Shown piece by piece: positions 1 to 64,000 of a stretch of DNA of 64,000 nt. The translations under genes were made by a program, and so were the position numbers. The stretch's first letter is position 1, and every line of letters starts with the position of its first letter. Origin of the DNA: Rubripirellula reticaptiva (GTDB taxonomy: Bacteria; Planctomycetota; Planctomycetia; Pirellulales; Pirellulaceae); assembly GCF_007860175.1 (NCBI RefSeq), contig NZ_SJPX01000003.1, forward strand, positions 879,380 to 943,379, written 5' to 3'. The notes beneath the pieces were generated by a model that had not been told where the DNA came from, did no database searches, and was given only the letters and a program-made list of their open reading frames with translations.

Positions 1-250
1 TATCGATCCAAAAGTGAAATCCGTCACTATCTTCCAGTCGCGAGTCTCGGCACCAGGGCAATTGGCGTTTTCCATTGACGCTGATCTGAAGCCCGATTCC
101 GGCTTTGCACCAAGCCATCCGAACGTCGGCAAAAACGGGTCGGTCGCCAAGGGCACCCAGCGACGGCAAACGACATTCCGGCGGCAACTTCAGTCCTTTG
201 CTGGACCAAGTGCACGGATTTTCCTGCAAATTCAGTTCAAATCGAAACAA
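1..250 (-). CDS. Conserved planctomycete hypothetical protein, partial (cut by left edge)
   Basis: An open minus-strand frame runs to base 1 without a stop and ends at the edge with 'SDGFHFWID'. Segments such as 'LFRFELN', 'FADVRMAW' and 'GKRQLPWCRDSR' resemble, from memory, a conserved planctomycete protein of unknown function whose members read '...FADVR.AWNE.G...V.GK..P.WCR...SDG..LWIDTRDT'. Only about 83 residues are present. The start is unsettled: no ATG or GTG lies in frame after the upstream in-frame TGA at 326-328, so the TTG at 248-250 is the only common start. The frame stays open and family-like upstream ('LIDPSF'), so the protein may begin earlier at an unusual codon. Function unknown. 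The identification rests on pattern recall, without a database search. Confidence 0.66.
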   Translation of the reverse strand, partial: MFRFELNLQENPCTWSSKGLKLPPECRLPSLGALGDRPVFADVRMAWCKAGIGLQISVNGKRQLPWCRDSRLEDSDGFHFWID

Positions 251-555
251 AAAGCTCGGGTCGATCAGTGATTGCGTTTTCAGTTCGTCCAGCGGTCCGT
301 CTCGCGCGAGTGAAAAGGTGACAAATCAGTCTTAGTCCTTGAAAGATTAGTTTGACGGCTAGCCAGACAATCGGCCAGGACACTGGACCGAGATCCAGGA
401 TTACTGTGCCGCGACGCCACGACCGTTGTAAACGGAACACGAAAACCCGCAATCTTTGGGGGGTGAGCATGAAAGCAAGTTCACTAACTAAATCCGTCCT
501 AGCGTTGATTTAGGGCATCGTTTCTGAATTTCTACTTTTGCGACGGCTACATTCC
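251..555. other. Intergenic region, no convincing gene
   Basis: About 300 bases separate the left-edge minus-strand gene from the plus-strand membrane-protein gene. Part of it (251-325) may be the N-terminus of the left-edge gene. Short frames here on both strands have no recognisable protein character. The region must hold divergent promoters, but no clear -35/-10 pair or operator was recognised. Confidence 0.5.
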
Positions 556-2310
556 ATGGGTTATACGGGCTACACCTCCAAACGTCCTCGATCGATTCTT
601 GTGATCGTTGGTGGTCTCGTTGCAACATTTTCGCTAGTCTTTGGCGCGTTTTTCGCGACGCCACAGCTTCATTATGCGTTGACGATGGATCCAACGCCCG
701 TCGAAATGACTTGGCAAGAACTTGTAGAAAACGGTCTGACCGACAACGCGCACGTTCGCTTGACCGACGTCGCGATGCTATCCGAAAACCCGCTTGATGG
801 TTTTGATGGACTTCCGGGACTGGATCAACGCGAACAACAAGCGATGTTCTTGCAAACATTCGCAGGTGAGAAATCGCCGCTGATCGTTGCTCCGACAGGT
901 GACGCCGCCAACTCGGTGACCACGCCCGCCAGAATTGTCGTCCCCTACTTTGTGTCGTCGATCGAATCCGCTTATGAAGAAACGTTGACGTCAGGCACTT
1001 TGACAGGCCGGTTCACGCTCGTCAAATCCAATGACTCAGCCAACGAGTTTGCGGACATGTTGCTCGCCGCCCGATCTGGTGACCTTTCCGGATTCAGCAA
1101 CGGCATGGGCCTTGGTGACGAAAGTGACGGAGACAAGAATGGCCTTGATGCGATGGCCGATGACGTTGGGAGCATCGAAGTCGAAGATGGTGCCGAATTG
1201 GCCAGCGACGAAACAAACGCGACTGAACCGTCACAAGAGCAGTCGCAATACGTCTTCGAACCGATTCACTCAGTCGCAAGTCCTCAGCAAGCGATTCAGT
1301 GGTTTGTGCTGAGTGCTCTTGGCGTTGCGTTGGGATTGGTCGTCTGTGGGGCCGGCGGACCATCAATTTTGTGCTGTTTCTTTTTCCAAGGTCCATCGTT
1401 GTTAAGCCTGTTGGGTTTCCCGATGCGTTACGGACGGCCAGGTTTGATCACTCGGTTCATCTACGCAGCGATCGGCATATCGCTTGTCAGTTATGGATAT
1501 GAACAACTAACCGTCACCGGTCGGATCGACCAACTCGATGGTGACCTCGCATACTGTGTGCTCGGCTATCTCGCCGTGTCGGTTGGCTCGGCCGCATTGT
1601 TGGGTGTGATCGTAAGCTTGGCAGCACAGAAATTGAGTACGTCGACGAAACCGAAAACGACAACGGCTAACAAGCCAAACTCCAAAATGTCGTACGCTCA
1701 AGCCTGTGGCATGGAAGCGGATGATGCAATCGGCACTCGCCGCTATGTCCAGAAACAACTTTCGATCAGCGATCGCAGTCCGTCCGGACGCGTCAACGAA
1801 GCGGCTGAAAAGCTCGTGAAGGTCGGTTTCTCGGTACCGAAAACACTGACGGGACGTTCGGCCGAAGGCGTGTCGATCGGCTCGGTTCAACTTGGCTGCC
1901 AAGACATGGTTGTTGTCGAAACCGAGGACACCGACGACGAACTGCAAATGCGAATGATCAGCATCCTAGAAGACGGTTTGACGCTGATCACGTTGTCGCC
2001 CGGTCGTTGCAGCGTGGCCGAAAAACGGCTTGGCACCTCGGGCTACTACAGCGTTTGTCCAAGTGATGATCCGGAAGTCCTGTTCTCCTTTCACTTGGAA
2101 CAAACCGTCTCGATGGCCGAAAAACGTAAGACGGTGATCGTCTCGTTTGATGAAGCTGAACTGACAGACGTTTGCGAGTTTGCGAACCGAATCTTTGCCG
2201 ACATTCAAACACAGTACGGCGAAGCGTATTTTGAAATCGGCGATGCTCGACACGGCCGGTTCCGATATCCGCCTCAACCGATCCGCCAAGAGAAATCGAA
2301 GGCTAGCTAA
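556..2310 (+). CDS. Multi-pass membrane protein of unknown function
   Basis: About 584 residues from the ATG at 556; a TTG six codons upstream (538) is a less likely start. A hydrophobic segment near residues 13-36 is followed by an extracytoplasmic-looking, acidic region of about 200 residues rich in Asp, Glu and Ser. A cluster of three or four hydrophobic segments lies near residues 240-350, one containing 'GAGGPSILCCFFF'. A soluble C-terminal part of about 200 residues follows, with a Lys/Thr/Ser-rich linker after the last helix. No catalytic motif was recognised. The overall plan (one helix, large loop, helical bundle, cytoplasmic tail) would fit an envelope-associated protein, but this is inference. 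Downstream neighbours are not obviously linked in function. Confidence 0.72.
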   Translation: MGYTGYTSKRPRSILVIVGGLVATFSLVFGAFFATPQLHYALTMDPTPVEMTWQELVENGLTDNAHVRLTDVAMLSENPLDGFDGLPGLDQREQQAMFLQTFAGEKSPLIVAPTGDAANSVTTPARIVVPYFVSSIESAYEETLTSGTLTGRFTLVKSNDSANEFADMLLAARSGDLSGFSNGMGLGDESDGDKNGLDAMADDVGSIEVEDGAELASDETNATEPSQEQSQYVFEPIHSVASPQQAIQWFVLSALGVALGLVVCGAGGPSILCCFFFQGPSLLSLLGFPMRYGRPGLITRFIYAAIGISLVSYGYEQLTVTGRIDQLDGDLAYCVLGYLAVSVGSAALLGVIVSLAAQKLSTSTKPKTTTANKPNSKMSYAQACGMEADDAIGTRRYVQKQLSISDRSPSGRVNEAAEKLVKVGFSVPKTLTGRSAEGVSIGSVQLGCQDMVVVETEDTDDELQMRMISILEDGLTLITLSPGRCSVAEKRLGTSGYYSVCPSDDPEVLFSFHLEQTVSMAEKRKTVIVSFDEAELTDVCEFANRIFADIQTQYGEAYFEIGDARHGRFRYPPQPIRQEKSKAS

Positions 2311-2433
2311 TACTTTCGACAACATCGCGATCGCAGCGTTGGTTCCGCAACCGCTGCTTAAACGCTATAGATGCGTAATCGATCGGCAAGCTGCTGGTCG
2401 ATCTTTTCCAATTGCGTTTTTTAGGTTTGGCAA

Positions 2434-2997
2434 ATGGCGTTTTCGCTGCGATATCAGTCGACCGAAGCGATGCATCCGGCTCGTGCGTTCGAAATCAAGG
2501 CGGACGCAGCAATCCTGGTCGCCAAATACCAGTGGACTCATTGCCAGGCGATTGACTTGGATCAACCCTCTGATGGTCGCTTGGTCGGGATCAGCGAGAA
2601 TGATCCCGAGTGGTCGAACGACTTCGTGGATACCAAGGAAGATGTTCCGGTGGGCACCGTAATCGTGATCGCCGAACTGCTGTGCGAACTGTCTCGCCGC
2701 CACCGAGTCGGTTGGGAGTTGGCGGATGCGGATTCAGGTCAATCAATCGGCGAAATCCGTAGCGGGACCATCGAAAGCCGACTGATCACGCAGCTTCAGT
2801 GGATCCACTCAGCGGATCAAATGCTGGACGAAACGTCCGGCGACGGTGATGATGAATCGTCGGATCTCTTGGACGAAAACGAGTGGTATTCGGTTGGAAT
2901 GAACCTGGACATTGACGTGAACGCGCCGGTAGTCAAGGACGACCATGACGACGGAGAAGACGACGGGCCACGATTGCTGAAGTTCCCGGGTAAATAG
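2434..2997 (+). CDS. Hypothetical acidic protein
   Basis: 187 residues, beginning at an ATG preceded by an AGG nine bases upstream. It has no signal peptide or membrane helix. The last 60 residues are strongly acidic ('SGDGDDESSDLLDENEW', then 'DDHDDGEDD'), ending in a short basic tail 'LLKFPGK'. The first 130 residues look like a compact alpha/beta domain with mixed composition. No family was recognised. The length and composition support a real cytoplasmic gene rather than a chance frame. It lies 123 bases after the membrane-protein gene on the same strand, so co-transcription is possible but not shown. Confidence 0.62.
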   Translation: MAFSLRYQSTEAMHPARAFEIKADAAILVAKYQWTHCQAIDLDQPSDGRLVGISENDPEWSNDFVDTKEDVPVGTVIVIAELLCELSRRHRVGWELADADSGQSIGEIRSGTIESRLITQLQWIHSADQMLDETSGDGDDESSDLLDENEWYSVGMNLDIDVNAPVVKDDHDDGEDDGPRLLKFPGK

Positions 2998-3148
2998 CAG
3001 TTGCCGCTTTTGTCGTGATTCGCTGCTTAAGTTTCAAATGGCAGATTTTGATCGCGGCAAGAATTTTTTGCGCTGTGTGTTTCCGGCGACAGGTTCTGGG
3101 TTAGTTGACGCTGCAAAAGCAGACTCTTCTGACCCAGGAACCTTAGCG

Positions 3149-3862
3149 ATGTCGAAACGAGTTTCCCACAGCCTGCTGGATCCCTACATCGGTCCGCCTC
3201 TCGCCGCTCTCTATCCTCGCTTGCCAATCCCAAGGTGGTTTCCACCCGAAGGAATTGTGGCGATCGGACACTTGTCTGCGATCGGCGGTGCGATTGGCTT
3301 AGCCATTTCGACTCAGGTCTGGTGGGGCGGTTTGATTGCCGCCGTCGGCATTGCCGGAAATCACTTTGCCGATTGCATCGACGGCCGGCATGCTCGTGCG
3401 ACCGGCCAGTGTCGGAACGGTGGCGAACTGTTGGACCACTTTACCGATCCGTTGTCATTCACGTATTGGATGGTCGGGTTAGCGGTCGCATGCGGACGGT
3501 TGGACCTCGGCTTGGTTGCCGTCATCGCGCTGATGGCGATGGCCGTACTGACGAACTTGCGAGCCAAGTTGACGGGCGAGTTTACTCTGGCCGCGTTTGG
3601 TCCGACCGAGTTCAAGTCGCTGTTGGCTGGGTTTGGTGTCGTGCTGGCGATCATCGGTTCACTCGCCGGATTGGAAATCGCGTTGGCAAGTGCCACGGTG
3701 GGGCTGGCGACGCTTTGCATCCTTGGCGTCACGCTGCTGCCGATTCAGTTGTTCCAGTCTGTTCGCGAAGTCAACCGCTTCGGTGGCCAGCCTGACACTA
3801 GCGATTGGGAAACAACTCGCAGCACGACGCATCCGGCAGCGCAAAAAAACAGCGCCGCTTGA
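3149..3862 (+). CDS. CDP-alcohol phosphatidyltransferase family membrane protein
   Basis: The family transfers a phospho-alcohol from a CDP-activated lipid or alcohol to a second alcohol inside the membrane, as in phospholipid synthesis. The signature DxxDGxxAR...GxxxDxxxD is complete: 'DCIDGRHAR' followed by 'GELLDHFTD'. The rest is hydrophobic, with about six candidate helices including one just before the motif. The start chosen is the ATG at 3149, with an AGGAA about eight bases upstream, giving 237 residues. An in-frame ATG at 3038 would add 37 residues of poor, non-hydrophobic sequence. The acceptor alcohol cannot be told from sequence. It converges with the superoxide dismutase gene. 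Confidence 0.85.
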   Translation: MSKRVSHSLLDPYIGPPLAALYPRLPIPRWFPPEGIVAIGHLSAIGGAIGLAISTQVWWGGLIAAVGIAGNHFADCIDGRHARATGQCRNGGELLDHFTDPLSFTYWMVGLAVACGRLDLGLVAVIALMAMAVLTNLRAKLTGEFTLAAFGPTEFKSLLAGFGVVLAIIGSLAGLEIALASATVGLATLCILGVTLLPIQLFQSVREVNRFGGQPDTSDWETTRSTTHPAAQKNSAA

Positions 3863-3887
3863 ACTGGTCCAATCGACGCTGCGAGTG

Positions 3888-3908
3888 CTTGGCAATCGAA
3901 CCGCCAAG
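3888..3908. terminator. Candidate bidirectional terminator hairpin
   Basis: A 6-bp perfect stem (cttggc / gccaag) with a 9-base loop lies in the 87-bp gap between two convergent genes, 25 bases after the stop of the phosphatidyltransferase gene and about 40 bases past the end of sodC. There is no long T run on either side, so this is a tentative call based on position and pairing. Confidence 0.33.
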
Positions 3909-3949
3909 AGCGTATTCGATTGCGTCCAATGAGACAGCTATGGTGGCGT

Positions 3950-4531
3950 TTACTTGCCGGCGGCTTTGTACTCTGGATTTCCAGCGCCGATGATACCAAC
4001 GCCGACGCGAGGGCCAGCGTCACCACTGGGTTGGCTGGTCAAGTCATCCTTGCCAGCATGGACAACAAAGCTGCGACCCAAGATGAAGTGCAACATCGTG
4101 TGCTCGAGCGTGACATCAACTGTTGCTTCGCCTTCGGCGTTTGCAGTGATGTTGCCCAAGTCACCGACGTGACCGTGACCAGGGGCGCCGTGTGGCACGC
4201 CGCTTGGGTTGAAGTGACCGCCGGCGCTGGTGCCATCTTTCATGTTTCGCATGTCGCCAAACTCATGGATGTGAAACCCATGGTCACCAGGCGTCAGATT
4301 GCGAATCTTGCCCATCACTTGCAGGTTTTCACCCTTTTGCATCAAACGCAGCATGCCGCGAACTTTGCCGCCGGCGGTCGGCTGGATCACCGCAACGCCA
4401 AGAGTCGGCATGGCAGCGTGCGCGCCGGCGTGTTCGTGGTCGTGTGCTTTCGTCTCTTGAGCAAAGCTTGATTGCATCATCAATGCAGCAACAGCAAACG
4501 CGGAAGCAAAGGAAAACGTGGATCGAATCAT
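3950..4531 (-). CDS. sodC: Cu/Zn superoxide dismutase, exported, cysteine-free
   Basis: Converts superoxide to oxygen and hydrogen peroxide in the periplasm or outside the cell. 193 residues: a signal peptide ending near 'SSFAQ', a His-rich linker ('HDHEHAGAH') that could bind metal, then the beta-barrel domain. Copper and zinc ligands are all visible: 'GFHIHEFGD', 'AGGHFNP', 'HGAPGHGHVGDLGN' and 'FVVHAG', plus the active-site Arg in 'GDAGPRVGVGIIG'. The two cysteines of the usual intrasubunit disulphide are both replaced: the one in the 'CTSAG' position is Gly, and the one in the 'ACGVIG' position is Val. The whole protein has no Cys. It lies on the opposite strand to, and converges with, the phosphatidyltransferase gene. 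Confidence 0.93.
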   Translation of the reverse strand: MIRSTFSFASAFAVAALMMQSSFAQETKAHDHEHAGAHAAMPTLGVAVIQPTAGGKVRGMLRLMQKGENLQVMGKIRNLTPGDHGFHIHEFGDMRNMKDGTSAGGHFNPSGVPHGAPGHGHVGDLGNITANAEGEATVDVTLEHTMLHFILGRSFVVHAGKDDLTSQPSGDAGPRVGVGIIGAGNPEYKAAGK

Positions 4532-4692
4532 GGGGAGAATCCTTGGATCGTGGGGAAGGAATGGGCGGCAGCGCCCGAGCGATATCGTAAAGGCTGGAGT
4601 GGAAACTAACCACTAGTTCTAAAAGCGTTGCAGATACTGTGCCGAAGCCGTCATTGCGATTGGCAACATGAACGTCTAGCGAAACAGAAACT

Positions 4693-4713
4693 CTGGCGTA
4701 ACGCGTACGCCGG
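4693..4713 (-). terminator. Candidate terminator after the metallophosphoesterase gene
   Basis: The hairpin ggcgta-acgcg-tacgcc (6 bp, extendable by a wobble pair and one further pair) lies about 20 bases beyond the stop codon of the minus-strand metallophosphoesterase gene. On the minus strand it is followed by a moderately T-rich stretch. Called on structure and position only. Confidence 0.35.
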
Positions 4714-4733
4714 TCGCTTCGCTGCGTCCTATT

Positions 4734-6740
4734 CTACTCGGCCGGGACAAGTCGGTCGTCAGACCCCAACAATCCCATCGTTGCCGAACTGCTGTGGTCT
4801 AGCACAAACGGCCCAAGAGTCCGGTCCAAGTGCATCAGCAATCTGGTCGCAGGAGTGACTTCATGACGTTTTTCGGGCGTAAAGTCGGCTTCGTAGGCGG
4901 CGCCTTCGGTGATGCGAACTTCATTGATTTTGCCAAGAAAACCTCGCACCGCTGATCCGTTTTCGTTCGTGTCTGCACCGATATACAGCGGCAAATCGTT
5001 ACGAGTTCGTTTTCCGCTAGCGGTTTTCGAACCGGCCAATTTTCCGTCCACATAGACGCGTACTTCGGTTCCGTCGTACAAGCCGGCGACATGCGTCCAC
5101 TTATGGTTGAGCATCTTTTTCGTTGCTTTCGCACTGACGTATTTGCCGTTCAAGTGGACGTCAAACTGTGGCACACCTTCGTCGATGAAGATCGCAAACT
5201 CGCTGCCCTGTGTTTTGGCGATCGCACCTCGCATCCCAGCCGATTGGTCGGGATTGAACCAAGCTTCTACGGTGAACGGTCCATCGGGCAGATTCAATTC
5301 GGACGATTCGATTCGGACTGCATCCTGTTCGGTCGTCATGTTCAAACATCGATCAGGTTGGTTGGCAAAATAATCAGCAGGGACCGCCGACAAACGCATC
5401 GAAACAGGTGTCAGGACAGGTGGCATCGCGATTCGCGCCGATTCGCCAACGTATTCCATGTCCAAGCGAATTTTGGGAACACTCAACGTCGATTCAGGGT
5501 CAGCCAAGCGACGAAGTGCCACCTCGATGACTTTGGATTCGCCCGACTGGATCTTAAAGTGATCATGGTCAAGCGATGATTTCCAATCCGTCCCGATTTG
5601 ATCCAACGATACCGTCAAGTCGACTGGCCGAAGTGCCGGGTTCTTGATCTCGAACGTCACCGAACCGGACGCCGATCCATCGACTTGCAGTTGCATTTGG
5701 TGATCAGTCTGTTCAGGTCGAATTCGTTGTGCCTTTTCGATTTCAGCTAGAAATTCGGGTGTGAATTCAGTCGGGTCGATGACCGATCCGATTGGCAGCG
5801 CCGCGACGGTCACGCCGGCCGGGCGAACTGTAACCACGTTTAAGTGATGCAAGTATCCGGCGCCTGGGATTTCGGCTGACAAGTGACCGCCGGTCGTCGC
5901 CAGGGTGTAGTACGCAATGCCATCTTTGGGACCATCGAAACGCATGTGGTGAATGTGTCCGGCGAACACGGCTGAGACATTGCCCGCAGATTTCAGCATT
6001 TCATGAACGACGTCCCAGTTGCCGCCCGTGTATCCACGGCCTGTCCATCGCGGGTGGTGCAAAAAGACGAAAACGTGGGCAGCCGATTTGTGTTGTTCGA
6101 GCGCTTTGCGAAGGAAGTCGAGCTGTTCATCGCTCATCGTTTGCAGCTTGCCGGAATTGAATCCCTTGACGTTCTTTTCGCGGTCGCCCTCGTCACTGTA
6201 CAGAACAACGAACGCTGAATTCTTGTGTGCGAACGAATACCACAGCGGACCGAAATGCTTTTCGTAGCTTGCTTCGTGTTCGCCCTGCGGCGGCTCGGTC
6301 CTGCCTCGCCAATAGACGTCGTGGTTGCCAGCGACCGGGAACCACTTCATTTTCAACTGGTTCATGATGTCCTTGTATTCGGTCATCTGCTCCATCCACT
6401 CTTCCGTCTCGTTGTACCCCTGGATCAGGTCACCGACGGTCATCACCATGTCGGGATCCAGCAAGTTGGTATCGGCAACGGCTTGTTCAAGGACACGCAA
6501 GCCTTCGGGAACTCCGCCCGTACGATCGCCGTACACAATGAACTGAAAAGCGTCTTCCTCTTTTGCCATCGGCAAGGTACGCGATTCGCCGCGAGTGGTG
6601 AAAATTGCCTTCCCCGATTCATGATCGTGCGAATGTTCGCCTTGGCCGTCGTGAGCCAGAGCGGCTGTGGGAACGATTGAACAAACCAGCAGGAAAGCAA
6701 TCTGAAAAGCGGGGATTGGCAACGGCGATCGGATCGGCAT
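4734..6740 (-). CDS. Secreted metallophosphoesterase with C-terminal LamG-like domain
   Basis: 668 residues from the ATG at 6740. The frame stays open further upstream but that part lacks protein character, and the signal peptide 'IAFLLVCSIVPTAALA' starts here. The mature N-terminus is His-rich ('HDGQGEHSHDHES'). Calcineurin-like phosphoesterase motifs appear in order: 'VYGDRTGG', 'VGDLIQG', 'AGNHDVYW', 'FLHHPRW' and 'FAGHIHHM', giving a two-metal centre. After a beta-rich middle region, residues of about 480-610 look like a LamG/concanavalin-type fold ('FTVEAWFNPD', 'WTHVAGLYDG', 'LYIGADTN', 'FLGKINEVRI'), often a carbohydrate- or surface-binding module. The substrate is unknown; phosphomonoester or phosphodiester cleavage outside the cytoplasm is the family role. 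Divergent from the lipoprotein gene at 7004. Confidence 0.86.
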   Translation of the reverse strand: MPIRSPLPIPAFQIAFLLVCSIVPTAALAHDGQGEHSHDHESGKAIFTTRGESRTLPMAKEEDAFQFIVYGDRTGGVPEGLRVLEQAVADTNLLDPDMVMTVGDLIQGYNETEEWMEQMTEYKDIMNQLKMKWFPVAGNHDVYWRGRTEPPQGEHEASYEKHFGPLWYSFAHKNSAFVVLYSDEGDREKNVKGFNSGKLQTMSDEQLDFLRKALEQHKSAAHVFVFLHHPRWTGRGYTGGNWDVVHEMLKSAGNVSAVFAGHIHHMRFDGPKDGIAYYTLATTGGHLSAEIPGAGYLHHLNVVTVRPAGVTVAALPIGSVIDPTEFTPEFLAEIEKAQRIRPEQTDHQMQLQVDGSASGSVTFEIKNPALRPVDLTVSLDQIGTDWKSSLDHDHFKIQSGESKVIEVALRRLADPESTLSVPKIRLDMEYVGESARIAMPPVLTPVSMRLSAVPADYFANQPDRCLNMTTEQDAVRIESSELNLPDGPFTVEAWFNPDQSAGMRGAIAKTQGSEFAIFIDEGVPQFDVHLNGKYVSAKATKKMLNHKWTHVAGLYDGTEVRVYVDGKLAGSKTASGKRTRNDLPLYIGADTNENGSAVRGFLGKINEVRITEGAAYEADFTPEKRHEVTPATRLLMHLDRTLGPFVLDHSSSATMGLLGSDDRLVPAE

Positions 6741-7003
6741 CGTGGAGTTCTTTTGTCGGGAGAGTGAAAATAGACAATTGTCTGGCGGGAGTTCTTCTCC
6801 GCACACTTTAACCGGTCTCCCGTCTGTTTGCTGGTCCACAAGGCAGTGAACATTCTGTGAAATCGGCGTGAACCTGTTGGGTAGGATAGGTTCGGACGGC
6901 GTTTTATGCGGTGTGATGCTGCAACATGCAGCGTCTCGCTGGTGACGATGCTGGAAACCGTATTGATTCCTGAGTCTGTACCAATCGGCGACGGCAGTCC
7001 AGA
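6741..7003. promoter_or_regulatory. Divergent promoter region with a perfect 12-bp palindrome
   Basis: This 263-bp gap lies between the divergent metallophosphoesterase and lipoprotein genes. A perfect palindrome, agacaattgtct, sits at 6772-6783, 31 bases before the metallophosphoesterase start, a position suited to an operator. No strong sigma-70 hexamer pair was identified. The operator role is inference. Confidence 0.35.
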
Positions 7004-8095
7004 ATGATGTTTCGTGTTCGCCCCACTCGCCTTTACTTTTTGTTGGATTCGCTTTTCGTGCACACATCGAAAACTACCTCGCAAACTATTTCCATCGCCC
7101 GCACCTTCGCCTGCCTGCTGGTCATGTCGGTTGTCGTTCTGGTGACTGGCGGTTGTGATCCCGCGCCGGTGTCCGTGTCTTCGTCGACACCGGCTGAAAT
7201 TCCGGCTGCGACCGTTGCTGAATCGATTCCGCAGCCCAAGGCGATTGATGCGACAGTCGACGCGCCGCTGGATCAGCCGACCAACGCTTGGGGCGAATTG
7301 ATTTCGGTTGTGCCTAGCGAATTTCCGGATGACGATGCGATCCGAGTCTTGGCCTGGAACATTGAATCCGAAGGCGCCAACGCCGATACGATTGCCGACC
7401 AGATCATGGCGCTGCCGCGTTACGACATCTATGGATTTTCGGAAGTGCGTCCGCAAGATTTTGCGACGATCCGTGATCGCTTGGGCAACGACTATGCCTG
7501 TCGATACAGCAAGTCGGGGTACAACGACCGGTTGGCCTATGCGATTCGCAAAGACCGCTTCCAGATCGTGAACCAATACGAATTGAAAGAGTTCGAATCT
7601 CACACGCTGAATCCGGGAAACTACCGTTCGCCGTACATCACCGAAGTGAAGGACATCAAGACGGGACGTGAGTTGACGCTGGTGCTGAACCACTTGGCTC
7701 GAGGGAAAGCCGAAATTCGCCAGGCACAAGCGGCGGGATTGAGTGCCTGGGCAGCATCGCTTGGCGACACGCCGCTGATCGCGATCGGCGACTATAACTT
7801 CGATTACGTTTTCGCGACCGACAAAGGCAACGATGCGTTTGACGTGTTTTTGAAAAACGACGTCGTCAAATGGGTACGTCCAACGCCGATGGTGGATTCA
7901 AACTGGTTCGACGGAAACGGCGACGGAGTCGATGACTATCCGGGGTCGCTGCTGGACTTTGTCTTCGTCGGCGGCGAGGCAAAGACATGGAAGTCGGAAT
8001 GCCGCGTCCTAGTACGTGAAGGCGACTTCCCTGACGACAAAATCACCAGCGATCACCGCCCGGTTGAGTTCACGATCTTACCGCAGGCGAATTAA
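7004..8095 (+). CDS. Lipoprotein of the endonuclease/exonuclease/phosphatase (EEP) family
   Basis: The EEP fold hydrolyses phosphodiester or phosphomonoester bonds with Mg2+. A lipoprotein signal ends in the lipobox 'VTGGC' (Cys about residue 51), followed by a Pro/Ala/Ser-rich linker. Family motifs are 'RVLAWNIESEG' (start of the domain), 'YGFSEVR' (metal-binding Glu), 'LNHLARG' (catalytic His), 'IAIGDYNFDY' (GDxN) and 'SDHRPVEFTI' (terminal DH). The signal region is long from the ATG at 7004; a GTG at 7058 would give a more normal length. The protein is therefore predicted to be membrane-anchored and active outside the cytoplasm. Its neighbour is also a secreted phosphoesterase, which hints at shared use in phosphate or nucleic-acid scavenging, though this is inference. 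Confidence 0.85.
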   Translation: MMFRVRPTRLYFLLDSLFVHTSKTTSQTISIARTFACLLVMSVVVLVTGGCDPAPVSVSSSTPAEIPAATVAESIPQPKAIDATVDAPLDQPTNAWGELISVVPSEFPDDDAIRVLAWNIESEGANADTIADQIMALPRYDIYGFSEVRPQDFATIRDRLGNDYACRYSKSGYNDRLAYAIRKDRFQIVNQYELKEFESHTLNPGNYRSPYITEVKDIKTGRELTLVLNHLARGKAEIRQAQAAGLSAWAASLGDTPLIAIGDYNFDYVFATDKGNDAFDVFLKNDVVKWVRPTPMVDSNWFDGNGDGVDDYPGSLLDFVFVGGEAKTWKSECRVLVREGDFPDDKITSDHRPVEFTILPQAN

Positions 8096-8135
8096 CGCTG
8101 GCGGGATCCCCAACTTCAAACCGCTGTACGCGAAG

Positions 8136-8149
8136 GCAGACGAATCTGC
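8136..8149. terminator. Short hairpin between convergent genes
   Basis: A 5-bp stem with a tetraloop (gcaga-cgaa-tctgc) occupies the end of the 54-bp gap between the convergent lipoprotein and cupin genes. It is short, and only its position suggests a terminator. Confidence 0.22.
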
Positions 8150-8464
8150 TTACTTTGCCATCGTGATGATCACGACGCTGTCCGTTGTCGCGGTCAACGA
8201 GTGCAATTCGCCAGCGCTCAGGCTGATCAGATTGCCGGCATTCATTGCAAATGATTCCTCCGACGCGGTGAACGCGACTCGGCCACTCAGACACAGCACC
8301 GTGATCTCTTTGGCCGCTTTGTGTTCGGGAATCGTCTTGCCAGCCGGCATCGCAAGTCGCATGTGCTTGAATGATTCGTTCTGTAATACCAACTTCGGTT
8401 TTCCTTCCGGCTCGCCGCTTGCAATGGATAGGTCGAACATTTTGGTCGGTTGATTGTCGTTCAT
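8150..8464 (-). CDS. Small cupin-domain protein
   Basis: 104 residues from the ATG at 8464; an upstream in-frame start would add 13 residues without features. A single small beta-barrel cupin is suggested by 'MPAGKTIPEHKA', 'ITVLCLSGRVAFT' and 'LSAGELHSLTAT', which match the two cupin motifs. The first motif is degenerate (one His and one Lys rather than HxH), so metal binding is doubtful. Members of this type usually sense or bind small molecules or act as minor accessory proteins; no substrate can be named. It lies 64 bases downstream of the YwiC-like gene on the same strand, so the two may share a transcript. Confidence 0.8.
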   Translation of the reverse strand: MNDNQPTKMFDLSIASGEPEGKPKLVLQNESFKHMRLAMPAGKTIPEHKAAKEITVLCLSGRVAFTASEESFAMNAGNLISLSAGELHSLTATTDSVVIITMAK

Positions 8465-8528
8465 CGTGGTTCTCGTAAGAGGGCGTATCGGAAAAAGAAT
8501 CAAAGGTTTAAACGGCTCGTTCGATCCA

Positions 8529-9380
8529 CTACGTGATCGTTATCATCCAGGCTGCGGACGCGGCCGTGCCAACCACCAATGTCCAACCCACTCGTTTGAG
8601 TTGCTTGGCCGGCGGCGGAAAGATTAACAGTAACAAGCTCATCGCCAACATCGGTGCCGTCACGATTGCGATCGAGTGTCCAGCAAATACGATGCTGCCC
8701 GCCAACGCCACCAGCGCCAAGATCGCGATCCAGTGAGTCACACGTGGCGACCGTTTTTGCGCTGCGATGACGCTGCGAACGGCCATTGTTGTTGACGTGA
8801 ATCCAATCAACCACATCGCCCACAACTGTATCGCAAGGGCGGGCGAAGTCGGACCGGCAAGCAGTATCGGGACACAGGGAACCGACAAGCCGACGACGCC
8901 CCAAAGTTGACCGACCGCAGTGCGATGACATCCAGCGATCGCGATGATAAAGCTGACCACGGCCATCAACAAACAAGCGACCAACGACAAGCGAACGTCG
9001 TTGGTGCCCAACGCCATCGCCGTGCTGCCACAGAAAATCATCATGCCAACTAGTAACAACGTTCGCTTTCTCGCCGCCGGCGTGGTTCGCTGTGCACGTG
9101 AACCGCGGTGACCAAGAGCAACCACGAGCGGTTCGTGCGCCATGAAGCCGGCGATCGATGCGGCTGCAACGCAAACGCCCACCACCGTCGCACCGGCAAT
9201 CAACAGCGATGTGACAATCGGAATTCCCAGAATCGCATACGCGCCGTGCTCTTTCGGCTTCAACTTGGCCGCCGTTTCGAAACTACGTCGCGGCTTGTTC
9301 GGGACATGACCTGGATCTGGTTGAGTGATCGTGGCTGTTGGTTCCGCCGCTTCGATCGGCTGAAGGGTTCCGGTTGTCAT
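8529..9380 (-). CDS. YwiC-like integral membrane protein
   Basis: 283 residues with a soluble N-terminal region of about 40 residues and about eight hydrophobic segments. The opening 'LKPKEHGAYAILGIP' and the later 'FMAHEPLVVALGHRG' are the conserved features of the YwiC-like family. In Bacillus subtilis ywiC lies beside the nitrate-respiration genes narGHJI and arfM; the molecular role of the family is not settled. Here it is followed by a small cupin gene, a pairing consistent with a shared role in respiration or redox sensing, but nothing in the window proves this. No Shine-Dalgarno site is evident before the ATG. Confidence 0.8.
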   Translation of the reverse strand: MTTGTLQPIEAAEPTATITQPDPGHVPNKPRRSFETAAKLKPKEHGAYAILGIPIVTSLLIAGATVVGVCVAAASIAGFMAHEPLVVALGHRGSRAQRTTPAARKRTLLLVGMMIFCGSTAMALGTNDVRLSLVACLLMAVVSFIIAIAGCHRTAVGQLWGVVGLSVPCVPILLAGPTSPALAIQLWAMWLIGFTSTTMAVRSVIAAQKRSPRVTHWIAILALVALAGSIVFAGHSIAIVTAPMLAMSLLLLIFPPPAKQLKRVGWTLVVGTAASAAWMITIT

Positions 9381-9521
9381 GAGTGGACTGCTTCGAATTC
9401 GCGTTGATGATGAAAGTGCTGGGTTGCGTAGGGCGTGACCTTATTCCGACGTCGAATTCCCCACGCAATCAAGCGCTGTGGGGTCAGTCTAATCTAATCT
9501 GCATGGCGGTGTGTAGAATAG

Positions 9522-9569
9522 GCGGCGTGGATAGCCCCGTGGCAAGCGGCGTGGATAGCCCCGTGGCAA
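9522..9569. repeat. Perfect 24-bp tandem duplication
   Basis: Two directly adjacent identical 24-bp units (9522-9545 and 9546-9569; each starts gcggcgtgg and ends ccccgtggcaa). They lie between the YwiC-like gene start and the broken GxxExxY gene, in a non-coding gap. This is a slippage-prone mini-tandem repeat. Confidence 0.9.
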
Positions 9570-9591
9570 AAGGGCACGCTCATGCGACGCA

Positions 9592-9973
9592 TCACAAGTT
9601 GTTCACGACATGATGAATGCCATTTTGACCAAGTGCTCATCGAAGTTGATCAGCCTACCCAACATCAGGTTGCGCAGCCTCAGATAGGTTGGCACTCGGG
9701 TTGCGGAGATCGCGTTGTATTGCGAGACCGCCTTGCTCTCGACGATAACCAAGTCATTGACCACAAAGTTGATCCGAAGCGGTGTGGAAAGCGTGACGTC
9801 TTTGTAATGAATGTGTGTTTGCGTTTGACGTTTGACTTCGCATCCAGATTGCTTCGGTTCGTAGGCAAGGGCTTCTTCGTAGACGGATTCAAGCAGTCTC
9901 CTTGGCCGCCAAGAGTTCGATGAACTTCGATTGCAGTCGTAACGATGATCTTGTTGATTTCGTTCTCGTTCAT
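9592..9973 (-). pseudogene. GxxExxY family protein gene, broken by two frameshifts
   Basis: GxxExxY proteins are small (about 125 residues) proteins of uncertain function common in planctomycetes and cyanobacteria. The N-terminus 'MNENEINKIIVTTAIEVH' is read from 9973. After 'RTLGG' the frame is lost (net two extra or one missing base near 9897-9902), and the family sequence continues in another frame: 'LLESVYEEALAYE', 'GCEVKRQ', 'IVESKAVSQYN', 'YLRLRNLMLG', 'INFDEHLVK'. A second shift near 9618 (one missing base) precedes 'GIHHVVNNL' and its natural stop at 9592-9594. Both shifts restore family sequence exactly, so this is a decayed gene or contains sequencing errors. It has no link to its neighbours. 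Confidence 0.85.
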
Positions 9974-10407
9974 TGGTCACTAAAAGTTCGCAGAGTGGTT
10001 TTGTCTTAAAAAGCGAAGCACATTTTCGAACGCAAATCCGCAGAAACGGAAAGATTATTGATCCACTCGGGTGCTTTCCTTTGCGTCCTCGCGGCTTGGC
10101 GGCTTTGCGTTTCCAGGTTGTTAGAATCTGCGATTCGCCCGATGCGAGATTGGGCACAGGCGTCTGAACGTCTGGCTGGGCAAGGTTTGCGGATTGCCTC
10201 TTCAGAATATGGGTGCAAGTGTCGCAAATTGCCTCCCAGGTGCCGCAAAACTGTATCTTGGCGGCTGCCTTTTTCAGTAATATGTGCTGTTCAGCGTGCA
10301 CAGAGGGTGCCGCAAATGCTTCTCGTGGACTTTTCACGCTGCAATCAATCGCGCCAGTCATACCGCCCTTCGGCGCCGACGACTGTGTGCCATCAGGAAC
10401 CGATTCA
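9974..10407. promoter_or_regulatory. Intergenic region upstream of fucP with three GTGYCGCAAA words
   Basis: This 434-bp gap has no convincing gene. Its left part (about 10070-10120) is the imperfectly repetitive 'tttgcgt..cgcggc..ggcggctttgcgttt' kind of sequence often seen upstream of GxxExxY genes (recall, not tested). Nearer the permease gene, the word gtgYcgcaaa occurs three times on the plus strand: 10219-10228 (gtgtcgcaaa), 10240-10249 and 10307-10316 (both gtgccgcaaa). The first two are 21 bp apart, two helical turns. Their position, 90-190 bases before fucP, suits operator sites, but no regulator gene is in the window. Confidence 0.4.
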
Positions 10408-11868
10408 ATGACTGATCACGACGCTCAATCCGACGGTAGTGTTACCGACGACAGACGTACTGACTTGCCTGTGGTGCCTCGCAAGTTCCTTTATCCCTTC
10501 GTGATTGTGACAACGCTGTTCGCGTTGTGGGGATTCGCCAACGATATCACCAACCCGTTGGTGCGAGCGTTCAAAGAGATCTTTTTAATCAGCAACGCAC
10601 AAAGTAGCCTGGTTCAGTGGGCTTTCTATGGCGGCTATGCAACGATGGCGATCCCGGCGGCTCTGGTGATCCGCAAGGTCTCGTACAAGTCGGGGATCAT
10701 CATCGGTCTGTTGCTTTACGCGATCGGCGCGCTGCTGACGATACCCGCCAGTTTGTTGATGGACTTCAATATTTTTCTGGTTGGGTTTTACGTGCTGACC
10801 TTTGGTCTCGCGTTCTTGGAAACGACCGCGAACCCGTACATTTTGTCGATGGGACCTCGCGAGACTGCGACGCAGCGGTTGAACCTTGCACAAGCTTTCA
10901 ACCCGATCGGATCGTTGACCGGGATGGTTGTCGCAAGCACGTTCATTTTGCCAGGACTACAAGTCTCCGAGTTTCGTGACGCCCAACAAAAGGCTCACCC
11001 CGAATACGCCACGATGTTGCCCAGTGAAGTTGATGGATTGATCACGCAAACGATGGTGCAGCACGCCGAAGATCAACCCGAAGCGCGGCAAGAAATGGTG
11101 GCTCACGATTTGAGCGTGGTGAAGACGCCGTACGTCGTCATCGCGATGGTCGTGCTTGCGATGTTGGTCGTCTTTGCAGTCTCGAAACTGCCGGACACGG
11201 GTGGCGAAGAAGACGAGATCGCAATCATGACGCTAATGAAGCACTTGATGACCAATTGGCAATACGTTGGCGGTGTCATAGCACAAGCGTTTTACGTGGG
11301 CGCACAAATCATGTGCTGGACGTTCATCATTCACTACGGCATGACGCTGGTGGGACTCAGTGCGGCACAGGCCCAGAACTACAATATTGTTGCGATGGTG
11401 ATCTTCTTGGCCAGTCGGTTTATCTGCACCTTCATCCTGAAATTCCTCTCGCCTGGATTGTTGTTGGGGATTTTGGCGGTGGGTGGCTGCTTGCTGACAA
11501 TCGGAGCGATTTTCGTTCAAGGGTTGCCGGGTTTGTATTGCCTGATTGCTGTTTCAGCGTGCATGTCGTTGATGTTTCCGACGATCTATGGCATCGCGCT
11601 GAGCGGGTTGACGCCGAATGATGCTAAGTTGGGTTCGGCCGGCTTAATCTTTGCGATTGTTGGCGGTGCCTTCATGCCTCGATACCAAGGCGCTTTGATC
11701 GACGGCGAAGGGATGACGATTGCAGGGCAAGCTTTAGAGTCCGTTCGCGTTTCGTTCTTTTTGCCACTGATCTGTTTCGTTGTCATCGCGATCTTCGGTT
11801 TCGCGGTCTACTTGTTCGCTGGCAAACAGGATTCGGGTCATAGCAGTGCCAAGGGAGCAACCGCATGA
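10408..11868 (+). CDS. fucP: L-fucose:H+ symporter-type permease (FucP/FHS family, MFS)
   Basis: 486 residues from the ATG at 10408, which has AGGAA eight bases upstream. Twelve hydrophobic segments are present, with FHS-family motifs: 'LFALWGFANDITNPLV' in helix 1, 'AFYGGYATMAIPAALVIRK', 'VSYKSGIIIGLLLYAIGALL', 'LAFLETTANPYILSMGP' and 'LNLAQAFNPIGS'. The Glu of 'LETTANP' corresponds to the essential E135 of E. coli FucP; the position of its D46 is Asn here, with an Asp three residues earlier. There is an extra loop of about 40 residues before helix 6. The neighbouring fucosidase cluster supports L-fucose or a related sugar as substrate, but other FHS members carry glucose or galactose, so the sugar is inferred. 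Confidence 0.82.
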   Translation: MTDHDAQSDGSVTDDRRTDLPVVPRKFLYPFVIVTTLFALWGFANDITNPLVRAFKEIFLISNAQSSLVQWAFYGGYATMAIPAALVIRKVSYKSGIIIGLLLYAIGALLTIPASLLMDFNIFLVGFYVLTFGLAFLETTANPYILSMGPRETATQRLNLAQAFNPIGSLTGMVVASTFILPGLQVSEFRDAQQKAHPEYATMLPSEVDGLITQTMVQHAEDQPEARQEMVAHDLSVVKTPYVVIAMVVLAMLVVFAVSKLPDTGGEEDEIAIMTLMKHLMTNWQYVGGVIAQAFYVGAQIMCWTFIIHYGMTLVGLSAAQAQNYNIVAMVIFLASRFICTFILKFLSPGLLLGILAVGGCLLTIGAIFVQGLPGLYCLIAVSACMSLMFPTIYGIALSGLTPNDAKLGSAGLIFAIVGGAFMPRYQGALIDGEGMTIAGQALESVRVSFFLPLICFVVIAIFGFAVYLFAGKQDSGHSSAKGATA

Positions 11869-12170
11869 TGCCGGTGGTGGGCACGGCAGATGGCTCACGT
11901 TGAACGTTTCAAGATCCGCATCGCGATGACGAACAATGGTGGGTACTCAACGACTGATTCAGCGTTAATTATCCTGACGGAAAACGCAAACTTTGGAGCT
12001 CGGATGATCGAAAGATTCAAGCCAATCACAGCCGTGGTTAATGCTGATGTGATCGAGGTGATCGTCCGCCCCGAACGAGATGCACGTAGTGCCAAACTAA
12101 GGCCCCCAACCGCCACCGCATTCTCAATCGATAGCGGTGCGGAGGATTTCCGGCGGATGGGGAGCTCGTC
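11869..12170. other. Intergenic region between the permease and VWA genes
   Basis: 302 bases. A 94-codon frame (11890-12174) overlaps the next start by ATGA but reads as non-protein. A 6-bp stem (caccgc / gcggtg, 12114-12139) and the words gatagcggtgc (12130-12140) and atttccggcgg (12146-12156) lie just before the VWA gene. The same two words recur in the gap at 23201-23222. No promoter hexamers were recognised. Confidence 0.4.
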
Positions 12171-13532
12171 ATGACAGTCACGTCATCGCCGGCTAGTTTC
12201 GACGATGAATTGGTTGTTGTTTCGAACGGCAACGAGTTCTTGCGCATCGTGAGTGAAGATTTGCCAGCCGCTACGGCGGGCGGTTTTTATAGGCCACAAG
12301 ACCGCGGTTTGACCATCGTCAGTGACGGCGAGAGCCCGTTTGAGATTCCGGCCGCTCAGTTGGAATGGGCCAAGGCGAACGGTTTCCGCGACGTAATGAG
12401 GACGCCGTTGTCGACCGGCGATTTCCAGGACAAGACTGCCGCCATTGATCTTGAGTATCTGAACGAATTGAGCGTGGGCAACGTCGAATCGCACGACGAG
12501 ATCGCTAGCGAGTTGGAAGGCATCGAAGGTTGGCGGCGCGGTTTGCTGCGTTTGCGGTTCTGGATGGACGCGCGGCGTGCCCAGTTGGGCCGACAACTTG
12601 GTGGCGCCGGGATCAGTGTTCTGGTGCACGTCGCTGTGATTTTGTTGCTGGCGAGTTTTGTGTTCATTGAAGAACAGCCTGAGATGCTGGGATTCGTTGC
12701 GTCAGTTTCATCGACGGATGACGTCATCGACGAAGTCATCGTGGATGTAACACCGCTCGAGATTGCCGAACCAATAGACGTCGCCCAACCGGATCCCCAG
12801 CCCGAGCCGAGCGAGGTGCCAATGGAGCTGATAGACGTGGTTCCGGACTTGGCGGGCGTGATTGTCGGCGAAGCGATCAAACCACCGGCCAAGCCCGTCA
12901 CCAGCCCAACGCAGAAGCCGGTCACGCCGACGGTTTTCGGCAGCCAAATGGCGGCAACGAATTACGTTTTCGTGATCGACAATTCCAACAGCATGACCAA
13001 GGGCCGATTTGAAACGGCGCTCTATGAATTGATGTTGACGATCAACCAACTGACACCCAAACAGCGGTTCTATGTGATCTTCTACAGCGACACGGCCTAT
13101 CCGATGATGCATCCGGATGCGGTGCTGAAGTTGGTTCCTGCGACCGACCGCAACAAGCAGTATCTGTTTCAGTGGTTGCAGACGGTGCCGCTGTGTTTGA
13201 AAACGAATGGGAAGGAAGCGATCGGGGCTGCATTCCGGCTTGAGCCTGACGTGATCTATGTGCTTGGCGACGGCGCGTTCACGGACAAAGCGGCCCAGTT
13301 CTATGCGTCGCGACCGAACCCGCGAGTGATCGTTCACACGCGAGGAATGGAAGTGAAGCCATCGGACGCGGTGGAGTTCAAGAAGCTAGCCAATGCCCAC
13401 CGTGGAACTTACAAGGACGTAGGTGTTTCGCCTCAGGGAGTCCAGATGGCGAAACAGTATCCACGCCCACGAAACAATATCCGCGGACCTGTTTGGGGAC
13501 TCACACTTCCGGTAACGGCCAACAAGAAATGA
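12171..13532 (+). CDS. Membrane-anchored von Willebrand factor A (VWA) domain protein
   Basis: 453 residues from an ATG preceded by GGGAG. The first 140 residues are soluble and probably cytoplasmic. A single hydrophobic helix lies near residues 145-167 ('ISVLVHVAVILLLASFVFI'), then an acidic, proline-rich stalk. From about residue 265 a VWA fold begins: the MIDAS motif DxSxS is intact ('VIDNSNSM'), followed by 'FYVIFYSDTAYPMM', a Thr in 'CLKTNGKEAIGAA' and 'VIYVLGDGAFTD'. VWA domains bind ligands or partner proteins through a metal ion. It is 40 bases from the next gene, so the pair is probably co-transcribed. The partner and process are unknown. Confidence 0.84.
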   Translation: MTVTSSPASFDDELVVVSNGNEFLRIVSEDLPAATAGGFYRPQDRGLTIVSDGESPFEIPAAQLEWAKANGFRDVMRTPLSTGDFQDKTAAIDLEYLNELSVGNVESHDEIASELEGIEGWRRGLLRLRFWMDARRAQLGRQLGGAGISVLVHVAVILLLASFVFIEEQPEMLGFVASVSSTDDVIDEVIVDVTPLEIAEPIDVAQPDPQPEPSEVPMELIDVVPDLAGVIVGEAIKPPAKPVTSPTQKPVTPTVFGSQMAATNYVFVIDNSNSMTKGRFETALYELMLTINQLTPKQRFYVIFYSDTAYPMMHPDAVLKLVPATDRNKQYLFQWLQTVPLCLKTNGKEAIGAAFRLEPDVIYVLGDGAFTDKAAQFYASRPNPRVIVHTRGMEVKPSDAVEFKKLANAHRGTYKDVGVSPQGVQMAKQYPRPRNNIRGPVWGLTLPVTANKK

Positions 13533-13572
13533 TACAAATGCTCGCGTCCCCGCCAGCCCGAGTTGTCCAAGC

Positions 13573-16173
13573 ATGAATCATCGTGGACAGTGTCCCGCAT
13601 GCCACAGGGTTGTTGAAATTGAATCCGAGGATCTGCCAAGTTCGGTCCGCTGTGATTGTGGGACCAAGTTGATCGCGCTGTGTGCCGCCAGCATGGCGGA
13701 ATTGCCGTTTCACTGTGATGCGTGCGGTGTGTCCTTCGTGGTCGAACCCGGCGACGTTGGCGATCTGATCACTTGCGATTGTGGTGCAAAGATCGAAGTT
13801 CTCGACGCTGTGATGCGTGCTCCGATGAAGGCGGTGGAGCGTTCCGATCAATTCGAATGTGGGGCGGCACCTAGGACCGCGAACGATCCGAAGCTTATGG
13901 GCGATAGCGATCCTGTGTCGGCAAAGTCGAACGTTGATGAGGAGGATCTCTTTCGCGAGGCAAAGACGTCTGGACGCCGAACGAATTGGTTGCCGGTCGC
14001 AGGCATGGCTGCGGTGATTGGCTTTTTTCTGTTCTCTGTCGGCGCATTTGTTCTCAGTCGACGAGCAAATGATCTAGATGATCAAAACAACAAATCGAGG
14101 CAACCTGCAGCGACTACGAAATCAACACCGCCATTGGCCGACCAGAAGCTAGACCGACGCTTGTTGGCAAAGCTGCTTGTCGAAGTTCCTGATCCCCAAA
14201 CAGAATCGAGCCGCGGAATTGAATCGTCAAACATCGCGAGTCTGGTGGGGTCGGCGACTGATACAAAGAAACGTGTGTCGAAAGACGAGATCGCAACGCG
14301 GCAACGGCGTTCGCCCTACGGTGGTCCCGTAGCGAAACGCAACGTTCAGCTACCGAAAGCCGGCTTACCGCGCCCGCGTATCGAGGAGGTTCCGGTGGAT
14401 CGTCCCCGTCTAGCTTTGGAAGCTGCCTATCGGGACATGTTTGAAAGCTATGAAGTGTTAGGTGCGTTCGACGAGAAAGAGAAAGCTGACCTGAGTGATG
14501 ACTACCGAAAAACGCTTGGCGAAACGCTCTTTCTTTGCCGTCATGCTTTCCAGATCGCACAGGCGGAAAAGGACCAAACCAAAGTCAATGAACTGACTTA
14601 CCTGCTTGCGTATCTTTCTTACACTGCAGGGCAAGTGATCGAAGCAAGCATCTATGGTGAAATGGCGGCTCGATGGGGATCACCCAGAGACGCAGCGACA
14701 CGTGAGGCTGCGATGATCGCGATCGCCGCTTGCCAGGAAGCCAACGCGTGCCACTGGGGAATTGCCGACAAACTTGGTGAGCTGGATCAACAGAGAATGG
14801 TTGCTGAGATCGTTCAACAGCGCTGGCCCGATAACGATCAGCTCGATGCCATTTGGATGCATCTGGCCCAGTCGTATTTCGCGTTCGGGAAGCCGCGGTT
14901 GGCAGCCGAGACATTTTTAAAAATCAAAAATGGATCGGACCAGTTTGAGTCGGCGCAGTTGGCAGCCGGGAATGCGTATTGGTCCTATTTTATTGATCAA
15001 GCAAGCGCTACAGATCCGGCCCCCAAAGAGATGGTGTCGCTGTTGAAGTTGGCGGAAAAGCATCTTCGCGTTGCGGTCACTTTGATGCAGCAGAAAAAGG
15101 GGGCGTCGCCAACGACGAATCTGGTTTCGGCAAAACTTCTGCTCTCGAAAGCGGCAGAACGTCTTGGCAAGGAAGGCGAAGCATTACGCTGGCTCGAGGC
15201 GGGGCCGATGGCAGTCACCCGAACGATCACGACAGAATCGAAAAAGAGAAGAGGCAAAGTTCAAATCGACAAAAGGACTGCTGACGCGGTGTTCGATACT
15301 TTGTACCGAATCAAAGTTTCTAGCGGAAAATGGAACGAAGCCTACCAGTCGCTCGTCAAACTTGATGCTAAGTCGCATCCCGAAATTGGATCACGATACA
15401 CGGCGATTGCCAAAGGGCTGATCAAAAACGTGGAACAGACCGGCACTGTCTCGGAAGCCCAGGTGGGGCTGCTCAGGAAACTATTCGACGCGGTGGCGAA
15501 GCACGACGCCGAACGATCCGATTCGATGCAAGTTTGGGTCGGGCAATCTTGGGCGACCGTCGGTACGAAAGCGGATTCGGACAAGCTGTCGAATGCTTGT
15601 CTGCAGAACGCCGAACGTGCATTTGAAAACGCAATGAATCAACCGGACTTTCCCGAGTCGTCTCGATTGACGGTAACGTTGCTGCGAGCGGATTTGTTTC
15701 AGCGATCGGGTAACCCCATGGCATCACTGGAAATGATTCGCGAGGTCTTGAAGACTTCACCGAACGCAGTCACGCTGCAAGTGCGTGCCGCAAAACTGCT
15801 GCAAGAAATCGCTTTCGAACAAGACAACGTTGGCGGAATATTGGAAGCCATCAACGGCCCGCCGAAGCTGCCGGCCAATGGCGAATCGTCGCCGATTTGG
15901 GGATGGGTCAAAGTATCCAACGTGTTGCATCAACTCAGCTACTCGGACAATGCGACTGACGAGCATAAGACGTTGTCCCACGAGGCAAATTATCATCTGG
16001 CTCGGTGCCAATGGTTGTTGGCTAAGCTAACTCAGGATTCTTCGCAGCGTGAGAGCCAATTCAGAAAACTAAAGTCTCAGCTTTCTCGCCGGATAACGCT
16101 ATCGGGTACTGATCCGGGCCAAGGCGACGTTTGGCAAGTGGGGCTGGAGTCTCTGCTAGAAAAAATCGAATGA
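13573..16173 (+). CDS. Zinc-ribbon, single-pass membrane protein with helical-repeat region
   Basis: 866 residues. Two short zinc ribbons open the protein, each CxxC followed by CxCG: 'CPAC'...'CDCG' near residues 7-30 and 'CDAC'...'CDCG' near 48-71. A membrane helix follows near residues 137-160 ('AAVIGFFLFSVGAFVL'). The long C-terminal part (about residues 270-866) is alpha-helical with repeated Ala/Leu patterns and phrases like 'WMHLAQSYFAFGKPRLAAETF', typical of TPR-like repeats and suggesting a protein-binding scaffold. It lies 40 bases after the VWA gene in the same direction, so the two proteins probably act together at the membrane. Zinc binding and repeats are seen; the partner and function are unknown. 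Confidence 0.76.
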   Translation: MNHRGQCPACHRVVEIESEDLPSSVRCDCGTKLIALCAASMAELPFHCDACGVSFVVEPGDVGDLITCDCGAKIEVLDAVMRAPMKAVERSDQFECGAAPRTANDPKLMGDSDPVSAKSNVDEEDLFREAKTSGRRTNWLPVAGMAAVIGFFLFSVGAFVLSRRANDLDDQNNKSRQPAATTKSTPPLADQKLDRRLLAKLLVEVPDPQTESSRGIESSNIASLVGSATDTKKRVSKDEIATRQRRSPYGGPVAKRNVQLPKAGLPRPRIEEVPVDRPRLALEAAYRDMFESYEVLGAFDEKEKADLSDDYRKTLGETLFLCRHAFQIAQAEKDQTKVNELTYLLAYLSYTAGQVIEASIYGEMAARWGSPRDAATREAAMIAIAACQEANACHWGIADKLGELDQQRMVAEIVQQRWPDNDQLDAIWMHLAQSYFAFGKPRLAAETFLKIKNGSDQFESAQLAAGNAYWSYFIDQASATDPAPKEMVSLLKLAEKHLRVAVTLMQQKKGASPTTNLVSAKLLLSKAAERLGKEGEALRWLEAGPMAVTRTITTESKKRRGKVQIDKRTADAVFDTLYRIKVSSGKWNEAYQSLVKLDAKSHPEIGSRYTAIAKGLIKNVEQTGTVSEAQVGLLRKLFDAVAKHDAERSDSMQVWVGQSWATVGTKADSDKLSNACLQNAERAFENAMNQPDFPESSRLTVTLLRADLFQRSGNPMASLEMIREVLKTSPNAVTLQVRAAKLLQEIAFEQDNVGGILEAINGPPKLPANGESSPIWGWVKVSNVLHQLSYSDNATDEHKTLSHEANYHLARCQWLLAKLTQDSSQRESQFRKLKSQLSRRITLSGTDPGQGDVWQVGLESLLEKIE

Positions 16174-16274
16174 GTCCGAACGCCTTGCGTCTTCGAAATC
16201 AAAACGTCAACGAATTGGCGACGATCGTTGATCTAACAAACATCTTCCCGAATCACGACCAAAAACGCTGAGTT

Positions 16275-18233
16275 ATGCCCAATCCTTCTGACAAGTCACT
16301 AACCGTTCTCCGACCGCTCGCCGAGCGGTTTCCGAATGTCGATTCTGCGATGGCCGAAATCGCTAGGCTCGCGGCCATCCGGACTCTGCCCAAGGGCGCC
16401 ATCCATGTGATCAGCGATATTCACGGCGAGGATCAGAAACTGCGCCACGTGATCAACAACGCTTCGGGATCATTACGGCCTCTGGTCGAGAAAATGTTCG
16501 GCGACCACATGGACGCCGACGAGTTTCGCGATTTTCTTACACTGATTTTTTATCCTCCGGAGGTCATCAAAGTCCTGCGGCAGAAGCCGTTCACCGACGA
16601 GGAATTACGATCGTATGCGACGACGACGCTTCGAAATCTCTTCGAACTTGTTCGCGTACTCGCAGCCGGGTACAGCCTAAAGCGAGCTATCGGAATTTTT
16701 CCGGTGGAGTATCGCGAGTTGTTCTCCGAAATGTTGCATGAACCGACCACGTCGCGTCGTCAGGAATTCATTTCGGCGATCGTCAATGAACTTGCCAACC
16801 GCGACCGTGTTTGGAACCTGATCCACGTTACCGGGCGGTTGGTCCGTAACCTTGCCATCTACGAATTGATTATCGGCGGCGACTGTTGGGATCGCGGTCC
16901 ACGTGGTGATCGCGTCGTGGATTATCTGCGTCAACAGCCAAATGTTTCGTTTGTCTGGGGCAACCACGATGTCGCGTGGCTTGGAGCCCATCTTGGGCAT
17001 CCGGCACTGATCTGCAACGTGTTGCGAGTGTCGCTGCGTTACCGCCGGATCACGCAGATCGACGAAGGCTATAGCATTCCGCTGACTTCACTCGAGCATC
17101 TCGCGCAAAACGTTTACGGTGACGACCCCGCCGTGCACTTCATGCCAAAGAGCACCGGACTGCGTTCGATGGAGATGGTCGCACGGATGCAAAAGGCCGC
17201 GGCCGTGATGCAGTTTAAGCTCGAAGGCCAAATGTTGCAGCGTCGCCCCGAATGGGAACTGGATCACCGGCGTCTGTTGCACTTGATCGACTATGACAAC
17301 GGATCGATCGATTTGGGCGGCACACAATATCCGCTGCGTGACACATATTTCCCTACCATCGATCCGAAAAATCCGTACCAGCTTTCCGCCGAAGAAGAAC
17401 TTTGTCTAAAAGGCCTCCGGCACTCCTTTGTCAGCAGCCAAAAGCTAGGCGAGCAGATGCGGTGGCTTGTCAGCCATGGGGCGATGTATTTGATTCGTGA
17501 CAATCACTTGATTTTTCACGCCTGTTTGCCGGTCGACGAAGACGGCGAATTTCTGTCCATGCAGATCGGTGGCGAATCAGTCAAGGGACGCGACATGCTG
17601 GTAGCCCTTGAAAAGCTGCTCGTCCGAGTCATGGATCGTCCCGAAGAAGCCGACTTGGACATTCTTTGGTATCTGTGGAGCGGTCCTTGTTCGCCGCTGT
17701 TTGGTAAGGACCGCATTGCGACATTCGAACGTGACTTCATTGCCGACAAGGCGTCACATCATGAGACGAAGAACCCCTACTTTGCCTTGATTCACGAAGA
17801 ATGGTTCTGTGACAAGGTGCTCGCCGAATTCGACGTCGATACGAAAATGGGGATCATCGTCAATGGGCACGTGCCAGTCAAAGTCGACGAAGGCGAAAGC
17901 CCGCTGAAGAAGAGTGGCAAAGCGGTCACGATCGATGGAGCTTTTTCAGAAGCCTACGGTGACCGAGGTTACACGATGGTGATGGAAGCTGAGCGTACAT
18001 TCCTGGCTCTACATCACCAGTTCGAATCGGTCGAAGCTGCTGTTCGCGACGGCGTCGACATCATTCCTAGCTTGACCGACATTCGGATTTGGGACACGCC
18101 GCGGCGAAACGCCGACACCGAACTGGGAACGCATTTCAGTTTCCAGATTGATTTGCTGGAACAATTGATCGAGGCCTACCGCAACAACGAAATCGCTCAG
18201 GCCGCGTTATCGTCCGGCGCACGTTTGGTGTGA
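16275..18233 (+). CDS. fbp: Fructose-1,6-bisphosphatase, class III
   Basis: Hydrolyses fructose 1,6-bisphosphate to fructose 6-phosphate, the committed step of gluconeogenesis. Its 652 residues match the usual length of the class III (Firmicutes-type) enzyme, which has a metallophosphoesterase core: 'HVISDIHGED' (first metal motif), 'IGGDCWDRGPRGDRV' (GDxxDRG), 'VWGNHDVAWLGA' (GNHD) and late 'INGHVPVK'. Flanking phrases such as 'LTLIFYPPEVIKVL' and 'LWYLWSGPCSPLFGKDRIATFERDF' are also family-typical. It is cytoplasmic. The stop lies 62 bases before the ATG of the next glycosidase gene, all on one strand. A gluconeogenic enzyme at the head of a fucosidase cluster fits growth on L-fucose, whose catabolism yields triose phosphate; that link is inference. 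Confidence 0.94.
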   Translation: MPNPSDKSLTVLRPLAERFPNVDSAMAEIARLAAIRTLPKGAIHVISDIHGEDQKLRHVINNASGSLRPLVEKMFGDHMDADEFRDFLTLIFYPPEVIKVLRQKPFTDEELRSYATTTLRNLFELVRVLAAGYSLKRAIGIFPVEYRELFSEMLHEPTTSRRQEFISAIVNELANRDRVWNLIHVTGRLVRNLAIYELIIGGDCWDRGPRGDRVVDYLRQQPNVSFVWGNHDVAWLGAHLGHPALICNVLRVSLRYRRITQIDEGYSIPLTSLEHLAQNVYGDDPAVHFMPKSTGLRSMEMVARMQKAAAVMQFKLEGQMLQRRPEWELDHRRLLHLIDYDNGSIDLGGTQYPLRDTYFPTIDPKNPYQLSAEEELCLKGLRHSFVSSQKLGEQMRWLVSHGAMYLIRDNHLIFHACLPVDEDGEFLSMQIGGESVKGRDMLVALEKLLVRVMDRPEEADLDILWYLWSGPCSPLFGKDRIATFERDFIADKASHHETKNPYFALIHEEWFCDKVLAEFDVDTKMGIIVNGHVPVKVDEGESPLKKSGKAVTIDGAFSEAYGDRGYTMVMEAERTFLALHHQFESVEAAVRDGVDIIPSLTDIRIWDTPRRNADTELGTHFSFQIDLLEQLIEAYRNNEIAQAALSSGARLV

Positions 18234-18295
18234 TCCAAAGCAAGCACTTTAGCTCGCAAAGTCAAATGGATTCCTTAACTAAGAAACTAAACTTC

Positions 18296-19297
18296 ATGAA
18301 ACGTACATCCATCGAACTATCATTTGCCGCTGCTCTGTTTGCAGTGACTTCCCTGGCCGCGGTTGCGGAAGATAGGCCCATCGGTACGGTAACAATTTCG
18401 TATAGCGATCTGTCGGGCATTGGTGCCGAAGAAGGCGTGATGCGGCGTGACCCAAGCGACATCGTCAAGGTCGACGGTATCTATTACGTCTGGTACTCGA
18501 AAGGCAAGATCTCGCCGGGTTACGATGCAACCATTTGGTGCGCGACATCGTCAGATGGCCACAAGTGGACCGAAAAAGGAATGGCACTCGCCAAAGGCGA
18601 AGCCGGAACGTGGGAAGGCGCGAGCGTGTTCACGCCGAACATTCTGGTTGCCGAGGATCGTTACTGGTTGTTCTATACCGGGACGTCGAGAACGTTTGGC
18701 AAAGGATTCAATCCAGATTCAAAAATCGGAATCGCGGTATCGGATTCACCTGATGGACCTTGGGAACGTCTTGCGACCAATCCGGCTTTACGGAATAGCG
18801 ACAACGCAGACGACTTTGACAGCCACTTGATCGACGATGCCTGCCTGTTGGTTCGTGATGGAAGATACTGGTTCTATTATAAGGGCCGCCAGTTGGGAAA
18901 AAGTCCCGCTCAAACTCAGATGGGCGTCGCCATCGCGGACAAGCCCGAAGGGCCATACGTGAAGTATGAAAACAACCCCGTCATTCCAGGCAACCATGAA
19001 GTGATGGTTTGGCCACAGGACTCAGGAGTGGCCGCGATGATTGGCACCACTGGCCCGAAACCGATTACGCGTTCGATCCTTTACTCGGACGACGGTTTCC
19101 ATTTCTCGAAGACTCACAACATCATCGCGGTTCCGACAGCAGCCGGCGCCTATCGCCCGGAAGCTTTCACACAGAGCGGCAAAGGAAAGCATATCGAGTG
19201 GGGTGTGCATATCGGCAAGCAAAAAGGATTCCTGCCGTTCGTCGAGCGTTTTGACGTTAAAGTTGAAGAGTCATTGTCGGACTCGCCTGATCGATGA
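18296..19297 (+). CDS. Exported GH117/GH43-like five-bladed beta-propeller glycosidase
   Basis: 333 residues from the ATG at 18296; the frame is open back to a GTG at 18230 that overlaps the fbp stop, but the signal peptide 'LSFAAALFAVTSLAAVAE' begins at the chosen start. The propeller domain opens with 'GVMRRDPSDIVKVDGIYYVWYSKG', followed by 'IWCATSSDGHKWTEKG', 'GASVFTPNILVAEDRYWLFYTG', 'DDACLLVRDGRYWFYYKG' and 'GNHEVMVWPQDSGVAAMI'. This resembles GH117 (neoagarobiose hydrolase and relatives) more than classical GH43, with the early Asp in 'RRDPSD' as a likely catalytic residue. The exact substrate is unknown; an alpha-1,3-linked anhydrogalactose, galactose or fucose-type residue is possible. 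It is the first enzyme gene of the cluster after fbp. Confidence 0.72.
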   Translation: MKRTSIELSFAAALFAVTSLAAVAEDRPIGTVTISYSDLSGIGAEEGVMRRDPSDIVKVDGIYYVWYSKGKISPGYDATIWCATSSDGHKWTEKGMALAKGEAGTWEGASVFTPNILVAEDRYWLFYTGTSRTFGKGFNPDSKIGIAVSDSPDGPWERLATNPALRNSDNADDFDSHLIDDACLLVRDGRYWFYYKGRQLGKSPAQTQMGVAIADKPEGPYVKYENNPVIPGNHEVMVWPQDSGVAAMIGTTGPKPITRSILYSDDGFHFSKTHNIIAVPTAAGAYRPEAFTQSGKGKHIEWGVHIGKQKGFLPFVERFDVKVEESLSDSPDR

Positions 19298-19370
19298 GCC
19301 AACTGCCCTGTTTTTGCTTATCTGCACTTAAATCTATCCCGACCCATTTCTCCGCATCGAGAACCACGTC

Positions 19371-20645
19371 ATGCGATCAATGTTGATTCTGTTCCCCAGA
19401 TTCACCCTACCACTTTTCCTGTTCCTCACGATCGATTGCGGAATTAACATGACCAATGCTCAGGAGAGCCCCGTTGCTGCGAACACGTTCCGGGCCGATC
19501 TGGATTTTTTGAAAAAACATACACCGATCGTTTTGCTCGAAAGTAACGGCGCGGCGGTCGCAGTCGCTCCTGACTATCAGGGCCGAGTGATGACCAGCAC
19601 CGTCGATCTGCAAGGCGGGCCGAGTTTCGGTTGGATCAACCGCAAGGTCATCGAAGCAGGGTTGTTGTCGGATGAAGATCGAAAGGGGCAACTGGAGGAG
19701 CACATTTACATCTTCGGTGGCGAGGAACGCTTTTGGTTGGGCCCCGAAGGCGGTCAATTCGCTTTGTTCTTTCAACCCAACACAAAGTTCGAGTTTGAAG
19801 ACTGGACCACGCCGGCGGCGATCGATACCGAGCCGTTTGAATTGGTCGAGCAATCAGCAACGTCGGCAAAGTTTCAACGCAATTGCGAGATGATCAACTT
19901 CAGTGGCACCGAGTTTGCGATGGGGATCCAGCGAACGGTAAGTTTGCTTGACGAGGCCGCGATCGCGGCTTCGCTCGGTGGAACCGCGCTGCCAAGCGGC
20001 GTCAAGTGTGTCGCTTACCAAACTGACAATCGCCTGACCAATCGAGGCGATGCAGCCTGGGCACCCCAAACCGGGATGCCATCGATTTGGATTTTGGGAA
20101 TGTACAATCCGTCGCCCAAAACAACGGTAGTGATCCCGTTTAAAGCTGGTGACGAATCGGAACTGGGGCTTGCGGTCAACGACTCCTACTTTGGAAAGGT
20201 GCCGCCAGCCTATTTGACGGTCCACGACGATGTGTTGTTTTTCAAAGGCGACGGTACTCATCGGGGCAAGATCGGCGTTTCGGCGTCGAGATCCAAGGGT
20301 ATCGCAGGCAGCTATGATGCGGTCGGTGGAGTCCTAAATATTGTGACTTACAATGTCCAGAGTGCGCCCAGTGGCTATGTCAATTCGATGTGGGAACATC
20401 AAGAAAAACCGTACGATGGTGACGTGTTGAACGCTTACAACGACGGTTCACCTGCACCGGGCGAACCACCGTTGGGGCCGTTCTATGAACTTGAAACATC
20501 GTCGCCGGCCGCAGCGCTGAAGCCTGGTGAAACGATGCGGCATATGCAAACCACCTTGCACATTCAAGGTTCCAAAGACCAACTCGACACGATCGCCCAG
20601 CGGATGCTGGGAGTCAGTCTTGATGACGTCATAGTGAGTGAATGA
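19371..20645 (+). CDS. Exported DUF6786-like protein, probable sugar-binding beta-sandwich
   Basis: 424 residues with a hydrophobic signal region ('LFPRFTLPLFLFLTIDCG') and a mature start near 'QESPVAANTF'. Distinctive phrases are 'FGWINRKVIEAG', 'HIYIFGGEERFWLGPEGGQF', 'VKCVAYQTDNRLTNRG', 'IWILGMYNPSPKTTVVIPF' and 'NSMWEHQEKPYDGDVLNAYNDG', which I associate with the DUF6786 family. Its fold recalls the aldose-1-epimerase/galactose-mutarotase beta-sandwich, so a role in binding or anomerising released sugar is plausible but unproven. An exact family search was not possible. Members are often encoded with secreted glycosidases in planctomycetes and Bacteroidetes, as here. Spacing of about 73 bases on each side fits a polycistronic cluster. 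Confidence 0.66.
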   Translation: MRSMLILFPRFTLPLFLFLTIDCGINMTNAQESPVAANTFRADLDFLKKHTPIVLLESNGAAVAVAPDYQGRVMTSTVDLQGGPSFGWINRKVIEAGLLSDEDRKGQLEEHIYIFGGEERFWLGPEGGQFALFFQPNTKFEFEDWTTPAAIDTEPFELVEQSATSAKFQRNCEMINFSGTEFAMGIQRTVSLLDEAAIAASLGGTALPSGVKCVAYQTDNRLTNRGDAAWAPQTGMPSIWILGMYNPSPKTTVVIPFKAGDESELGLAVNDSYFGKVPPAYLTVHDDVLFFKGDGTHRGKIGVSASRSKGIAGSYDAVGGVLNIVTYNVQSAPSGYVNSMWEHQEKPYDGDVLNAYNDGSPAPGEPPLGPFYELETSSPAAALKPGETMRHMQTTLHIQGSKDQLDTIAQRMLGVSLDDVIVSE

Positions 20646-20717
20646 GCGAGTAACGATCCTGACGCAGTCGGATCGGCAAAGCCGTTATCTAGATTCGGTA
20701 CAAGTACGAACGCAAAC

Positions 20718-23120
20718 TTGAGTATCACAAAGAAGGCAGGTCAAGTGCATCGAGTTCTTTTGACAGTCGCGATCGCTGGTTTGATTTCGCCAGCAACGTC
20801 TTGGGCAGCACGCCATGACGTCGACGAGAGCAGTAACCCCCAAGCAAACCAAACGTATACCGACGAGGCTGCTGCGCCCGACGAGCCGCTGACGCTGTGG
20901 TATCGCAAGCCAGCGACCAAGTGGGAAACCGAGGCGTTGCCGGTTGGAAACGGGCGACTGGCCGCAATGGTTTTCGGCGGAGTCAATAACGAACGAATCC
21001 AGCTTAACGAGGAAACCGTTTGGGACGGAGTGCCGACGGATCACGACAATCCCGATGCTCTGAAGGCATTGCCGGAAGTCCGTCGGTTGCTGTTCGAAGG
21101 CAAGAACGACGAGGCGACTCGGTTGGCCGGCCGAACGATGATGGGACGTCCAATGAAGATCAAGTCGTACCAGACGCTTGGCGATGTTCACCTCGATTTT
21201 CCCGACACGGACAAGGTCTCGGGTTACCGACGCGATTTGGATCTAACGACGGCGATCAACCGGACTCAGTACACGGTCGAAGGGGTTACCTACACGCGAG
21301 AAGTGTTTGTCAGCGCGCCGGACCAGGCAATTGTGATTCACCTTACGGCAAGCCAACCCGGAAAGATCAACGTCACAGCCCGATTTGCACGTGAAAGTGC
21401 GACGACGAAATCGGCATCGGATTACAGGCTCGTGTTGCAAGGGAAGCTTGGCGTTGACTATGAGGCGCAGCTTCGTCCTGTGGTCAGTGGCGGCAGTGTT
21501 ACGTCCACCGACGGAGAACTGAAGGTTTCGGACGCCGACGTTGTGACGCTTCTGGTGGTTGCTGCGACGAGCTACAACAGTGCCACGGACATTACAGGAG
21601 ATGCAACGGCACGCTGCGAAAACTACGTGCAATCGCTGAGCAACAAGTCCTACAAGGATCTGCGTGCCGCGCATGTAGCTGATTATCAAACATTGTTCAA
21701 TCGTGTGCGGTTGAACTTGGGATCAACCGATGCGGTTAACAAGCCGACCGACGAGCGATTGCGAGACATCAAGAAAGGCAATCATGATCCGCAGTTCGAA
21801 ACGCTGTATTTTCAGTTTGGACGCTACCTGTTGATCAGCAGTTCCCGTCCTGGCTATCTGCCCGCTAACCTGCAGGGCAAGTGGGCGCAGCAGTACAACG
21901 CGGCTTGGAACAGCGATTACCACTTCAACATCAACTTCCAAATGAACTATTGGCCGGCACAGACGACCAACTTGGCCGAGTGTCATCAACCGTTTTTCGA
22001 TTACGTGGAAAGCCTCGTTCCGTTTGGAGAGAAGACAGCCAAGGTGCACTATGGCGCCAGCGGCTGGACGCTGCATCACCTTTCGGACATCTTCGGTATG
22101 ACGGCTCCGGCGGATGGCGTGCACGGCATTTGGCCGATGGGAGCAGCCTGGGCAAGCCGCGATCTGATGGAGCACTATCGCTTTGGTGGCGACAAGGAAT
22201 TCCTGACTCAGCGGGCGTATCCGATGATGAAGGGTGCGGCGGAGTTTCTGTTGGACTATTTGGTCGAAGCACCCGAAGGAACACCGGCGGCCGGTCGATT
22301 GGTCACCAATCCATCGCACTCACCGGAGAACGCATTCATTAAAGCTGATGGAACGGAGTCGGTGTTTACTTACGCGTCGACGATGGACTTGCAGATTGTT
22401 CACGATCTTTTCACCAGTCTCTTAGAAGCGAATCAGGCGATCGATCCGTCAGGAGATTTCGACAAAGAGTTCCGCGGCGAACTTGAATCGGCGCTCGCCC
22501 AACTGCAGCCATTGCAGATCAGTGCCAGGACCGGTCGCTTGCAGGAGTGGGTCGAAGACTACAAAGAAAAGGACCCAAATCATCGCCACACCTCGCACCT
22601 GTATGGTTTCCATCCTGGCAATCAGATCACCAAAAACGCGACGCCCGATCTCTATGAAGCGGCCAGGAAATCATTGGAAGCACGCGGAGATTTCGGCAAG
22701 GGATGGAGCATGGCATGGAAGGTGAATTTTTGGGCTCGTTTCCACGATGGCGACCGCGCTCACGTGCTGCTTGGCAATCTTCACAAGAAGATGACGCTCA
22801 CCAACCTTTTTGACACGCATCCACCGTTCCAGATTGACGGCAATTTCGGCGGGACGGCGGCAATCGCAGAAATGCTTTTGCAAAGTCATGACGGCGAAGT
22901 GCACCTGTTGCCCGCGTTGCCAGCGGTTTGGAAAAGTGGATCCGTCAAAGGCCTGCGTGCTCGTGGCGGTTTCGAAGTGGACATCGCATGGAAGGACGGC
23001 CGGTTAACCAACGCTACGATACGCTCGCTAGGCGGAACCCCGTTGCAAGTTCGCTACGGCAACGAAGTTCGTAAGCAAGATCTTGCCGCAGGCGAGAGCT
23101 TCACGTGGGATGGATCCTAG
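20718..23120 (+). CDS. GH95 glycosidase (paralogue 1), probable exo-alpha-1,2-L-fucosidase
   Basis: Inverting family 95 enzymes release terminal alpha-1,2-L-fucose, or L-galactose in some members. 800 residues from the TTG at 20718; a GTG at 20745 preceded by GGCAGG is a good alternative. A signal peptide ends near 'SPATSWAA'. The N-terminal beta region opens '[20 protein letters not shown]' with '[12 protein letters not shown]'. The (alpha/alpha)6 core holds catalytic residues equivalent to those of Bifidobacterium AfcA: '[12 protein letters not shown]' (His402, Asn404, Asn406, matching AfcA H419/N421/N423), 'RLQEWVEDY' (Glu610, general acid) and 'FQIDGNFG' (Asp707). The classical set is complete, so this is the paralogue most likely to be a true fucosidase. 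It is about 72 bases after the DUF6786-like gene. Confidence 0.92.
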
Positions 23121-23319
23121 GCAGTGCTGAAAAAGAGTGACTTTGAAGAAGTGGCTTGTTCGTTTTCAGTCGCTGTTAACTCCAGCGTTGGATGCCACAA
23201 ATTTCCGGCGGGATAGCGGTGCAGACAATGCGTAACTGAGAGGGCTCCGTTTTTGTCGCCCTTGAAATGGATGCGTTAGTAGACGCACCCACATTTGAAA
23301 TTTTTTGAACAGCGAGACG
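23121..23319. other. Intergenic gap between GH95-1 and the GH172-like gene
   Basis: 199 bases without a gene. It contains the words atttccggcgg (23201-23211) and gatagcggtgc (23212-23222), both also found before the VWA gene. No terminator hairpin or promoter hexamer is clear. The gap is the largest inside the glycosidase cluster, so a new transcript could start here. Confidence 0.35.
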
Positions 23320-25476
23320 ATGAATATGATCTTTAAAACAGCCTGTTTTTTTTCTGCCGTGATGGCATTGTCTGTTCTTGCGGGGCAATCGCAAGAGCCT
23401 GTTTCGGTCGATTCGCTGCTGAACGAAATGGTCGATCGGGATGCAGTGGCACGTTATCCGGAAAAGGATTTTCGCCTGAAGCAGCATAGCAGCTACAACC
23501 GGGCATCAAAGACGCCCGATGAACCCGCGGGCTGGTTCAACAACAAGGACAACAACACGCGGGACAAGGACAAGTGCTTTGTTCGTATCGAAGAAAACAA
23601 CGGACGAAAGGAATGGGTCTTGATGGATCACGAGGGGCCGGGCGCAATTGTGCGCACTTGGGTGCCTTGGCGTGGTCACTCGGACGCAAGCACTGATGTC
23701 AAGATGCGGATCTATCTCGATGGTGATGACGAGCCCGTGCTGGAAGGAAACATGCTGAGCATGTTTGATGGCAGCGGATTGTTTCCGTATCCCTTCGCGC
23801 ATCCGTCCCTTCGCTCGGCGGTGAATTTTTTTCCAATTCCCTATGCAAAGGGCTGCAAGGTGACCACGGATCAAATGCCATTCTTTTTTCAGATCACTTA
23901 TCGCGAATACGACGAAAGTACTCCGATCAAGACCTTCACGATGGAGGAATTTGAGTCGGCGAAAGAGTTGACTGAAAAGACGGGCAAGCTGCTCTTGAAT
24001 CCGGGTAGCGGAACGGGGCAAGAGATTCCTGAATCTGCTGGGCCGAAAGTCTTAGTGACTTCCGCTACGATCGATGCTGGAGGTGAGCAGTCGCTGGATC
24101 TTCCTGCAGGTACGGCCGCGGTGCGGGAAGTGTCGGTAAAACTGGGCAGCTATCAGGATCCAAATGTCACTCGCCAGGTGGTGCTGAAGATCGAGTTCGA
24201 CGGCAAGGAAACGGTTTGGTGTCCGATTGGAGATTTCTTCGGTTCGGGTATCGGTTTGAATCCGGTGCAAGGTTGGTCTAGCACCGTTGCCGAAGACGGG
24301 GCCATGACGTGTCGCTGGGTAATGCCTTATCAGAACAGCGGCAAGGTCTCGCTGCTAAACCTCAGTGCCGCGCCGGTGGACGCCGAATTGGTCGTCCAGA
24401 CCGGCAACTGGAACTGGGATGATCGCTCGATGTATTTCCACGCTGGATGGCACGGCCAGTACCCGGTGCCGACTCGTCCGTATTCGGATTGGAATTACGT
24501 CACCCTGAAAGGTCGTGGTGTGTACGTCGCCGATACACTGACAATCATGAACCCGGTCGAAAGATGGTGGGGCGAGGGTGATGAGAAGATCTGGGTCGAT
24601 GGAGATGACTTTCCATCAATATTTGGAACGGGAACCGAGGATTACTACGCCTATTCATGGGGCGGTGTCAGCACTGACTTCTATGAGCACCCATTTCATG
24701 CCCAACCGCGTGCTCACGAATACAACAAATTGAACCGCAAGCCTGCGGCGGAGGCGTTGGTTCGCAACACGCATGGTTACAGCGTCGAGAGCCGTAGTCG
24801 TGCGTTGGATACGATGCCCTTCGGCAGTTCGCTGCAGTTGGATATGGAGGTGTGGTCCTGGACGGACTGCGAGATGGGATATGGCGTCGGCATGTCTTGG
24901 TATGGATTTGCGGACACCGATTCCAACCGCAAACCAGAACCGGTCGAGGTGCGCAACGTTCCGCCAGTGCCGGATCTCAACATCGCTCCCGCGGTCTCCT
25001 CTGCTCATTCGTTCAAAGACTCCGTCGAGATTGTTCCCGAACAAGTTCTGTCGAAGACGGCCGGGACCGCGCTGAAGATGCAGGACTTGAAAAGGATGAA
25101 GTTCAAGGGCAAGTGGAATCTTGGCACACATCAGTTATTCAAAGGCGCTCACGTCGGTGACGCCATTGAAATTCGTATCCCGGCTGCCAGTGATGGTGCG
25201 GAAAGGTTGGCTTTGTATGCCACGAAATCGAATGACTTTGGTGTTCTGCGTTTTTCGGTGAACGGAAAAACTGCTGGCGTGGAAGTCGATCTCTATGCCG
25301 CCAAGCCTGTCCCGACCGGCGCGATCGAACTGGGCGAGTTCGAGCCGGTCGAAAGTGCTTATGTGTTGCGAGTTGAGGTGGTCGGCAAGAATTCCAACAG
25401 CAAGGGCACATTCTTTGGCCTCGATTGCGTCACCCTGTCTTTGCCAACGAGTGAAAGCACGGACGTCAATCAATGA
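23320..25476 (+). CDS. Exported DUF2961/GH172-like protein
   Basis: 718 residues from the ATG at 23320; a TTG at 23305 is also in frame. The signal peptide is '[15 protein letters not shown]'. The DUF2961 domain, now glycoside hydrolase family 172 (its founding activity is on difructose anhydride I), is shown by '[14 protein letters not shown]', '[15 protein letters not shown]', '[12 protein letters not shown]', '[14 protein letters not shown]', '[15 protein letters not shown]' (the first residue is Cys-Arg in this copy), '[20 protein letters not shown]' and '[11 protein letters not shown]'-like '[15 protein letters not shown]'. The Glu-Asp pair in 'GTGTEDYY' is the invariant signature. A C-terminal beta domain of about 150 residues may bind carbohydrate. 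The substrate is unknown; in a fucose locus it may trim a furanose or other side residue. Confidence 0.85.
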
Positions 25477-25543
25477 AAGAGAACTGCATCAAAGTGACTC
25501 GTGGGAACGCGCCTCAATCGAAGCAACAAGAGAGTCATCAGTC

Positions 25544-27976
25544 ATGAGCATTGGGAAATTTGTAGCTACGCTTGGTATCTTGCTGGCGTTTGTAACGTTG
25601 GCCGTGGCCGATGAACGCTACGTGCTGCGGTACGACGCGCCGGCCAACGACAATTTTGAAAAGTCGTCGAAAGGAAAACCCAAGGGGCTCGGCTTCATCC
25701 AGACGGCGCTGCCGCTGGGCAACGGTCGGTTGGGGGCCATGTTTTCCGGCGGTATCGATACCGAGCATCTGCTAATCAATGACATCACGTTGTGGATGAA
25801 CGCCAAGCGTGGACAGGATGCGGTTGCGCAGTCCGGCACTCGTGTCGTTGCACCGGCGGACTTTGAGACGGTTCGGAAAACCTACCGAGAAGGAAAATTC
25901 GGTACCAAGCCAGGCAGCATGGAAAGCGTGTCGACGAAGTATCTCAGCAGCACCGAGCCGCTGGGGAACTATGCACCGTTTTCCGATCTGTTGATCTCCA
26001 CCGGACACGATCGGGCATCGATCCGCGACTACCATCGCTCGCTCGATTCACGTACTGGCCTGGGAACCGTCAGCTATTCGGTAGGCAACGGGACATTCAC
26101 CAGAGAGTTCTTCTGCAGCTATCCTCACGATGTGGTGGTGGCCCGCTTTACGGCCGACGATGCAACGTTGAACTTGACGATCCAGACCACCACTAAGCAT
26201 CAGGTGGCACATGTGAAGGCTGCGGGCAACCGGATCACTCTTAGCGGTAAAGCGAAGATGGTTCAGGACGATGTCGAGTTCATGCAAATCGTTCAGGTCG
26301 ATGCCGGGGACGCCGAAATTTCGCCGCAAGCTGATGGCTCGATCAAGATCTCCGGCGCTAGCGATGTGAAGATCTACTTGGCGGGCTATTGCGACTATCT
26401 GCCGGTCTATCCGTCATTCAAAGGACGTGACTACCAAGTGGATTGCGAAAAGGCAATCTCGGCGGCGGCCGAGATTGGGTTTGGTGCTCTTAAGCAGTCG
26501 CATGTCGCCGATGTTTCTTCGCACATGAATCGCTGTCGTTTGAAGCTGGATTTTGAACCGTCCAGATTGACCACCGATAAACTCGTTTCCAGCGATGGCA
26601 GTTTGGAACTTGAAAATCTGTACTTCAACTACAGTCGTTACTTGCAGTTGAGTTGCTCACGCGGCGCACCGGTTCCTTCGAATCTGCAGGGAATTTGGAA
26701 TGCAGACCTCAAGCCGGCGTGGAATTGCGACTACCACACCGACATCAATGTGCAGATGAATTTCTGGATGGTTGATCCCGCGAATCTGTCGGAGTCGTTT
26801 GGTCCGTTTGCTAAGTGGACGAAGATCGTCGCGGAATCAGGCGCGCACACTGCCCGAGAAACCTTTGGCGTCGATAAAGGCTGGAGCATGGGGCTGAACG
26901 GCAATGTCTTTGGCTTCACCGCACAGAATGTTCACGGCCGGCGCAATCAGCAGGCCGGGCACTGGCTTTGCCAGAACTTGTTCGATCACTATGCCTTCAA
27001 TAAAGATCGTGCCTACCTCGAAGAAATTTATCCGATCCTGAAAGGCGCCGCGGAGTTTTTTGTCGAGTATCTCGCACCTTGGAAGGACGGCACCCTGGTT
27101 GTCTATCCCACCTGGTCGCCCGAAAACACTTACCTGACCAAACAGCACGGCAAATTGAACAAGCAGGCTTACGGCGCGTCATGGGATCAGCAACTCGTAC
27201 TGAATCTATTCACCGACTGCATCGAAGCGTCCACAGTTCTTGGATGTGACGAGTCGTTCCGCAGAACGCTGCAAGGCATGATTCCGAAGCTTTGCCCTCA
27301 AAAGATTGGTCAGTACGGTCAATTGCAGGAGTGGCCAGAGGACTGGGACAACCCAAAGGATACGCACCGCCATATCTCTCATTTGATCGCGCTGCATCCC
27401 GGTCGGGATATTTCGCCACTGACAACAAAAGAGTTGTATCAGGCGGCTCTGGTTACGATGAAGCATCGGGGCGACGAGTCGACCGGCTGGAGCACCGGTT
27501 GGAAGACTTGTTTCTGGTCGCGTCTGCACGATGGCGACAGGGCGCACAATATCTATCGATTCCTGACTTCCCAACGAGCTTACCCCAACCTGTTTGATTT
27601 TCATCCGCCGTTCCAAATCGACGGTAACTTTGGTGGCGCGGCAGGCGTGTGCGAAATGTTGTTGCAGAGCCATCTGCGCAGCGTGAATGTAGATGCGAAG
27701 ACAATCGAAGGAGCGGCGTTTGTCGCGTATCAAATAGATCCGAAGGAGCCGACGCATTTTGTTCCGGTTGTTCCGGACGAATCACTTGCCGACGCACCGT
27801 ATATCCTGCACCTGCTGCCCGCGTTACCGTCGGTCTGGCCTAGTGGGAAGATCAATGGGCTGAAAGCGGGGGCGGTTTTGAAGTCGACATCCAGTGGGAA
27901 AACGCGGCGCTGGTTCGGGCTACCATTCGGGCGTCACGAAACGGTGAATTTCGTATTTATGCTGGCGGTGAACTGA
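25544..27976 (+). CDS. GH95 glycosidase (paralogue 2), C-terminus frameshifted
   Basis: 810 residues from the ATG at 25544, with a signal peptide '[15 protein letters not shown]'. The GH95 core is clear: '[15 protein letters not shown]', '[12 protein letters not shown]', '[12 protein letters not shown]', '[14 protein letters not shown]'. His398 and Asn402 match AfcA H419 and N423, but Asp400 replaces the usual N421; Glu596 and Asp693 are kept. After '[18 protein letters not shown]' the frame changes at a run of five G (27868-27872). The reading here ends at 27976, while the family tail ('[20 protein letters not shown]', then '[14 protein letters not shown]') continues in another frame to a TAG at 28030-28032. 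This is either a one-base deletion (real or sequencing) or a slippage site. It also has an inserted loop before the C-terminal domain ('[13 protein letters not shown]'). Confidence 0.88.
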
Positions 27977-28077
27977 GCGAAGTGGTTTCGCTTGAAAGTG
28001 GTGAGTCTATGGTCTGGCCGCTCGTTCAATAGCACACGAATCAATTTATCAAACGCTCGATGGAGCGGAGTCACTCA

Positions 28078-30468
28078 ATGTTTCGATCCAACTTGTTCTT
28101 CCTGGTTTCTTGTCTTCTCACCTTGCCGCTTCAAGCAGATACCAAGAGTGATTCGAGCTACACAAATGAAATCTGGTTCCGGCAGCCGGCAACTGAGTGG
28201 ACCGAAGCGTTGCCGATCGGCAACGGGCGTCTTGGGGCCATGGTTTTTGGCGGTATCGACCAGGAACGGTTGCAGCTCAATGAAGACACGCTCTGGTCCG
28301 GCGGCCCCCAATGTTACGACAATCCGGATGCTTACCAGCATCTCGCGACCGTTCGTGATCTGCTTCAGCGAGACGAGTATGCCGAAGCCGAAGCGATCGC
28401 ACAGCAGATGTTGGGGCGTCCGAAATACCAAGCAGCCTATCAGCCGTTGGGGGATCTGTTTCTGGATTTTGATCACGGTGATTCAAATGATCAATCACCG
28501 AGTGACTATCGGCGTGAATTGAATCTTGACAACGCCATCAGCACTGTAAGCTATCAAGTCGGTGCAGCACGTTTCACTCGAACCGTGTTTGCATCGCATC
28601 CAGACGAAGCGATTGTGATGCATCTGGATTGCGACCAGCCAGGGAGAATCGCGTTTGATTTGTTCATGGACAGTTCCCATGTGTTTCAGTCGGAAACACC
28701 ATCCAACGACACGCTTTTGTTGACAGGCCAAGTCGCGCCGCGGGGTGAAAGCAAACTGAGCGGGTCCAGAAGTTTGATCGCGCCGTGGGACGGTCCTGGT
28801 TTGAAATTCGCTGCCCTAGTGAAAGTGAAGGCCGACGGCGGAACGGTTGTATCGCGCGGCGGAAAAATAACGGTTCGCGATGCGGACACAGTCACGATCT
28901 GTTACTCAGCCGCGACGAGTTACGTCAATTTCCAAGACACCAGTTGCGATCCGCAGGAAAAGGTTGACGGCTATCTTTCAGGCGTCGAAGGGAAAACGTT
29001 CGACCAACTGCATCAGCGACATGTTGACGACTATTCATCGTTGTTCGGGCGAGTTTCAATCGACCTTGATGTGGACGAAGCCAATTTGCTGCCGACCGAT
29101 GAGCTGGTTCGTCGCTCGACCGACGACAATGATGCCGTGCGTCATTTGACTGAATTGGTATTTCAGTACGGTCGCTATCTGATGATCGCCGGTTCGCGTC
29201 CGGGGACTCAACCTTTGAATCTGCAGGGAATCTGGAACAACGAACTCGATCCGCCTTGGGCGAGCAAGTACACGATCAACATCAATACCGAAATGAACTA
29301 CTGGGTCGCGGAAGTTGGCAACCTGAGCGAATGTCACGAACCGCTACTTCGCATGGTTGCCGAGTTGCAAACACCGGGGCGGGCAACGGCTCAAACGCAC
29401 TATCGCGCCGGTGGTTGGATAGTGCATCACAATACCGACCTTTGGCGTGGCACGGCTCCGGTGGACGGTGCTCAGTGGGGAATGTGGCCGATGGGTGGTG
29501 CGTGGTTGTGCCAACATCTTTGGGAACACTACCGATTTACTGGCGATACCGAACACTTGCAAAAGTCTTACCCGATTCTCAAAGGCGCCGCTGAGTTCTT
29601 CATGGATGCTCTGGTCGAGAACTCGGAAGGTTGCCTGATCACGTCACCATCGCTGTCACCCGAACACAGTCACGGCGGCGGCACGAAAGATGGCCAAAGC
29701 GTTGGTCGTTCTGGGATCTCGCTTTGCGCGGGTCCTACGATCGATCTGCAAATCCTCCGTGATCTGTTCGCCAATTGCATCGCCGCATCTGAAACTCTGG
29801 ATATCGATTCAGAGTTCCGTTCGCAGTTGATTCAGACACGGGCACGTCTCGCACCGATGCAGATTGGGCAACATGGCCAGCTTCAGGAATGGTCGGTCGA
29901 TTGGGACAACCCCGAGGATCAACACAGTCACGTTTCGCACATGTATGGACTGTTTCCGAGCAGCCAGATCAATCCACGCGACACGCCTGAGCTGTTTGAT
30001 GCGGCGCGGACCTCCATGATCCATCGAGGGTACTCGGGCGGTTGGTCCGGTGCTTGGCGAGTCGCGTTGTGGGCGAGACTGGGCGATGGTGAGCGGGCAC
30101 TGACAGCGCTGACTCAGCATGTGATGCCGCGACTGGGCGCAAATTTGTTTAACGGCGGAGAAAAGTTTCAAATCGACGCCAACTTTGGCGCGACGGCCGG
30201 CATCTCGGAAATGCTCCTGCAGAGCCAGCTTGACGAAATTCACCTGCTGCCGGCGCTACCGCAGGCATGGGAAAGCGGGACCGTGAACGGACTGCGGGCA
30301 CGTGGCGGTTTTGAAGTCGACATTGCGTGGAAGAACGGCCAGTTGACCGAAGCAAAAATTCGTTCACTCGGTGGTAAACCGTTGACGGTTCGTTACGGCG
30401 ACCAAACCCGTAGAATGGATCTGTCCAAAGGCCAGACAACCATTTTCAAACCGGTTAGCAATCAATAG
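28078..30468 (+). CDS. GH95 glycosidase (paralogue 3), possible alpha-L-galactosidase
   Basis: 796 residues from the ATG at 28078; one at 28060 is also in frame. The signal peptide is 'LFFLVSCLLTLPLQA'. Domain order is as in other GH95: 'IWFRQPATEWTEALPIGNG', 'RLQLNEDTLWSGGP', 'KYTININTEMNYW', 'QLQEWSVDWDNPEDQHSH', 'FQIDANFGATAG', '[16 protein letters not shown]'. Catalytic Asn401, Asn403, Glu604 and Asp700 are present, but the residue equivalent to AfcA His419 is Thr399. In a characterised Bacteroides ovatus GH95 a Thr at that site goes with alpha-L-galactosidase activity, since it leaves room for the O6 hydroxyl. So L-galactose release is a reasoned prediction; plain fucosidase activity is not excluded. 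The gene lies 45 bases before the GH29 gene. Confidence 0.91.
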   Translation: MFRSNLFFLVSCLLTLPLQADTKSDSSYTNEIWFRQPATEWTEALPIGNGRLGAMVFGGIDQERLQLNEDTLWSGGPQCYDNPDAYQHLATVRDLLQRDEYAEAEAIAQQMLGRPKYQAAYQPLGDLFLDFDHGDSNDQSPSDYRRELNLDNAISTVSYQVGAARFTRTVFASHPDEAIVMHLDCDQPGRIAFDLFMDSSHVFQSETPSNDTLLLTGQVAPRGESKLSGSRSLIAPWDGPGLKFAALVKVKADGGTVVSRGGKITVRDADTVTICYSAATSYVNFQDTSCDPQEKVDGYLSGVEGKTFDQLHQRHVDDYSSLFGRVSIDLDVDEANLLPTDELVRRSTDDNDAVRHLTELVFQYGRYLMIAGSRPGTQPLNLQGIWNNELDPPWASKYTININTEMNYWVAEVGNLSECHEPLLRMVAELQTPGRATAQTHYRAGGWIVHHNTDLWRGTAPVDGAQWGMWPMGGAWLCQHLWEHYRFTGDTEHLQKSYPILKGAAEFFMDALVENSEGCLITSPSLSPEHSHGGGTKDGQSVGRSGISLCAGPTIDLQILRDLFANCIAASETLDIDSEFRSQLIQTRARLAPMQIGQHGQLQEWSVDWDNPEDQHSHVSHMYGLFPSSQINPRDTPELFDAARTSMIHRGYSGGWSGAWRVALWARLGDGERALTALTQHVMPRLGANLFNGGEKFQIDANFGATAGISEMLLQSQLDEIHLLPALPQAWESGTVNGLRARGGFEVDIAWKNGQLTEAKIRSLGGKPLTVRYGDQTRRMDLSKGQTTIFKPVSNQ

Positions 30469-30513
30469 CTAGAAACACAACTTGTCACTCTTACTCATTG
30501 CATCGAGGCAGAA

Positions 30514-31674
30514 ATGAAACGTCGCGAATTCTTAGACAAAGCTGCCCGAGGCACTGGTGCTGCCGCATTGGCCGTCAGTTCGGTGGACCTGTGGGGGCAA
30601 GAATCGGCAGTGCAGTCGTCTGCCGGTGATCCAGGGTTGACGGTGCCCTCGTACTTGACGGACGTCGCGGATCTCTACCAGCAGGATCCTCGCAAAGCAG
30701 CGATCAAGTGGTTTCAAGACGCCAAGTTCGGACTATTCATTCACTATGGGCTTTACTCGTTGCTAGGCCGTGGCGAGTGGGTGCAAATCAAGGAAAAGAT
30801 TCGCGTCGCAGAATACGAAAAATTGGCTAGCCGTTTTACAGCGGAAAAATTCGATGCCGACTTCATCACAGACATGACGCTCGAATCTGGGATGAAGTAC
30901 ATCAACATCACAACGCGTCATCACGATAGCTTTTGTCTGTTCGATTCGAAGTACACGGACTTCAAGAGTACGAACACGCCTGCAAAGCGAGACTTGGTTG
31001 GCGAACTTGCCGAGCAATGCAGTGCCAAGGGGCTGGGTTTCTACTTGTACTATTCCCATGGCCGCGATTGGCGGCATCCGCACGCGCCCAACAATTGGGG
31101 TTGGGGTGGCTCGGCTCGACCAAAATACGATCCTCCGGAGACGTTCTATACAGAAGGCCCCGAACACGATCTGCAGATTTACGTTGAGTTCATGAAAAAT
31201 CAGGTCACCGAATTGTTGACCAACTACGGTCCTATTGGCGGCATTTGGTTGGACGGCATCGGCGTGCCGCTGTCACGTCGTGGCAAGATGGGCCAGTTCC
31301 ATACTCAAGAACTGTACGACCACATCCACTCGCTGCAACCTCAAGTACTGGCATCATACAAACAAGGGCTGTTGGGGACCGAGGACTTTAAGGCACCCGA
31401 GCGGAACTGGAAGGGCGAGTCCAATGTGCCACTGGAACTATGCGATACGTTACAGCCACACGGTTGGGGTTACACGAAATCCGATGACGGCAAGCACAAG
31501 ACGCCCGAGCAAGTGATGGCGATGCTGGACAACGCGAAACAGATGAAGGCGAACTTGCTATTGAACACCGGCCCGATGCCCGACGGTTCGATTCATCCCG
31601 AAGACGTAAAGACATTGAAACAGGTGGGCAAAAACTTGGCGGCCGGCAAAAAGAAAGTCACCGATAAGTCGTAG
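30514..31674 (+). CDS. GH29 alpha-L-fucosidase, Tat-exported
   Basis: Retaining enzymes of this family release terminal alpha-L-fucose from 1,2-, 1,3-, 1,4- or 1,6-linkages. 386 residues, with GAGG upstream of the ATG. The N-terminus 'MKRREFLDKAARGTGAAALAV' is a twin-arginine signal, so the protein is probably exported folded. Family motifs are 'WFQDAKFGLFIHYGLYS', 'GMKYINITTRHHDSFCLFDS', 'GLGFYLYYSHGRDW' and 'GGIWLDGIG', whose Asp247 is the likely nucleophile; the acid/base cannot be fixed by eye. A C-terminal 'NLLLNTGPMPDGSI' completes the barrel. Unlike many GH29 enzymes it has no extra C-terminal beta domain. It closes the cluster; 193 bases follow to the next gene. Confidence 0.93.
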   Translation: MKRREFLDKAARGTGAAALAVSSVDLWGQESAVQSSAGDPGLTVPSYLTDVADLYQQDPRKAAIKWFQDAKFGLFIHYGLYSLLGRGEWVQIKEKIRVAEYEKLASRFTAEKFDADFITDMTLESGMKYINITTRHHDSFCLFDSKYTDFKSTNTPAKRDLVGELAEQCSAKGLGFYLYYSHGRDWRHPHAPNNWGWGGSARPKYDPPETFYTEGPEHDLQIYVEFMKNQVTELLTNYGPIGGIWLDGIGVPLSRRGKMGQFHTQELYDHIHSLQPQVLASYKQGLLGTEDFKAPERNWKGESNVPLELCDTLQPHGWGYTKSDDGKHKTPEQVMAMLDNAKQMKANLLLNTGPMPDGSIHPEDVKTLKQVGKNLAAGKKKVTDKS

Positions 31675-31693
31675 GTTGCGAGCCTTTACGCTT

Positions 31694-31805
31694 AGGACCG
31701 AGCCGAGAATTACTGTTGTGGTGGACGGGGCGACGGGGCCAGTATGAGGGACTCAATGCCTCGTCCAATACTTTTAGATCGGACACTTATTTCCCGCTCG
31801 GTCCT
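31694..31805. repeat. 112-bp element bounded by 10-bp perfect inverted repeats
   Basis: aggaccgagc (31694-31703) and its exact complement gctcggtcct (31796-31805) bound a 112-bp stretch in the gap after the GH29 gene. No target-site duplication is visible and no coding frame lies within. It may be a small MITE-like element, a structured RNA or a long terminator arm. Confidence 0.5.
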
Positions 31806-31867
31806 TAGGTATTTCATGTCGACGGGTCGCGCGACGTGGATTCACGTAGACAGTTTTCAGAGAAGCT

Positions 31868-32290
31868 ATGATGTCGAACCAAGACCCTTTTGACCAGGCG
31901 AATCCTTATGCTCCGAGCAGCGGGCCTTCGATGGCGTTGCCAACCGAAGGCAATTTAAACGCGAGCGAATTGAAAAAGGCAGAGGCCATCATCAAGGATG
32001 CGAGGCAGTTTTGGTTAGGGATCTTACTCTGTTTTTTGTGTAGCGGTTTTGGGATGGTCATCATTGGTCCGTGGTATCTGACCCGGCTGTTGCAGTGGAA
32101 CAAGATGTCAAAACAACACCCCTTCCTCATGAATCCAGAAGCACTACCACTCAGCTTGCCCAAACGGTTTCAGTCATCCAAATGGAAACTGATGGCCGGC
32201 TTGGGATTTGGATTACTGATGTTCCTGTTGCTTGGCCTACTGTTGGTGGTCAGCTTCGCAGCAGCATCACAAGCTGTCCCCCGTCAATAG
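31868..32290 (+). CDS. Small membrane protein of unknown function
   Basis: 140 residues; the ATG at 31868 (or 31871) follows AGAGAAG. The N-terminal 'NPYAPSS'-type segment is common in small planctomycete membrane proteins. Two hydrophobic helices are visible, near residues 47-72 ('FWLGILLCFLCSGFGMVIIGPWYL') and 111-135 ('LMAGLGFGLLMFLLLGLLLVVS'), with a short polar stretch between. The first helix is written here with its ends; it contains a Cys pair. No enzymatic motif. It is not evidently part of the fucosidase cluster. Confidence 0.64.
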   Translation: MMSNQDPFDQANPYAPSSGPSMALPTEGNLNASELKKAEAIIKDARQFWLGILLCFLCSGFGMVIIGPWYLTRLLQWNKMSKQHPFLMNPEALPLSLPKRFQSSKWKLMAGLGFGLLMFLLLGLLLVVSFAAASQAVPRQ

Positions 32291-32310
32291 AGCAATCAAA
32301 TGGGGGCGGC

Positions 32311-32332
32311 AACTGCAGTGAGAATCGCAGTT
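32311..32332 (+). terminator. Candidate terminator hairpin after the small membrane protein gene
   Basis: aactgc (32311-32316) pairs with gcagtt (32327-32332), enclosing a ten-base loop, 21 bases after the gene's stop. It is followed by only a weak T run. It lies in the 168-bp gap with the convergent CBM9-like gene. Confidence 0.33.
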
Positions 32333-32458
32333 TATCGAAGCCGCTTTCAAACTATTGGTCGCTTCGTTGATTCAAGATTGAGACAGTGGGCGATCGATTC
32401 GAACCAATCTTCATCGCCAAGTGGTTTGTCACGAGAGCAAGCGTTGAACGACGCGAGC

Positions 32459-33172
32459 CTATTTCAACGTCAAGGTTCCGAAGTTCTCAGTGCTCTCCCA
32501 TGAATCGTTTTCAGCATGGCTCCACTTCGCAACTGATACGCGATCGCCGCTGCCGTCGTCATTGTTGACTTGAAGTTCCAAACCAAGCTGATCACCGGCA
32601 TGAAGTGGCGAATCGGTCATGTTGATCGACATCTCGACGAGATAGCCGGATTCTGTCTTCGTGCTCACTGCCTTGACATCTGATTCCGAGAAACCGGTGC
32701 CGAGGCCGCTGATCATGCCCTCAAAATTGACTCTGTACTGAGCATCATCCGCTTCGTAGGACGCTGACGCTGCGTGGTTTCGATCCACGAAAAGCTCGAT
32801 CGAATCATGCGCCCAATCGTCACTGGATTTCGCCGAAAGTTGCGAGTCATTGACCTGCCACAGCACCGAGAGCTGATCCTTGCTCCAGAGCACGCGAACG
32901 TCTGCCGTTGACATTTCTACTTTGGATACCTGAGTCAACTCGTCAATCGGCCTGTCGACCTTGATTGGCGTGGCTGTGCTCCAAACTTCGTCGATTTCAC
33001 CATCAACGACTGGCGTTCCCTTGACGGCAGTTGCCATAACGCCCGTCGCAGCCGCTTTTTCCGTTTCGGTAACCGTTTTCACTTCAGTGCTATCCTCATC
33101 GCCCGCATGGGCAGTACATGGAAGAACGCAGATCGCAATGGAAGCAACGGCAAATTTTAAAACACGCAACAT
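32459..33172 (-). CDS. Secreted protein with CBM9-like carbohydrate-binding domain
   Basis: 237 residues from the ATG at 33172, which has an AGGCGAGA-like site upstream. A signal peptide 'FAVASIAICVLPCTAHA' is followed by an acidic/Thr-rich linker and one domain of about 190 residues. The opening 'GTPVVDGEIDEVWSTATPI' and the phrases 'VRVLWSKDQLSVLWQVNDSQ', 'DSIELFVDRNH' and 'GLELQVNNDD' are typical of the CBM9 / DOMON-like beta-sandwich found attached to xylanases and in lone form. Here it stands without a catalytic domain. It could bind polysaccharide at the cell surface; the ligand is unknown. The gene follows the photolyase gene on the same strand with a gap of about 208 bases. Confidence 0.77.
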   Translation of the reverse strand: MLRVLKFAVASIAICVLPCTAHAGDEDSTEVKTVTETEKAAATGVMATAVKGTPVVDGEIDEVWSTATPIKVDRPIDELTQVSKVEMSTADVRVLWSKDQLSVLWQVNDSQLSAKSSDDWAHDSIELFVDRNHAASASYEADDAQYRVNFEGMISGLGTGFSESDVKAVSTKTESGYLVEMSINMTDSPLHAGDQLGLELQVNNDDGSGDRVSVAKWSHAENDSWESTENFGTLTLK

Positions 33173-33285
33173 TTGTCTCTCGCCTTTGATTATGACTCTA
33201 AGCGGGGAATCCTCGAAAGATCGCATTCTAAGCGACACGATTTGCTCGGTGGGGCGAGTGGATACCAATCGGTCTCTAGATCAGA

Positions 33286-33306
33286 TGCCCGGACTTTCAT
33301 CGGGCA
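33286..33306 (-). terminator. Hairpin between photolyase and CBM9-like genes
   Basis: tgcccg (33286-33291) pairs with cgggca (33301-33306) around a nine-base loop. It lies about 75 bases past the photolyase stop in the direction of transcription. No T run follows, so terminator is only one reading. Confidence 0.25.
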
Positions 33307-33380
33307 CTCGATTCGCCAAACAGACCTGTGAGATAACTTGCGGAGCATCGTGCCGCTTCGCGACAATGCAGGACTGCCGT

Positions 33381-34850
33381 TTAGTCTTTCTCGCCTGTGA
33401 ATAAAAGCTGCTGCCGATCGGCTGACGCGAATAGGTCGACGATCGGGGCGGGGTAGTCCACTCCAATGCCGACACTAAATTTCAGTTGTTCGTCGCCGGA
33501 GATTTTCCATGGCGTATGAATTTGATCACGAGGGACGTTGGCGAGTTCCGGCAACCAATGCTTCACGTACGCTCCGTCGGGATCGTAAACGCCCGCCTGT
33601 TTGATTGTGTTGAACCAACGAAACTCTCTCGCATCGTTACCGACTCCGGCGATGTAGTTCCAATTGCCGTAGTTGCTGCAAGGGTCGTAGTCGATCAGCA
33701 ACGACTCAAACCACTGGGCACCCATCCGCCAATCAACACCAAGATTTTTCGTCAAGAAACTCGCTGCGTTTTGACGGCCTCGATTGCTCATGAATCCGGT
33801 CCGCGCAAGCTCTCGCATGTTGGCGTCGATCAAGGGATAACCCGTCCGTCCCTCGCGCCAAGCGTCAAAGCGGAACGCGTCTTGGTTCCAAGAATACTGT
33901 TGTTGCTGAATTCCGCCGACGGTAAACACTCGCCGGCCATGTTTGGCGACGACGAACGCAAAGTAGTCACGCCACAACAACTCGAAGAACATCCAGTAGG
34001 TCGAGTCGTTCTTTGCCACCTGCTGTTCGTAGCGTTTGACTTCATCGTAGATTTTTCGCGGCGACAAACAGCCCATCGCAAGCCACGGCGAGAACTTCGA
34101 CGAGTAATTTGCACCCATCATTCCGTTGCGAGTTTCTTTGTAGCTTCGTATTCCGTGAGTCTGCCACAAGTAGTCATCCAAACGGGCCAGCCCTGCCGTT
34201 TCACCGCCTTGGAAACTCATCACACCGCGAGGATCCGGTTCGATGCTGGACGAAGTAAAGAAGTGAATGCCATCGATGTCTTGGCTCGGTATTTTCGCGG
34301 CAATCTCTGAGGGAATATTGAGAATCTGATTCGGCGGGGGCAGAGCCGAAGGTGGTTCGTATCGTTTTTCAACCTTCCCACGAAATTTAGTGAAAAGTTC
34401 TGGTAATTCCTCGACCCCAAACGGCAAATCTTCGACTTCGTAAAGAGTGTTCGCCGATGCAACCTCGAGTGTACAGTCGATCCGCGCCAATGCGATGCGA
34501 ACGCGTTCTTGAGTATCTCGCTCTTCGCTGGCGTACTCGAGATGGCAATGAACGCTCGATGCCTGAGCTGTCTTCGCGATAGCCGCTAGCGTGTCAGCAG
34601 GATCTCCCACCACGACATGTAAAGTTCCGCCGACCGCATGCAATTGTTTTCGCAGATCAACGAGCGACTCTCGTAAGAACTGCAATCGAAACTTCCCGAT
34701 CCGATCAAACCCAAAACCGGTCTTTCCAAACGCTGCTGGATCGAGGACGTACACGCAAACGGTTTGGTCGGATCGCTCGATAGCCCGAACTAACGCGCGA
34801 TGATCGTGTAGACGAAGGTCATTGCGAAACCAAACCAAAGAGATCGTCAT
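33381..34850 (-). CDS. Cryptochrome DASH / photolyase-family flavoprotein
   Basis: CRY-DASH proteins bind FAD and a folate antenna and repair cyclobutane pyrimidine dimers, mostly in single-stranded DNA, using blue light. 489 residues. The N-terminal alpha/beta antenna domain begins 'SLVWFRNDLRLHDHRAL'. The FAD domain carries the DASH-type signatures 'YKETRNGMMGANYSSKFSPW', 'LAMGCLSPRKIYDEV', 'WRDYFAFVVAKHG', 'TGYPLIDANMRELARTGFMS', 'GRQNAASFL' and 'DYDPCSNYGNWNYIAGVGND'. Lengths match DASH members rather than class I CPD photolyases. A useful gene for a light-exposed marine surface organism. It is the first of two minus-strand genes here, with an open gap of about 400 bases upstream. Confidence 0.93.
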   Translation of the reverse strand: MTISLVWFRNDLRLHDHRALVRAIERSDQTVCVYVLDPAAFGKTGFGFDRIGKFRLQFLRESLVDLRKQLHAVGGTLHVVVGDPADTLAAIAKTAQASSVHCHLEYASEERDTQERVRIALARIDCTLEVASANTLYEVEDLPFGVEELPELFTKFRGKVEKRYEPPSALPPPNQILNIPSEIAAKIPSQDIDGIHFFTSSSIEPDPRGVMSFQGGETAGLARLDDYLWQTHGIRSYKETRNGMMGANYSSKFSPWLAMGCLSPRKIYDEVKRYEQQVAKNDSTYWMFFELLWRDYFAFVVAKHGRRVFTVGGIQQQQYSWNQDAFRFDAWREGRTGYPLIDANMRELARTGFMSNRGRQNAASFLTKNLGVDWRMGAQWFESLLIDYDPCSNYGNWNYIAGVGNDAREFRWFNTIKQAGVYDPDGAYVKHWLPELANVPRDQIHTPWKISGDEQLKFSVGIGVDYPAPIVDLFASADRQQLLFTGEKD

Positions 34851-35246
34851 CAGAGTACTGCCAGGCTGAAAGAATGAACCTCGCCAGTATTACCAACCGT
34901 CAAACGGGTTCACGTCGTTAGAGGAATTGACAAGGGTACTCGGCTTCCTGACCAAGTGTCACCGCCGTTGTTGAATGGCTAGGTGCCCGAAACGCTAGCC
35001 AGGCCTTGATTGCCGAAAGCATGACTCTTCCGCCAAATACTGCTCCCCAATGCGGACCGTCGATGCCTTTCAGCCGCAATAAATAATAGATGTAGCGTTT
35101 TCGACTGTAGAGATTAGAAAAAAAATCTGTGGCTGAAACCATAGCGAACGTTGCCGGTGATCGGGGTCGCAAACGCAGACTGTTAATCTTTCGTGAGATG
35201 AGTCCAACGGAACGCAAGTTCACGCACTGACAGCAATCGCGAATCT
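34851..35246. other. Intergenic region with a protein-like frame and a hairpin
   Basis: 396 bases between the photolyase start and the kinase stop. A 7-bp perfect stem (tggctag / ctagcca, 34976-35001) with a 12-base loop is present. A minus-strand frame ending at 34918 contains the plausible stretch 'GAVFGGRVMLSAIKAWLAF', but upstream it overlaps the kinase tail. I could not assign a gene; it may be the remnant of a dispersed element. Confidence 0.35.
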
Positions 35247-38200
35247 TCATTCGTTTTGTGAGCTGAACATCGCGAGTGGAACGAATGTGCAGCGATCGCT
35301 TTCGTGTGTGCAGACGAAGGTAAGCGATTGCTCTGGACGATAGGTTGTCCGTTCGAACCCAGACGCCCAAACTGCGGGTTCGTAATTGTTTCCATCCGTG
35401 CTAGTGAACCGATCAATTACCGGATCGCTCTGGACCGAATCGAGCACTTCGCCATCGGGTGAGATTGACACCCAACTATTCGGTTCCGTCGCAAACACCA
35501 TTGCTTGAAGTTCGGCATCTGCGTTCCAAATGGCAGCGGGGTAGATATGGGCTGAACGAATCCAACTGACAAACCCTTGATCGATCGGGTTCTGTGACGC
35601 TCCGTCGTGTCGCAGTCCATAACGCTGTCCAGGATCGATCTCCGTAACGACGCGACCTGTCGTCGGATCCAATTTCAGCCAAGTGTTTGCATTGATCACG
35701 ACAATATTGCCCACTGAATCAATCGTCAGGTTTGAAAATCCAGCGAGTTGCGAAGTCTTAACTTGCCAAATTTTGTTTCCTGTCGAAGACTGAATGGCCC
35801 GAATCTCAACGCCGTCATCGAAACTTGATGCGAGGAAGATTGATGAACCATCGTGGCTAATGCGGACGGCAGGAGCGTTTCCAATGTTTTCAACACGATG
35901 CTGAAACAGGACGCGACTTTTGGCTTCGGAAACTTCATGCACCACGATTTGGCCGGAGCCATCTGATTCACAAAACCACGGTCGGTCTCTGGCGACCGAC
36001 AGGCGGGCGGGCTGGCCTGTTGTCGTGCGAACAAAGAGATTTTCTATTCTGCCGTCGTGATCGACCCGAGTGATACAGCAATATCGCCAATCGGTCTCCT
36101 CACGCGGGTCAGCGTCGCGAAGTTGTTTGCTTAGTTCGTGAAACAAAGGTTTTGGCAAGATTGATATCGAAAACGAAGTCTGCTTTCTGTTCAGTTTTGT
36201 TGTCGGTTCTTTATCGGTCGCTTGATCGATCCACGAAACATCACGCAGCATATAGCGTCGTTGGGAGTTTGAAGTTTGAAGGAGTTTGCCGTTGGGCACG
36301 CAGAATCGTGCCACGTTCGTTTCTCGGAAATGTTCCTCGTTGGGCGGTGCGCGCGGGATCGGTTGGCTGGAGAAAGTGCCCCGTCCATCAATAGCGATCC
36401 CCGAGCCATCGTGGCGAAACATTGCAAACCCACTTCGAAGCGGAGACGGTGTTGCATCGATGAACGCGTCGCAGCGGGGCAGTCGCGAGATGGTTTCCAA
36501 GCGGTGGTTCCACACTTCGGCATGGCCTCGCCATGCAACCGCCAGCCTGTCTTGCGCCGGATGAATGGCTACGCGAGGAAACAAAAGACGATCTCCGGGG
36601 CATCGAGTCGTCTTCGCTGAAAACTTTCCGGACAGTGGGTAGTCTGCTGCTTGTCTTAGTTCCAAGTGATTGACGAACCCTTGCAGGATTGTGAATTTGC
36701 TATCTCTACTAGCTGGCATGACCTGGTAGTGATTGGAAATGGTTTCACCCCGCGGGATACAAGCGACTCTTGTCCCGTCATTTAGCAAATGAAAGCTGAA
36801 TTCCTTTTCCGTGCGCATGACATAGTGTTCGTCGTCTGCTGCATAACGCAAATCGATGATTGACTTGGAATCGGCAATTGGATGGGCTCCGACGAGTCGC
36901 CAAGACCACTTTGGGGACTCGGCAGAATCATCGGTATCATTCTCGGCGAGATCTACATCTGTCGAAGCTTGTTTTTGCGATTCTTGGGGCAAACCGAAAT
37001 TTGCGATCCAGTGCTCAATGCCCGCCGGAGTTTGAAGTAAACAGCTGGGGCGATCGCTGACGGAATCAAAGTTCAACACATCGATTCTAGCGAAAGGATC
37101 TTGGACATCGCGGACTTCGGGATCGTAGCAGTGCAACTGGTTTTGTGTTGCCACCAGGATCAGAACTCGTCCTTGATCTGTAACTGTGCGAATCGAAGTG
37201 ATCCCGTCAAATGATACTGGCTGCACGTCTACGGTGGTCCGATGATTGCTGCCGAATCGAATCAGACCCACAAAGTTGTACGACGCAGCGATCAACGAGC
37301 CATCAACAGGGTTCCAACAAATTGCTCTGGCCCATTGGGATGGGCCGTCACCACGCATGGTGTAGTGCAGAGTGAACTGTTTGCCATCCCAGTTGTAGAC
37401 ACGAATTCGATTTCGGATCGTTAGCACTGCGAGACGTGTACCGTCGTGTGACCACGCCATATCAAGAATTTGATCGTGCGGTGACACCGTCGACACCGCA
37501 GCTAGCTTGATGGTCGGATCGGATACCTGCAGTCGGCTTAGCAGTCGTTCGGATTGCGAGGCGAATTCAGTATTTGTTTCTGCTTCAAATTTTAGAAAGC
37601 CGTGGTACTCGGTTCCAAGCACCGTGTAGCCGTATGGCGAGCGTCGGGTCACGGTCGGAAGAATTTTGTTTGGTTCGTTTTGGTTGTCCGCGAATTCGCT
37701 TCCATCCTTTGTTGAATTGAGGTTGCTCGAAGACAATTCGGTTGACGTGTTGCCCGGCAAGGACAATCGTGGGATTAACGCAACGGAAGCCGACGAAACG
37801 TTGCTCGTGGCTCGAATACGAACGCTTCGGTTCACTAAGAATTGAAACGTTGTCGAAAACAGGACCAAGGCCAAAGCAAAAAGTCCGATGACGAGGAGAC
37901 GGCTAAGTCGATTCCGTTTGGCTGGCCGAATCAAATCCGTCAATCCAACCGTTTGGCCCGATGCCTCAGGCCAATCATTGGGTTCCGAAGCTGACAAGAT
38001 CAATTTGCTCAGATCGGCCCTCAAATCGCCATCCGGCGTAGCGTCCTGATCGAGTATTTCCGAGAGTGCTCGCGAAACATCTTTCATGGTGCGCGGTCGG
38101 GCCGTAGGATCCTTCGCCAACATGGAATCAATCAAAAGCTGCACGGATTGTTGTTGCGCGTCGCTGCCCTGAGTAGCGTCCAGTTCGATCCGAGGTGGTT

Positions 38201-39263
38201 TTTGATGGCGATGGCCGGCGATGAGTTCGACAATGCGTCCCGTGCTTCCAGTCGTGCTGGGCAAGTTGCCGAAGGGGGCACTCGTCGTCAGCAGGTACTG
38301 CAGCGTGCAACCGAGCGAGTAAATGTCGGCAGCAAACTGATCGTGGATTTCCAGCGACACGCCATCCTGTGATGCATTGATTCTCTCGGGGGCGAGAAAG
38401 CCCAGGGTTCCGAAATCATCGATGACATTCGCACCACGATGAGACTCGGTGGATTCCGTTTCCGGATTGACCGTCTGGGCGGTTCCCAAATCCAGAAGTT
38501 TCACGACGCCGCCGCGGTCTAGCATGATGTTGGACGGTTTGATGTCCAAGTGTGCCACGCCTTCTTGATGCGCATAGTCCATTGCGACGGCTACGTCGCG
38601 AGTGATTGTTACGGCTTCGATGATCGAGAGCGATCCGGACTTTTTGATTAGCCGTGAAAGGTCCAGGCCATCGATTAGCTCGGTAATCAGATAGGGACAT
38701 CCTTCAATGAGTCCTGCATCGGTCGCGGTTACGATATTCGGATGCATTAACCGTCCGTGGGCCCGCCACTCACGCAAGACTTGTTGTGCTCGACGGCGAG
38801 AAAGTGTGCGTTCGCCGTTGAGCCACTTGATGGCAACGGAGCGTCCTAGATTGACGTGGCGACCCTCGTAGATTGACCCCATCCCGCCGACAGCGATCAG
38901 TCGCTTGACTGCGTAGGGGCCAATCCGATCGGGGATCGGCGAACTGATTGTTTTTCGATGAGAAGGATCACGTCTCGCCGATAGCAGACGAAAGATTGTG
39001 TGATCGGTTGGTTCAATGGGTCGGTTCTTTAGCTGCTGAAGCGGAGGATGCGGATTCGAATCAAGTTCTTCAACACGATTTTGGCAGGACTCGCATTCGT
39101 CGATGTGATCAATGACGATTTCTAGGTCGTCTGAATCTAGTTTTCCTTCTGCGCAGCGGCGCAGCGTGTCCGTCGTTGGACATGGCTCGCTCGTCGAAGT
39201 AGGTCTCGGCACGTGAGGTTCCGTCACGAGGATTCGGCGGTGGATCGGCTGAATGGCTGGCAA
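35247..39263 (-). CDS. Membrane Ser/Thr protein kinase with anti-sigma-like N-terminus and WD40-like sensor region
   Basis: 1338 residues from a TTG at 39263; a GTG twelve codons in is also possible. Order: an N-terminal region with 'HIDECESC' (His53, Cys57, Cys60), the HxxxCxxC pattern of zinc-binding anti-sigma domains; a kinase domain from about residue 115 with the glycine loop 'IAVGGMGSIYEG', Lys in 'VAIKWLNG', catalytic loop 'HLDIKPSNIML' (non-RD: Leu replaces Arg), metal site 'LLDLGTA' (DLG for DFG) and 'FLAPERI'. One membrane helix lies near residue 450 ('LLVIGLFALALVLFSTTF'). The remaining 850 residues are a beta-propeller-like series ('DMAWSHDGTRLAVLTI', 'AVRISHDGSSIFLASSF', 'SWVSISPDGE'). 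The gene follows an ECF sigma factor by 143 bases; together they may form a signalling pair. Confidence 0.88.
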   Translation of the reverse strand: MPAIQPIHRRILVTEPHVPRPTSTSEPCPTTDTLRRCAEGKLDSDDLEIVIDHIDECESCQNRVEELDSNPHPPLQQLKNRPIEPTDHTIFRLLSARRDPSHRKTISSPIPDRIGPYAVKRLIAVGGMGSIYEGRHVNLGRSVAIKWLNGERTLSRRRAQQVLREWRAHGRLMHPNIVTATDAGLIEGCPYLITELIDGLDLSRLIKKSGSLSIIEAVTITRDVAVAMDYAHQEGVAHLDIKPSNIMLDRGGVVKLLDLGTAQTVNPETESTESHRGANVIDDFGTLGFLAPERINASQDGVSLEIHDQFAADIYSLGCTLQYLLTTSAPFGNLPSTTGSTGRIVELIAGHRHQKPPRIELDATQGSDAQQQSVQLLIDSMLAKDPTARPRTMKDVSRALSEILDQDATPDGDLRADLSKLILSASEPNDWPEASGQTVGLTDLIRPAKRNRLSRLLVIGLFALALVLFSTTFQFLVNRSVRIRATSNVSSASVALIPRLSLPGNTSTELSSSNLNSTKDGSEFADNQNEPNKILPTVTRRSPYGYTVLGTEYHGFLKFEAETNTEFASQSERLLSRLQVSDPTIKLAAVSTVSPHDQILDMAWSHDGTRLAVLTIRNRIRVYNWDGKQFTLHYTMRGDGPSQWARAICWNPVDGSLIAASYNFVGLIRFGSNHRTTVDVQPVSFDGITSIRTVTDQGRVLILVATQNQLHCYDPEVRDVQDPFARIDVLNFDSVSDRPSCLLQTPAGIEHWIANFGLPQESQKQASTDVDLAENDTDDSAESPKWSWRLVGAHPIADSKSIIDLRYAADDEHYVMRTEKEFSFHLLNDGTRVACIPRGETISNHYQVMPASRDSKFTILQGFVNHLELRQAADYPLSGKFSAKTTRCPGDRLLFPRVAIHPAQDRLAVAWRGHAEVWNHRLETISRLPRCDAFIDATPSPLRSGFAMFRHDGSGIAIDGRGTFSSQPIPRAPPNEEHFRETNVARFCVPNGKLLQTSNSQRRYMLRDVSWIDQATDKEPTTKLNRKQTSFSISILPKPLFHELSKQLRDADPREETDWRYCCITRVDHDGRIENLFVRTTTGQPARLSVARDRPWFCESDGSGQIVVHEVSEAKSRVLFQHRVENIGNAPAVRISHDGSSIFLASSFDDGVEIRAIQSSTGNKIWQVKTSQLAGFSNLTIDSVGNIVVINANTWLKLDPTTGRVVTEIDPGQRYGLRHDGASQNPIDQGFVSWIRSAHIYPAAIWNADAELQAMVFATEPNSWVSISPDGEVLDSVQSDPVIDRFTSTDGNNYEPAVWASGFERTTYRPEQSLTFVCTHESDRCTFVPLAMFSSQNE

Positions 39264-39406
39264 TCCATCAACCCAGTCAGACGTTACCGGCTGGTTCTGA
39301 TCGTTGCTTTACCTTGTCTATCGCTGGGACTTGGACATGAAGCGCGCTGACGAGTAAAAACGGCGAAATTGATTAGGACTCACCCATGGTCAATCGTGTT
39401 GGTTGG

Positions 39407-40024
39407 TTACTCAAGATTTTCTCCGAAATGTTCTCTCAGTTTCGCCAGTATTCGCGACTTCGCTTTGTAGATAGCCCATACGGAAATGCCCAAGTCATCA
39501 GCCACATCCTTAGCGGCATCGCCTTCGACAGCGACCCGCCAAAACGCTGTCCAAGTCGTTTCGTTGAATGAAAGTTTTAGTTCACCGAGCAGTCGCAGAT
39601 GCAGATCAGCGACGTCTTCGGTCGTTTCCGGCGATTGATCCGGCAGCGATAGGATTTGCTGAAGAGCGCCCGTGCCGCCACCAGCTTGGGCTTTACCAGC
39701 AGTACGTCGTTGGTGGTCAGCAATCTTGTTGCGGGTGATCGTCCACAACCAGCCTCGGAATGATCCGGTGCCTGGCGTCTGTATCGGTCGAAGCTCGAAA
39801 CGGTCCAGCGACTCGCTGACGCCTAGCAGCACCTCTTGGCTGACGTCAAACGCGTCAGATTCTTGCAATCCGCAGCGACGACACCATCCGACCACCAAGG
39901 GGCCGTAAATCCGCACGAGCCGCTGCCAAGCCACGGCGTTGCCTTCGCGGATCGCAAACAGCAGCGTCGGCGAAGTCGTGTCGTTGTCCGTGGGATGTGG
40001 TGAGAGCATTAAGGTTTGATGCAT
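39407..40024 (-). CDS. ECF-type RNA polymerase sigma factor
   Basis: 205 residues from the ATG at 40024, or from the one five codons later (40009). Region 2 is seen in 'AWQRLVRIYGPLVVGWCRRC' and 'DAFDVSQEVLLGVSESLDRF', including the core-binding 'DVSQEV' and a promoter-melting segment ending 'FRGWLWTITRNKIADHQRR'. Region 4 is 'LSFNETTWTAFWRVAVEGD' and 'DVADDLGISVWAIYKAKSRI', a helix-turn-helix for the -35 element. This layout fits the planctomycete ECF groups encoded beside Ser/Thr kinases. It directs polymerase to a small regulon. It is divergent from the giant-protein gene, with 176 bases between them, and in the same direction as the downstream kinase. Confidence 0.92.
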   Translation of the reverse strand: MHQTLMLSPHPTDNDTTSPTLLFAIREGNAVAWQRLVRIYGPLVVGWCRRCGLQESDAFDVSQEVLLGVSESLDRFELRPIQTPGTGSFRGWLWTITRNKIADHQRRTAGKAQAGGGTGALQQILSLPDQSPETTEDVADLHLRLLGELKLSFNETTWTAFWRVAVEGDAAKDVADDLGISVWAIYKAKSRILAKLREHFGENLE

Positions 40025-40200
40025 CGTCGGCGGCAGTTCAATCCACCGACTAGACTAGCTCAAAATGCCGGCCCCCGAAACGATTTCACACTGAAAAACG
40101 GCTGCATTTTGAATTGTCCTGCCTGAAAAACGGCCTCGATGTCCAACTCGCTGCGATAGATGACCAGCGAACTCCGTTTTCTCCATCGTCGCAGTCGATC
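40025..40200. promoter_or_regulatory. Divergent control region with two identical 12-mers 32 bp apart
   Basis: Between the sigma-factor gene and the giant gene, ctgaaaaacggc occurs at 40091-40102 and again at 40123-40134, an offset of 32 bp or three helical turns, placing both on one face of the DNA. They lie 67-110 bases before the giant gene's ATG. This is the form of a dimer-pair operator or of repeated sigma -35 elements. A short TTG-started extension of the giant gene would cover this region but lacks protein character. Confidence 0.5.
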
Positions 40201-43200
40201 ATGAACCGCTCTAAATCCGCACACTCAGCCGTCAATGAACGAAAACGCGACTCTTTGAAACGCCGGAGGATGCTGGCCGAAACTTTAGAGCAACGGCAGT
40301 TGCTGGCAGGCGACTTCGATACCGAAGTATTCGGTCCGCAACCACTTTACGCTCAAGTTTCCGCGGAAGGGGAAGGCTCGCTTGACGGGGTGGCAGAGAC
40401 GATCGACGGGGCGGCTGCGGTAGGTAGCGATGCGATCAATTCGTTCGCATCGGGGCTTCGCGAGGCCGTCGACCAGATTTCACGCGTGGTTTCGGCGATC
40501 GACTCGGCCCCCGCACTAGCCGCCGAGATTCCGTATCTCGGGTCGCTGGTTCCTGAAAGTGTCGCCGGGACGACATTGATTGACACCGAATCGATTGCGT
40601 CGCTGTATCGACTTGCTGACCGATTCGAAACCGATGTGGCTGTCCCGCTTGCAAACTTTTTGGACAGCAATCCGACCGCGACGGCGTTTCAGTTGATTTC
40701 GCAGTTTGACTTTTTGGATTCGGCGCCGGGTTTGGAGTCTGGCCAGCAGGGCGTGCGATTGAACTTCAATCTGAGCGAGCAATTTGATTCATCGCTGGCG
40801 ACGCTGTTGGAACCAATCACGTCGCGAGCCGATAGTCTGCTCGATGCTGTCGACGGTGATGCGTTGGCGACCGATCTGCCCTTTGATTTATCGCTGGAAG
40901 ATTTTTCGTTCGATGTCATTCGTGACGCAGCGGAAAATGTCTCGGTGGCGATTCCCGATATCGTGCTGCGTTTGGCCAGCGCCGATGCCGTGCCGATCAA
41001 TTTTTCCGCTCAGGTTGGATTCTTGGCCGGCGGGGTGACGGGCGGTTCGTTGTCCGCCGATGTCGGATTGCAGATCAACACCAGCAATTTGTTGGGGGGG
41101 ACGCTGTCGCTTGATTCACTGCGCTCGCTGGATCTTAGCGAAGCCTTAAATTCGCTCCGCGTCGAAGTTGTCGGTCGTGGTCTGGATTTGCGGTTGCCGT
41201 TCGAGTTCGAGCTATCCGGATTCAACACGGGTGGATTCAATCCGGTCTTCGTGCTAACCGATGCGAATCCGTTCGATTCAATTTTGCCGCAGGTCGATTT
41301 GCAAATACCTCGTGGCGCACCGTACGACTCCGGTGCAATCACAGGTTTCGCCAGCATCGACGCGACAGCCATTCTGACAACGCTTGATGAAATCGGTGCT
41401 ACGTTTGGTGTTTGGGAATCCGGAGATGCGCTGAATTATCCGATGCCGTTGGGCGACGATGTTTCGTTGGGCGACGTAGCGGGCTTTGCCGATGCCTACG
41501 GCGGCGCCGTGTTGCAGTTTCTGAAAACCGATGACGGATTGCCGGCGTTCAATTCGATTCAGGAACTGGTCAGTCTGATCCCTTCCGTCGCCGAGAACGC
41601 TGCCGAATTTGTCAACTACGACCCCGCGTCGAAACTGCTGACGATCGACATCGGCGTAGCTTGGCAGCCGGATCCGATCATCCGCCGAGCCAACTTGTCC
41701 GTCATCGCCGGTGCGGCGGACTCACCGATCGCGTCAATCCAGATGACGCCTGGCGACGATGGCACCAACAACGTACTGACGATCAACGGCAACGCGTCGT
41801 TCGATTTTGAACTAGAGATTGATTTGTCGGGCCGTGAGTCAAATCGGCAAGTTGATGTCGACACAATCGGCGTTGATCCCCGGGGGCCTAACGCGGTCAG
41901 CGCGAATGGCCGAAACGATATTGTTATTGATCAAACGACCGTGGCACTATCGACGCCGATGAGAACGATCGCCGATCGATTCGGTTTGACGTATCTGCGC
42001 GATGAGCAGCAAACGTTGCGGGTAAAGCTTGAGAATGGACAAGAATATTCGGTTGATATGGGAGTCATTGACGACCACGTCACACTGGCTGAATGGCTGG
42101 AACGCGGGACAGTGTTGGCCGATGACGGTACGCCGTTGATGACGTTGGAATTCCGGCCGACCGTGGTGGTCGGTTCCGAATTCGATTCGTCCCGCGACCG
42201 ATTTCACGTGATTGATCACACCGCACGCCAAGATCGTGTTCAGATTTATCCAGCGTTCGTTAACGCTACGAATGTTGGGTTTCTTGACGATTCGGCCTAC
42301 AGAGATTCCGAGCAGTGGTTCCTTCGTACCGTTGGCGAAGCTCGCCGATATGCGTTCTACGAAGCGGTTGATCATCTTGAAACTCTGCTCAGCAAAGCTG
42401 GTGGGGCGGGCGAGTATCGGATCGGGGCCACTTACCAATCGATCCCGGACGAAGTTCGCCCCGACGGTAGCGTCAATACGACGTTGGCATTTGCTGGTCC
42501 TAGCCATTCCGAAGCAGGCAATGCCAGTTTCGGCGGCGATCCGTCGCTGGAGTACCCAGTCAGCCTGATCGACCATCTTTCCGGTGGTCCGACACAGCCG
42601 CAGTTAGCTGATGGCAAATCCGCCGTCGTCATCAACGCCACGTTTAATTTGGACGTTCCTTGGGACTACAAGACGTCCGGCCCATCAGATCTTGAAAAGT
42701 TCCCCTTTTTCAAAATTGCTGTTCACGAGTTGCTTCACGGCTTCGGATTCTTATCCAATTTTAAAGAGAACGGTTCGTTACCGGCTAATACGCGACCAGC
42801 GGTCTTTGATTCATTCATTGCGCTTGCCGATCGCGATGACATCACTGAAACCGGCGTGACCTTCACGCCGATCATTGGTCTGCCCAACGACGCAGCCCGA
42901 GCGACCGCGTTCAAGAGCAATCGTTTGTATTTCACCGGGTTGAACACTTCGGCGTCCAATCCGAATGATCCGGGAATGCCCGTCAAGTTGTATGCGCCGG
43001 CTTTGTTCCAGGGCGGATCGTCGGTTTCGCATTTCGATCAAGAAAGTTACGAGCCCGATGAGACAATGGTGCCGTTCTTTTCAGACAACGACTTCTCACC
43101 CGCGCAGATAACCGCGCTGTCGCGGGCGGTGCTTGAGGATCTCGGATACCAAACCGCTCAAACTCCGAAGACGCAAGTCTTATCGACCGATCCGTTTTGG

Positions 43201-46200
43201 GAAACGATTTTCAGTAGTCAGACAGCTGGTTCGGGCGTGCCATCGAGTCAGCCACTCGATTCGGCGGTCGGCTTGGTGGACACCACGACGCCGCTGAGTC
43301 ACTTCTTTCCGCGCGACATGCCGGGAATGGATCTGCCGTCGCAACCGCTACAACTTACGCTTCTGGATGGCAGCGTTGTGGATATCGAATTGGGGCCGAT
43401 CAATTCACTGACGATTCAGGACCTGCAAAATGCGCTGTCTGATCAAGATAATTTTGAATATGTCTTGCAACCGGTCGAGGACCGACTGACGGTGATCGAC
43501 AACACCACGGCGGTTGCCGGTGGTGTTTTGCAAATCCGCCGCGCCGCGGGGACCAGCGGATCGAGATTGATCGAGCGTTTCCTGCCGGTGATTTCAGCTA
43601 ACCCGAGCTCGGACACATTGCCGCTTGGTGACGCGGTCACGCCATTGCCAGAGAACGAAACTTACTTTCGTTTGCATTCGACGACGTTGTCCGACGTGTT
43701 GACGCGCGAAGAAGGTGCGCTGATCTATGGTCGCGAACACACGGCGCAAATGACGTTAGTTGATGGTCTGGAAATCCCGATCACCACCGGCGTGCTGACT
43801 GCTGAATCGACGCTCTTGCAGATCGCGAATTCGCTGCGACAGAGTTTCCCCAACCTACAGCCTCGAGTCGATGTCGGAATTGCGCCGGGCGATGATCGAA
43901 TCTATATTCATGATCGCTACTTGGTCGTACGGGATGACTTGTTTCGAGAGATTGATCCGGCGAACGGGACAATCGATCAGGTGGCGTTCGGATTGTCAGA
44001 TTCAACGCCCGGAGGCAACGGCATTTTCGATCTGTTGTTCGCCTCGCAACATCTCGACGACCGAGGCATCAATCCTGATCAAGACGAGTACATCTTCAGC
44101 GACTCATTGACGACGCGTGTCGGCAGCAAACTGTCGACGAATCCCGAATTGTCAGTTTTCGTCGACGTTGAAACCGAAGTTGATCCGCGGACTCCTCTGG
44201 ACATCTTGATCGATCGGCGTCTCGGCAAAACCATGGGCTTGATCGACCAAACTTTTCGGATTCTTCGAGCCGATGGTAGCGAAGCCGTTTTTACGTTGCC
44301 CGGCGATGCTCGCGGATACACGTTGGAGTCAGCGATTGAGCAATTGGTTGCCAGGGACAATGCAGGAAACGAGTTGGCACGAGTCGTTTTGAACAATAAC
44401 CGCGCAGCAATTCAAACCACACTGGCCGAGCAAAACTGGCAATTCGCCGCCGGTGGCGATCTGGCGACCGTGCTGTTTGGATCCAAGCGCTTCGAAGTCG
44501 ACGGTTTGATATCGGGCACTCCGCTTTCGGACACCGTTTTGCATCGTCATGCTGAAGACACCCGAATTGAACTGTTCCTCGAACAGGGATTTGCGAGGTT
44601 CAACGGTAGCGACGACTATAAATACCAGACTTCTGGGAATGCATTGGTGGGCGACCGAAAAATTGCCGACCTGACGATGCGACTGTTTGATGGCACCCAA
44701 ATTGACGTTGAAGTTCCAACATTCGGCGGGTTGACCCTCGGCCAATTTGTGCAGTTTCTGAACGTCTCGCGCGATGGCACGCCGTTGATCCGTGCGGTTT
44801 TCAAGGACGACGCGATCGAGATCACTGACTTGACTCGCCAAGACGGTGTGTCCAGTTCACTATCGGATGCTTTTGCGATCGAATACGCCGACGGTAGTAC
44901 CGGTTCACTCTGGCTACGCTCGTTTATTCCATTCGACGTGGACCTGGACAGCGATGGAGTACTTCGTGGGCCGCGGTTGTTTCCCGAATTGCCCCAGAAT
45001 CTCGATGCCGCGGTTAACAGCAATACGCTGCTTAGCGACGTGACCGGTCGATTGTTCCTGCCAGACCTTCAAGGCACGCGGCCATCGTTGATCGCAAGAC
45101 TGAGCGACGGCGTTGCCAGGACGCTGGTGTTAGATCTAGTCGACCAGGACACCACGCTGTTCGATATTGTTCGCGGTCTGCGATTGTCCGAAAATGGCGG
45201 TGAAGTGATCGATGCGAATGTGGTGGGTGACCGCTTGGTGATCAGCAATGTGGAGAGCGTTCCCGGAACGTTCTCGTTGGAAGTTGATCCTAGTGGTGAC
45301 TCGCGTTTATTTGTCGCGATGGGGCTTGTGAATGATTCTTTCGGCCCGGTTCCAGCGCCGGTCATCGGCGACATTGAACGTCGTTCTCTACCGCTATCAG
45401 TTTCTCCTTTGTCTGTGCGAACGCTGTTGTCGGAAGTCTTCGGCGATAACCATGCATTACTCGGTGGCGACACAATCACACTGGGTTATGACAACAGTGG
45501 AGCGTTCGAGCCGCTGACGATTGAACCTTTTTCGGTTGGACCTTTCGGGCCAACATCAACCTTCGATGACCTGCTGAAGTCGCTGACCAACGGGTTTGGA
45601 GATAGGGCGGTGCGAAACCGCTTGTCGGCGAGCCTTTCGAGGGGACGGATCGTTGTCGCCCATGCGGGCGGCCCAACCTCTAATCAGTCGACCACGCTTT
45701 CAATTGTCGAAGCGAATTCGCCGATGGGGCAAGCATTTGCCGAATTGTTCCCGAGTCTTTCCGATCTTGATGACGACGGACAGTTTTTGAGCCGTCTGCT
45801 GACCATCCCGCTGCCCGCCGAATCGATCCAGCCCCAAACGCCGCTGCGTCATTTGTACGAAGGTGGCGAGTTTGATCGCCGAATCGGGGCGAATTCCGTT
45901 GTTCCGATTCAAATCCAACTGCGGGACGGGACGACCGAAACAATCGACATCGCGCACGACTCGTCGATGACAGTTGCACAGTACATCGATCAATACGAAG
46001 TCCGACGTAATGGAGCAGTTGTTCTTTCTGCATCGCTTCAACCGGTTGCCAGCGCTTCTGGTCCGTCGACCTATCGGGCGATGCTGGTCGATCAAACCGT
46101 TCCGGTCAGCGGTGGCGAGTTGTCGGTCACGATTGATCGTAGTCAGGGCGAAGTGCTCAACGCAATTCCGCTTGAACTTGGGCTAATCGGCATCGATCAA

Positions 46201-49200
46201 ACCGGTGCAGGAAGGATTGTGTCGGGTGACCTGACGACGCCAGCACAGCGGGAGCCTCGCATTCGTATTTCGCGAGCCCCACAACTGCACGCCGAATTTT
46301 CGGCAGTGGCCAGCAACCTTGTTGCAACCGCTGGCATCGGGGATCTAGTCTCCGCGACCGTGGATAACGGTTCGGCGTCGCTGAGCGGATCGATTTCGCT
46401 GGGTGTGCCGATGCCCGCGGGACAAGACTATCTGACATTAGCCGACCTGACTCGCTCGCTGATCGATCCGTTCAATAGTCTGGACCTAGATGTCGATTTG
46501 GACTTGTTCGTCGACGCGGATGTGACGTTGGACTTGGCCGGTTTGAATGAGCAACCGCTGCCCGCGGAACAGCCGCGGATTGAGTTGCAGTGGGACAACA
46601 TCATTGCAGTGGATCCGCAATTCCGTTTGCAACCCGAAAACTTTTCACTGACCACCGAAAACTTTGACAATCTGATCCAGTTCGGTCGTCTATCGGTTGA
46701 AGACATTACGAATCTGATTCGCAAGTTGGCAGATTTCATCACCAACTTGACCGGTGAAGATTTACTGGACCGTCAACTGCCATTGGTCAACACTTCATTA
46801 GGCGAAATTCTGAATGCGGTTGACTATGTCGCCGAACTTGTGGACCGGATCAGCAACGATCCCAACGGTTCGCTCAACACGCTGGAAACCGAGATCGAGT
46901 CGATGCTAGGGCTTGCGCCGGAAGAACTAGACCTTTCCTACGACCTTGTCGAACATATCTTCCGTGTCGATTTAAATCTTGGTTTCGACGAAACCACTTC
47001 GGCATCATTTGATTTAGATCTAAGCGATCTGGGATTGTCGCAATTGGATGGGCTGGTCGATTTCAACACGTCGGGCAGTGTGGGTGTTCAGGCGGGCGGC
47101 GAACTTCGGGCCCACCTGGGATTGGATCTCGACGAATTGGACCACGCGAACTTTGATGACGCCGTTGTTGTGTTCGACACGTCGGGTTTTTATGCGACCG
47201 CTCGAGCCTATGCGGACGATATCGCGTTTACGACTTCCGTCCTGTCGTTGGGGGTTGACGTAGGGCCGGGGCGGATCGCGCTGGATGCCGATGGATTGAA
47301 CTTTGATGGAACGGCGGAGAACACCGACCGAGCCGAGCTGTCGATCGCACCGGTGGGAACATGGAGTGGCGGACGCAAACCTTTGCTCGAACTTTCGGCA
47401 AGCGATTTTGAGTTCAACTTTGATGAAGATTCAATCTCGTTGGGGGTCGATCTTCCCGTCACGTTCTTGGGATCGACTGAACCGTTTCAAATTCAATGGA
47501 ATGATCTAACGTCGTTTCAATTCGACGTTTTGGATCCGGGCGTGACGATCGACGCTTCCGGTAGTACCGCCAACAACGTCATTGCGGTTCCAGATATCCA
47601 AGCTGCAACATCGAACATTTCACTTGGCGACGGATTGATCGCACTGGCCGAAGGGCTGCAAGGCTTGTTCGGCGTGATCGATGACTACCTGGGTGACGAA
47701 GTGTTGGGCATTCCGGTGCCATTGATTGGCGAAGGTTTGGCTGATGCGGTTTCGTTTGTCGAATCCTTTGTTGCGCCGCTAGCCGATGAACTTCGCGGAG
47801 CAACGTTTGACGACGCCGTGTCGATCGTCGGGCAACGGATCTTGTACGACGTGCTGGGGCCAGGTGACACATTACCAGGACTGAACGTACTGCGGGATCT
47901 GAACAATGACGGCGAAATCACGCTGGCGGATGTCGGTGTGGTAGTGGATGGACTCGACGAAATCGCGTACGAAATCAGTATCGGTCGCGCTGGATTGGAA
48001 TTGCGAACGCCGATCAATTTGGACGTCGGTGGCAGTGCGCTCGGTTTGGATCTGGAAGGACAAGCGGCGATCACAGCGGGCTACGGTCTGAACCTGATTG
48101 TCGGTTTCACTCGTTCGGAAGGTCCGTATGTCGAATTCGGCGATCAAACCGAGTTTTCGATCGACTACTTTGCTGGAATCGAAGATCTGGTCGGCGAAGG
48201 TCGCTTGGGACCATTGTTTGTCACCGTTGAAACGATCGCACCAGAGAATCTGAGCGATGATCTTCGCCGCCGTGCGAGATTGGACGAGAATCTCGTCTCT
48301 ACCGAAGCGATCAACGCCATTCGCGGCAGCTTTGGTGTCGACCTGCCTGCCGGTCGTTACACGTTGTCGACCATTGGCGGCGCTCTCTCGCAAATCAATT
48401 TGTCGGCCGATTTTGTAGGGTCGCTGCATGCCCAAATCAATACCGGCATCAACACGACGATCGAGGGCATCCCGTCGCTGGTCGCCGATCTGCATTTGAC
48501 GTTTGACGATCCGGCCGAAACGACGCTTGCTGGAGTGATCGATTCGATCGCGTTGCCGACCGTTTCGATCACCAACGTGGGGCTGGACTTGGGTTCGTTC
48601 GTGACGAACGTGTTGGCACCCGTGCTGGCACCGGTCAACGACTTCCTTGATCCGATCCGGCCTGTGCTCGATCGTTTGACGTCGCCGATCCCCGGAATCT
48701 CGGAGTTGATCGGCCCGACAACGTTTGTCGATCTGATTGGCGCATTTGGCGAAGGCGGCGAAACGGTCGGCCAGTTCGTTGGCGCGGTTGCGAACATTGT
48801 AGAACTGATCGATATCCCGACCAACGCCCAAACGATCATCCTGCCGCTGGGCAACTTTGACACGGCGATCGACGACGTTACCGGAGAGCTTGTGCCCGTT
48901 CCGATGGGCGGGCAATCAAACTTTGACGATTTTCTCGATACCGTCGGCGAGGACGCTGCGGAGATTCGCGACTATCTGCGTAACATTCCGCAAGAGGAAC
49001 CTCAATACAACAGCAGCGGCGAGTTGACGGTGACGCCCGGAATGTTTTCGATTCCGTTGTTGAAAGATCCTACTTCGGCCATAGGACTGCTGTTCGGCAA
49101 CGATGTCGATCTGTTGAAGTATCAAGCCCCGCGTTTGCAAGCGTCGTTTGAATTTAGTCAGTCGATTCCGGTCTTCCCCGCATTTTCGCTGGCCTTCGGC

Positions 49201-52200
49201 GGACAGTTTTCGACAACCATCGATTTTGCGTTTGGCTATGACACTGCGGGTATATTTGCGTACGCCGATAGCGGCCGAGCGATCGATTTGCTGGACGGCT
49301 TTTTCTTTGACGACCGGGCTGTTTTTGAAAACGGCAACAAAATCAGTGACGTTCCGGAACTGACGTTTCGGTTTGCAGTGACTGCTGGTGGGCAACTCGA
49401 TTTATTGGTCGCTAAGGCAGGTGTGGACATTGGCATCGGGGCTCAGTTGAACCTCGATTTGAACGATCCAAACCTCGACGGCAAGATTCGGTTCGACGAA
49501 GTAATTTCAAATCTGCAGTTGGGCAACGCGCCCGGGCTGGGGCCGTTGTGGATCTTTGATCCTTCGGGACAACTGGACTTTTTTGTCACAGCCTACGTCA
49601 AAGCGTTTGGCATCCGCGTTTCAACGACGCTGGGGCCGAAGGTCTTGGTCAACTACGACTTTCCGCGTCCCGAACCAGCCAACCCGGTGCTTGGTCATGT
49701 CGAGCCCGGTGGACAATTGGTGATTCACGCCGGGCCGAATGCGGCGCTGCGTGTCGAGGGTGATCTATCCGACGGTGACGACATCATTTTTGTCAGCGGG
49801 GACGAGGACACCGGCGAAACCATCATCACCGGTTATGGAACAGATCAGCGGTTCAGCGGTGTGACGAGTGTCTTTGTGGATCTCGGCGAAGGCGATGACG
49901 GACTGTTTGTCGACGAAAACTATGCACGTCCGATCACGGCATTCGGTCGTCTGGGTCGCGACGAGATCACTGGCGGTACGGGACGGTTGACGGCGTATGG
50001 TGGTGGCGGCGACGACGTGATTTTCGGCGGCAGCGGTGATGACCGGCTTTATGGAAATGGCGACGCAAACGGATTGGGCGCAAGCGCGCTAGGCACGATC
50101 ACTCGTACATTACCCGACGGCAGAGTGCTGAGCTTCAATGTGACCGACGCGGATCTGATCGACGGCGGCGATGGCAACGACCAAATCTTTGGCGGTGAAG
50201 AAGACGATCAACTGCAAGGCGGCGGAGGCAACGACCGCATCCACGGAGGCACCGGTGCGGACTATGTCGGCGGCGGCGATGGCGACGACGTTCTGTTCGG
50301 TGGTGACGGTGACGATACGCTGTCCGGTGATGACGGCAACGATACTGTTTACGGCGAAGCCGAAGACGGCACCGGCGTGGGACGCGATTTTTTGCAAGGC
50401 GGCGATGGGGACGACGTGCTGCGAGGAGGCCCGGCCGATGACGAATTGTTCGGTGGCTATGGCAGCGATCAATTGTATGGCGGCGATGGTAACGATCTGT
50501 TAGTCGGTGCGATTGCGCCTCGGGACAGTGAAAACTATGCGATTCTGCAAGGTACGCCCGACGCGTCGCCACACTATTTTGACGGTGGCGCGGGTAACGA
50601 TTTGATCTATGGAACCGAAGGAATCGATACGGTCACCGATTCCGCCGGGCTGACTCGCGTGTTTACCTACGGCGGGAACGATGTGATCTCAACGGGCGAC
50701 GGCGATGACTTGATCCGATCCGGCGATGGCGATGATGTGATCAACGCGGGCAGCGGCAACAACCGAATCTACGCTGGCGAAGGGTTTGATATCGTCGATT
50801 CAGGATTCGGTGATGACCTAATCGATCTACGCGGTGCGGGACTTGGGCTAACGCAAACCGGGGTGAACTCGGGTGGTCAAGTCACCGACATGGGCGGCAA
50901 CAATCGCATCCTAGGTGATGGCGGCGACGACATCATCGACGTCCTTGGATCGGGTTCGAACTACATCGATGCTGGCGGCGGTAACAACCGCATCGTCACG
51001 GTGGGTCGTGGTGGCGACCGGATCCGCACGGGTTCTGGTGTCGACGTCATCGATGCGGGCGACGGAAACAACAACATTTCGTCGGGCGCTGGCGATGACA
51101 TCGTTCGTAGTGGCAGCGGGAACGACAGCGTGTTCCTTGGCGATGGAAACGACGAAGCGTTCACGGGTGCAGGCAATGATGTCGTAATCGCCGGTGCGGG
51201 CAACGACTTCGTCGATGCGGGCGCAGGCAGTGATGTGATTCGCGGCGGCGATGGCGACGACGAACTTGTCGGCGGCATCGGCAGCGACACCATTCGTGGC
51301 GATGAAGGCGACGACGTCGTTTGGGGCGGACGATTGATCTATGAGCGGGACGTGTTGCTGGCGACGTTGGTCCGGCCGACCGAGTATGACGCCAATGCGT
51401 CCAGCATTGTCTTCCCCGCGATGGTACCCGCGGTCGTCATTGATGGTCCGCTAGAAGGTTCGCTGGAAGACGGGAACGATTTGATCTTTGGCGGTGGCGG
51501 AATCAACTTCATCTTCGGTGGCGGCGGCAACGATGACATCAGCGGTGGCAGCGGATCGGCGTACATCGATGGCGGACGTGGAAATGACATTCTGCGAGGA
51601 ACGCCTGGCAACGATGTCATTCGCGGGGGTGCTGGCAACGATACGATCGAAGGATTACAGAACATCGATTTCAGCTATGGCGATTCAGGTGATGACTTCA
51701 TTATCGGCGGGTCGGGCGTCAATATCGATGGGACCCATCAGACGTTCGGGCAGCGTTCGTTCGGTGGCAGCGGCAATGATGTTTTGTGGGCTTATGCTCA
51801 TACAACAGGTGCTGGGGAAGTCTCACTTCGCGGTGAATACCTGGACGGCGGTGAGGGCGCCGATGAACTGCTAGGTAATCTGCGTCAAGACGTGCTAATC
51901 GGTGGCGGTGGCGACGACCGTTTGCTGGGCGACGCTTTGGCGGGCCCCGACTACGACAGCAACGACGACTTCCGAACCTTCGGCGGCGATGACTTGATCG
52001 TCGGTGGGTTCGGCGATGACTTACTTCAGGGCGGTGGCGGCAACGATGTGCTGTTTGGTGGCGGGAACGTTGATGAACTGGAAGGACACGACGGCGACGA
52101 TCGATTATACGGCGGTCGCGGAATCGATTTCCTGCGACTCGATGTTGCAGCCGAGTACGGTGATGACCTGGACGTCCTCGATGGTGGCTTCGCCGACGGG

Positions 52201-55200
52201 CCGGATGAGACGCCGTTCGGTTTGGACAATGCGACAGACATCATGATCGTCAATGGTTCCGATCAAAACGACGTGATTACGATCGCTGGCAACGGTAATC
52301 AAGCGATCGTCAATTACCAGGTTGGCAATCAACCTCTTCGGCAAATCGACATTCGCGTTCAAGACGCCATGGGGAACACGCTGGTCGAGCAATATCAGAT
52401 CAACGGTTTGGCCGGGAATGATACGATCGGTTTCGATGCGTCGTTTGACACCAGTGACTTGGCCGCACGCAGTCGTGACTGGGTAGGTGTTTTCCAAGGT
52501 GGATCAGGCGATGACACGCTGATCGGTTCAGCCGGTCGCGATCGACTTGACGGCGGACGCGGAAGCGACACTGTGTTTGGACTAGGTGGCGACGACCGAC
52601 TTTGGGGTGATTCCGGTGAAGGACGTTCGAGTGACATCGATCGTCTGTTCGCGGGAACCGGCAACGATGATTTGCTAGGCGGCGTGGGGAGGAACTACTT
52701 GTACGCCTGGTCGAGCGATCCTGCGACGACTTCGCCGTACGGGATCTTTGATGACGACGGCGAGGCCGAGGACACCGGGCTAAATCGAATGCTCGGTCGA
52801 GATCAAGACGACTTTTTGTATGCGGGCACGGGACTCGACTTCATGTACGGCGGTGATGGCCGCGACCAGCTTCACGACGTCGATGGAAATCTGCTCGAAA
52901 ACTTTGGTGTCCCAGAGGATGAAGAATGGCTCGAGTATGCTCGAAACAACGATTCCGTTTGGTACTACGGTGCGACCGAGCGTGACGACATCATATCGGT
53001 GGACTTTGTCACTGAACCGGGACTGCTGGGTAACCATCATCTGATCACGCGGCTGACCGAGAACAATGGTTTCTTCTCGTTTGATGCTCAAGTTCGACTC
53101 GACTTTTCCGCTACCAATCCGGACGGTTCGCTGGTTTGGGATCCGAGCGATTTGGTGCAACGCGTCGAGGAAATTCGTGGCGCCGTTGGCGACGATGCGC
53201 GACAACTTGTGGCGAGATCGCTTGAGTTGTCAGGCGACCTATTGCCTGCCGAAGGCGACTTCACTGCCATCATCATCAACGCCGGTGCCGGCGACGATCA
53301 AGTCTTTGTCGGACCGACCGTACAAAAGACCGTGTGGACGGGCGCAGGCGCTGGCGACGACACCGTCGAGTACGCCGGAGGAACTGCGATCTTGGTTGAC
53401 ATTGCGGACGCCGATCCGCGCAACGAAGTCTTCGGTGACGCCGATGATTTTTCGCGGGCGTATGAAATCTCCGATTCCGAAAATGGTCAACCATCCCGAC
53501 TTCGCGAAACGATCTACTTCGAAAAGTTGACGCTCGACTCGCCAACCGATGTGGATTGGTTCACTTTCGTAAGTTCAGGGATGACGCCCTCGGAACAGCT
53601 GCGCGTTGTCGTCGATTCATTGTCAGATGACGATGCCATCGAAGTCGAATTGTACGAATACGTCGATGATGATGGCATCAACGAGCTTGCCTCGGTGGGG
53701 ACTCTTGAAACAGAAGCTGCTGCGTTGGATCCAACCAGGCCCTCGCGGACGTCACTTGTTCGCGGCAACGCGCTGTATCCTGACGGCCAGCGACTTTATC
53801 TCCGTGTTCGCAGCACCAACGGCAGCCCGACGTCGTACAACCTGGGCATCGACTTCGGCGGCGACGTTGCACTGGGATCCGCGCGGGTTGAATTGGGGTC
53901 ACAGTCCAACACGTTCCTTCGTCGTGACGTAATCGTTGGCGGCGCCGGTGACGACATTCTTCGTGGCGGTCCCGGTGAGGACTGGGTGATCGGTGGCGAC
54001 GGTGATGACATCATCACCGGTGGTGTGGACGGCTTTGCATCGGATATTTTGATCGGTGGTGATGGCAACGATGTGTTCCAGATCATTCCGTCGGATGTCG
54101 GCGAACTCGATCTGACGCTCGCCGACGAGATCGAAGGCGGCGATGGGTATGACCGTGTGTTGTACCTTGGTGGAGACATCGATGATCGCGGCAGGCCAGT
54201 GCCGGACTTCGTCACACTGCGCTATCAACCGTTGCTAAACGCCTGGCAGCTAGCAGCCAAGGTTTGGGACACGGCGAACCAGCGTTTCGAAACCAATGGC
54301 AACGAATTCGTTATCCACTCGGCGAGTTATCGCGCACGTCAGATCGAGGCAACTGAGTTTGACACCCGCGCGGGTGCTGACCAAGTCAGATTGGACGAGG
54401 CTTCCTATAGCATTCTTGATGACGAGATTGTCAACGTATCTGGATTCCAGTTTGACCTTGTCGATGGAACCAACGACCAACGGCAAACCTATGGTGTCTC
54501 ACCTGGCGACCGTCAGGTTGGTGGCGGAGCAGCGAATTTCATCATTCGTGGCGGATCTGGAAACGATTTGCTTGTCGGTTCGCCCTATGGGGATGTGATT
54601 TTTGGTGGTGACGGACTCGACCAAATCATCGGCGGTGGTGGCAATGACAGCCTTGATGGCGAAGGCGGCAACGATTTGATCGTCGGTGACTCAATCGCTT
54701 CACCGGCGTCTGTGTGGGATCGGTTTGAGGTGATCGCTGGTCAAGATCGATCGAACGACTCGCCCGCCTTTGCGACGCCTGTCCAATTTGTTGGGGATTC
54801 GCTTGAGAACTTGACGCTGCACGACGGAGATGGTGGTGACTGGTTTGTTCTACCGGCGTCTGCAGCGGCCGATCCGCTGGCATCCAATGATCTGGTCGTT
54901 GATTTTGATGATTCCGAAATGGAAAGCTTGTGGAGCAGCATCAACCAAGCCAGCGGACGCAATGGTGCGGAAGTGATCCCGGCTTTGGTGGATCCGCAAA
55001 CCGGCAACTACACGCCCACGTCTGGACAGCCGGATGTGTACCTGATCGGGGTCAACAACCCGGTCGGTCAAGTGATTGTCGCGACTTCGGCACCAAGACT
55101 CGATTTGATTGGCGATGGGCAAACGGTTGGCGCTGCATTCGTGCTGGACATTTCTGGGCAACCCACGGTGACGGTTCGATTTGACGTCTCCTCGGGCCAA

Positions 55201-58200
55201 TCCGGCGAATCGATTGCTGACAATATCAACCGAGAACTAAACGATCAGCTTTTGCAATTCGATGTGCAAGCTTTCTACGACGCGACGCGAGCTCGTTTGA
55301 TTCTGGTTTCGCTGAGGGGGCGTGCGATGACGGTTCGTTCCGAGAACATCTTTTCCTTTTCCTACCTTGGGTTCGAGGATGGGCAAGTTCCCCGGCAACT
55401 TCCCTATGGACTCGGTGGCTACCGAGTCTCGGTCGTCGATAACGAAATCGTGAACCAAGCACCACTCGGACCGTCGCTGCCATCGCTCGTATTTGAGTAC
55501 GAGACCGCGGACCGAAGTGTGCTGAGCGCGACTCCTAGTCAAGCAATCGGGCTGAATGATGCTGGCTTTGCTGTGGCGACTGCGGCACGAATCGAAGGTG
55601 GACGTCGTGACGAGATGATTAGCGAAGTGGTGCCGCTGGGCGACATCAACGCGGACGGCCGTCCCGACTTTGTTGTACCGGGGGAAACAAAAGCCTACGT
55701 TTTCCTCGGACACGTAGATCCGAATTTCTTGTTCGGCGATCAGTCCGATATCCGTGATGCAGCGGACTACGTTTTGAACTATCCGAACGCCGGTACGATC
55801 GAATGGATCAGCGGCCCCGTTGATGTTGACGGCGATGGCTTTGATGATCTGACCTACGCTCGTACTAGTTTCAGCGATGCTGCCCGCACGGATGGGGTGA
55901 CCAGCGTTAATATGATCAGCGGAAGCAACCTGACGCAAAACTCGGCCCAACTTTTTGCGATCCCCATGGGTGGTTTTGAGTATCAGGATCTCGACCACCA
56001 GTTTGACCTGTTCGGCAAGCAATTGGCCTCGCTTAATCGATCAGTTGATGTGCCGATCCAGGCGGAATGGATTCGCTACAACAACGACGAGTTTGCAGAT
56101 TTAGCGATTTTTGGCAAGGAACCCAGCCTGCGTCGTGGCGTTGCTAACGTGAACTATGGCGGAGTGCTTGATGGTCAGCAAATTCATGATCAGGTGGTCA
56201 ACAACTCGACCGGTAACAGCAACTACTTGACCACCATTGTTCGCGGGCTAGAAGATTCTGGCGTTGTTGCGGCAACGCACTTTGACGATCCAGCATCAGT
56301 CATGTATGTGGGTGGTTCGCCGGAAGCATTCTTTGATTTTGGCGATATCAACGGTGATGGTCTTGATGACATCGTGGCAACCGTGCCGCGTGGATGGGAG
56401 TTCAGCACCAACGGGTCTGTTGAGCCAGACGTGGTGATCTCGCGAACGTATCTGCGGACCGGCGGTAGCTTCGGTTTCGGAGGTCGATTAGCTTCGCCAA
56501 TTCTGCAGTTGGCGGCCGAGACGGCGGGACTTCGCGACCCGAACAATCCTGATTTAGGAAATCAGGGGGCACTTAACGCCGAGTTGCCCATCGTCGTCAA
56601 AGATCTGGACAACGACGGTTTCGCTGATCTGATCGCGATCAGTGATCTCGGCAATCCAGGCCCCGGGTCTGGATCGCTGCTGATCTATACCGGACAAGAA
56701 CTGACGAGCGACGACGATTTTGCAAACCGTGAAGTGGCTGTAACCTTTGCCCGAATTCCAGCATCAGGTCGCAGTCTTCTGGACGCTCGCGTTTCGATTG
56801 GTGACTTTGACGGCAACGGAAAACAGGATCTTGGATTTAGTTTTTCAAATCCAATCTTGGCAGGGACCAATATTTTTTACGACGCAATTGATGGTGGAAG
56901 CGTTCGGTCAATCAATGTTGGGTTGCAGCGTCCCACGCCGGTGACCTCCATTTCGTCGCCAGTCGGTGCTAGCAACTTCGGATTAGCCGGCGGTAACGCA
57001 ATCGACCTCAACGGGGATCGCATCGACGATTTGATCCTTGCCGACCCAGAAGCGACGACGTCGGCTGGTGATCTACGCGGCGGAATTCTTTACGTCGTTC
57101 CTGGAAGTCAACGGCGTGTCTTCCTTCCCGATGAATCACTTGTCGTGGATCTTGGAAATGATTCGATACGCGGAATAGGTGATGTGTCGCGTGATTCGCA
57201 AGGACAACTTCAGGTTAAATCAACCATTCAAGCAAGCACCGAAACAGACTGGTACCGTTTCCGGACGGTCGGCGACGGACAGATTGGCGATGTGATTCGT
57301 TTGTTGCCAACCACTGACCAGTTTGTTCCGGCAACCCGTGGCGCATCGGGGATCATCAGCGGGGGCAACGCCTTCGACAACGTGCCCAGTGTGGTGTTCG
57401 ATTCAAATCAAACTGGCGTTTACGAGATTGATTTGTCGCGACTGCTGACTGTATTCGACGATCCGGCCAGCATCGGATCAGCAGAACTGCGACTGCGCGG
57501 TTCGGCCACTAGGACGCCCGTCGACTCGGCGCCCGCACTGAGTTTGCTTGAAGAACTAACGCCTGTTTCGGGTGGTGGATTCGGTGAACGTGTCTTCTTC
57601 GTTGCGGTCGCAGAAGATAAGGGAAGCGAACTGTACGTCACCGATGGAAGTGCTTCAGGAACTCGTTTGGTTTATGAAACCATCGCAGGACCGGAGTCAG
57701 CGAATCCGGCCAATCTGACGGCGATCGACGATCGTCTCGTATTTTCGACCAGCGTATTTGAACTGCTCGAAGAATCATCGACGGTCAGCTTTTTCGTCAC
57801 CGATGGAACGGACACCAAGCCAGTTGGTAATCCCGACAATCTGAACCTGCAGCCAGGATCCGAACTGATGGAATTCGGTGGCGATCTTTACTTCTCTGCG
57901 TTCGATCAATCTAACTTTACACGCGTCCTTGCGGTCATCCGATTTGAAGACGATGGTTCGTCGGAACTGGCCATCGTTGAACAATCACGACGAACTCCGA
58001 TTGCGACAACAACTAACGCGATCTTCTTCGCCAACAACGGCGAACTTTCGAGGATGGAAATCGATCAGGAAGAACCTACCGTCGTTAGTGACCAATTCGA
58101 ATTCATTCCTGGTGCTGACTCGTTGACCGCGCAAGAAGGACTACTGATTTTCGCTGCGTCCGATAAGAGTTCGGGGAATCTCGGCGTCTATGTCACTGAT

Positions 58201-61200
58201 GGCTCTAGCATCGATCCGTTGGATGAGTTTTCTGACGACTTTGACGACTTAGCGTACGGGTTTCAGACGACCGTCGATGGCGTTTTCTACTTGGTTCAGG
58301 ATCGAGTCTTTTTCTACGACGGATCGTCAGTTGAACGAATCGCGACCATTGATGTGCCCGATGCGACTCGCAGCAACGGAATGTTCCGAACCTTCACCGA
58401 CGGTTCAGTCCTGGTGACGATCGGCAACAACGGCAATAAAGAACTTCGCATAAACGCGTTCAATGACAAGGGTAATAAAATATCGGAGAGCAGCCTCGGT
58501 ACGGGTCGCTATATCTTCTCGACCGATGCGATACTTGATGGAGACGAATTGTTAGTTGGGTACCAATCGCAAGAAGAGGCTTTCGGAGAAGTAACGCTCG
58601 GCTTGTCGACGTTCCATATCGTCGATTCTACGGTCAAGCTGTTGGAGGAATTTGTTGATACCCCACAATCGTCGGGCACCTTCGATCAGATGACAAGCAG
58701 TGGCGGCAATGTGGTCATGGAAGGCTATCGGACCGACAATGTGCTGGGCGGACGCTTGTGGGCGGCAGATGTTCCGGACAGAACTGCGGCACCTATTGAA
58801 AGCGACAACAGCACCGGGATGCCAACTTCCGGTTCCGTTACGTTCCAGATTGCCGGTGGTCGTAATGACCTAGTGATCACCGGTGACGAACTTGATGAAA
58901 ACTTTGTGATCCAAGGTACGATCACATTGGATGAGACCCCGACATTGCAGACGATCGATCTGTCGGCTGACATCGATCAGATTCGCCACTTGTTCGAACT
59001 TGGATATCGCTCGCTTGTTGTGCAGTTGAACGTTGCCGATGGCGATGCGGTATTTGAAGAGATGGTTTTGTCGGATGACACTGGACTTTTCTTGGGTGGA
59101 AACGGACGCGGAGTGTCAGGGCAATTGCTCGATTCCGAAGGCCGAATGATCGCTTCCGATTTCAATCATTTGGACATCCGCAACTTGGTTGCCGGTGAAT
59201 ACTTGATTGGTGTATCACGCGTAGCCGATGGGACTTCGACGACCCAGGAATACTCACTTGAACTTGACGTTCCGCGATTGGGCGACGCGCATGACACTTC
59301 GTCAGATGACGTTTTGCGTGGTGGCGACGGGGATGACGTCTTGATCGGCGGTGCCGGGAAAGATCGTATTTTCGGTGATAGCGGTGATGATAGCCTGATC
59401 GGTGAGTTGTTCGAGCTACGCGGTGCCGCCAGCAACGATGCGATCGGGAGCCCACTTCCTGAGGAACGGTTCTCGGACTCGCGGTCGCCGCGTCAGCATC
59501 GAGATCCTAGGATTGTGATCGGCGCTGCCAGTGCCGGCTTGCAATCCGGGCAAGTCTCTATCGGCAACTCGGTGTTGGCTTTGGCGATTGCAGATGCCTT
59601 GGGAACAACGATCGAAAGGTCGAGTGATGGATCAGAACATTTCGCTCGCCCTGTCTTTGCAAGTGATCTCGGTTCGATCTCGTCGCTCGATCTATTCGGA
59701 CTTGGACTGACATCGATCGACGGAGTGCAACACCTGGTCAATCTTCGCTGGCTCGATTTGTCGCGCAACGATTTGAGCTCGGCTGCGATCAGTCTTCTTC
59801 GCCCTGGGAATGATGGTACTACCGGATTGCAACATATTCAGCATCTCAATCTAGACGGCAATCGTCTGACCGGGTTGGGGAATCTTAATTCACTAACAAC
59901 CCTTCGTTCGCTTAGCCTTGCGGATCAACGCAATCGAGGTATCACGGGTGTCGTTGCGATCAGATTCTTAACAGAGCTTCGGTATTTGAATGTATCGGGA
60001 AATCAGGTGACCGATCTTTCGCCGCTCGCGGATCTAACGAACCTGCGCATTCTGGATGCTTCGGGAGAAGAGTACGCTCAGGCGGGCTTGAACAATATCG
60101 ACATTTCTTCTTTCCTAGGAATCCGCTTCGAGGACGCTTCGATCAAAGGTACCTCGGGTGACTGGTTCTCGGGAAGCAATCCCGATGCGGTCGCCGGCAG
60201 CTATCTTGCTCTGGACGCGACACTCAGTGACGCCGGGGACTCATTGACCTGGGCCGTCGACAATATTGATGTCAAGCGTCCGTTTGATGTTTACGCTTTG
60301 TGGCACGGTGATGCATCGCACGTTTCGCAGGCGATCTACCAAATCAATGGAGAAGTCATTGGCTTCGCAGATCAGCGTGTAGCAAGTTCAGGATTACCGC
60401 TCGGGTCGCGGCAGCTCCAACTCGTCGGTTCCTATGAGGGAGACGAGGAGGATCTGAATATCACAGTGTTGGCGGGATCGGCCGACGGGATACTGATTGC
60501 AGATGTCTTGGTTCTCGTTCCGCAAATTGCCTCGCCCGCTGAACCGTTGATTCATGTCGACGTGCGAGGTACTTCGATCGATCCGATACAGAGAGACCTT
60601 TTGCTGGGCGGTGTTTTAAACCGTGGCGGCGTGCTTCACGCGGACGACAACGCCGCTCCAACGTTTGTCGGCCCGTTCGGATTCGCTTTGAAATCTGATG
60701 AACGACGCTCATTTGCGCTCAGCACACTTTTCAGCGATGATCAGAACGGTTTGCTTGCTTACTCGGTGCAAACCATCGGCGACTCGATTCGGGCGACGGT
60801 CAATGGATCGAGCATCGACATCGAAGCCGGTAGCCAGTCCGGTCATGCGACCATGCAAATTACCGCAACGGATGCGGCAGGCGCATCCACAACAATCGTG
60901 CTGCCTGTCTCGGTTGGATACGCTCTGGTGCAAGGACGAGTAACGGACACGTCTGACAAGCCAGTCGAAGGTTTTCGAGTGACAGCGGACGCGGGCGTCG
61001 TGTTCCAAACCCCGACGGATTCGGATGGTCGGTATTTGTTGATCATCGAAGTTGACCAGCAAACAATCACGCCATCACCGGGACAAAATATCGCGGAGTT
61101 CACTGGCGAACAGGCGTATTTCTTAGACATTGATGTACCAGAAACCTTCGAGGGGCTCGATTTTGTTGTCAAGCCAGCAATTGAGATCGATGACGTTGGA

Positions 61201-63648
61201 TCGGCGCTAGAAGGAGCCTCGGTCATCGTCAATTCGACTTCTAACCTTACTGGTGATGTGCAGTGGACGGTGACTGGTGGATCCGCCAATTTTTCTGGTG
61301 AATCCACAAACCAGCTAACATTAAAGTCTCTTGATTCGGGTATCTACACGGCGACTGCGACGCTCAGAGTTGGTGACGACGTCTTTACCGCTTCTCGGAC
61401 TTTCCATGTCGAAGAAGTGAAAGCCGTTCTCACTGTTGGCGACGATCAAACGACGGCAGAGGGATTGTTCTCTGCAACGCGAACACTTGTGAATGATCCG
61501 GGGTCCGACGAAGTCACCGTTTTGGTCGACTATGGTAACGGAGATACGCAAACGTTCTCGGGCACGTCCGCTCGCAATTTCTCTCTCGAGACGGTTTATG
61601 GTCATGCCGGCGACTACGTCGTGAATGTCAGTCTGTTTGCTGACGATGAGGTCCAGACAGACTCATTCACCGTTGTTGTGAAAGAAACGTCTCCTACGTT
61701 GGACATCTCGATTGACGAAGACTTTTCGGCCGAGGGAAGATCTGGATCGCTTGAATTCAGTGTCTTCGACCCATCGAGACAAATCAATCGCGTCAACTGG
61801 TCCTACACCGTTGATTGGGGTGATGGATCTCTGATCCAGGACATCACGGATGACATCGTCGTTGTCCTCGGACGAACCGGACTTGCTGGGCTCGGCCACC
61901 TCTATGCCGAAGGTACTTACCAGGTGACCTTCCGGGTGATCGACAATGATGGCGAAACGTTTGAAGTTCAACGCGATGTGGTTGTCAACAATGATGTTCC
62001 GCAAGTCGAGCTTATTCTGCCTGGTTCAATCATCGAAGATTTGTCGTTCAGTGCCGCGGTGGTGATCACGGATGCCGATGCGACTTCGACGGTATGGGAC
62101 TTCGGTGACGGGTCCGCTTTACAAACGACTAACACGCCGACGCATACTTTTGGCCGTGACGGGAATTTCACGATCACCGTGACTGTCACGGATGCTGATG
62201 GTCAAATCGTTACGACATCACGCGAAGTGACGGTGAACCCCAGCAATGACCTTCCCGTACTGCCACCGATTGCGCCGGCGACTATTACTGAAACGTTTGC
62301 ACTGACGTTGCCAACCTTCGCCATCGACCAGGATGGAGACGCGTTGTTCTACAACCTCTCTAGCGCTCCCGATGGCGTCACGATTGACGAATTCGGAGTG
62401 CTCCACTGGACGCCGACCGCCGACCAAGGCCCCGCGACTTACACGTTCAATGTTGAAGTTGAGGATGATGGCGGTGGCGTGACTCGTCCTGTGACGATCA
62501 CTGTTCTGGATACGGGTTCGATTTCCGGCGAATTATTTGTCGATTCCAATGGTAACGGACGCCGTGAAACAAGTGATGCTCCGCTACTCAGCCGCGTGGT
62601 GATGATCGACGAAGGCAACGATGGTTCATTCGAGCAAACATTGATGGTGGACGACGAAGGCCGTTTCCAGTTCGCCAACTTGCCGATCGGACTTTACCGT
62701 GTTGTTGCCGATCTCGGTGACGATCTTGGTGCGTCGACGCCGCAGTCTTTCCTGATAAATATGACGACCCCCGACGATGTTACGTTGACTCCGATGGGTG
62801 TTAATGTTGACATCGATGGCGACGGAATTAGCAACCGCAACGAGCTCAATGCGCTTGCTGGACCGGATGCGAATGAAGACGGGGTCCTTGATTACTTGCA
62901 AAGCAACGTGGCATCGATCGAGACGGTGGGTGGCCCGGTTACGTTCATCAGTTCACCGGGAACGACACTTGGTGATATCGCGGCAGAAGATGCGATTATT
63001 CACCAAACAATCAGTCGTGAATTTCCAATCGGTCGCCTCTCGTTTTCGGTAAACGGGCTCTCAGAAGGAGCGACTGCGACCGTTGAGATTCGGACACCAA
63101 CTGATGCTGCGATCAACTTGGTTTACACCTTGGACGATCGAATCAATCCGCTAGAACCGTTCTTTGCTGAGTATGGCGGCGAGTCCGACGAAACAGTCGA
63201 GTTGCTCTCCGATCGAATCCGCTTGACCGGCGATGATGGAGGTGACGGTGATTTGGACGGCAGCGTTAATGGCGAGCGGATGTTCTCGTTGCAACCCGCC
63301 ACGGTCGACTTGGTTTGGACCAACCCCGTCGAGTTTTCGGACGTCAGCGGTGACGGTCGAACGACGGCGCTAGACGCTCTGCTGATCATCAACGCGCTGC
63401 GTCGTAACAACGGAGAGTTCGACCTCGACGGACCACGCCCGCGTGACGCGCATTACCTCGACGTCAGTGGTGACGGACGAGTATCTGCGCACGACGCTTT
63501 GTTGGTGATCAATCAACTTCGACGCCAATCGTCATCTGAAGTCAGAAGCGGTGAATCCGAATCAGCTCAAAGTCTCGATTTACCAATTGCACCGCTGGCA
63601 GAAATTGACAAGGAAAAGAAAGATCCGCGTCATGGACGGCAATTCTGA
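40201..63648 (+). CDS. Giant secreted multidomain protein (LEPR-XLL, metalloprotease-like, RTX, PKD, dockerin)
   Basis: 7815 residues from the ATG at 40201 (a TTG at 40114 is also in frame). Basic N-terminus, then 'LEQRQLLAGD' (residues 29-38), the planctomycete LEPR-XLL export-type motif. Approximate order: helical segment; about eight degenerate 'LxDGxxxxIxL' modules (residues 560-2000) with an HExxHxxGF domain between the first two ('HELLHGFGF', His842/His846, possible third ligand His944); long helical/beta part (2000-3150); RTX nonapeptides (3260-4170, 4580-4830, 6370-6400); three pre-peptidase-like beta domains; FG-GAP-like repeats (5140-5640); 'ELYVTDGSASGT' repeats (5800-6200); leucine-rich repeats (6490-6630); golvesin-like and cadherin-like domains; carboxypeptidase-regulatory-like domain; three PKD domains; SdrD-B-like and anchor-U-like domains; a dockerin (7711-7781, 'DVSGDGR' twice). 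Likely a calcium-stiffened surface or adhesive protein; function unknown. Confidence 0.88.
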   Translation: MNRSKSAHSAVNERKRDSLKRRRMLAETLEQRQLLAGDFDTEVFGPQPLYAQVSAEGEGSLDGVAETIDGAAAVGSDAINSFASGLREAVDQISRVVSAIDSAPALAAEIPYLGSLVPESVAGTTLIDTESIASLYRLADRFETDVAVPLANFLDSNPTATAFQLISQFDFLDSAPGLESGQQGVRLNFNLSEQFDSSLATLLEPITSRADSLLDAVDGDALATDLPFDLSLEDFSFDVIRDAAENVSVAIPDIVLRLASADAVPINFSAQVGFLAGGVTGGSLSADVGLQINTSNLLGGTLSLDSLRSLDLSEALNSLRVEVVGRGLDLRLPFEFELSGFNTGGFNPVFVLTDANPFDSILPQVDLQIPRGAPYDSGAITGFASIDATAILTTLDEIGATFGVWESGDALNYPMPLGDDVSLGDVAGFADAYGGAVLQFLKTDDGLPAFNSIQELVSLIPSVAENAAEFVNYDPASKLLTIDIGVAWQPDPIIRRANLSVIAGAADSPIASIQMTPGDDGTNNVLTINGNASFDFELEIDLSGRESNRQVDVDTIGVDPRGPNAVSANGRNDIVIDQTTVALSTPMRTIADRFGLTYLRDEQQTLRVKLENGQEYSVDMGVIDDHVTLAEWLERGTVLADDGTPLMTLEFRPTVVVGSEFDSSRDRFHVIDHTARQDRVQIYPAFVNATNVGFLDDSAYRDSEQWFLRTVGEARRYAFYEAVDHLETLLSKAGGAGEYRIGATYQSIPDEVRPDGSVNTTLAFAGPSHSEAGNASFGGDPSLEYPVSLIDHLSGGPTQPQLADGKSAVVINATFNLDVPWDYKTSGPSDLEKFPFFKIAVHELLHGFGFLSNFKENGSLPANTRPAVFDSFIALADRDDITETGVTFTPIIGLPNDAARATAFKSNRLYFTGLNTSASNPNDPGMPVKLYAPALFQGGSSVSHFDQESYEPDETMVPFFSDNDFSPAQITALSRAVLEDLGYQTAQTPKTQVLSTDPFWETIFSSQTAGSGVPSSQPLDSAVGLVDTTTPLSHFFPRDMPGMDLPSQPLQLTLLDGSVVDIELGPINSLTIQDLQNALSDQDNFEYVLQPVEDRLTVIDNTTAVAGGVLQIRRAAGTSGSRLIERFLPVISANPSSDTLPLGDAVTPLPENETYFRLHSTTLSDVLTREEGALIYGREHTAQMTLVDGLEIPITTGVLTAESTLLQIANSLRQSFPNLQPRVDVGIAPGDDRIYIHDRYLVVRDDLFREIDPANGTIDQVAFGLSDSTPGGNGIFDLLFASQHLDDRGINPDQDEYIFSDSLTTRVGSKLSTNPELSVFVDVETEVDPRTPLDILIDRRLGKTMGLIDQTFRILRADGSEAVFTLPGDARGYTLESAIEQLVARDNAGNELARVVLNNNRAAIQTTLAEQNWQFAAGGDLATVLFGSKRFEVDGLISGTPLSDTVLHRHAEDTRIELFLEQGFARFNGSDDYKYQTSGNALVGDRKIADLTMRLFDGTQIDVEVPTFGGLTLGQFVQFLNVSRDGTPLIRAVFKDDAIEITDLTRQDGVSSSLSDAFAIEYADGSTGSLWLRSFIPFDVDLDSDGVLRGPRLFPELPQNLDAAVNSNTLLSDVTGRLFLPDLQGTRPSLIARLSDGVARTLVLDLVDQDTTLFDIVRGLRLSENGGEVIDANVVGDRLVISNVESVPGTFSLEVDPSGDSRLFVAMGLVNDSFGPVPAPVIGDIERRSLPLSVSPLSVRTLLSEVFGDNHALLGGDTITLGYDNSGAFEPLTIEPFSVGPFGPTSTFDDLLKSLTNGFGDRAVRNRLSASLSRGRIVVAHAGGPTSNQSTTLSIVEANSPMGQAFAELFPSLSDLDDDGQFLSRLLTIPLPAESIQPQTPLRHLYEGGEFDRRIGANSVVPIQIQLRDGTTETIDIAHDSSMTVAQYIDQYEVRRNGAVVLSASLQPVASASGPSTYRAMLVDQTVPVSGGELSVTIDRSQGEVLNAIPLELGLIGIDQTGAGRIVSGDLTTPAQREPRIRISRAPQLHAEFSAVASNLVATAGIGDLVSATVDNGSASLSGSISLGVPMPAGQDYLTLADLTRSLIDPFNSLDLDVDLDLFVDADVTLDLAGLNEQPLPAEQPRIELQWDNIIAVDPQFRLQPENFSLTTENFDNLIQFGRLSVEDITNLIRKLADFITNLTGEDLLDRQLPLVNTSLGEILNAVDYVAELVDRISNDPNGSLNTLETEIESMLGLAPEELDLSYDLVEHIFRVDLNLGFDETTSASFDLDLSDLGLSQLDGLVDFNTSGSVGVQAGGELRAHLGLDLDELDHANFDDAVVVFDTSGFYATARAYADDIAFTTSVLSLGVDVGPGRIALDADGLNFDGTAENTDRAELSIAPVGTWSGGRKPLLELSASDFEFNFDEDSISLGVDLPVTFLGSTEPFQIQWNDLTSFQFDVLDPGVTIDASGSTANNVIAVPDIQAATSNISLGDGLIALAEGLQGLFGVIDDYLGDEVLGIPVPLIGEGLADAVSFVESFVAPLADELRGATFDDAVSIVGQRILYDVLGPGDTLPGLNVLRDLNNDGEITLADVGVVVDGLDEIAYEISIGRAGLELRTPINLDVGGSALGLDLEGQAAITAGYGLNLIVGFTRSEGPYVEFGDQTEFSIDYFAGIEDLVGEGRLGPLFVTVETIAPENLSDDLRRRARLDENLVSTEAINAIRGSFGVDLPAGRYTLSTIGGALSQINLSADFVGSLHAQINTGINTTIEGIPSLVADLHLTFDDPAETTLAGVIDSIALPTVSITNVGLDLGSFVTNVLAPVLAPVNDFLDPIRPVLDRLTSPIPGISELIGPTTFVDLIGAFGEGGETVGQFVGAVANIVELIDIPTNAQTIILPLGNFDTAIDDVTGELVPVPMGGQSNFDDFLDTVGEDAAEIRDYLRNIPQEEPQYNSSGELTVTPGMFSIPLLKDPTSAIGLLFGNDVDLLKYQAPRLQASFEFSQSIPVFPAFSLAFGGQFSTTIDFAFGYDTAGIFAYADSGRAIDLLDGFFFDDRAVFENGNKISDVPELTFRFAVTAGGQLDLLVAKAGVDIGIGAQLNLDLNDPNLDGKIRFDEVISNLQLGNAPGLGPLWIFDPSGQLDFFVTAYVKAFGIRVSTTLGPKVLVNYDFPRPEPANPVLGHVEPGGQLVIHAGPNAALRVEGDLSDGDDIIFVSGDEDTGETIITGYGTDQRFSGVTSVFVDLGEGDDGLFVDENYARPITAFGRLGRDEITGGTGRLTAYGGGGDDVIFGGSGDDRLYGNGDANGLGASALGTITRTLPDGRVLSFNVTDADLIDGGDGNDQIFGGEEDDQLQGGGGNDRIHGGTGADYVGGGDGDDVLFGGDGDDTLSGDDGNDTVYGEAEDGTGVGRDFLQGGDGDDVLRGGPADDELFGGYGSDQLYGGDGNDLLVGAIAPRDSENYAILQGTPDASPHYFDGGAGNDLIYGTEGIDTVTDSAGLTRVFTYGGNDVISTGDGDDLIRSGDGDDVINAGSGNNRIYAGEGFDIVDSGFGDDLIDLRGAGLGLTQTGVNSGGQVTDMGGNNRILGDGGDDIIDVLGSGSNYIDAGGGNNRIVTVGRGGDRIRTGSGVDVIDAGDGNNNISSGAGDDIVRSGSGNDSVFLGDGNDEAFTGAGNDVVIAGAGNDFVDAGAGSDVIRGGDGDDELVGGIGSDTIRGDEGDDVVWGGRLIYERDVLLATLVRPTEYDANASSIVFPAMVPAVVIDGPLEGSLEDGNDLIFGGGGINFIFGGGGNDDISGGSGSAYIDGGRGNDILRGTPGNDVIRGGAGNDTIEGLQNIDFSYGDSGDDFIIGGSGVNIDGTHQTFGQRSFGGSGNDVLWAYAHTTGAGEVSLRGEYLDGGEGADELLGNLRQDVLIGGGGDDRLLGDALAGPDYDSNDDFRTFGGDDLIVGGFGDDLLQGGGGNDVLFGGGNVDELEGHDGDDRLYGGRGIDFLRLDVAAEYGDDLDVLDGGFADGPDETPFGLDNATDIMIVNGSDQNDVITIAGNGNQAIVNYQVGNQPLRQIDIRVQDAMGNTLVEQYQINGLAGNDTIGFDASFDTSDLAARSRDWVGVFQGGSGDDTLIGSAGRDRLDGGRGSDTVFGLGGDDRLWGDSGEGRSSDIDRLFAGTGNDDLLGGVGRNYLYAWSSDPATTSPYGIFDDDGEAEDTGLNRMLGRDQDDFLYAGTGLDFMYGGDGRDQLHDVDGNLLENFGVPEDEEWLEYARNNDSVWYYGATERDDIISVDFVTEPGLLGNHHLITRLTENNGFFSFDAQVRLDFSATNPDGSLVWDPSDLVQRVEEIRGAVGDDARQLVARSLELSGDLLPAEGDFTAIIINAGAGDDQVFVGPTVQKTVWTGAGAGDDTVEYAGGTAILVDIADADPRNEVFGDADDFSRAYEISDSENGQPSRLRETIYFEKLTLDSPTDVDWFTFVSSGMTPSEQLRVVVDSLSDDDAIEVELYEYVDDDGINELASVGTLETEAAALDPTRPSRTSLVRGNALYPDGQRLYLRVRSTNGSPTSYNLGIDFGGDVALGSARVELGSQSNTFLRRDVIVGGAGDDILRGGPGEDWVIGGDGDDIITGGVDGFASDILIGGDGNDVFQIIPSDVGELDLTLADEIEGGDGYDRVLYLGGDIDDRGRPVPDFVTLRYQPLLNAWQLAAKVWDTANQRFETNGNEFVIHSASYRARQIEATEFDTRAGADQVRLDEASYSILDDEIVNVSGFQFDLVDGTNDQRQTYGVSPGDRQVGGGAANFIIRGGSGNDLLVGSPYGDVIFGGDGLDQIIGGGGNDSLDGEGGNDLIVGDSIASPASVWDRFEVIAGQDRSNDSPAFATPVQFVGDSLENLTLHDGDGGDWFVLPASAAADPLASNDLVVDFDDSEMESLWSSINQASGRNGAEVIPALVDPQTGNYTPTSGQPDVYLIGVNNPVGQVIVATSAPRLDLIGDGQTVGAAFVLDISGQPTVTVRFDVSSGQSGESIADNINRELNDQLLQFDVQAFYDATRARLILVSLRGRAMTVRSENIFSFSYLGFEDGQVPRQLPYGLGGYRVSVVDNEIVNQAPLGPSLPSLVFEYETADRSVLSATPSQAIGLNDAGFAVATAARIEGGRRDEMISEVVPLGDINADGRPDFVVPGETKAYVFLGHVDPNFLFGDQSDIRDAADYVLNYPNAGTIEWISGPVDVDGDGFDDLTYARTSFSDAARTDGVTSVNMISGSNLTQNSAQLFAIPMGGFEYQDLDHQFDLFGKQLASLNRSVDVPIQAEWIRYNNDEFADLAIFGKEPSLRRGVANVNYGGVLDGQQIHDQVVNNSTGNSNYLTTIVRGLEDSGVVAATHFDDPASVMYVGGSPEAFFDFGDINGDGLDDIVATVPRGWEFSTNGSVEPDVVISRTYLRTGGSFGFGGRLASPILQLAAETAGLRDPNNPDLGNQGALNAELPIVVKDLDNDGFADLIAISDLGNPGPGSGSLLIYTGQELTSDDDFANREVAVTFARIPASGRSLLDARVSIGDFDGNGKQDLGFSFSNPILAGTNIFYDAIDGGSVRSINVGLQRPTPVTSISSPVGASNFGLAGGNAIDLNGDRIDDLILADPEATTSAGDLRGGILYVVPGSQRRVFLPDESLVVDLGNDSIRGIGDVSRDSQGQLQVKSTIQASTETDWYRFRTVGDGQIGDVIRLLPTTDQFVPATRGASGIISGGNAFDNVPSVVFDSNQTGVYEIDLSRLLTVFDDPASIGSAELRLRGSATRTPVDSAPALSLLEELTPVSGGGFGERVFFVAVAEDKGSELYVTDGSASGTRLVYETIAGPESANPANLTAIDDRLVFSTSVFELLEESSTVSFFVTDGTDTKPVGNPDNLNLQPGSELMEFGGDLYFSAFDQSNFTRVLAVIRFEDDGSSELAIVEQSRRTPIATTTNAIFFANNGELSRMEIDQEEPTVVSDQFEFIPGADSLTAQEGLLIFAASDKSSGNLGVYVTDGSSIDPLDEFSDDFDDLAYGFQTTVDGVFYLVQDRVFFYDGSSVERIATIDVPDATRSNGMFRTFTDGSVLVTIGNNGNKELRINAFNDKGNKISESSLGTGRYIFSTDAILDGDELLVGYQSQEEAFGEVTLGLSTFHIVDSTVKLLEEFVDTPQSSGTFDQMTSSGGNVVMEGYRTDNVLGGRLWAADVPDRTAAPIESDNSTGMPTSGSVTFQIAGGRNDLVITGDELDENFVIQGTITLDETPTLQTIDLSADIDQIRHLFELGYRSLVVQLNVADGDAVFEEMVLSDDTGLFLGGNGRGVSGQLLDSEGRMIASDFNHLDIRNLVAGEYLIGVSRVADGTSTTQEYSLELDVPRLGDAHDTSSDDVLRGGDGDDVLIGGAGKDRIFGDSGDDSLIGELFELRGAASNDAIGSPLPEERFSDSRSPRQHRDPRIVIGAASAGLQSGQVSIGNSVLALAIADALGTTIERSSDGSEHFARPVFASDLGSISSLDLFGLGLTSIDGVQHLVNLRWLDLSRNDLSSAAISLLRPGNDGTTGLQHIQHLNLDGNRLTGLGNLNSLTTLRSLSLADQRNRGITGVVAIRFLTELRYLNVSGNQVTDLSPLADLTNLRILDASGEEYAQAGLNNIDISSFLGIRFEDASIKGTSGDWFSGSNPDAVAGSYLALDATLSDAGDSLTWAVDNIDVKRPFDVYALWHGDASHVSQAIYQINGEVIGFADQRVASSGLPLGSRQLQLVGSYEGDEEDLNITVLAGSADGILIADVLVLVPQIASPAEPLIHVDVRGTSIDPIQRDLLLGGVLNRGGVLHADDNAAPTFVGPFGFALKSDERRSFALSTLFSDDQNGLLAYSVQTIGDSIRATVNGSSIDIEAGSQSGHATMQITATDAAGASTTIVLPVSVGYALVQGRVTDTSDKPVEGFRVTADAGVVFQTPTDSDGRYLLIIEVDQQTITPSPGQNIAEFTGEQAYFLDIDVPETFEGLDFVVKPAIEIDDVGSALEGASVIVNSTSNLTGDVQWTVTGGSANFSGESTNQLTLKSLDSGIYTATATLRVGDDVFTASRTFHVEEVKAVLTVGDDQTTAEGLFSATRTLVNDPGSDEVTVLVDYGNGDTQTFSGTSARNFSLETVYGHAGDYVVNVSLFADDEVQTDSFTVVVKETSPTLDISIDEDFSAEGRSGSLEFSVFDPSRQINRVNWSYTVDWGDGSLIQDITDDIVVVLGRTGLAGLGHLYAEGTYQVTFRVIDNDGETFEVQRDVVVNNDVPQVELILPGSIIEDLSFSAAVVITDADATSTVWDFGDGSALQTTNTPTHTFGRDGNFTITVTVTDADGQIVTTSREVTVNPSNDLPVLPPIAPATITETFALTLPTFAIDQDGDALFYNLSSAPDGVTIDEFGVLHWTPTADQGPATYTFNVEVEDDGGGVTRPVTITVLDTGSISGELFVDSNGNGRRETSDAPLLSRVVMIDEGNDGSFEQTLMVDDEGRFQFANLPIGLYRVVADLGDDLGASTPQSFLINMTTPDDVTLTPMGVNVDIDGDGISNRNELNALAGPDANEDGVLDYLQSNVASIETVGGPVTFISSPGTTLGDIAAEDAIIHQTISREFPIGRLSFSVNGLSEGATATVEIRTPTDAAINLVYTLDDRINPLEPFFAEYGGESDETVELLSDRIRLTGDDGGDGDLDGSVNGERMFSLQPATVDLVWTNPVEFSDVSGDGRTTALDALLIINALRRNNGEFDLDGPRPRDAHYLDVSGDGRVSAHDALLVINQLRRQSSSEVRSGESESAQSLDLPIAPLAEIDKEKKDPRHGRQF
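41880..46180 (+). repeat. Array of about eight degenerate tandem protein modules inside the giant gene
   Basis: Units of roughly 130-200 residues share a plan: 'TPLxxL', then a strand pair 'LxLxDGxxxxIxL', a helix with 'TLxxLxxAL', and a closing 'IxD' strand. Examples begin near 41945 ('STPMRTIADRF'), 43290 ('TPLSHFF'), 43680 ('TTLSDVL'), 44195 ('TPLDILI'), 44520 ('TPLSDTV'), 45025 ('TLLSDVT'), 45410 ('VRTLLSEVF') and 45840 ('TPLRHLY'). The plan recalls the flagellar hook-IN type motif. Spacing and identity are low, so boundaries are approximate. Confidence 0.55.
49990..52690 (+). repeat. Main RTX (GGxGxDxxx) calcium-binding repeat array in the giant gene
   Basis: Dozens of nonapeptides such as 'GGDGDDVLFGGDGDDTLSG' form parallel beta-rolls that bind calcium between turns. 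At the DNA level this gives recurring ggcggcgatggcgacgac-like words. Shorter arrays recur at 53935-54690 and 59300-59410. Ca2+-driven folding after secretion is the known role of such arrays. Confidence 0.9.
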
Positions 63649-63798
63649 GATTGCGTAAGGGGGGCTTTGTGAATTTTGAATCACCTTTCCCAGGTTTACT
63701 GAGGGGCTGTGACGCACGAGCACTGAAATCATTGGACATCGGGTCCTGACGCGTCTACAGTGATGCGTCACAACCAAACAATCTGATCGGCAAGTAAA
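63649..63798. promoter_or_regulatory. Gap before the last gene, with TGACGC-type inverted repeats
   Basis: tgtgacgca (63708-63716) and its exact complement tgcgtcaca (63764-63772) flank the 8-bp palindrome gacgcgtc (63748-63755). Four gacgc/gcgtc half-sites thus lie within 65 bp, ending 26 bases before the next ATG. This suits a dimeric regulator binding site. No intrinsic terminator for the giant gene is evident. Confidence 0.42.
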
Positions 63799-64000
63799 AT
63801 GCGTACCTTCTTAACTGCTTTTGTGTTGCTTGTCTGCTTGAATGTTTCGGCGACACAGGCTGCCGTTGTCGTTCAAATGCGTGAGATGGCTGGCGATGTG
63901 GTTTTCTCGTACGCAGGCAGTTTGGACCTAAGTGGGGTCGGCAATCCCGGGCTTTCGTTCAGTTTTGGCGGTATCACGCCATCCGGTGGAGATCTCAGTT
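63799..64000 (+). CDS. Exported protein, N-terminal part only (cut by right edge); possible PEP-CTERM-type protein
   Basis: An ATG at 63799 opens a frame that stays open to the window end (67 codons). The start 'MRTFLTAFVLLVCLNVSATQ' is a good signal peptide. The mature part, 'AAVVVQMREMAGDVVFSYAG' followed by 'SLDLSGVGNPG', has the look of the short beta-rich proteins that end in a PEP-CTERM sorting signal. The C-terminus is outside the window, so this cannot be confirmed. It follows the giant gene by 150 bases in the same direction. Confidence 0.7.
   Translation, partial: MRTFLTAFVLLVCLNVSATQAAVVVQMREMAGDVVFSYAGSLDLSGVGNPGLSFSFGGITPSGGDLS

Follow-up and report, generated by a model that had tools for sequence, protein, structure and literature searches.

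Fucoidans are hard to degrade and have been discussed as a sink for carbon in the sea. Large fucoidan enzyme sets in Verrucomicrobiota and Planctomycetota are reportedly, to go by the titles, the subject of papers by Sichert in 2020 and Perez-Cruz in 2024, and fucoidan breakdown in Planctomycetota is already published. The fucoidan cluster of Wenyingzhuangia fucanilytica CZ1127, as excerpts of PMC6315715 and PMC12786026 describe it, is one Bacteroidota locus in which GH29 and GH95 fucosidases stand together with S1 sulfatases, GH107 and GH141. A GH95 enzyme of W. fucanilytica, FucWf5, acts on fucoidan fragments (PMC10154630, in excerpt). Here we describe a locus of Rubripirellula reticaptiva, in a window of 64,000 nucleotides, in which comparable exo-enzymes occur without sulfatases and in the company of a fructose-1,6-bisphosphatase (FBPase), DUF6786, GH117 and GH172. 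The following genes were located on the plus strand between 10408 and 31674:

10408..11868, + strand: FucP-type L-fucose:H+ symporter (TIGR00885, 493 bits, cut-off 280)
12171..13532, + strand: VWA-domain protein, probably outside the system (PF13519/PF00092)
13573..16173, + strand: zinc-ribbon/TPR-like protein, probably outside the system (weak PF09986 match; named by eye)
16275..18233, + strand: class III FBPase, presumably cytosolic (PF06874, 692 bits)
18296..19297 (the ORF can start at 18230), + strand: GH117, predicted exported (PDB 3p2n)
19371..20645, + strand: DUF6786, predicted exported (PF20583, 531 bits; predicted galactose-mutarotase-like supersandwich)
20718..23120, + strand: GH95A (His/Asn type), TTG start (PF22124, 583 bits)
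23305..25476, + strand: GH172 (DUF2961), TTG start (PF11175, 219 bits)
25544..27976 (the ORF opens at 25295), + strand: GH95B (His/Asp type), fucoidan-associated clade (PF22124, 481 bits)
28060..30468, + strand: GH95C (Thr/Asn type) (PF22124, 551 bits)
30514..31674, + strand: GH29, RR-type N-terminus (PF01120, 235 bits, cut-off 25; PDB 8z63)

An earlier sequence-only reading had described this one-strand gene set as nearly gapless from 16275 to 31674, and the gene calls bear this out, with intergenic spacing of 45-184 bp when the likely starts 18296 and 25544 are used. The genes may be expressed jointly; a scan for sigma-70 promoters and terminators returned fewer matches than the shuffle mean. 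The same reading had all enzymes exported, which agrees with the signal-like N-termini (judged by hydropathy and eye only) of GH117, DUF6786, the three GH95 proteins and GH172, which are hydrophobic, and of GH29, which is of the RR (Tat-like) type, but not with the FBPase, which has neither and is presumably cytosolic. The symporter that it had named is confirmed by TIGR00885. FucP is nevertheless not contiguous with the rest, since the VWA and TPR/zinc-ribbon genes that separate it from the FBPase are kept as a pair (72% and 67-68% identity) amid other neighbours in the same-genus genome G159. Judged by literature listings on fucoidan with GH117, GH95, GH29 and GH172, no paper appears to describe a unit of GH117, GH172 and three GH95 enzymes, in line with the novelty that had been suggested.

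The three GH95 proteins are deep paralogues and the strongest of the six GH95-domain matches in the whole genome, so that their grouping is more than a chance one. GH95A, GH95B and GH95C each combine the catalytic PF22124 with an N-terminal PF14498 (258, 157 and 246 bits), all above the curated cut-offs, and they fall into three separate groups of an unrooted FastTree tree of 110 rows that were chosen by likeness to the window GH95s, with near-duplicates kept. BACOVA_03438 (4ufc), AfcA (2eab) and XacAfc95 (7kmq) belong to the same family and have the general acid Glu and the base Asn in common with them, but are distant relatives (245-715 bits), and GH95B differs in having Asp for Asn421. The general acid, Glu501 of 4ufc (PMC4491172, in excerpt), aligns in all three. 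In AfcA, according to an excerpt of PMC12282258, Asn423 is the base, activated by Asp766, while Asn421 positions the acid Glu566; we had considered Asn421 itself as the catalytic base and dropped this idea, as that excerpt names Asn423. The Asn423 position is Asn in all 110 rows, the window enzymes included. At the Asn421 position GH95A and GH95C carry Asn and GH95B carries Asp, as do 52 of the 110 rows and all 43 rows of the GH95B clade. The family membership of GH95B holds by sequence despite this Asp, and the solved 8zbv is likewise a GH95 protein with Asp.

GH95A and GH95B carry the fucosidase-type His, and GH95C carries Thr, the residue of the L-galactosidase BACOVA_03438 (4ufc; PMC4491172, in excerpt). 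We rejected this position as a substrate test that would assign GH95C to L-galactose, since a Thr-bearing GH95 enzyme is reported as fucose-specific in an excerpt of PMC8245568. All three have 7kmq as their best solved relative, and its residue numbering marks it as the xyloglucan fucosidase XacAfc95 from that paper, again as excerpted. GH95A has an 89% identical relative in G159 and GH95C a 77% identical one in G045, while relatives of GH95B at 56-86% occur in several phyla. Among the best 80 of 90 GH95B relatives, hosts include Mariniflexile fucanivorans, Formosa algae, a Wenyingzhuangia sp. (L041), Flavobacterium algicola and Pontiellaceae, several of which we take to be fucoidan degraders. 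A literature search found no paper describing PDB 8ZBV or 8Z63.

No sulfatase was found in the window, either with a home-made profile on six-frame segments longer than 60 aa or as PF00884 among the matches listed, just as had been claimed, and fucosidases and S1 sulfatases, whose presence in one locus marks a fucoidan utilisation locus, do not occur together here. The non-sulfated target that had been preferred on this ground is not supported by the genomic surroundings of the GH95B clade. Loci of this clade hold 113 sulfatases in 771 kb, in 33 of 37 loci, as compared to 4 in 652 kb, in 2 of 37 control loci with other GH95 genes, in a comparison where the controls come mainly from gut Clostridia, so that taxonomy is confounded with habitat, and where the sulfatase profile drew on the same fetched loci, using 80 of their 102 motif-bearing proteins. 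In a rough comparison within the phylum, nine planctomycete GH95B loci hold 28 sulfatases in 185 kb, or about 0.15 per kb, and the window genome as a whole has about 0.02 per kb, the latter obtained with a different profile. The window genome has 153 sulfatase (PF00884) matches, and a sulfatase motif was present in the fetched stretch of every one of the seven annotated GH95B-bearing relatives.

Conservation of gene order, which had been proposed as a check, was found in one of these seven relatives (40-60 kb fetched of each, genes called with an ATG-only, non-overlapping caller, and stretches of G150, G158 and G141:C16 left out of annotation). On contig 16 of Neorhodopirellula pilleata Pla100 (L062, G198), DUF6786, GH117, GH95A, GH172 and GH95B lie together at 62-86% identity to the window proteins, with GH117 and DUF6786 swapped and GH95A split into two ORFs. 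Unlike the window, this locus is surrounded by many sulfatases and GH29 genes, its GH29 genes are only 25-34% like that of the window, and GH95C, FucP and the FBPase have no close match in the 60 kb fetched. In other relatives several clusters share the genes between them. Within the stretches fetched, GH172 is present in two of the seven relatives, and three of the seven have a GH117 with at least 60% identity. Photolyase was tried as a flank marker and led nowhere.

The alternative that desulfation genes lie elsewhere, which had also been raised, is the one that fits. For 10 of the 32 ORFs in the 60-kb N. pilleata stretch, one-way best BLAST matches of at least 60% (64-81%) lie beyond the window, on C2, C5 and C6 of the window genome, in a search that covered the window and 22 fetched stretches of 20 kb. 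The ten partner proteins, when scanned, comprised six sulfatases, one GH29, one sulfatase-GH29 fusion, one GHL15 and one GH43-like protein below cut-off. The window GH172 was missed in this partner search because its frame overlaps a longer GH95B frame under the non-overlapping caller. A GH141-insertion-domain match was seen only in the relative G055, at 21 bits and below the cut-off of 27.

GH117 has 3,6-anhydro-alpha-L-galactosidases as its best solved relatives (3p2n, 168 bits, E 3e-48), and its kin among structures are 3p2n, 3r4y, 4ak5 and 5ta7 (E 8e-46 to 3e-48). In an alignment of 40 rows picked by likeness to the window GH117, the Asp of RRDPS, a second Asp and the His of the HE motif are present in 40/40 and the Glu in 39/40; we take these to be the active-site positions. 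Next to the second Asp, 38 of the 40 rows, including the window, have a further Asp where 3p2n and 3r4y have His. Of 37 GH95B loci, 20 have a GH117 in their flanks of up to 10 kb, compared to none of 37 controls, and DUF6786 adjoins GH117 in 15 of 30 loci fetched from the searched genomes. DUF6786 is predicted to adopt a galactose-mutarotase-like supersandwich fold, and all 36 rows compared keep its residues E373, E375 and R72; comparison with sequences of solved structures gave a single meaningless match, and a literature search found no paper naming DUF6786 or PF20583. GH172 has solved relatives in PDB 7v1v and 8ic8, and its Glu424 and Glu445 (WWGEG, GTGTED), which we take to be the catalytic pair, align with Glu270 and Glu291 of 7v1v. 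Both motifs are present in all five matching rows, from three genomes including the window genome. The window GH172 has matches of 86% in N. pilleata and 64% in G055, and GH172 is not known to have a fucan activity. GH29 matches PDB 8z63 at 611 bits, and a search of 17 other genomes found it again in 10, at 69-86% identity.

The PF06874 protein, here called class III FBPase, carries a full-length FBPase_2 domain (residues 12-637 of 652). Of 199 genomes in the family, taken as Pirellulaceae, 22 have a class III FBPase; 7 of the 12 genomes with GH95B have it (two of them in pieces) and the other 5 do not. This amounts to an enrichment of 7/12 against 15/187 (Fisher 4e-5), or 6/11 against 15/187 without the window genome (Fisher 2e-4), both uncorrected for kinship. 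In the same-genus genome G203, FucP (84% over 219 aa) adjoins the class III FBPase (62%), and in G055 FucP, FucI, an aldolase, a kinase and the FBPase lie in one 16-kb stretch, and a GH29 lies together with them. The FBPase is near fucose genes in 2 of 9 listed contexts (G055 and G028) and, with G203 added, in 3 of 10 other contexts; in G141 it has RhaT-like, GalM and dehydratase genes instead. The window genome encodes an L-fucose isomerase, FucI (89% match), on another contig, at C6:331011, followed by a class II aldolase, a GH29, a beta-helix protein and two sulfatase-motif proteins, and no kinase was found among the genes called around it.

Since GH95B loci are rich in sulfatases, the N. 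pilleata set lies amid sulfatases and homologues of these partners sit on other contigs of the window genome, we propose that the cassette at 16275-31674 and the upstream FucP are probably the exo-glycosidase and entry module of a dispersed sulfated-fucan (fucoidan-type) system, whose remaining parts (sulfatases, further GH29 and fucose catabolism) would be encoded elsewhere in this genome. Stepwise trimming, as already suggested from the sequence, is retained, and a stepwise exo-trimming unit for L-fucose-type glycans with FucP nearby is well supported. Sulfatases made elsewhere would expose terminal sugars, and GH95A, GH95B, GH95C and GH29 would remove terminal alpha-L-fucosyl residues of differing linkage, one GH95 perhaps taking L-galactose. 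GH117 and GH172 may take off other terminal sugars, perhaps of the furanosyl or anhydro kind, and DUF6786 would equilibrate the beta-anomer released by inverting enzymes. FucP would import L-fucose, which FucI, the aldolase (C6:331-334 kb) and a kinase would split into triose phosphate and lactaldehyde, and the class III FBPase could return triose phosphate to hexose phosphate. Counting against this proposal, the window genome has 7 GH29 matches, compared to 22-50 in several relatives, unlike a fucoidan specialist, and no endo-fucanase family (such as GH107, GH168, GH141 or GH174) turned up in it in scans not aimed at these families. The gene order kept in a single relative, the GH117 in only three of seven, the mostly fucose-free contexts of the FBPase, the lack of a kinase beside FucI and the absence of a known fucan activity for GH172 weigh in the same direction.

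The genes might instead be a loose aggregate of transferred exo-enzymes without a common substrate, with FBPase and FucP as chance neighbours. The order kept in a single relative, the unrelated gene pair that splits FucP off, and an FBPase that five GH95B genomes lack and that stands away from fucose genes in 7 of the 9 listed contexts would all fit such an origin, but we consider it unlikely given the short spacing on one strand, the over-representation of FBPase in GH95B genomes (kinship uncorrected), the recurrent DUF6786-GH117 adjacency and the FucP-FBPase adjacency seen again in G203. Somewhat less probable still is a non-sulfated fucosylated or L-galactosylated glycan, such as xyloglucan, arabinogalactan or an algal or bacterial exopolysaccharide. 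It accords with the lack of a sulfatase in the window and with 7kmq, by numbering XacAfc95 (PMC8245568, in excerpt), as best match of all three GH95s. However, relatives interleave the same genes with sulfatases whose close homologues the window genome keeps, GH95B-clade loci at large are rich in them, and the scan of 20 window ORFs yielded none of the xyloglucan partners GH74, GH31 and GH35.

Red-algal galactans (agar, porphyran), from which GH117 would free 3,6-anhydro-L-galactose while the GH95s act on L-galactose, are the most improbable target. The match of GH117 to anhydro-L-galactosidases speaks for them, but the window group has Asp where 3p2n and 3r4y have His. Moreover, this GH117 accompanies GH95B, several hosts of which are fucoidan degraders, and the 20 window ORFs scanned contained no agarase. 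GH95C does share the Thr of the L-galactosidase 4ufc (PMC4491172, in excerpt), but this residue is not diagnostic (PMC8245568, in excerpt).

Returning to the dispersed sulfated-fucan system, a more far-reaching reading is doubtful. GH95B would found a GH95 group that spans phyla, is dedicated to fucans and has Asp in place of the acid-positioning Asn421. On the GH95 tree the Asn421/Asp switch would amount to four or more changes, with three Asp groups having members in sulfatase-rich, GH95B-bearing loci, and GH95B would be a carboxylate-assisted variant of the unusual amide-base mechanism. GH117 and DUF6786 would form a conserved enzyme-mutarotase pair for a non-fucopyranose terminal fucan sugar, such as fucofuranose, and GH172 would be another furanosidase beside them.

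Altogether, the cassette raises the questions of whether Asp at AfcA position 421 alters GH95 mechanism or specificity, what role GH117 has where fucans are the target, whether DUF6786 acts as a mutarotase on fucose or L-galactose, and whether class III FBPase takes part in growth on 6-deoxy sugars. It suggests how the genes for one degradation system may be distributed among several loci in a planctomycete that has few fucosidases, and the window alone therefore misleads on the substrate.

The window spans C3:879380-943379 of a 7.85-Mb genome (G000), and the nearest named relatives of its second GH95 gene, GH95B, are Rhodopirellula-type planctomycetes. Sequence matches in Pfam, NCBIfam and PDB identified the following features:

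10408-11868, + strand: FucP
Between FucP and FBPase, + strand: a VWA gene, then a TPR/zinc-ribbon gene
16275-18233, + strand: class III FBPase
FBPase to 31674, + strand: GH117, DUF6786, GH95A, GH172, GH95B, GH95C and GH29, in that order, GH29 ending at 31674

As the sequence-only reading described, the named genes share one strand and form a near-gapless run from FBPase through GH29, with 45-184 bp between genes. GH117, DUF6786, GH172 and all three GH95 proteins have a hydrophobic N-terminus, while that of GH29 is RR-type. Since the VWA-TPR pair is conserved in the same-genus genome G159 with different neighbours, we excluded it from the unit. Elsewhere in the window, a Ser/Thr kinase with weak WD40-like matches adjoins a sigma-70 region 2 protein as a kinase/sigma-factor pair (35247-40024, - strand), and a single open frame of 7844 aa (40114-63648, + strand) carries RTX calcium-binding repeats, PKD, leucine-rich repeats, a dockerin I domain and a planctomycete extracellular signal that scores weakly, under its cut-off; it is predicted to be a giant surface or secreted protein.

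The same reading had noted the absence of sulfatases, and our search of the window likewise found none. When the genome collection was scanned with GH95B, the best 80 of the 90 relatives fell into 74 distinct loci. Of these, 37 are GH95B-like (L031-L066 and L070; identity at least 56%) and belong to Planctomycetes, Lentisphaeria, Verrucomicrobiota-type bacteria including Pontiellaceae and Akkermansiaceae, and Bacteroidota, including Mariniflexile fucanivorans, Formosa algae and Wenyingzhuangia. Using a home-built profile seeded from proteins of the fetched loci themselves, we found 113 sulfatases in the 771 kb of this set (33/37 loci positive) and 4 in the 652 kb of the 37 other GH95 loci (2/37 positive), which come mainly from gut Firmicutes, so that habitat and taxonomy are confounded. 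Within the fetched flanks (at most 10 kb), GH117 occurred at 20/37 GH95B-like loci, leaving out one weak 28% match (L038), and DUF6786 at 7/37, versus 0/37 for either gene at the other, mainly gut Firmicutes, loci. Among the 199 genomes searched from the window's family, 12 carry full-length GH95B at 55% identity or more, not counting a broken copy in G172. We annotated 40-60 kb around the gene in seven of the 11 genomes besides the window genome; sulfatase motifs occurred in all seven stretches, GH117 (at least 60%) in three (G198, G055 and G013) and GH172 in two (G198 and G055).

In Neorhodopirellula pilleata (G198, C16), DUF6786, GH117, GH95A (as two ORFs), GH172 and GH95B follow one another in transcription order, embedded among sulfatase and GH29-domain genes. 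For ten of the 32 ORFs in this 60-kb stretch, the best match in the window genome reaches at least 60% (64-81%) and falls not in the window but in one of three other places (C2:734-756 kb, C5:480-484 kb or C6:730-757 kb). Ten partner proteins of the window genome that were scanned comprise six sulfatases, one GH29, one sulfatase-GH29 fusion, one GHL15 and one GH43-like protein (below cut-off). In K23_9 (G055), one 70-kb region holds FBPase, GH95B, GH172, GH117, DUF6786 and a homologue (82%) of the GH29 at C2:745403. In G087, homologues of GH29 (75%), GH95C (69%) and GH95A (74%) are grouped with sulfatases whose best window-genome matches lie on C2 (72-79%), and GH95B is about 0.95 Mb away. The window cassette is thus one sorting of parts that are grouped otherwise in other genomes.

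The window genome has six GH95-domain matches, the strongest three being GH95A, GH95B and GH95C. In a tree of 110 rows these fall into three separate, well-supported groups, which makes them old paralogues rather than products of a recent triplication. The three members of a third GH95 group (L110, L030 and L107) carry Leu/Asp at positions 419/421 of the fucosidase AfcA; two of the three come from the stretches around GH95B in G055 and G198. Since the N. pilleata GH95A counterpart (L062/L106) is divided into ORFs of 388 and 293 aa, it is possibly inactive.

L-fucose isomerase (FucI) lies at C6:331011-332810 of the window genome, with 89% identity to that of K23_9. Downstream of FucI at this locus (L166, C6:329-347 kb) come genes for a class II aldolase, GH29, a beta-helix/PDZ protein and two sulfatase-motif proteins; an AraC/XylR-type regulator is encoded upstream on the opposite strand, and no sugar kinase was seen beside FucI. 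In K23_9, FucP, FucI (1023 bits), GH29 and FBPase share 16 kb with an aldolase and an FGGY kinase resembling rhamnulokinase (488 bits, under the cut-off of 528); the same 16 kb hold two genes with sulfatase-bearing best matches and one protein that matches GH141 below threshold. In G028, FBPase, FucI and an L-lactate-dehydrogenase-like gene adjoin, and in the same-genus genome G203 FBPase adjoins FucP. No fucose genes were seen near FBPase in seven of the nine contexts listed, the exceptions being G055 and G028; the G141 context has RhaT-like, aldose-epimerase, aldehyde-dehydrogenase and sugar-acid-dehydratase-like genes, and in that of G059 one gene resembles fructokinase at 116 bits, which is under the cut-off.

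FBPase is present in 22 of the 199 family genomes: 7/12 with GH95B (G106 and G112 in pieces) versus 15/187 without (Fisher 4e-5, or 2e-4 leaving out the window genome, kinship ignored in both). Because fucose is broken down to triose phosphate and lactaldehyde, FBPase would act in gluconeogenesis from the fucose-derived triose phosphate. Its closest relative (87-89%; G112:C3:428152-428962) consists of two fragments only, perhaps through decay following exchange with the window lineage. A second FucP in the window genome (L201, C6:558243-562447; 60% to the window FucP) adjoins a gene that by eye resembles aldo/keto reductases and another for a 528-aa protein with distant similarity to GH29. This order is repeated in G159 (L200, C6:353-359 kb), and the locus perhaps encodes an oxidative fucose pathway.

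Published work already describes GH29 and GH95 acting with sulfatases on fucoidan (PMC12786026, PMC6315715, PMC10154630) and reports planctomycetes as carriers of such families (PMC11131199); the cassette with FucP is therefore no new kind of system. What appears to be new is the variant: an exo-glycosidase cassette that stands apart from its sulfatases and includes a GH117-DUF6786 pair as well as an Asp-type GH95.
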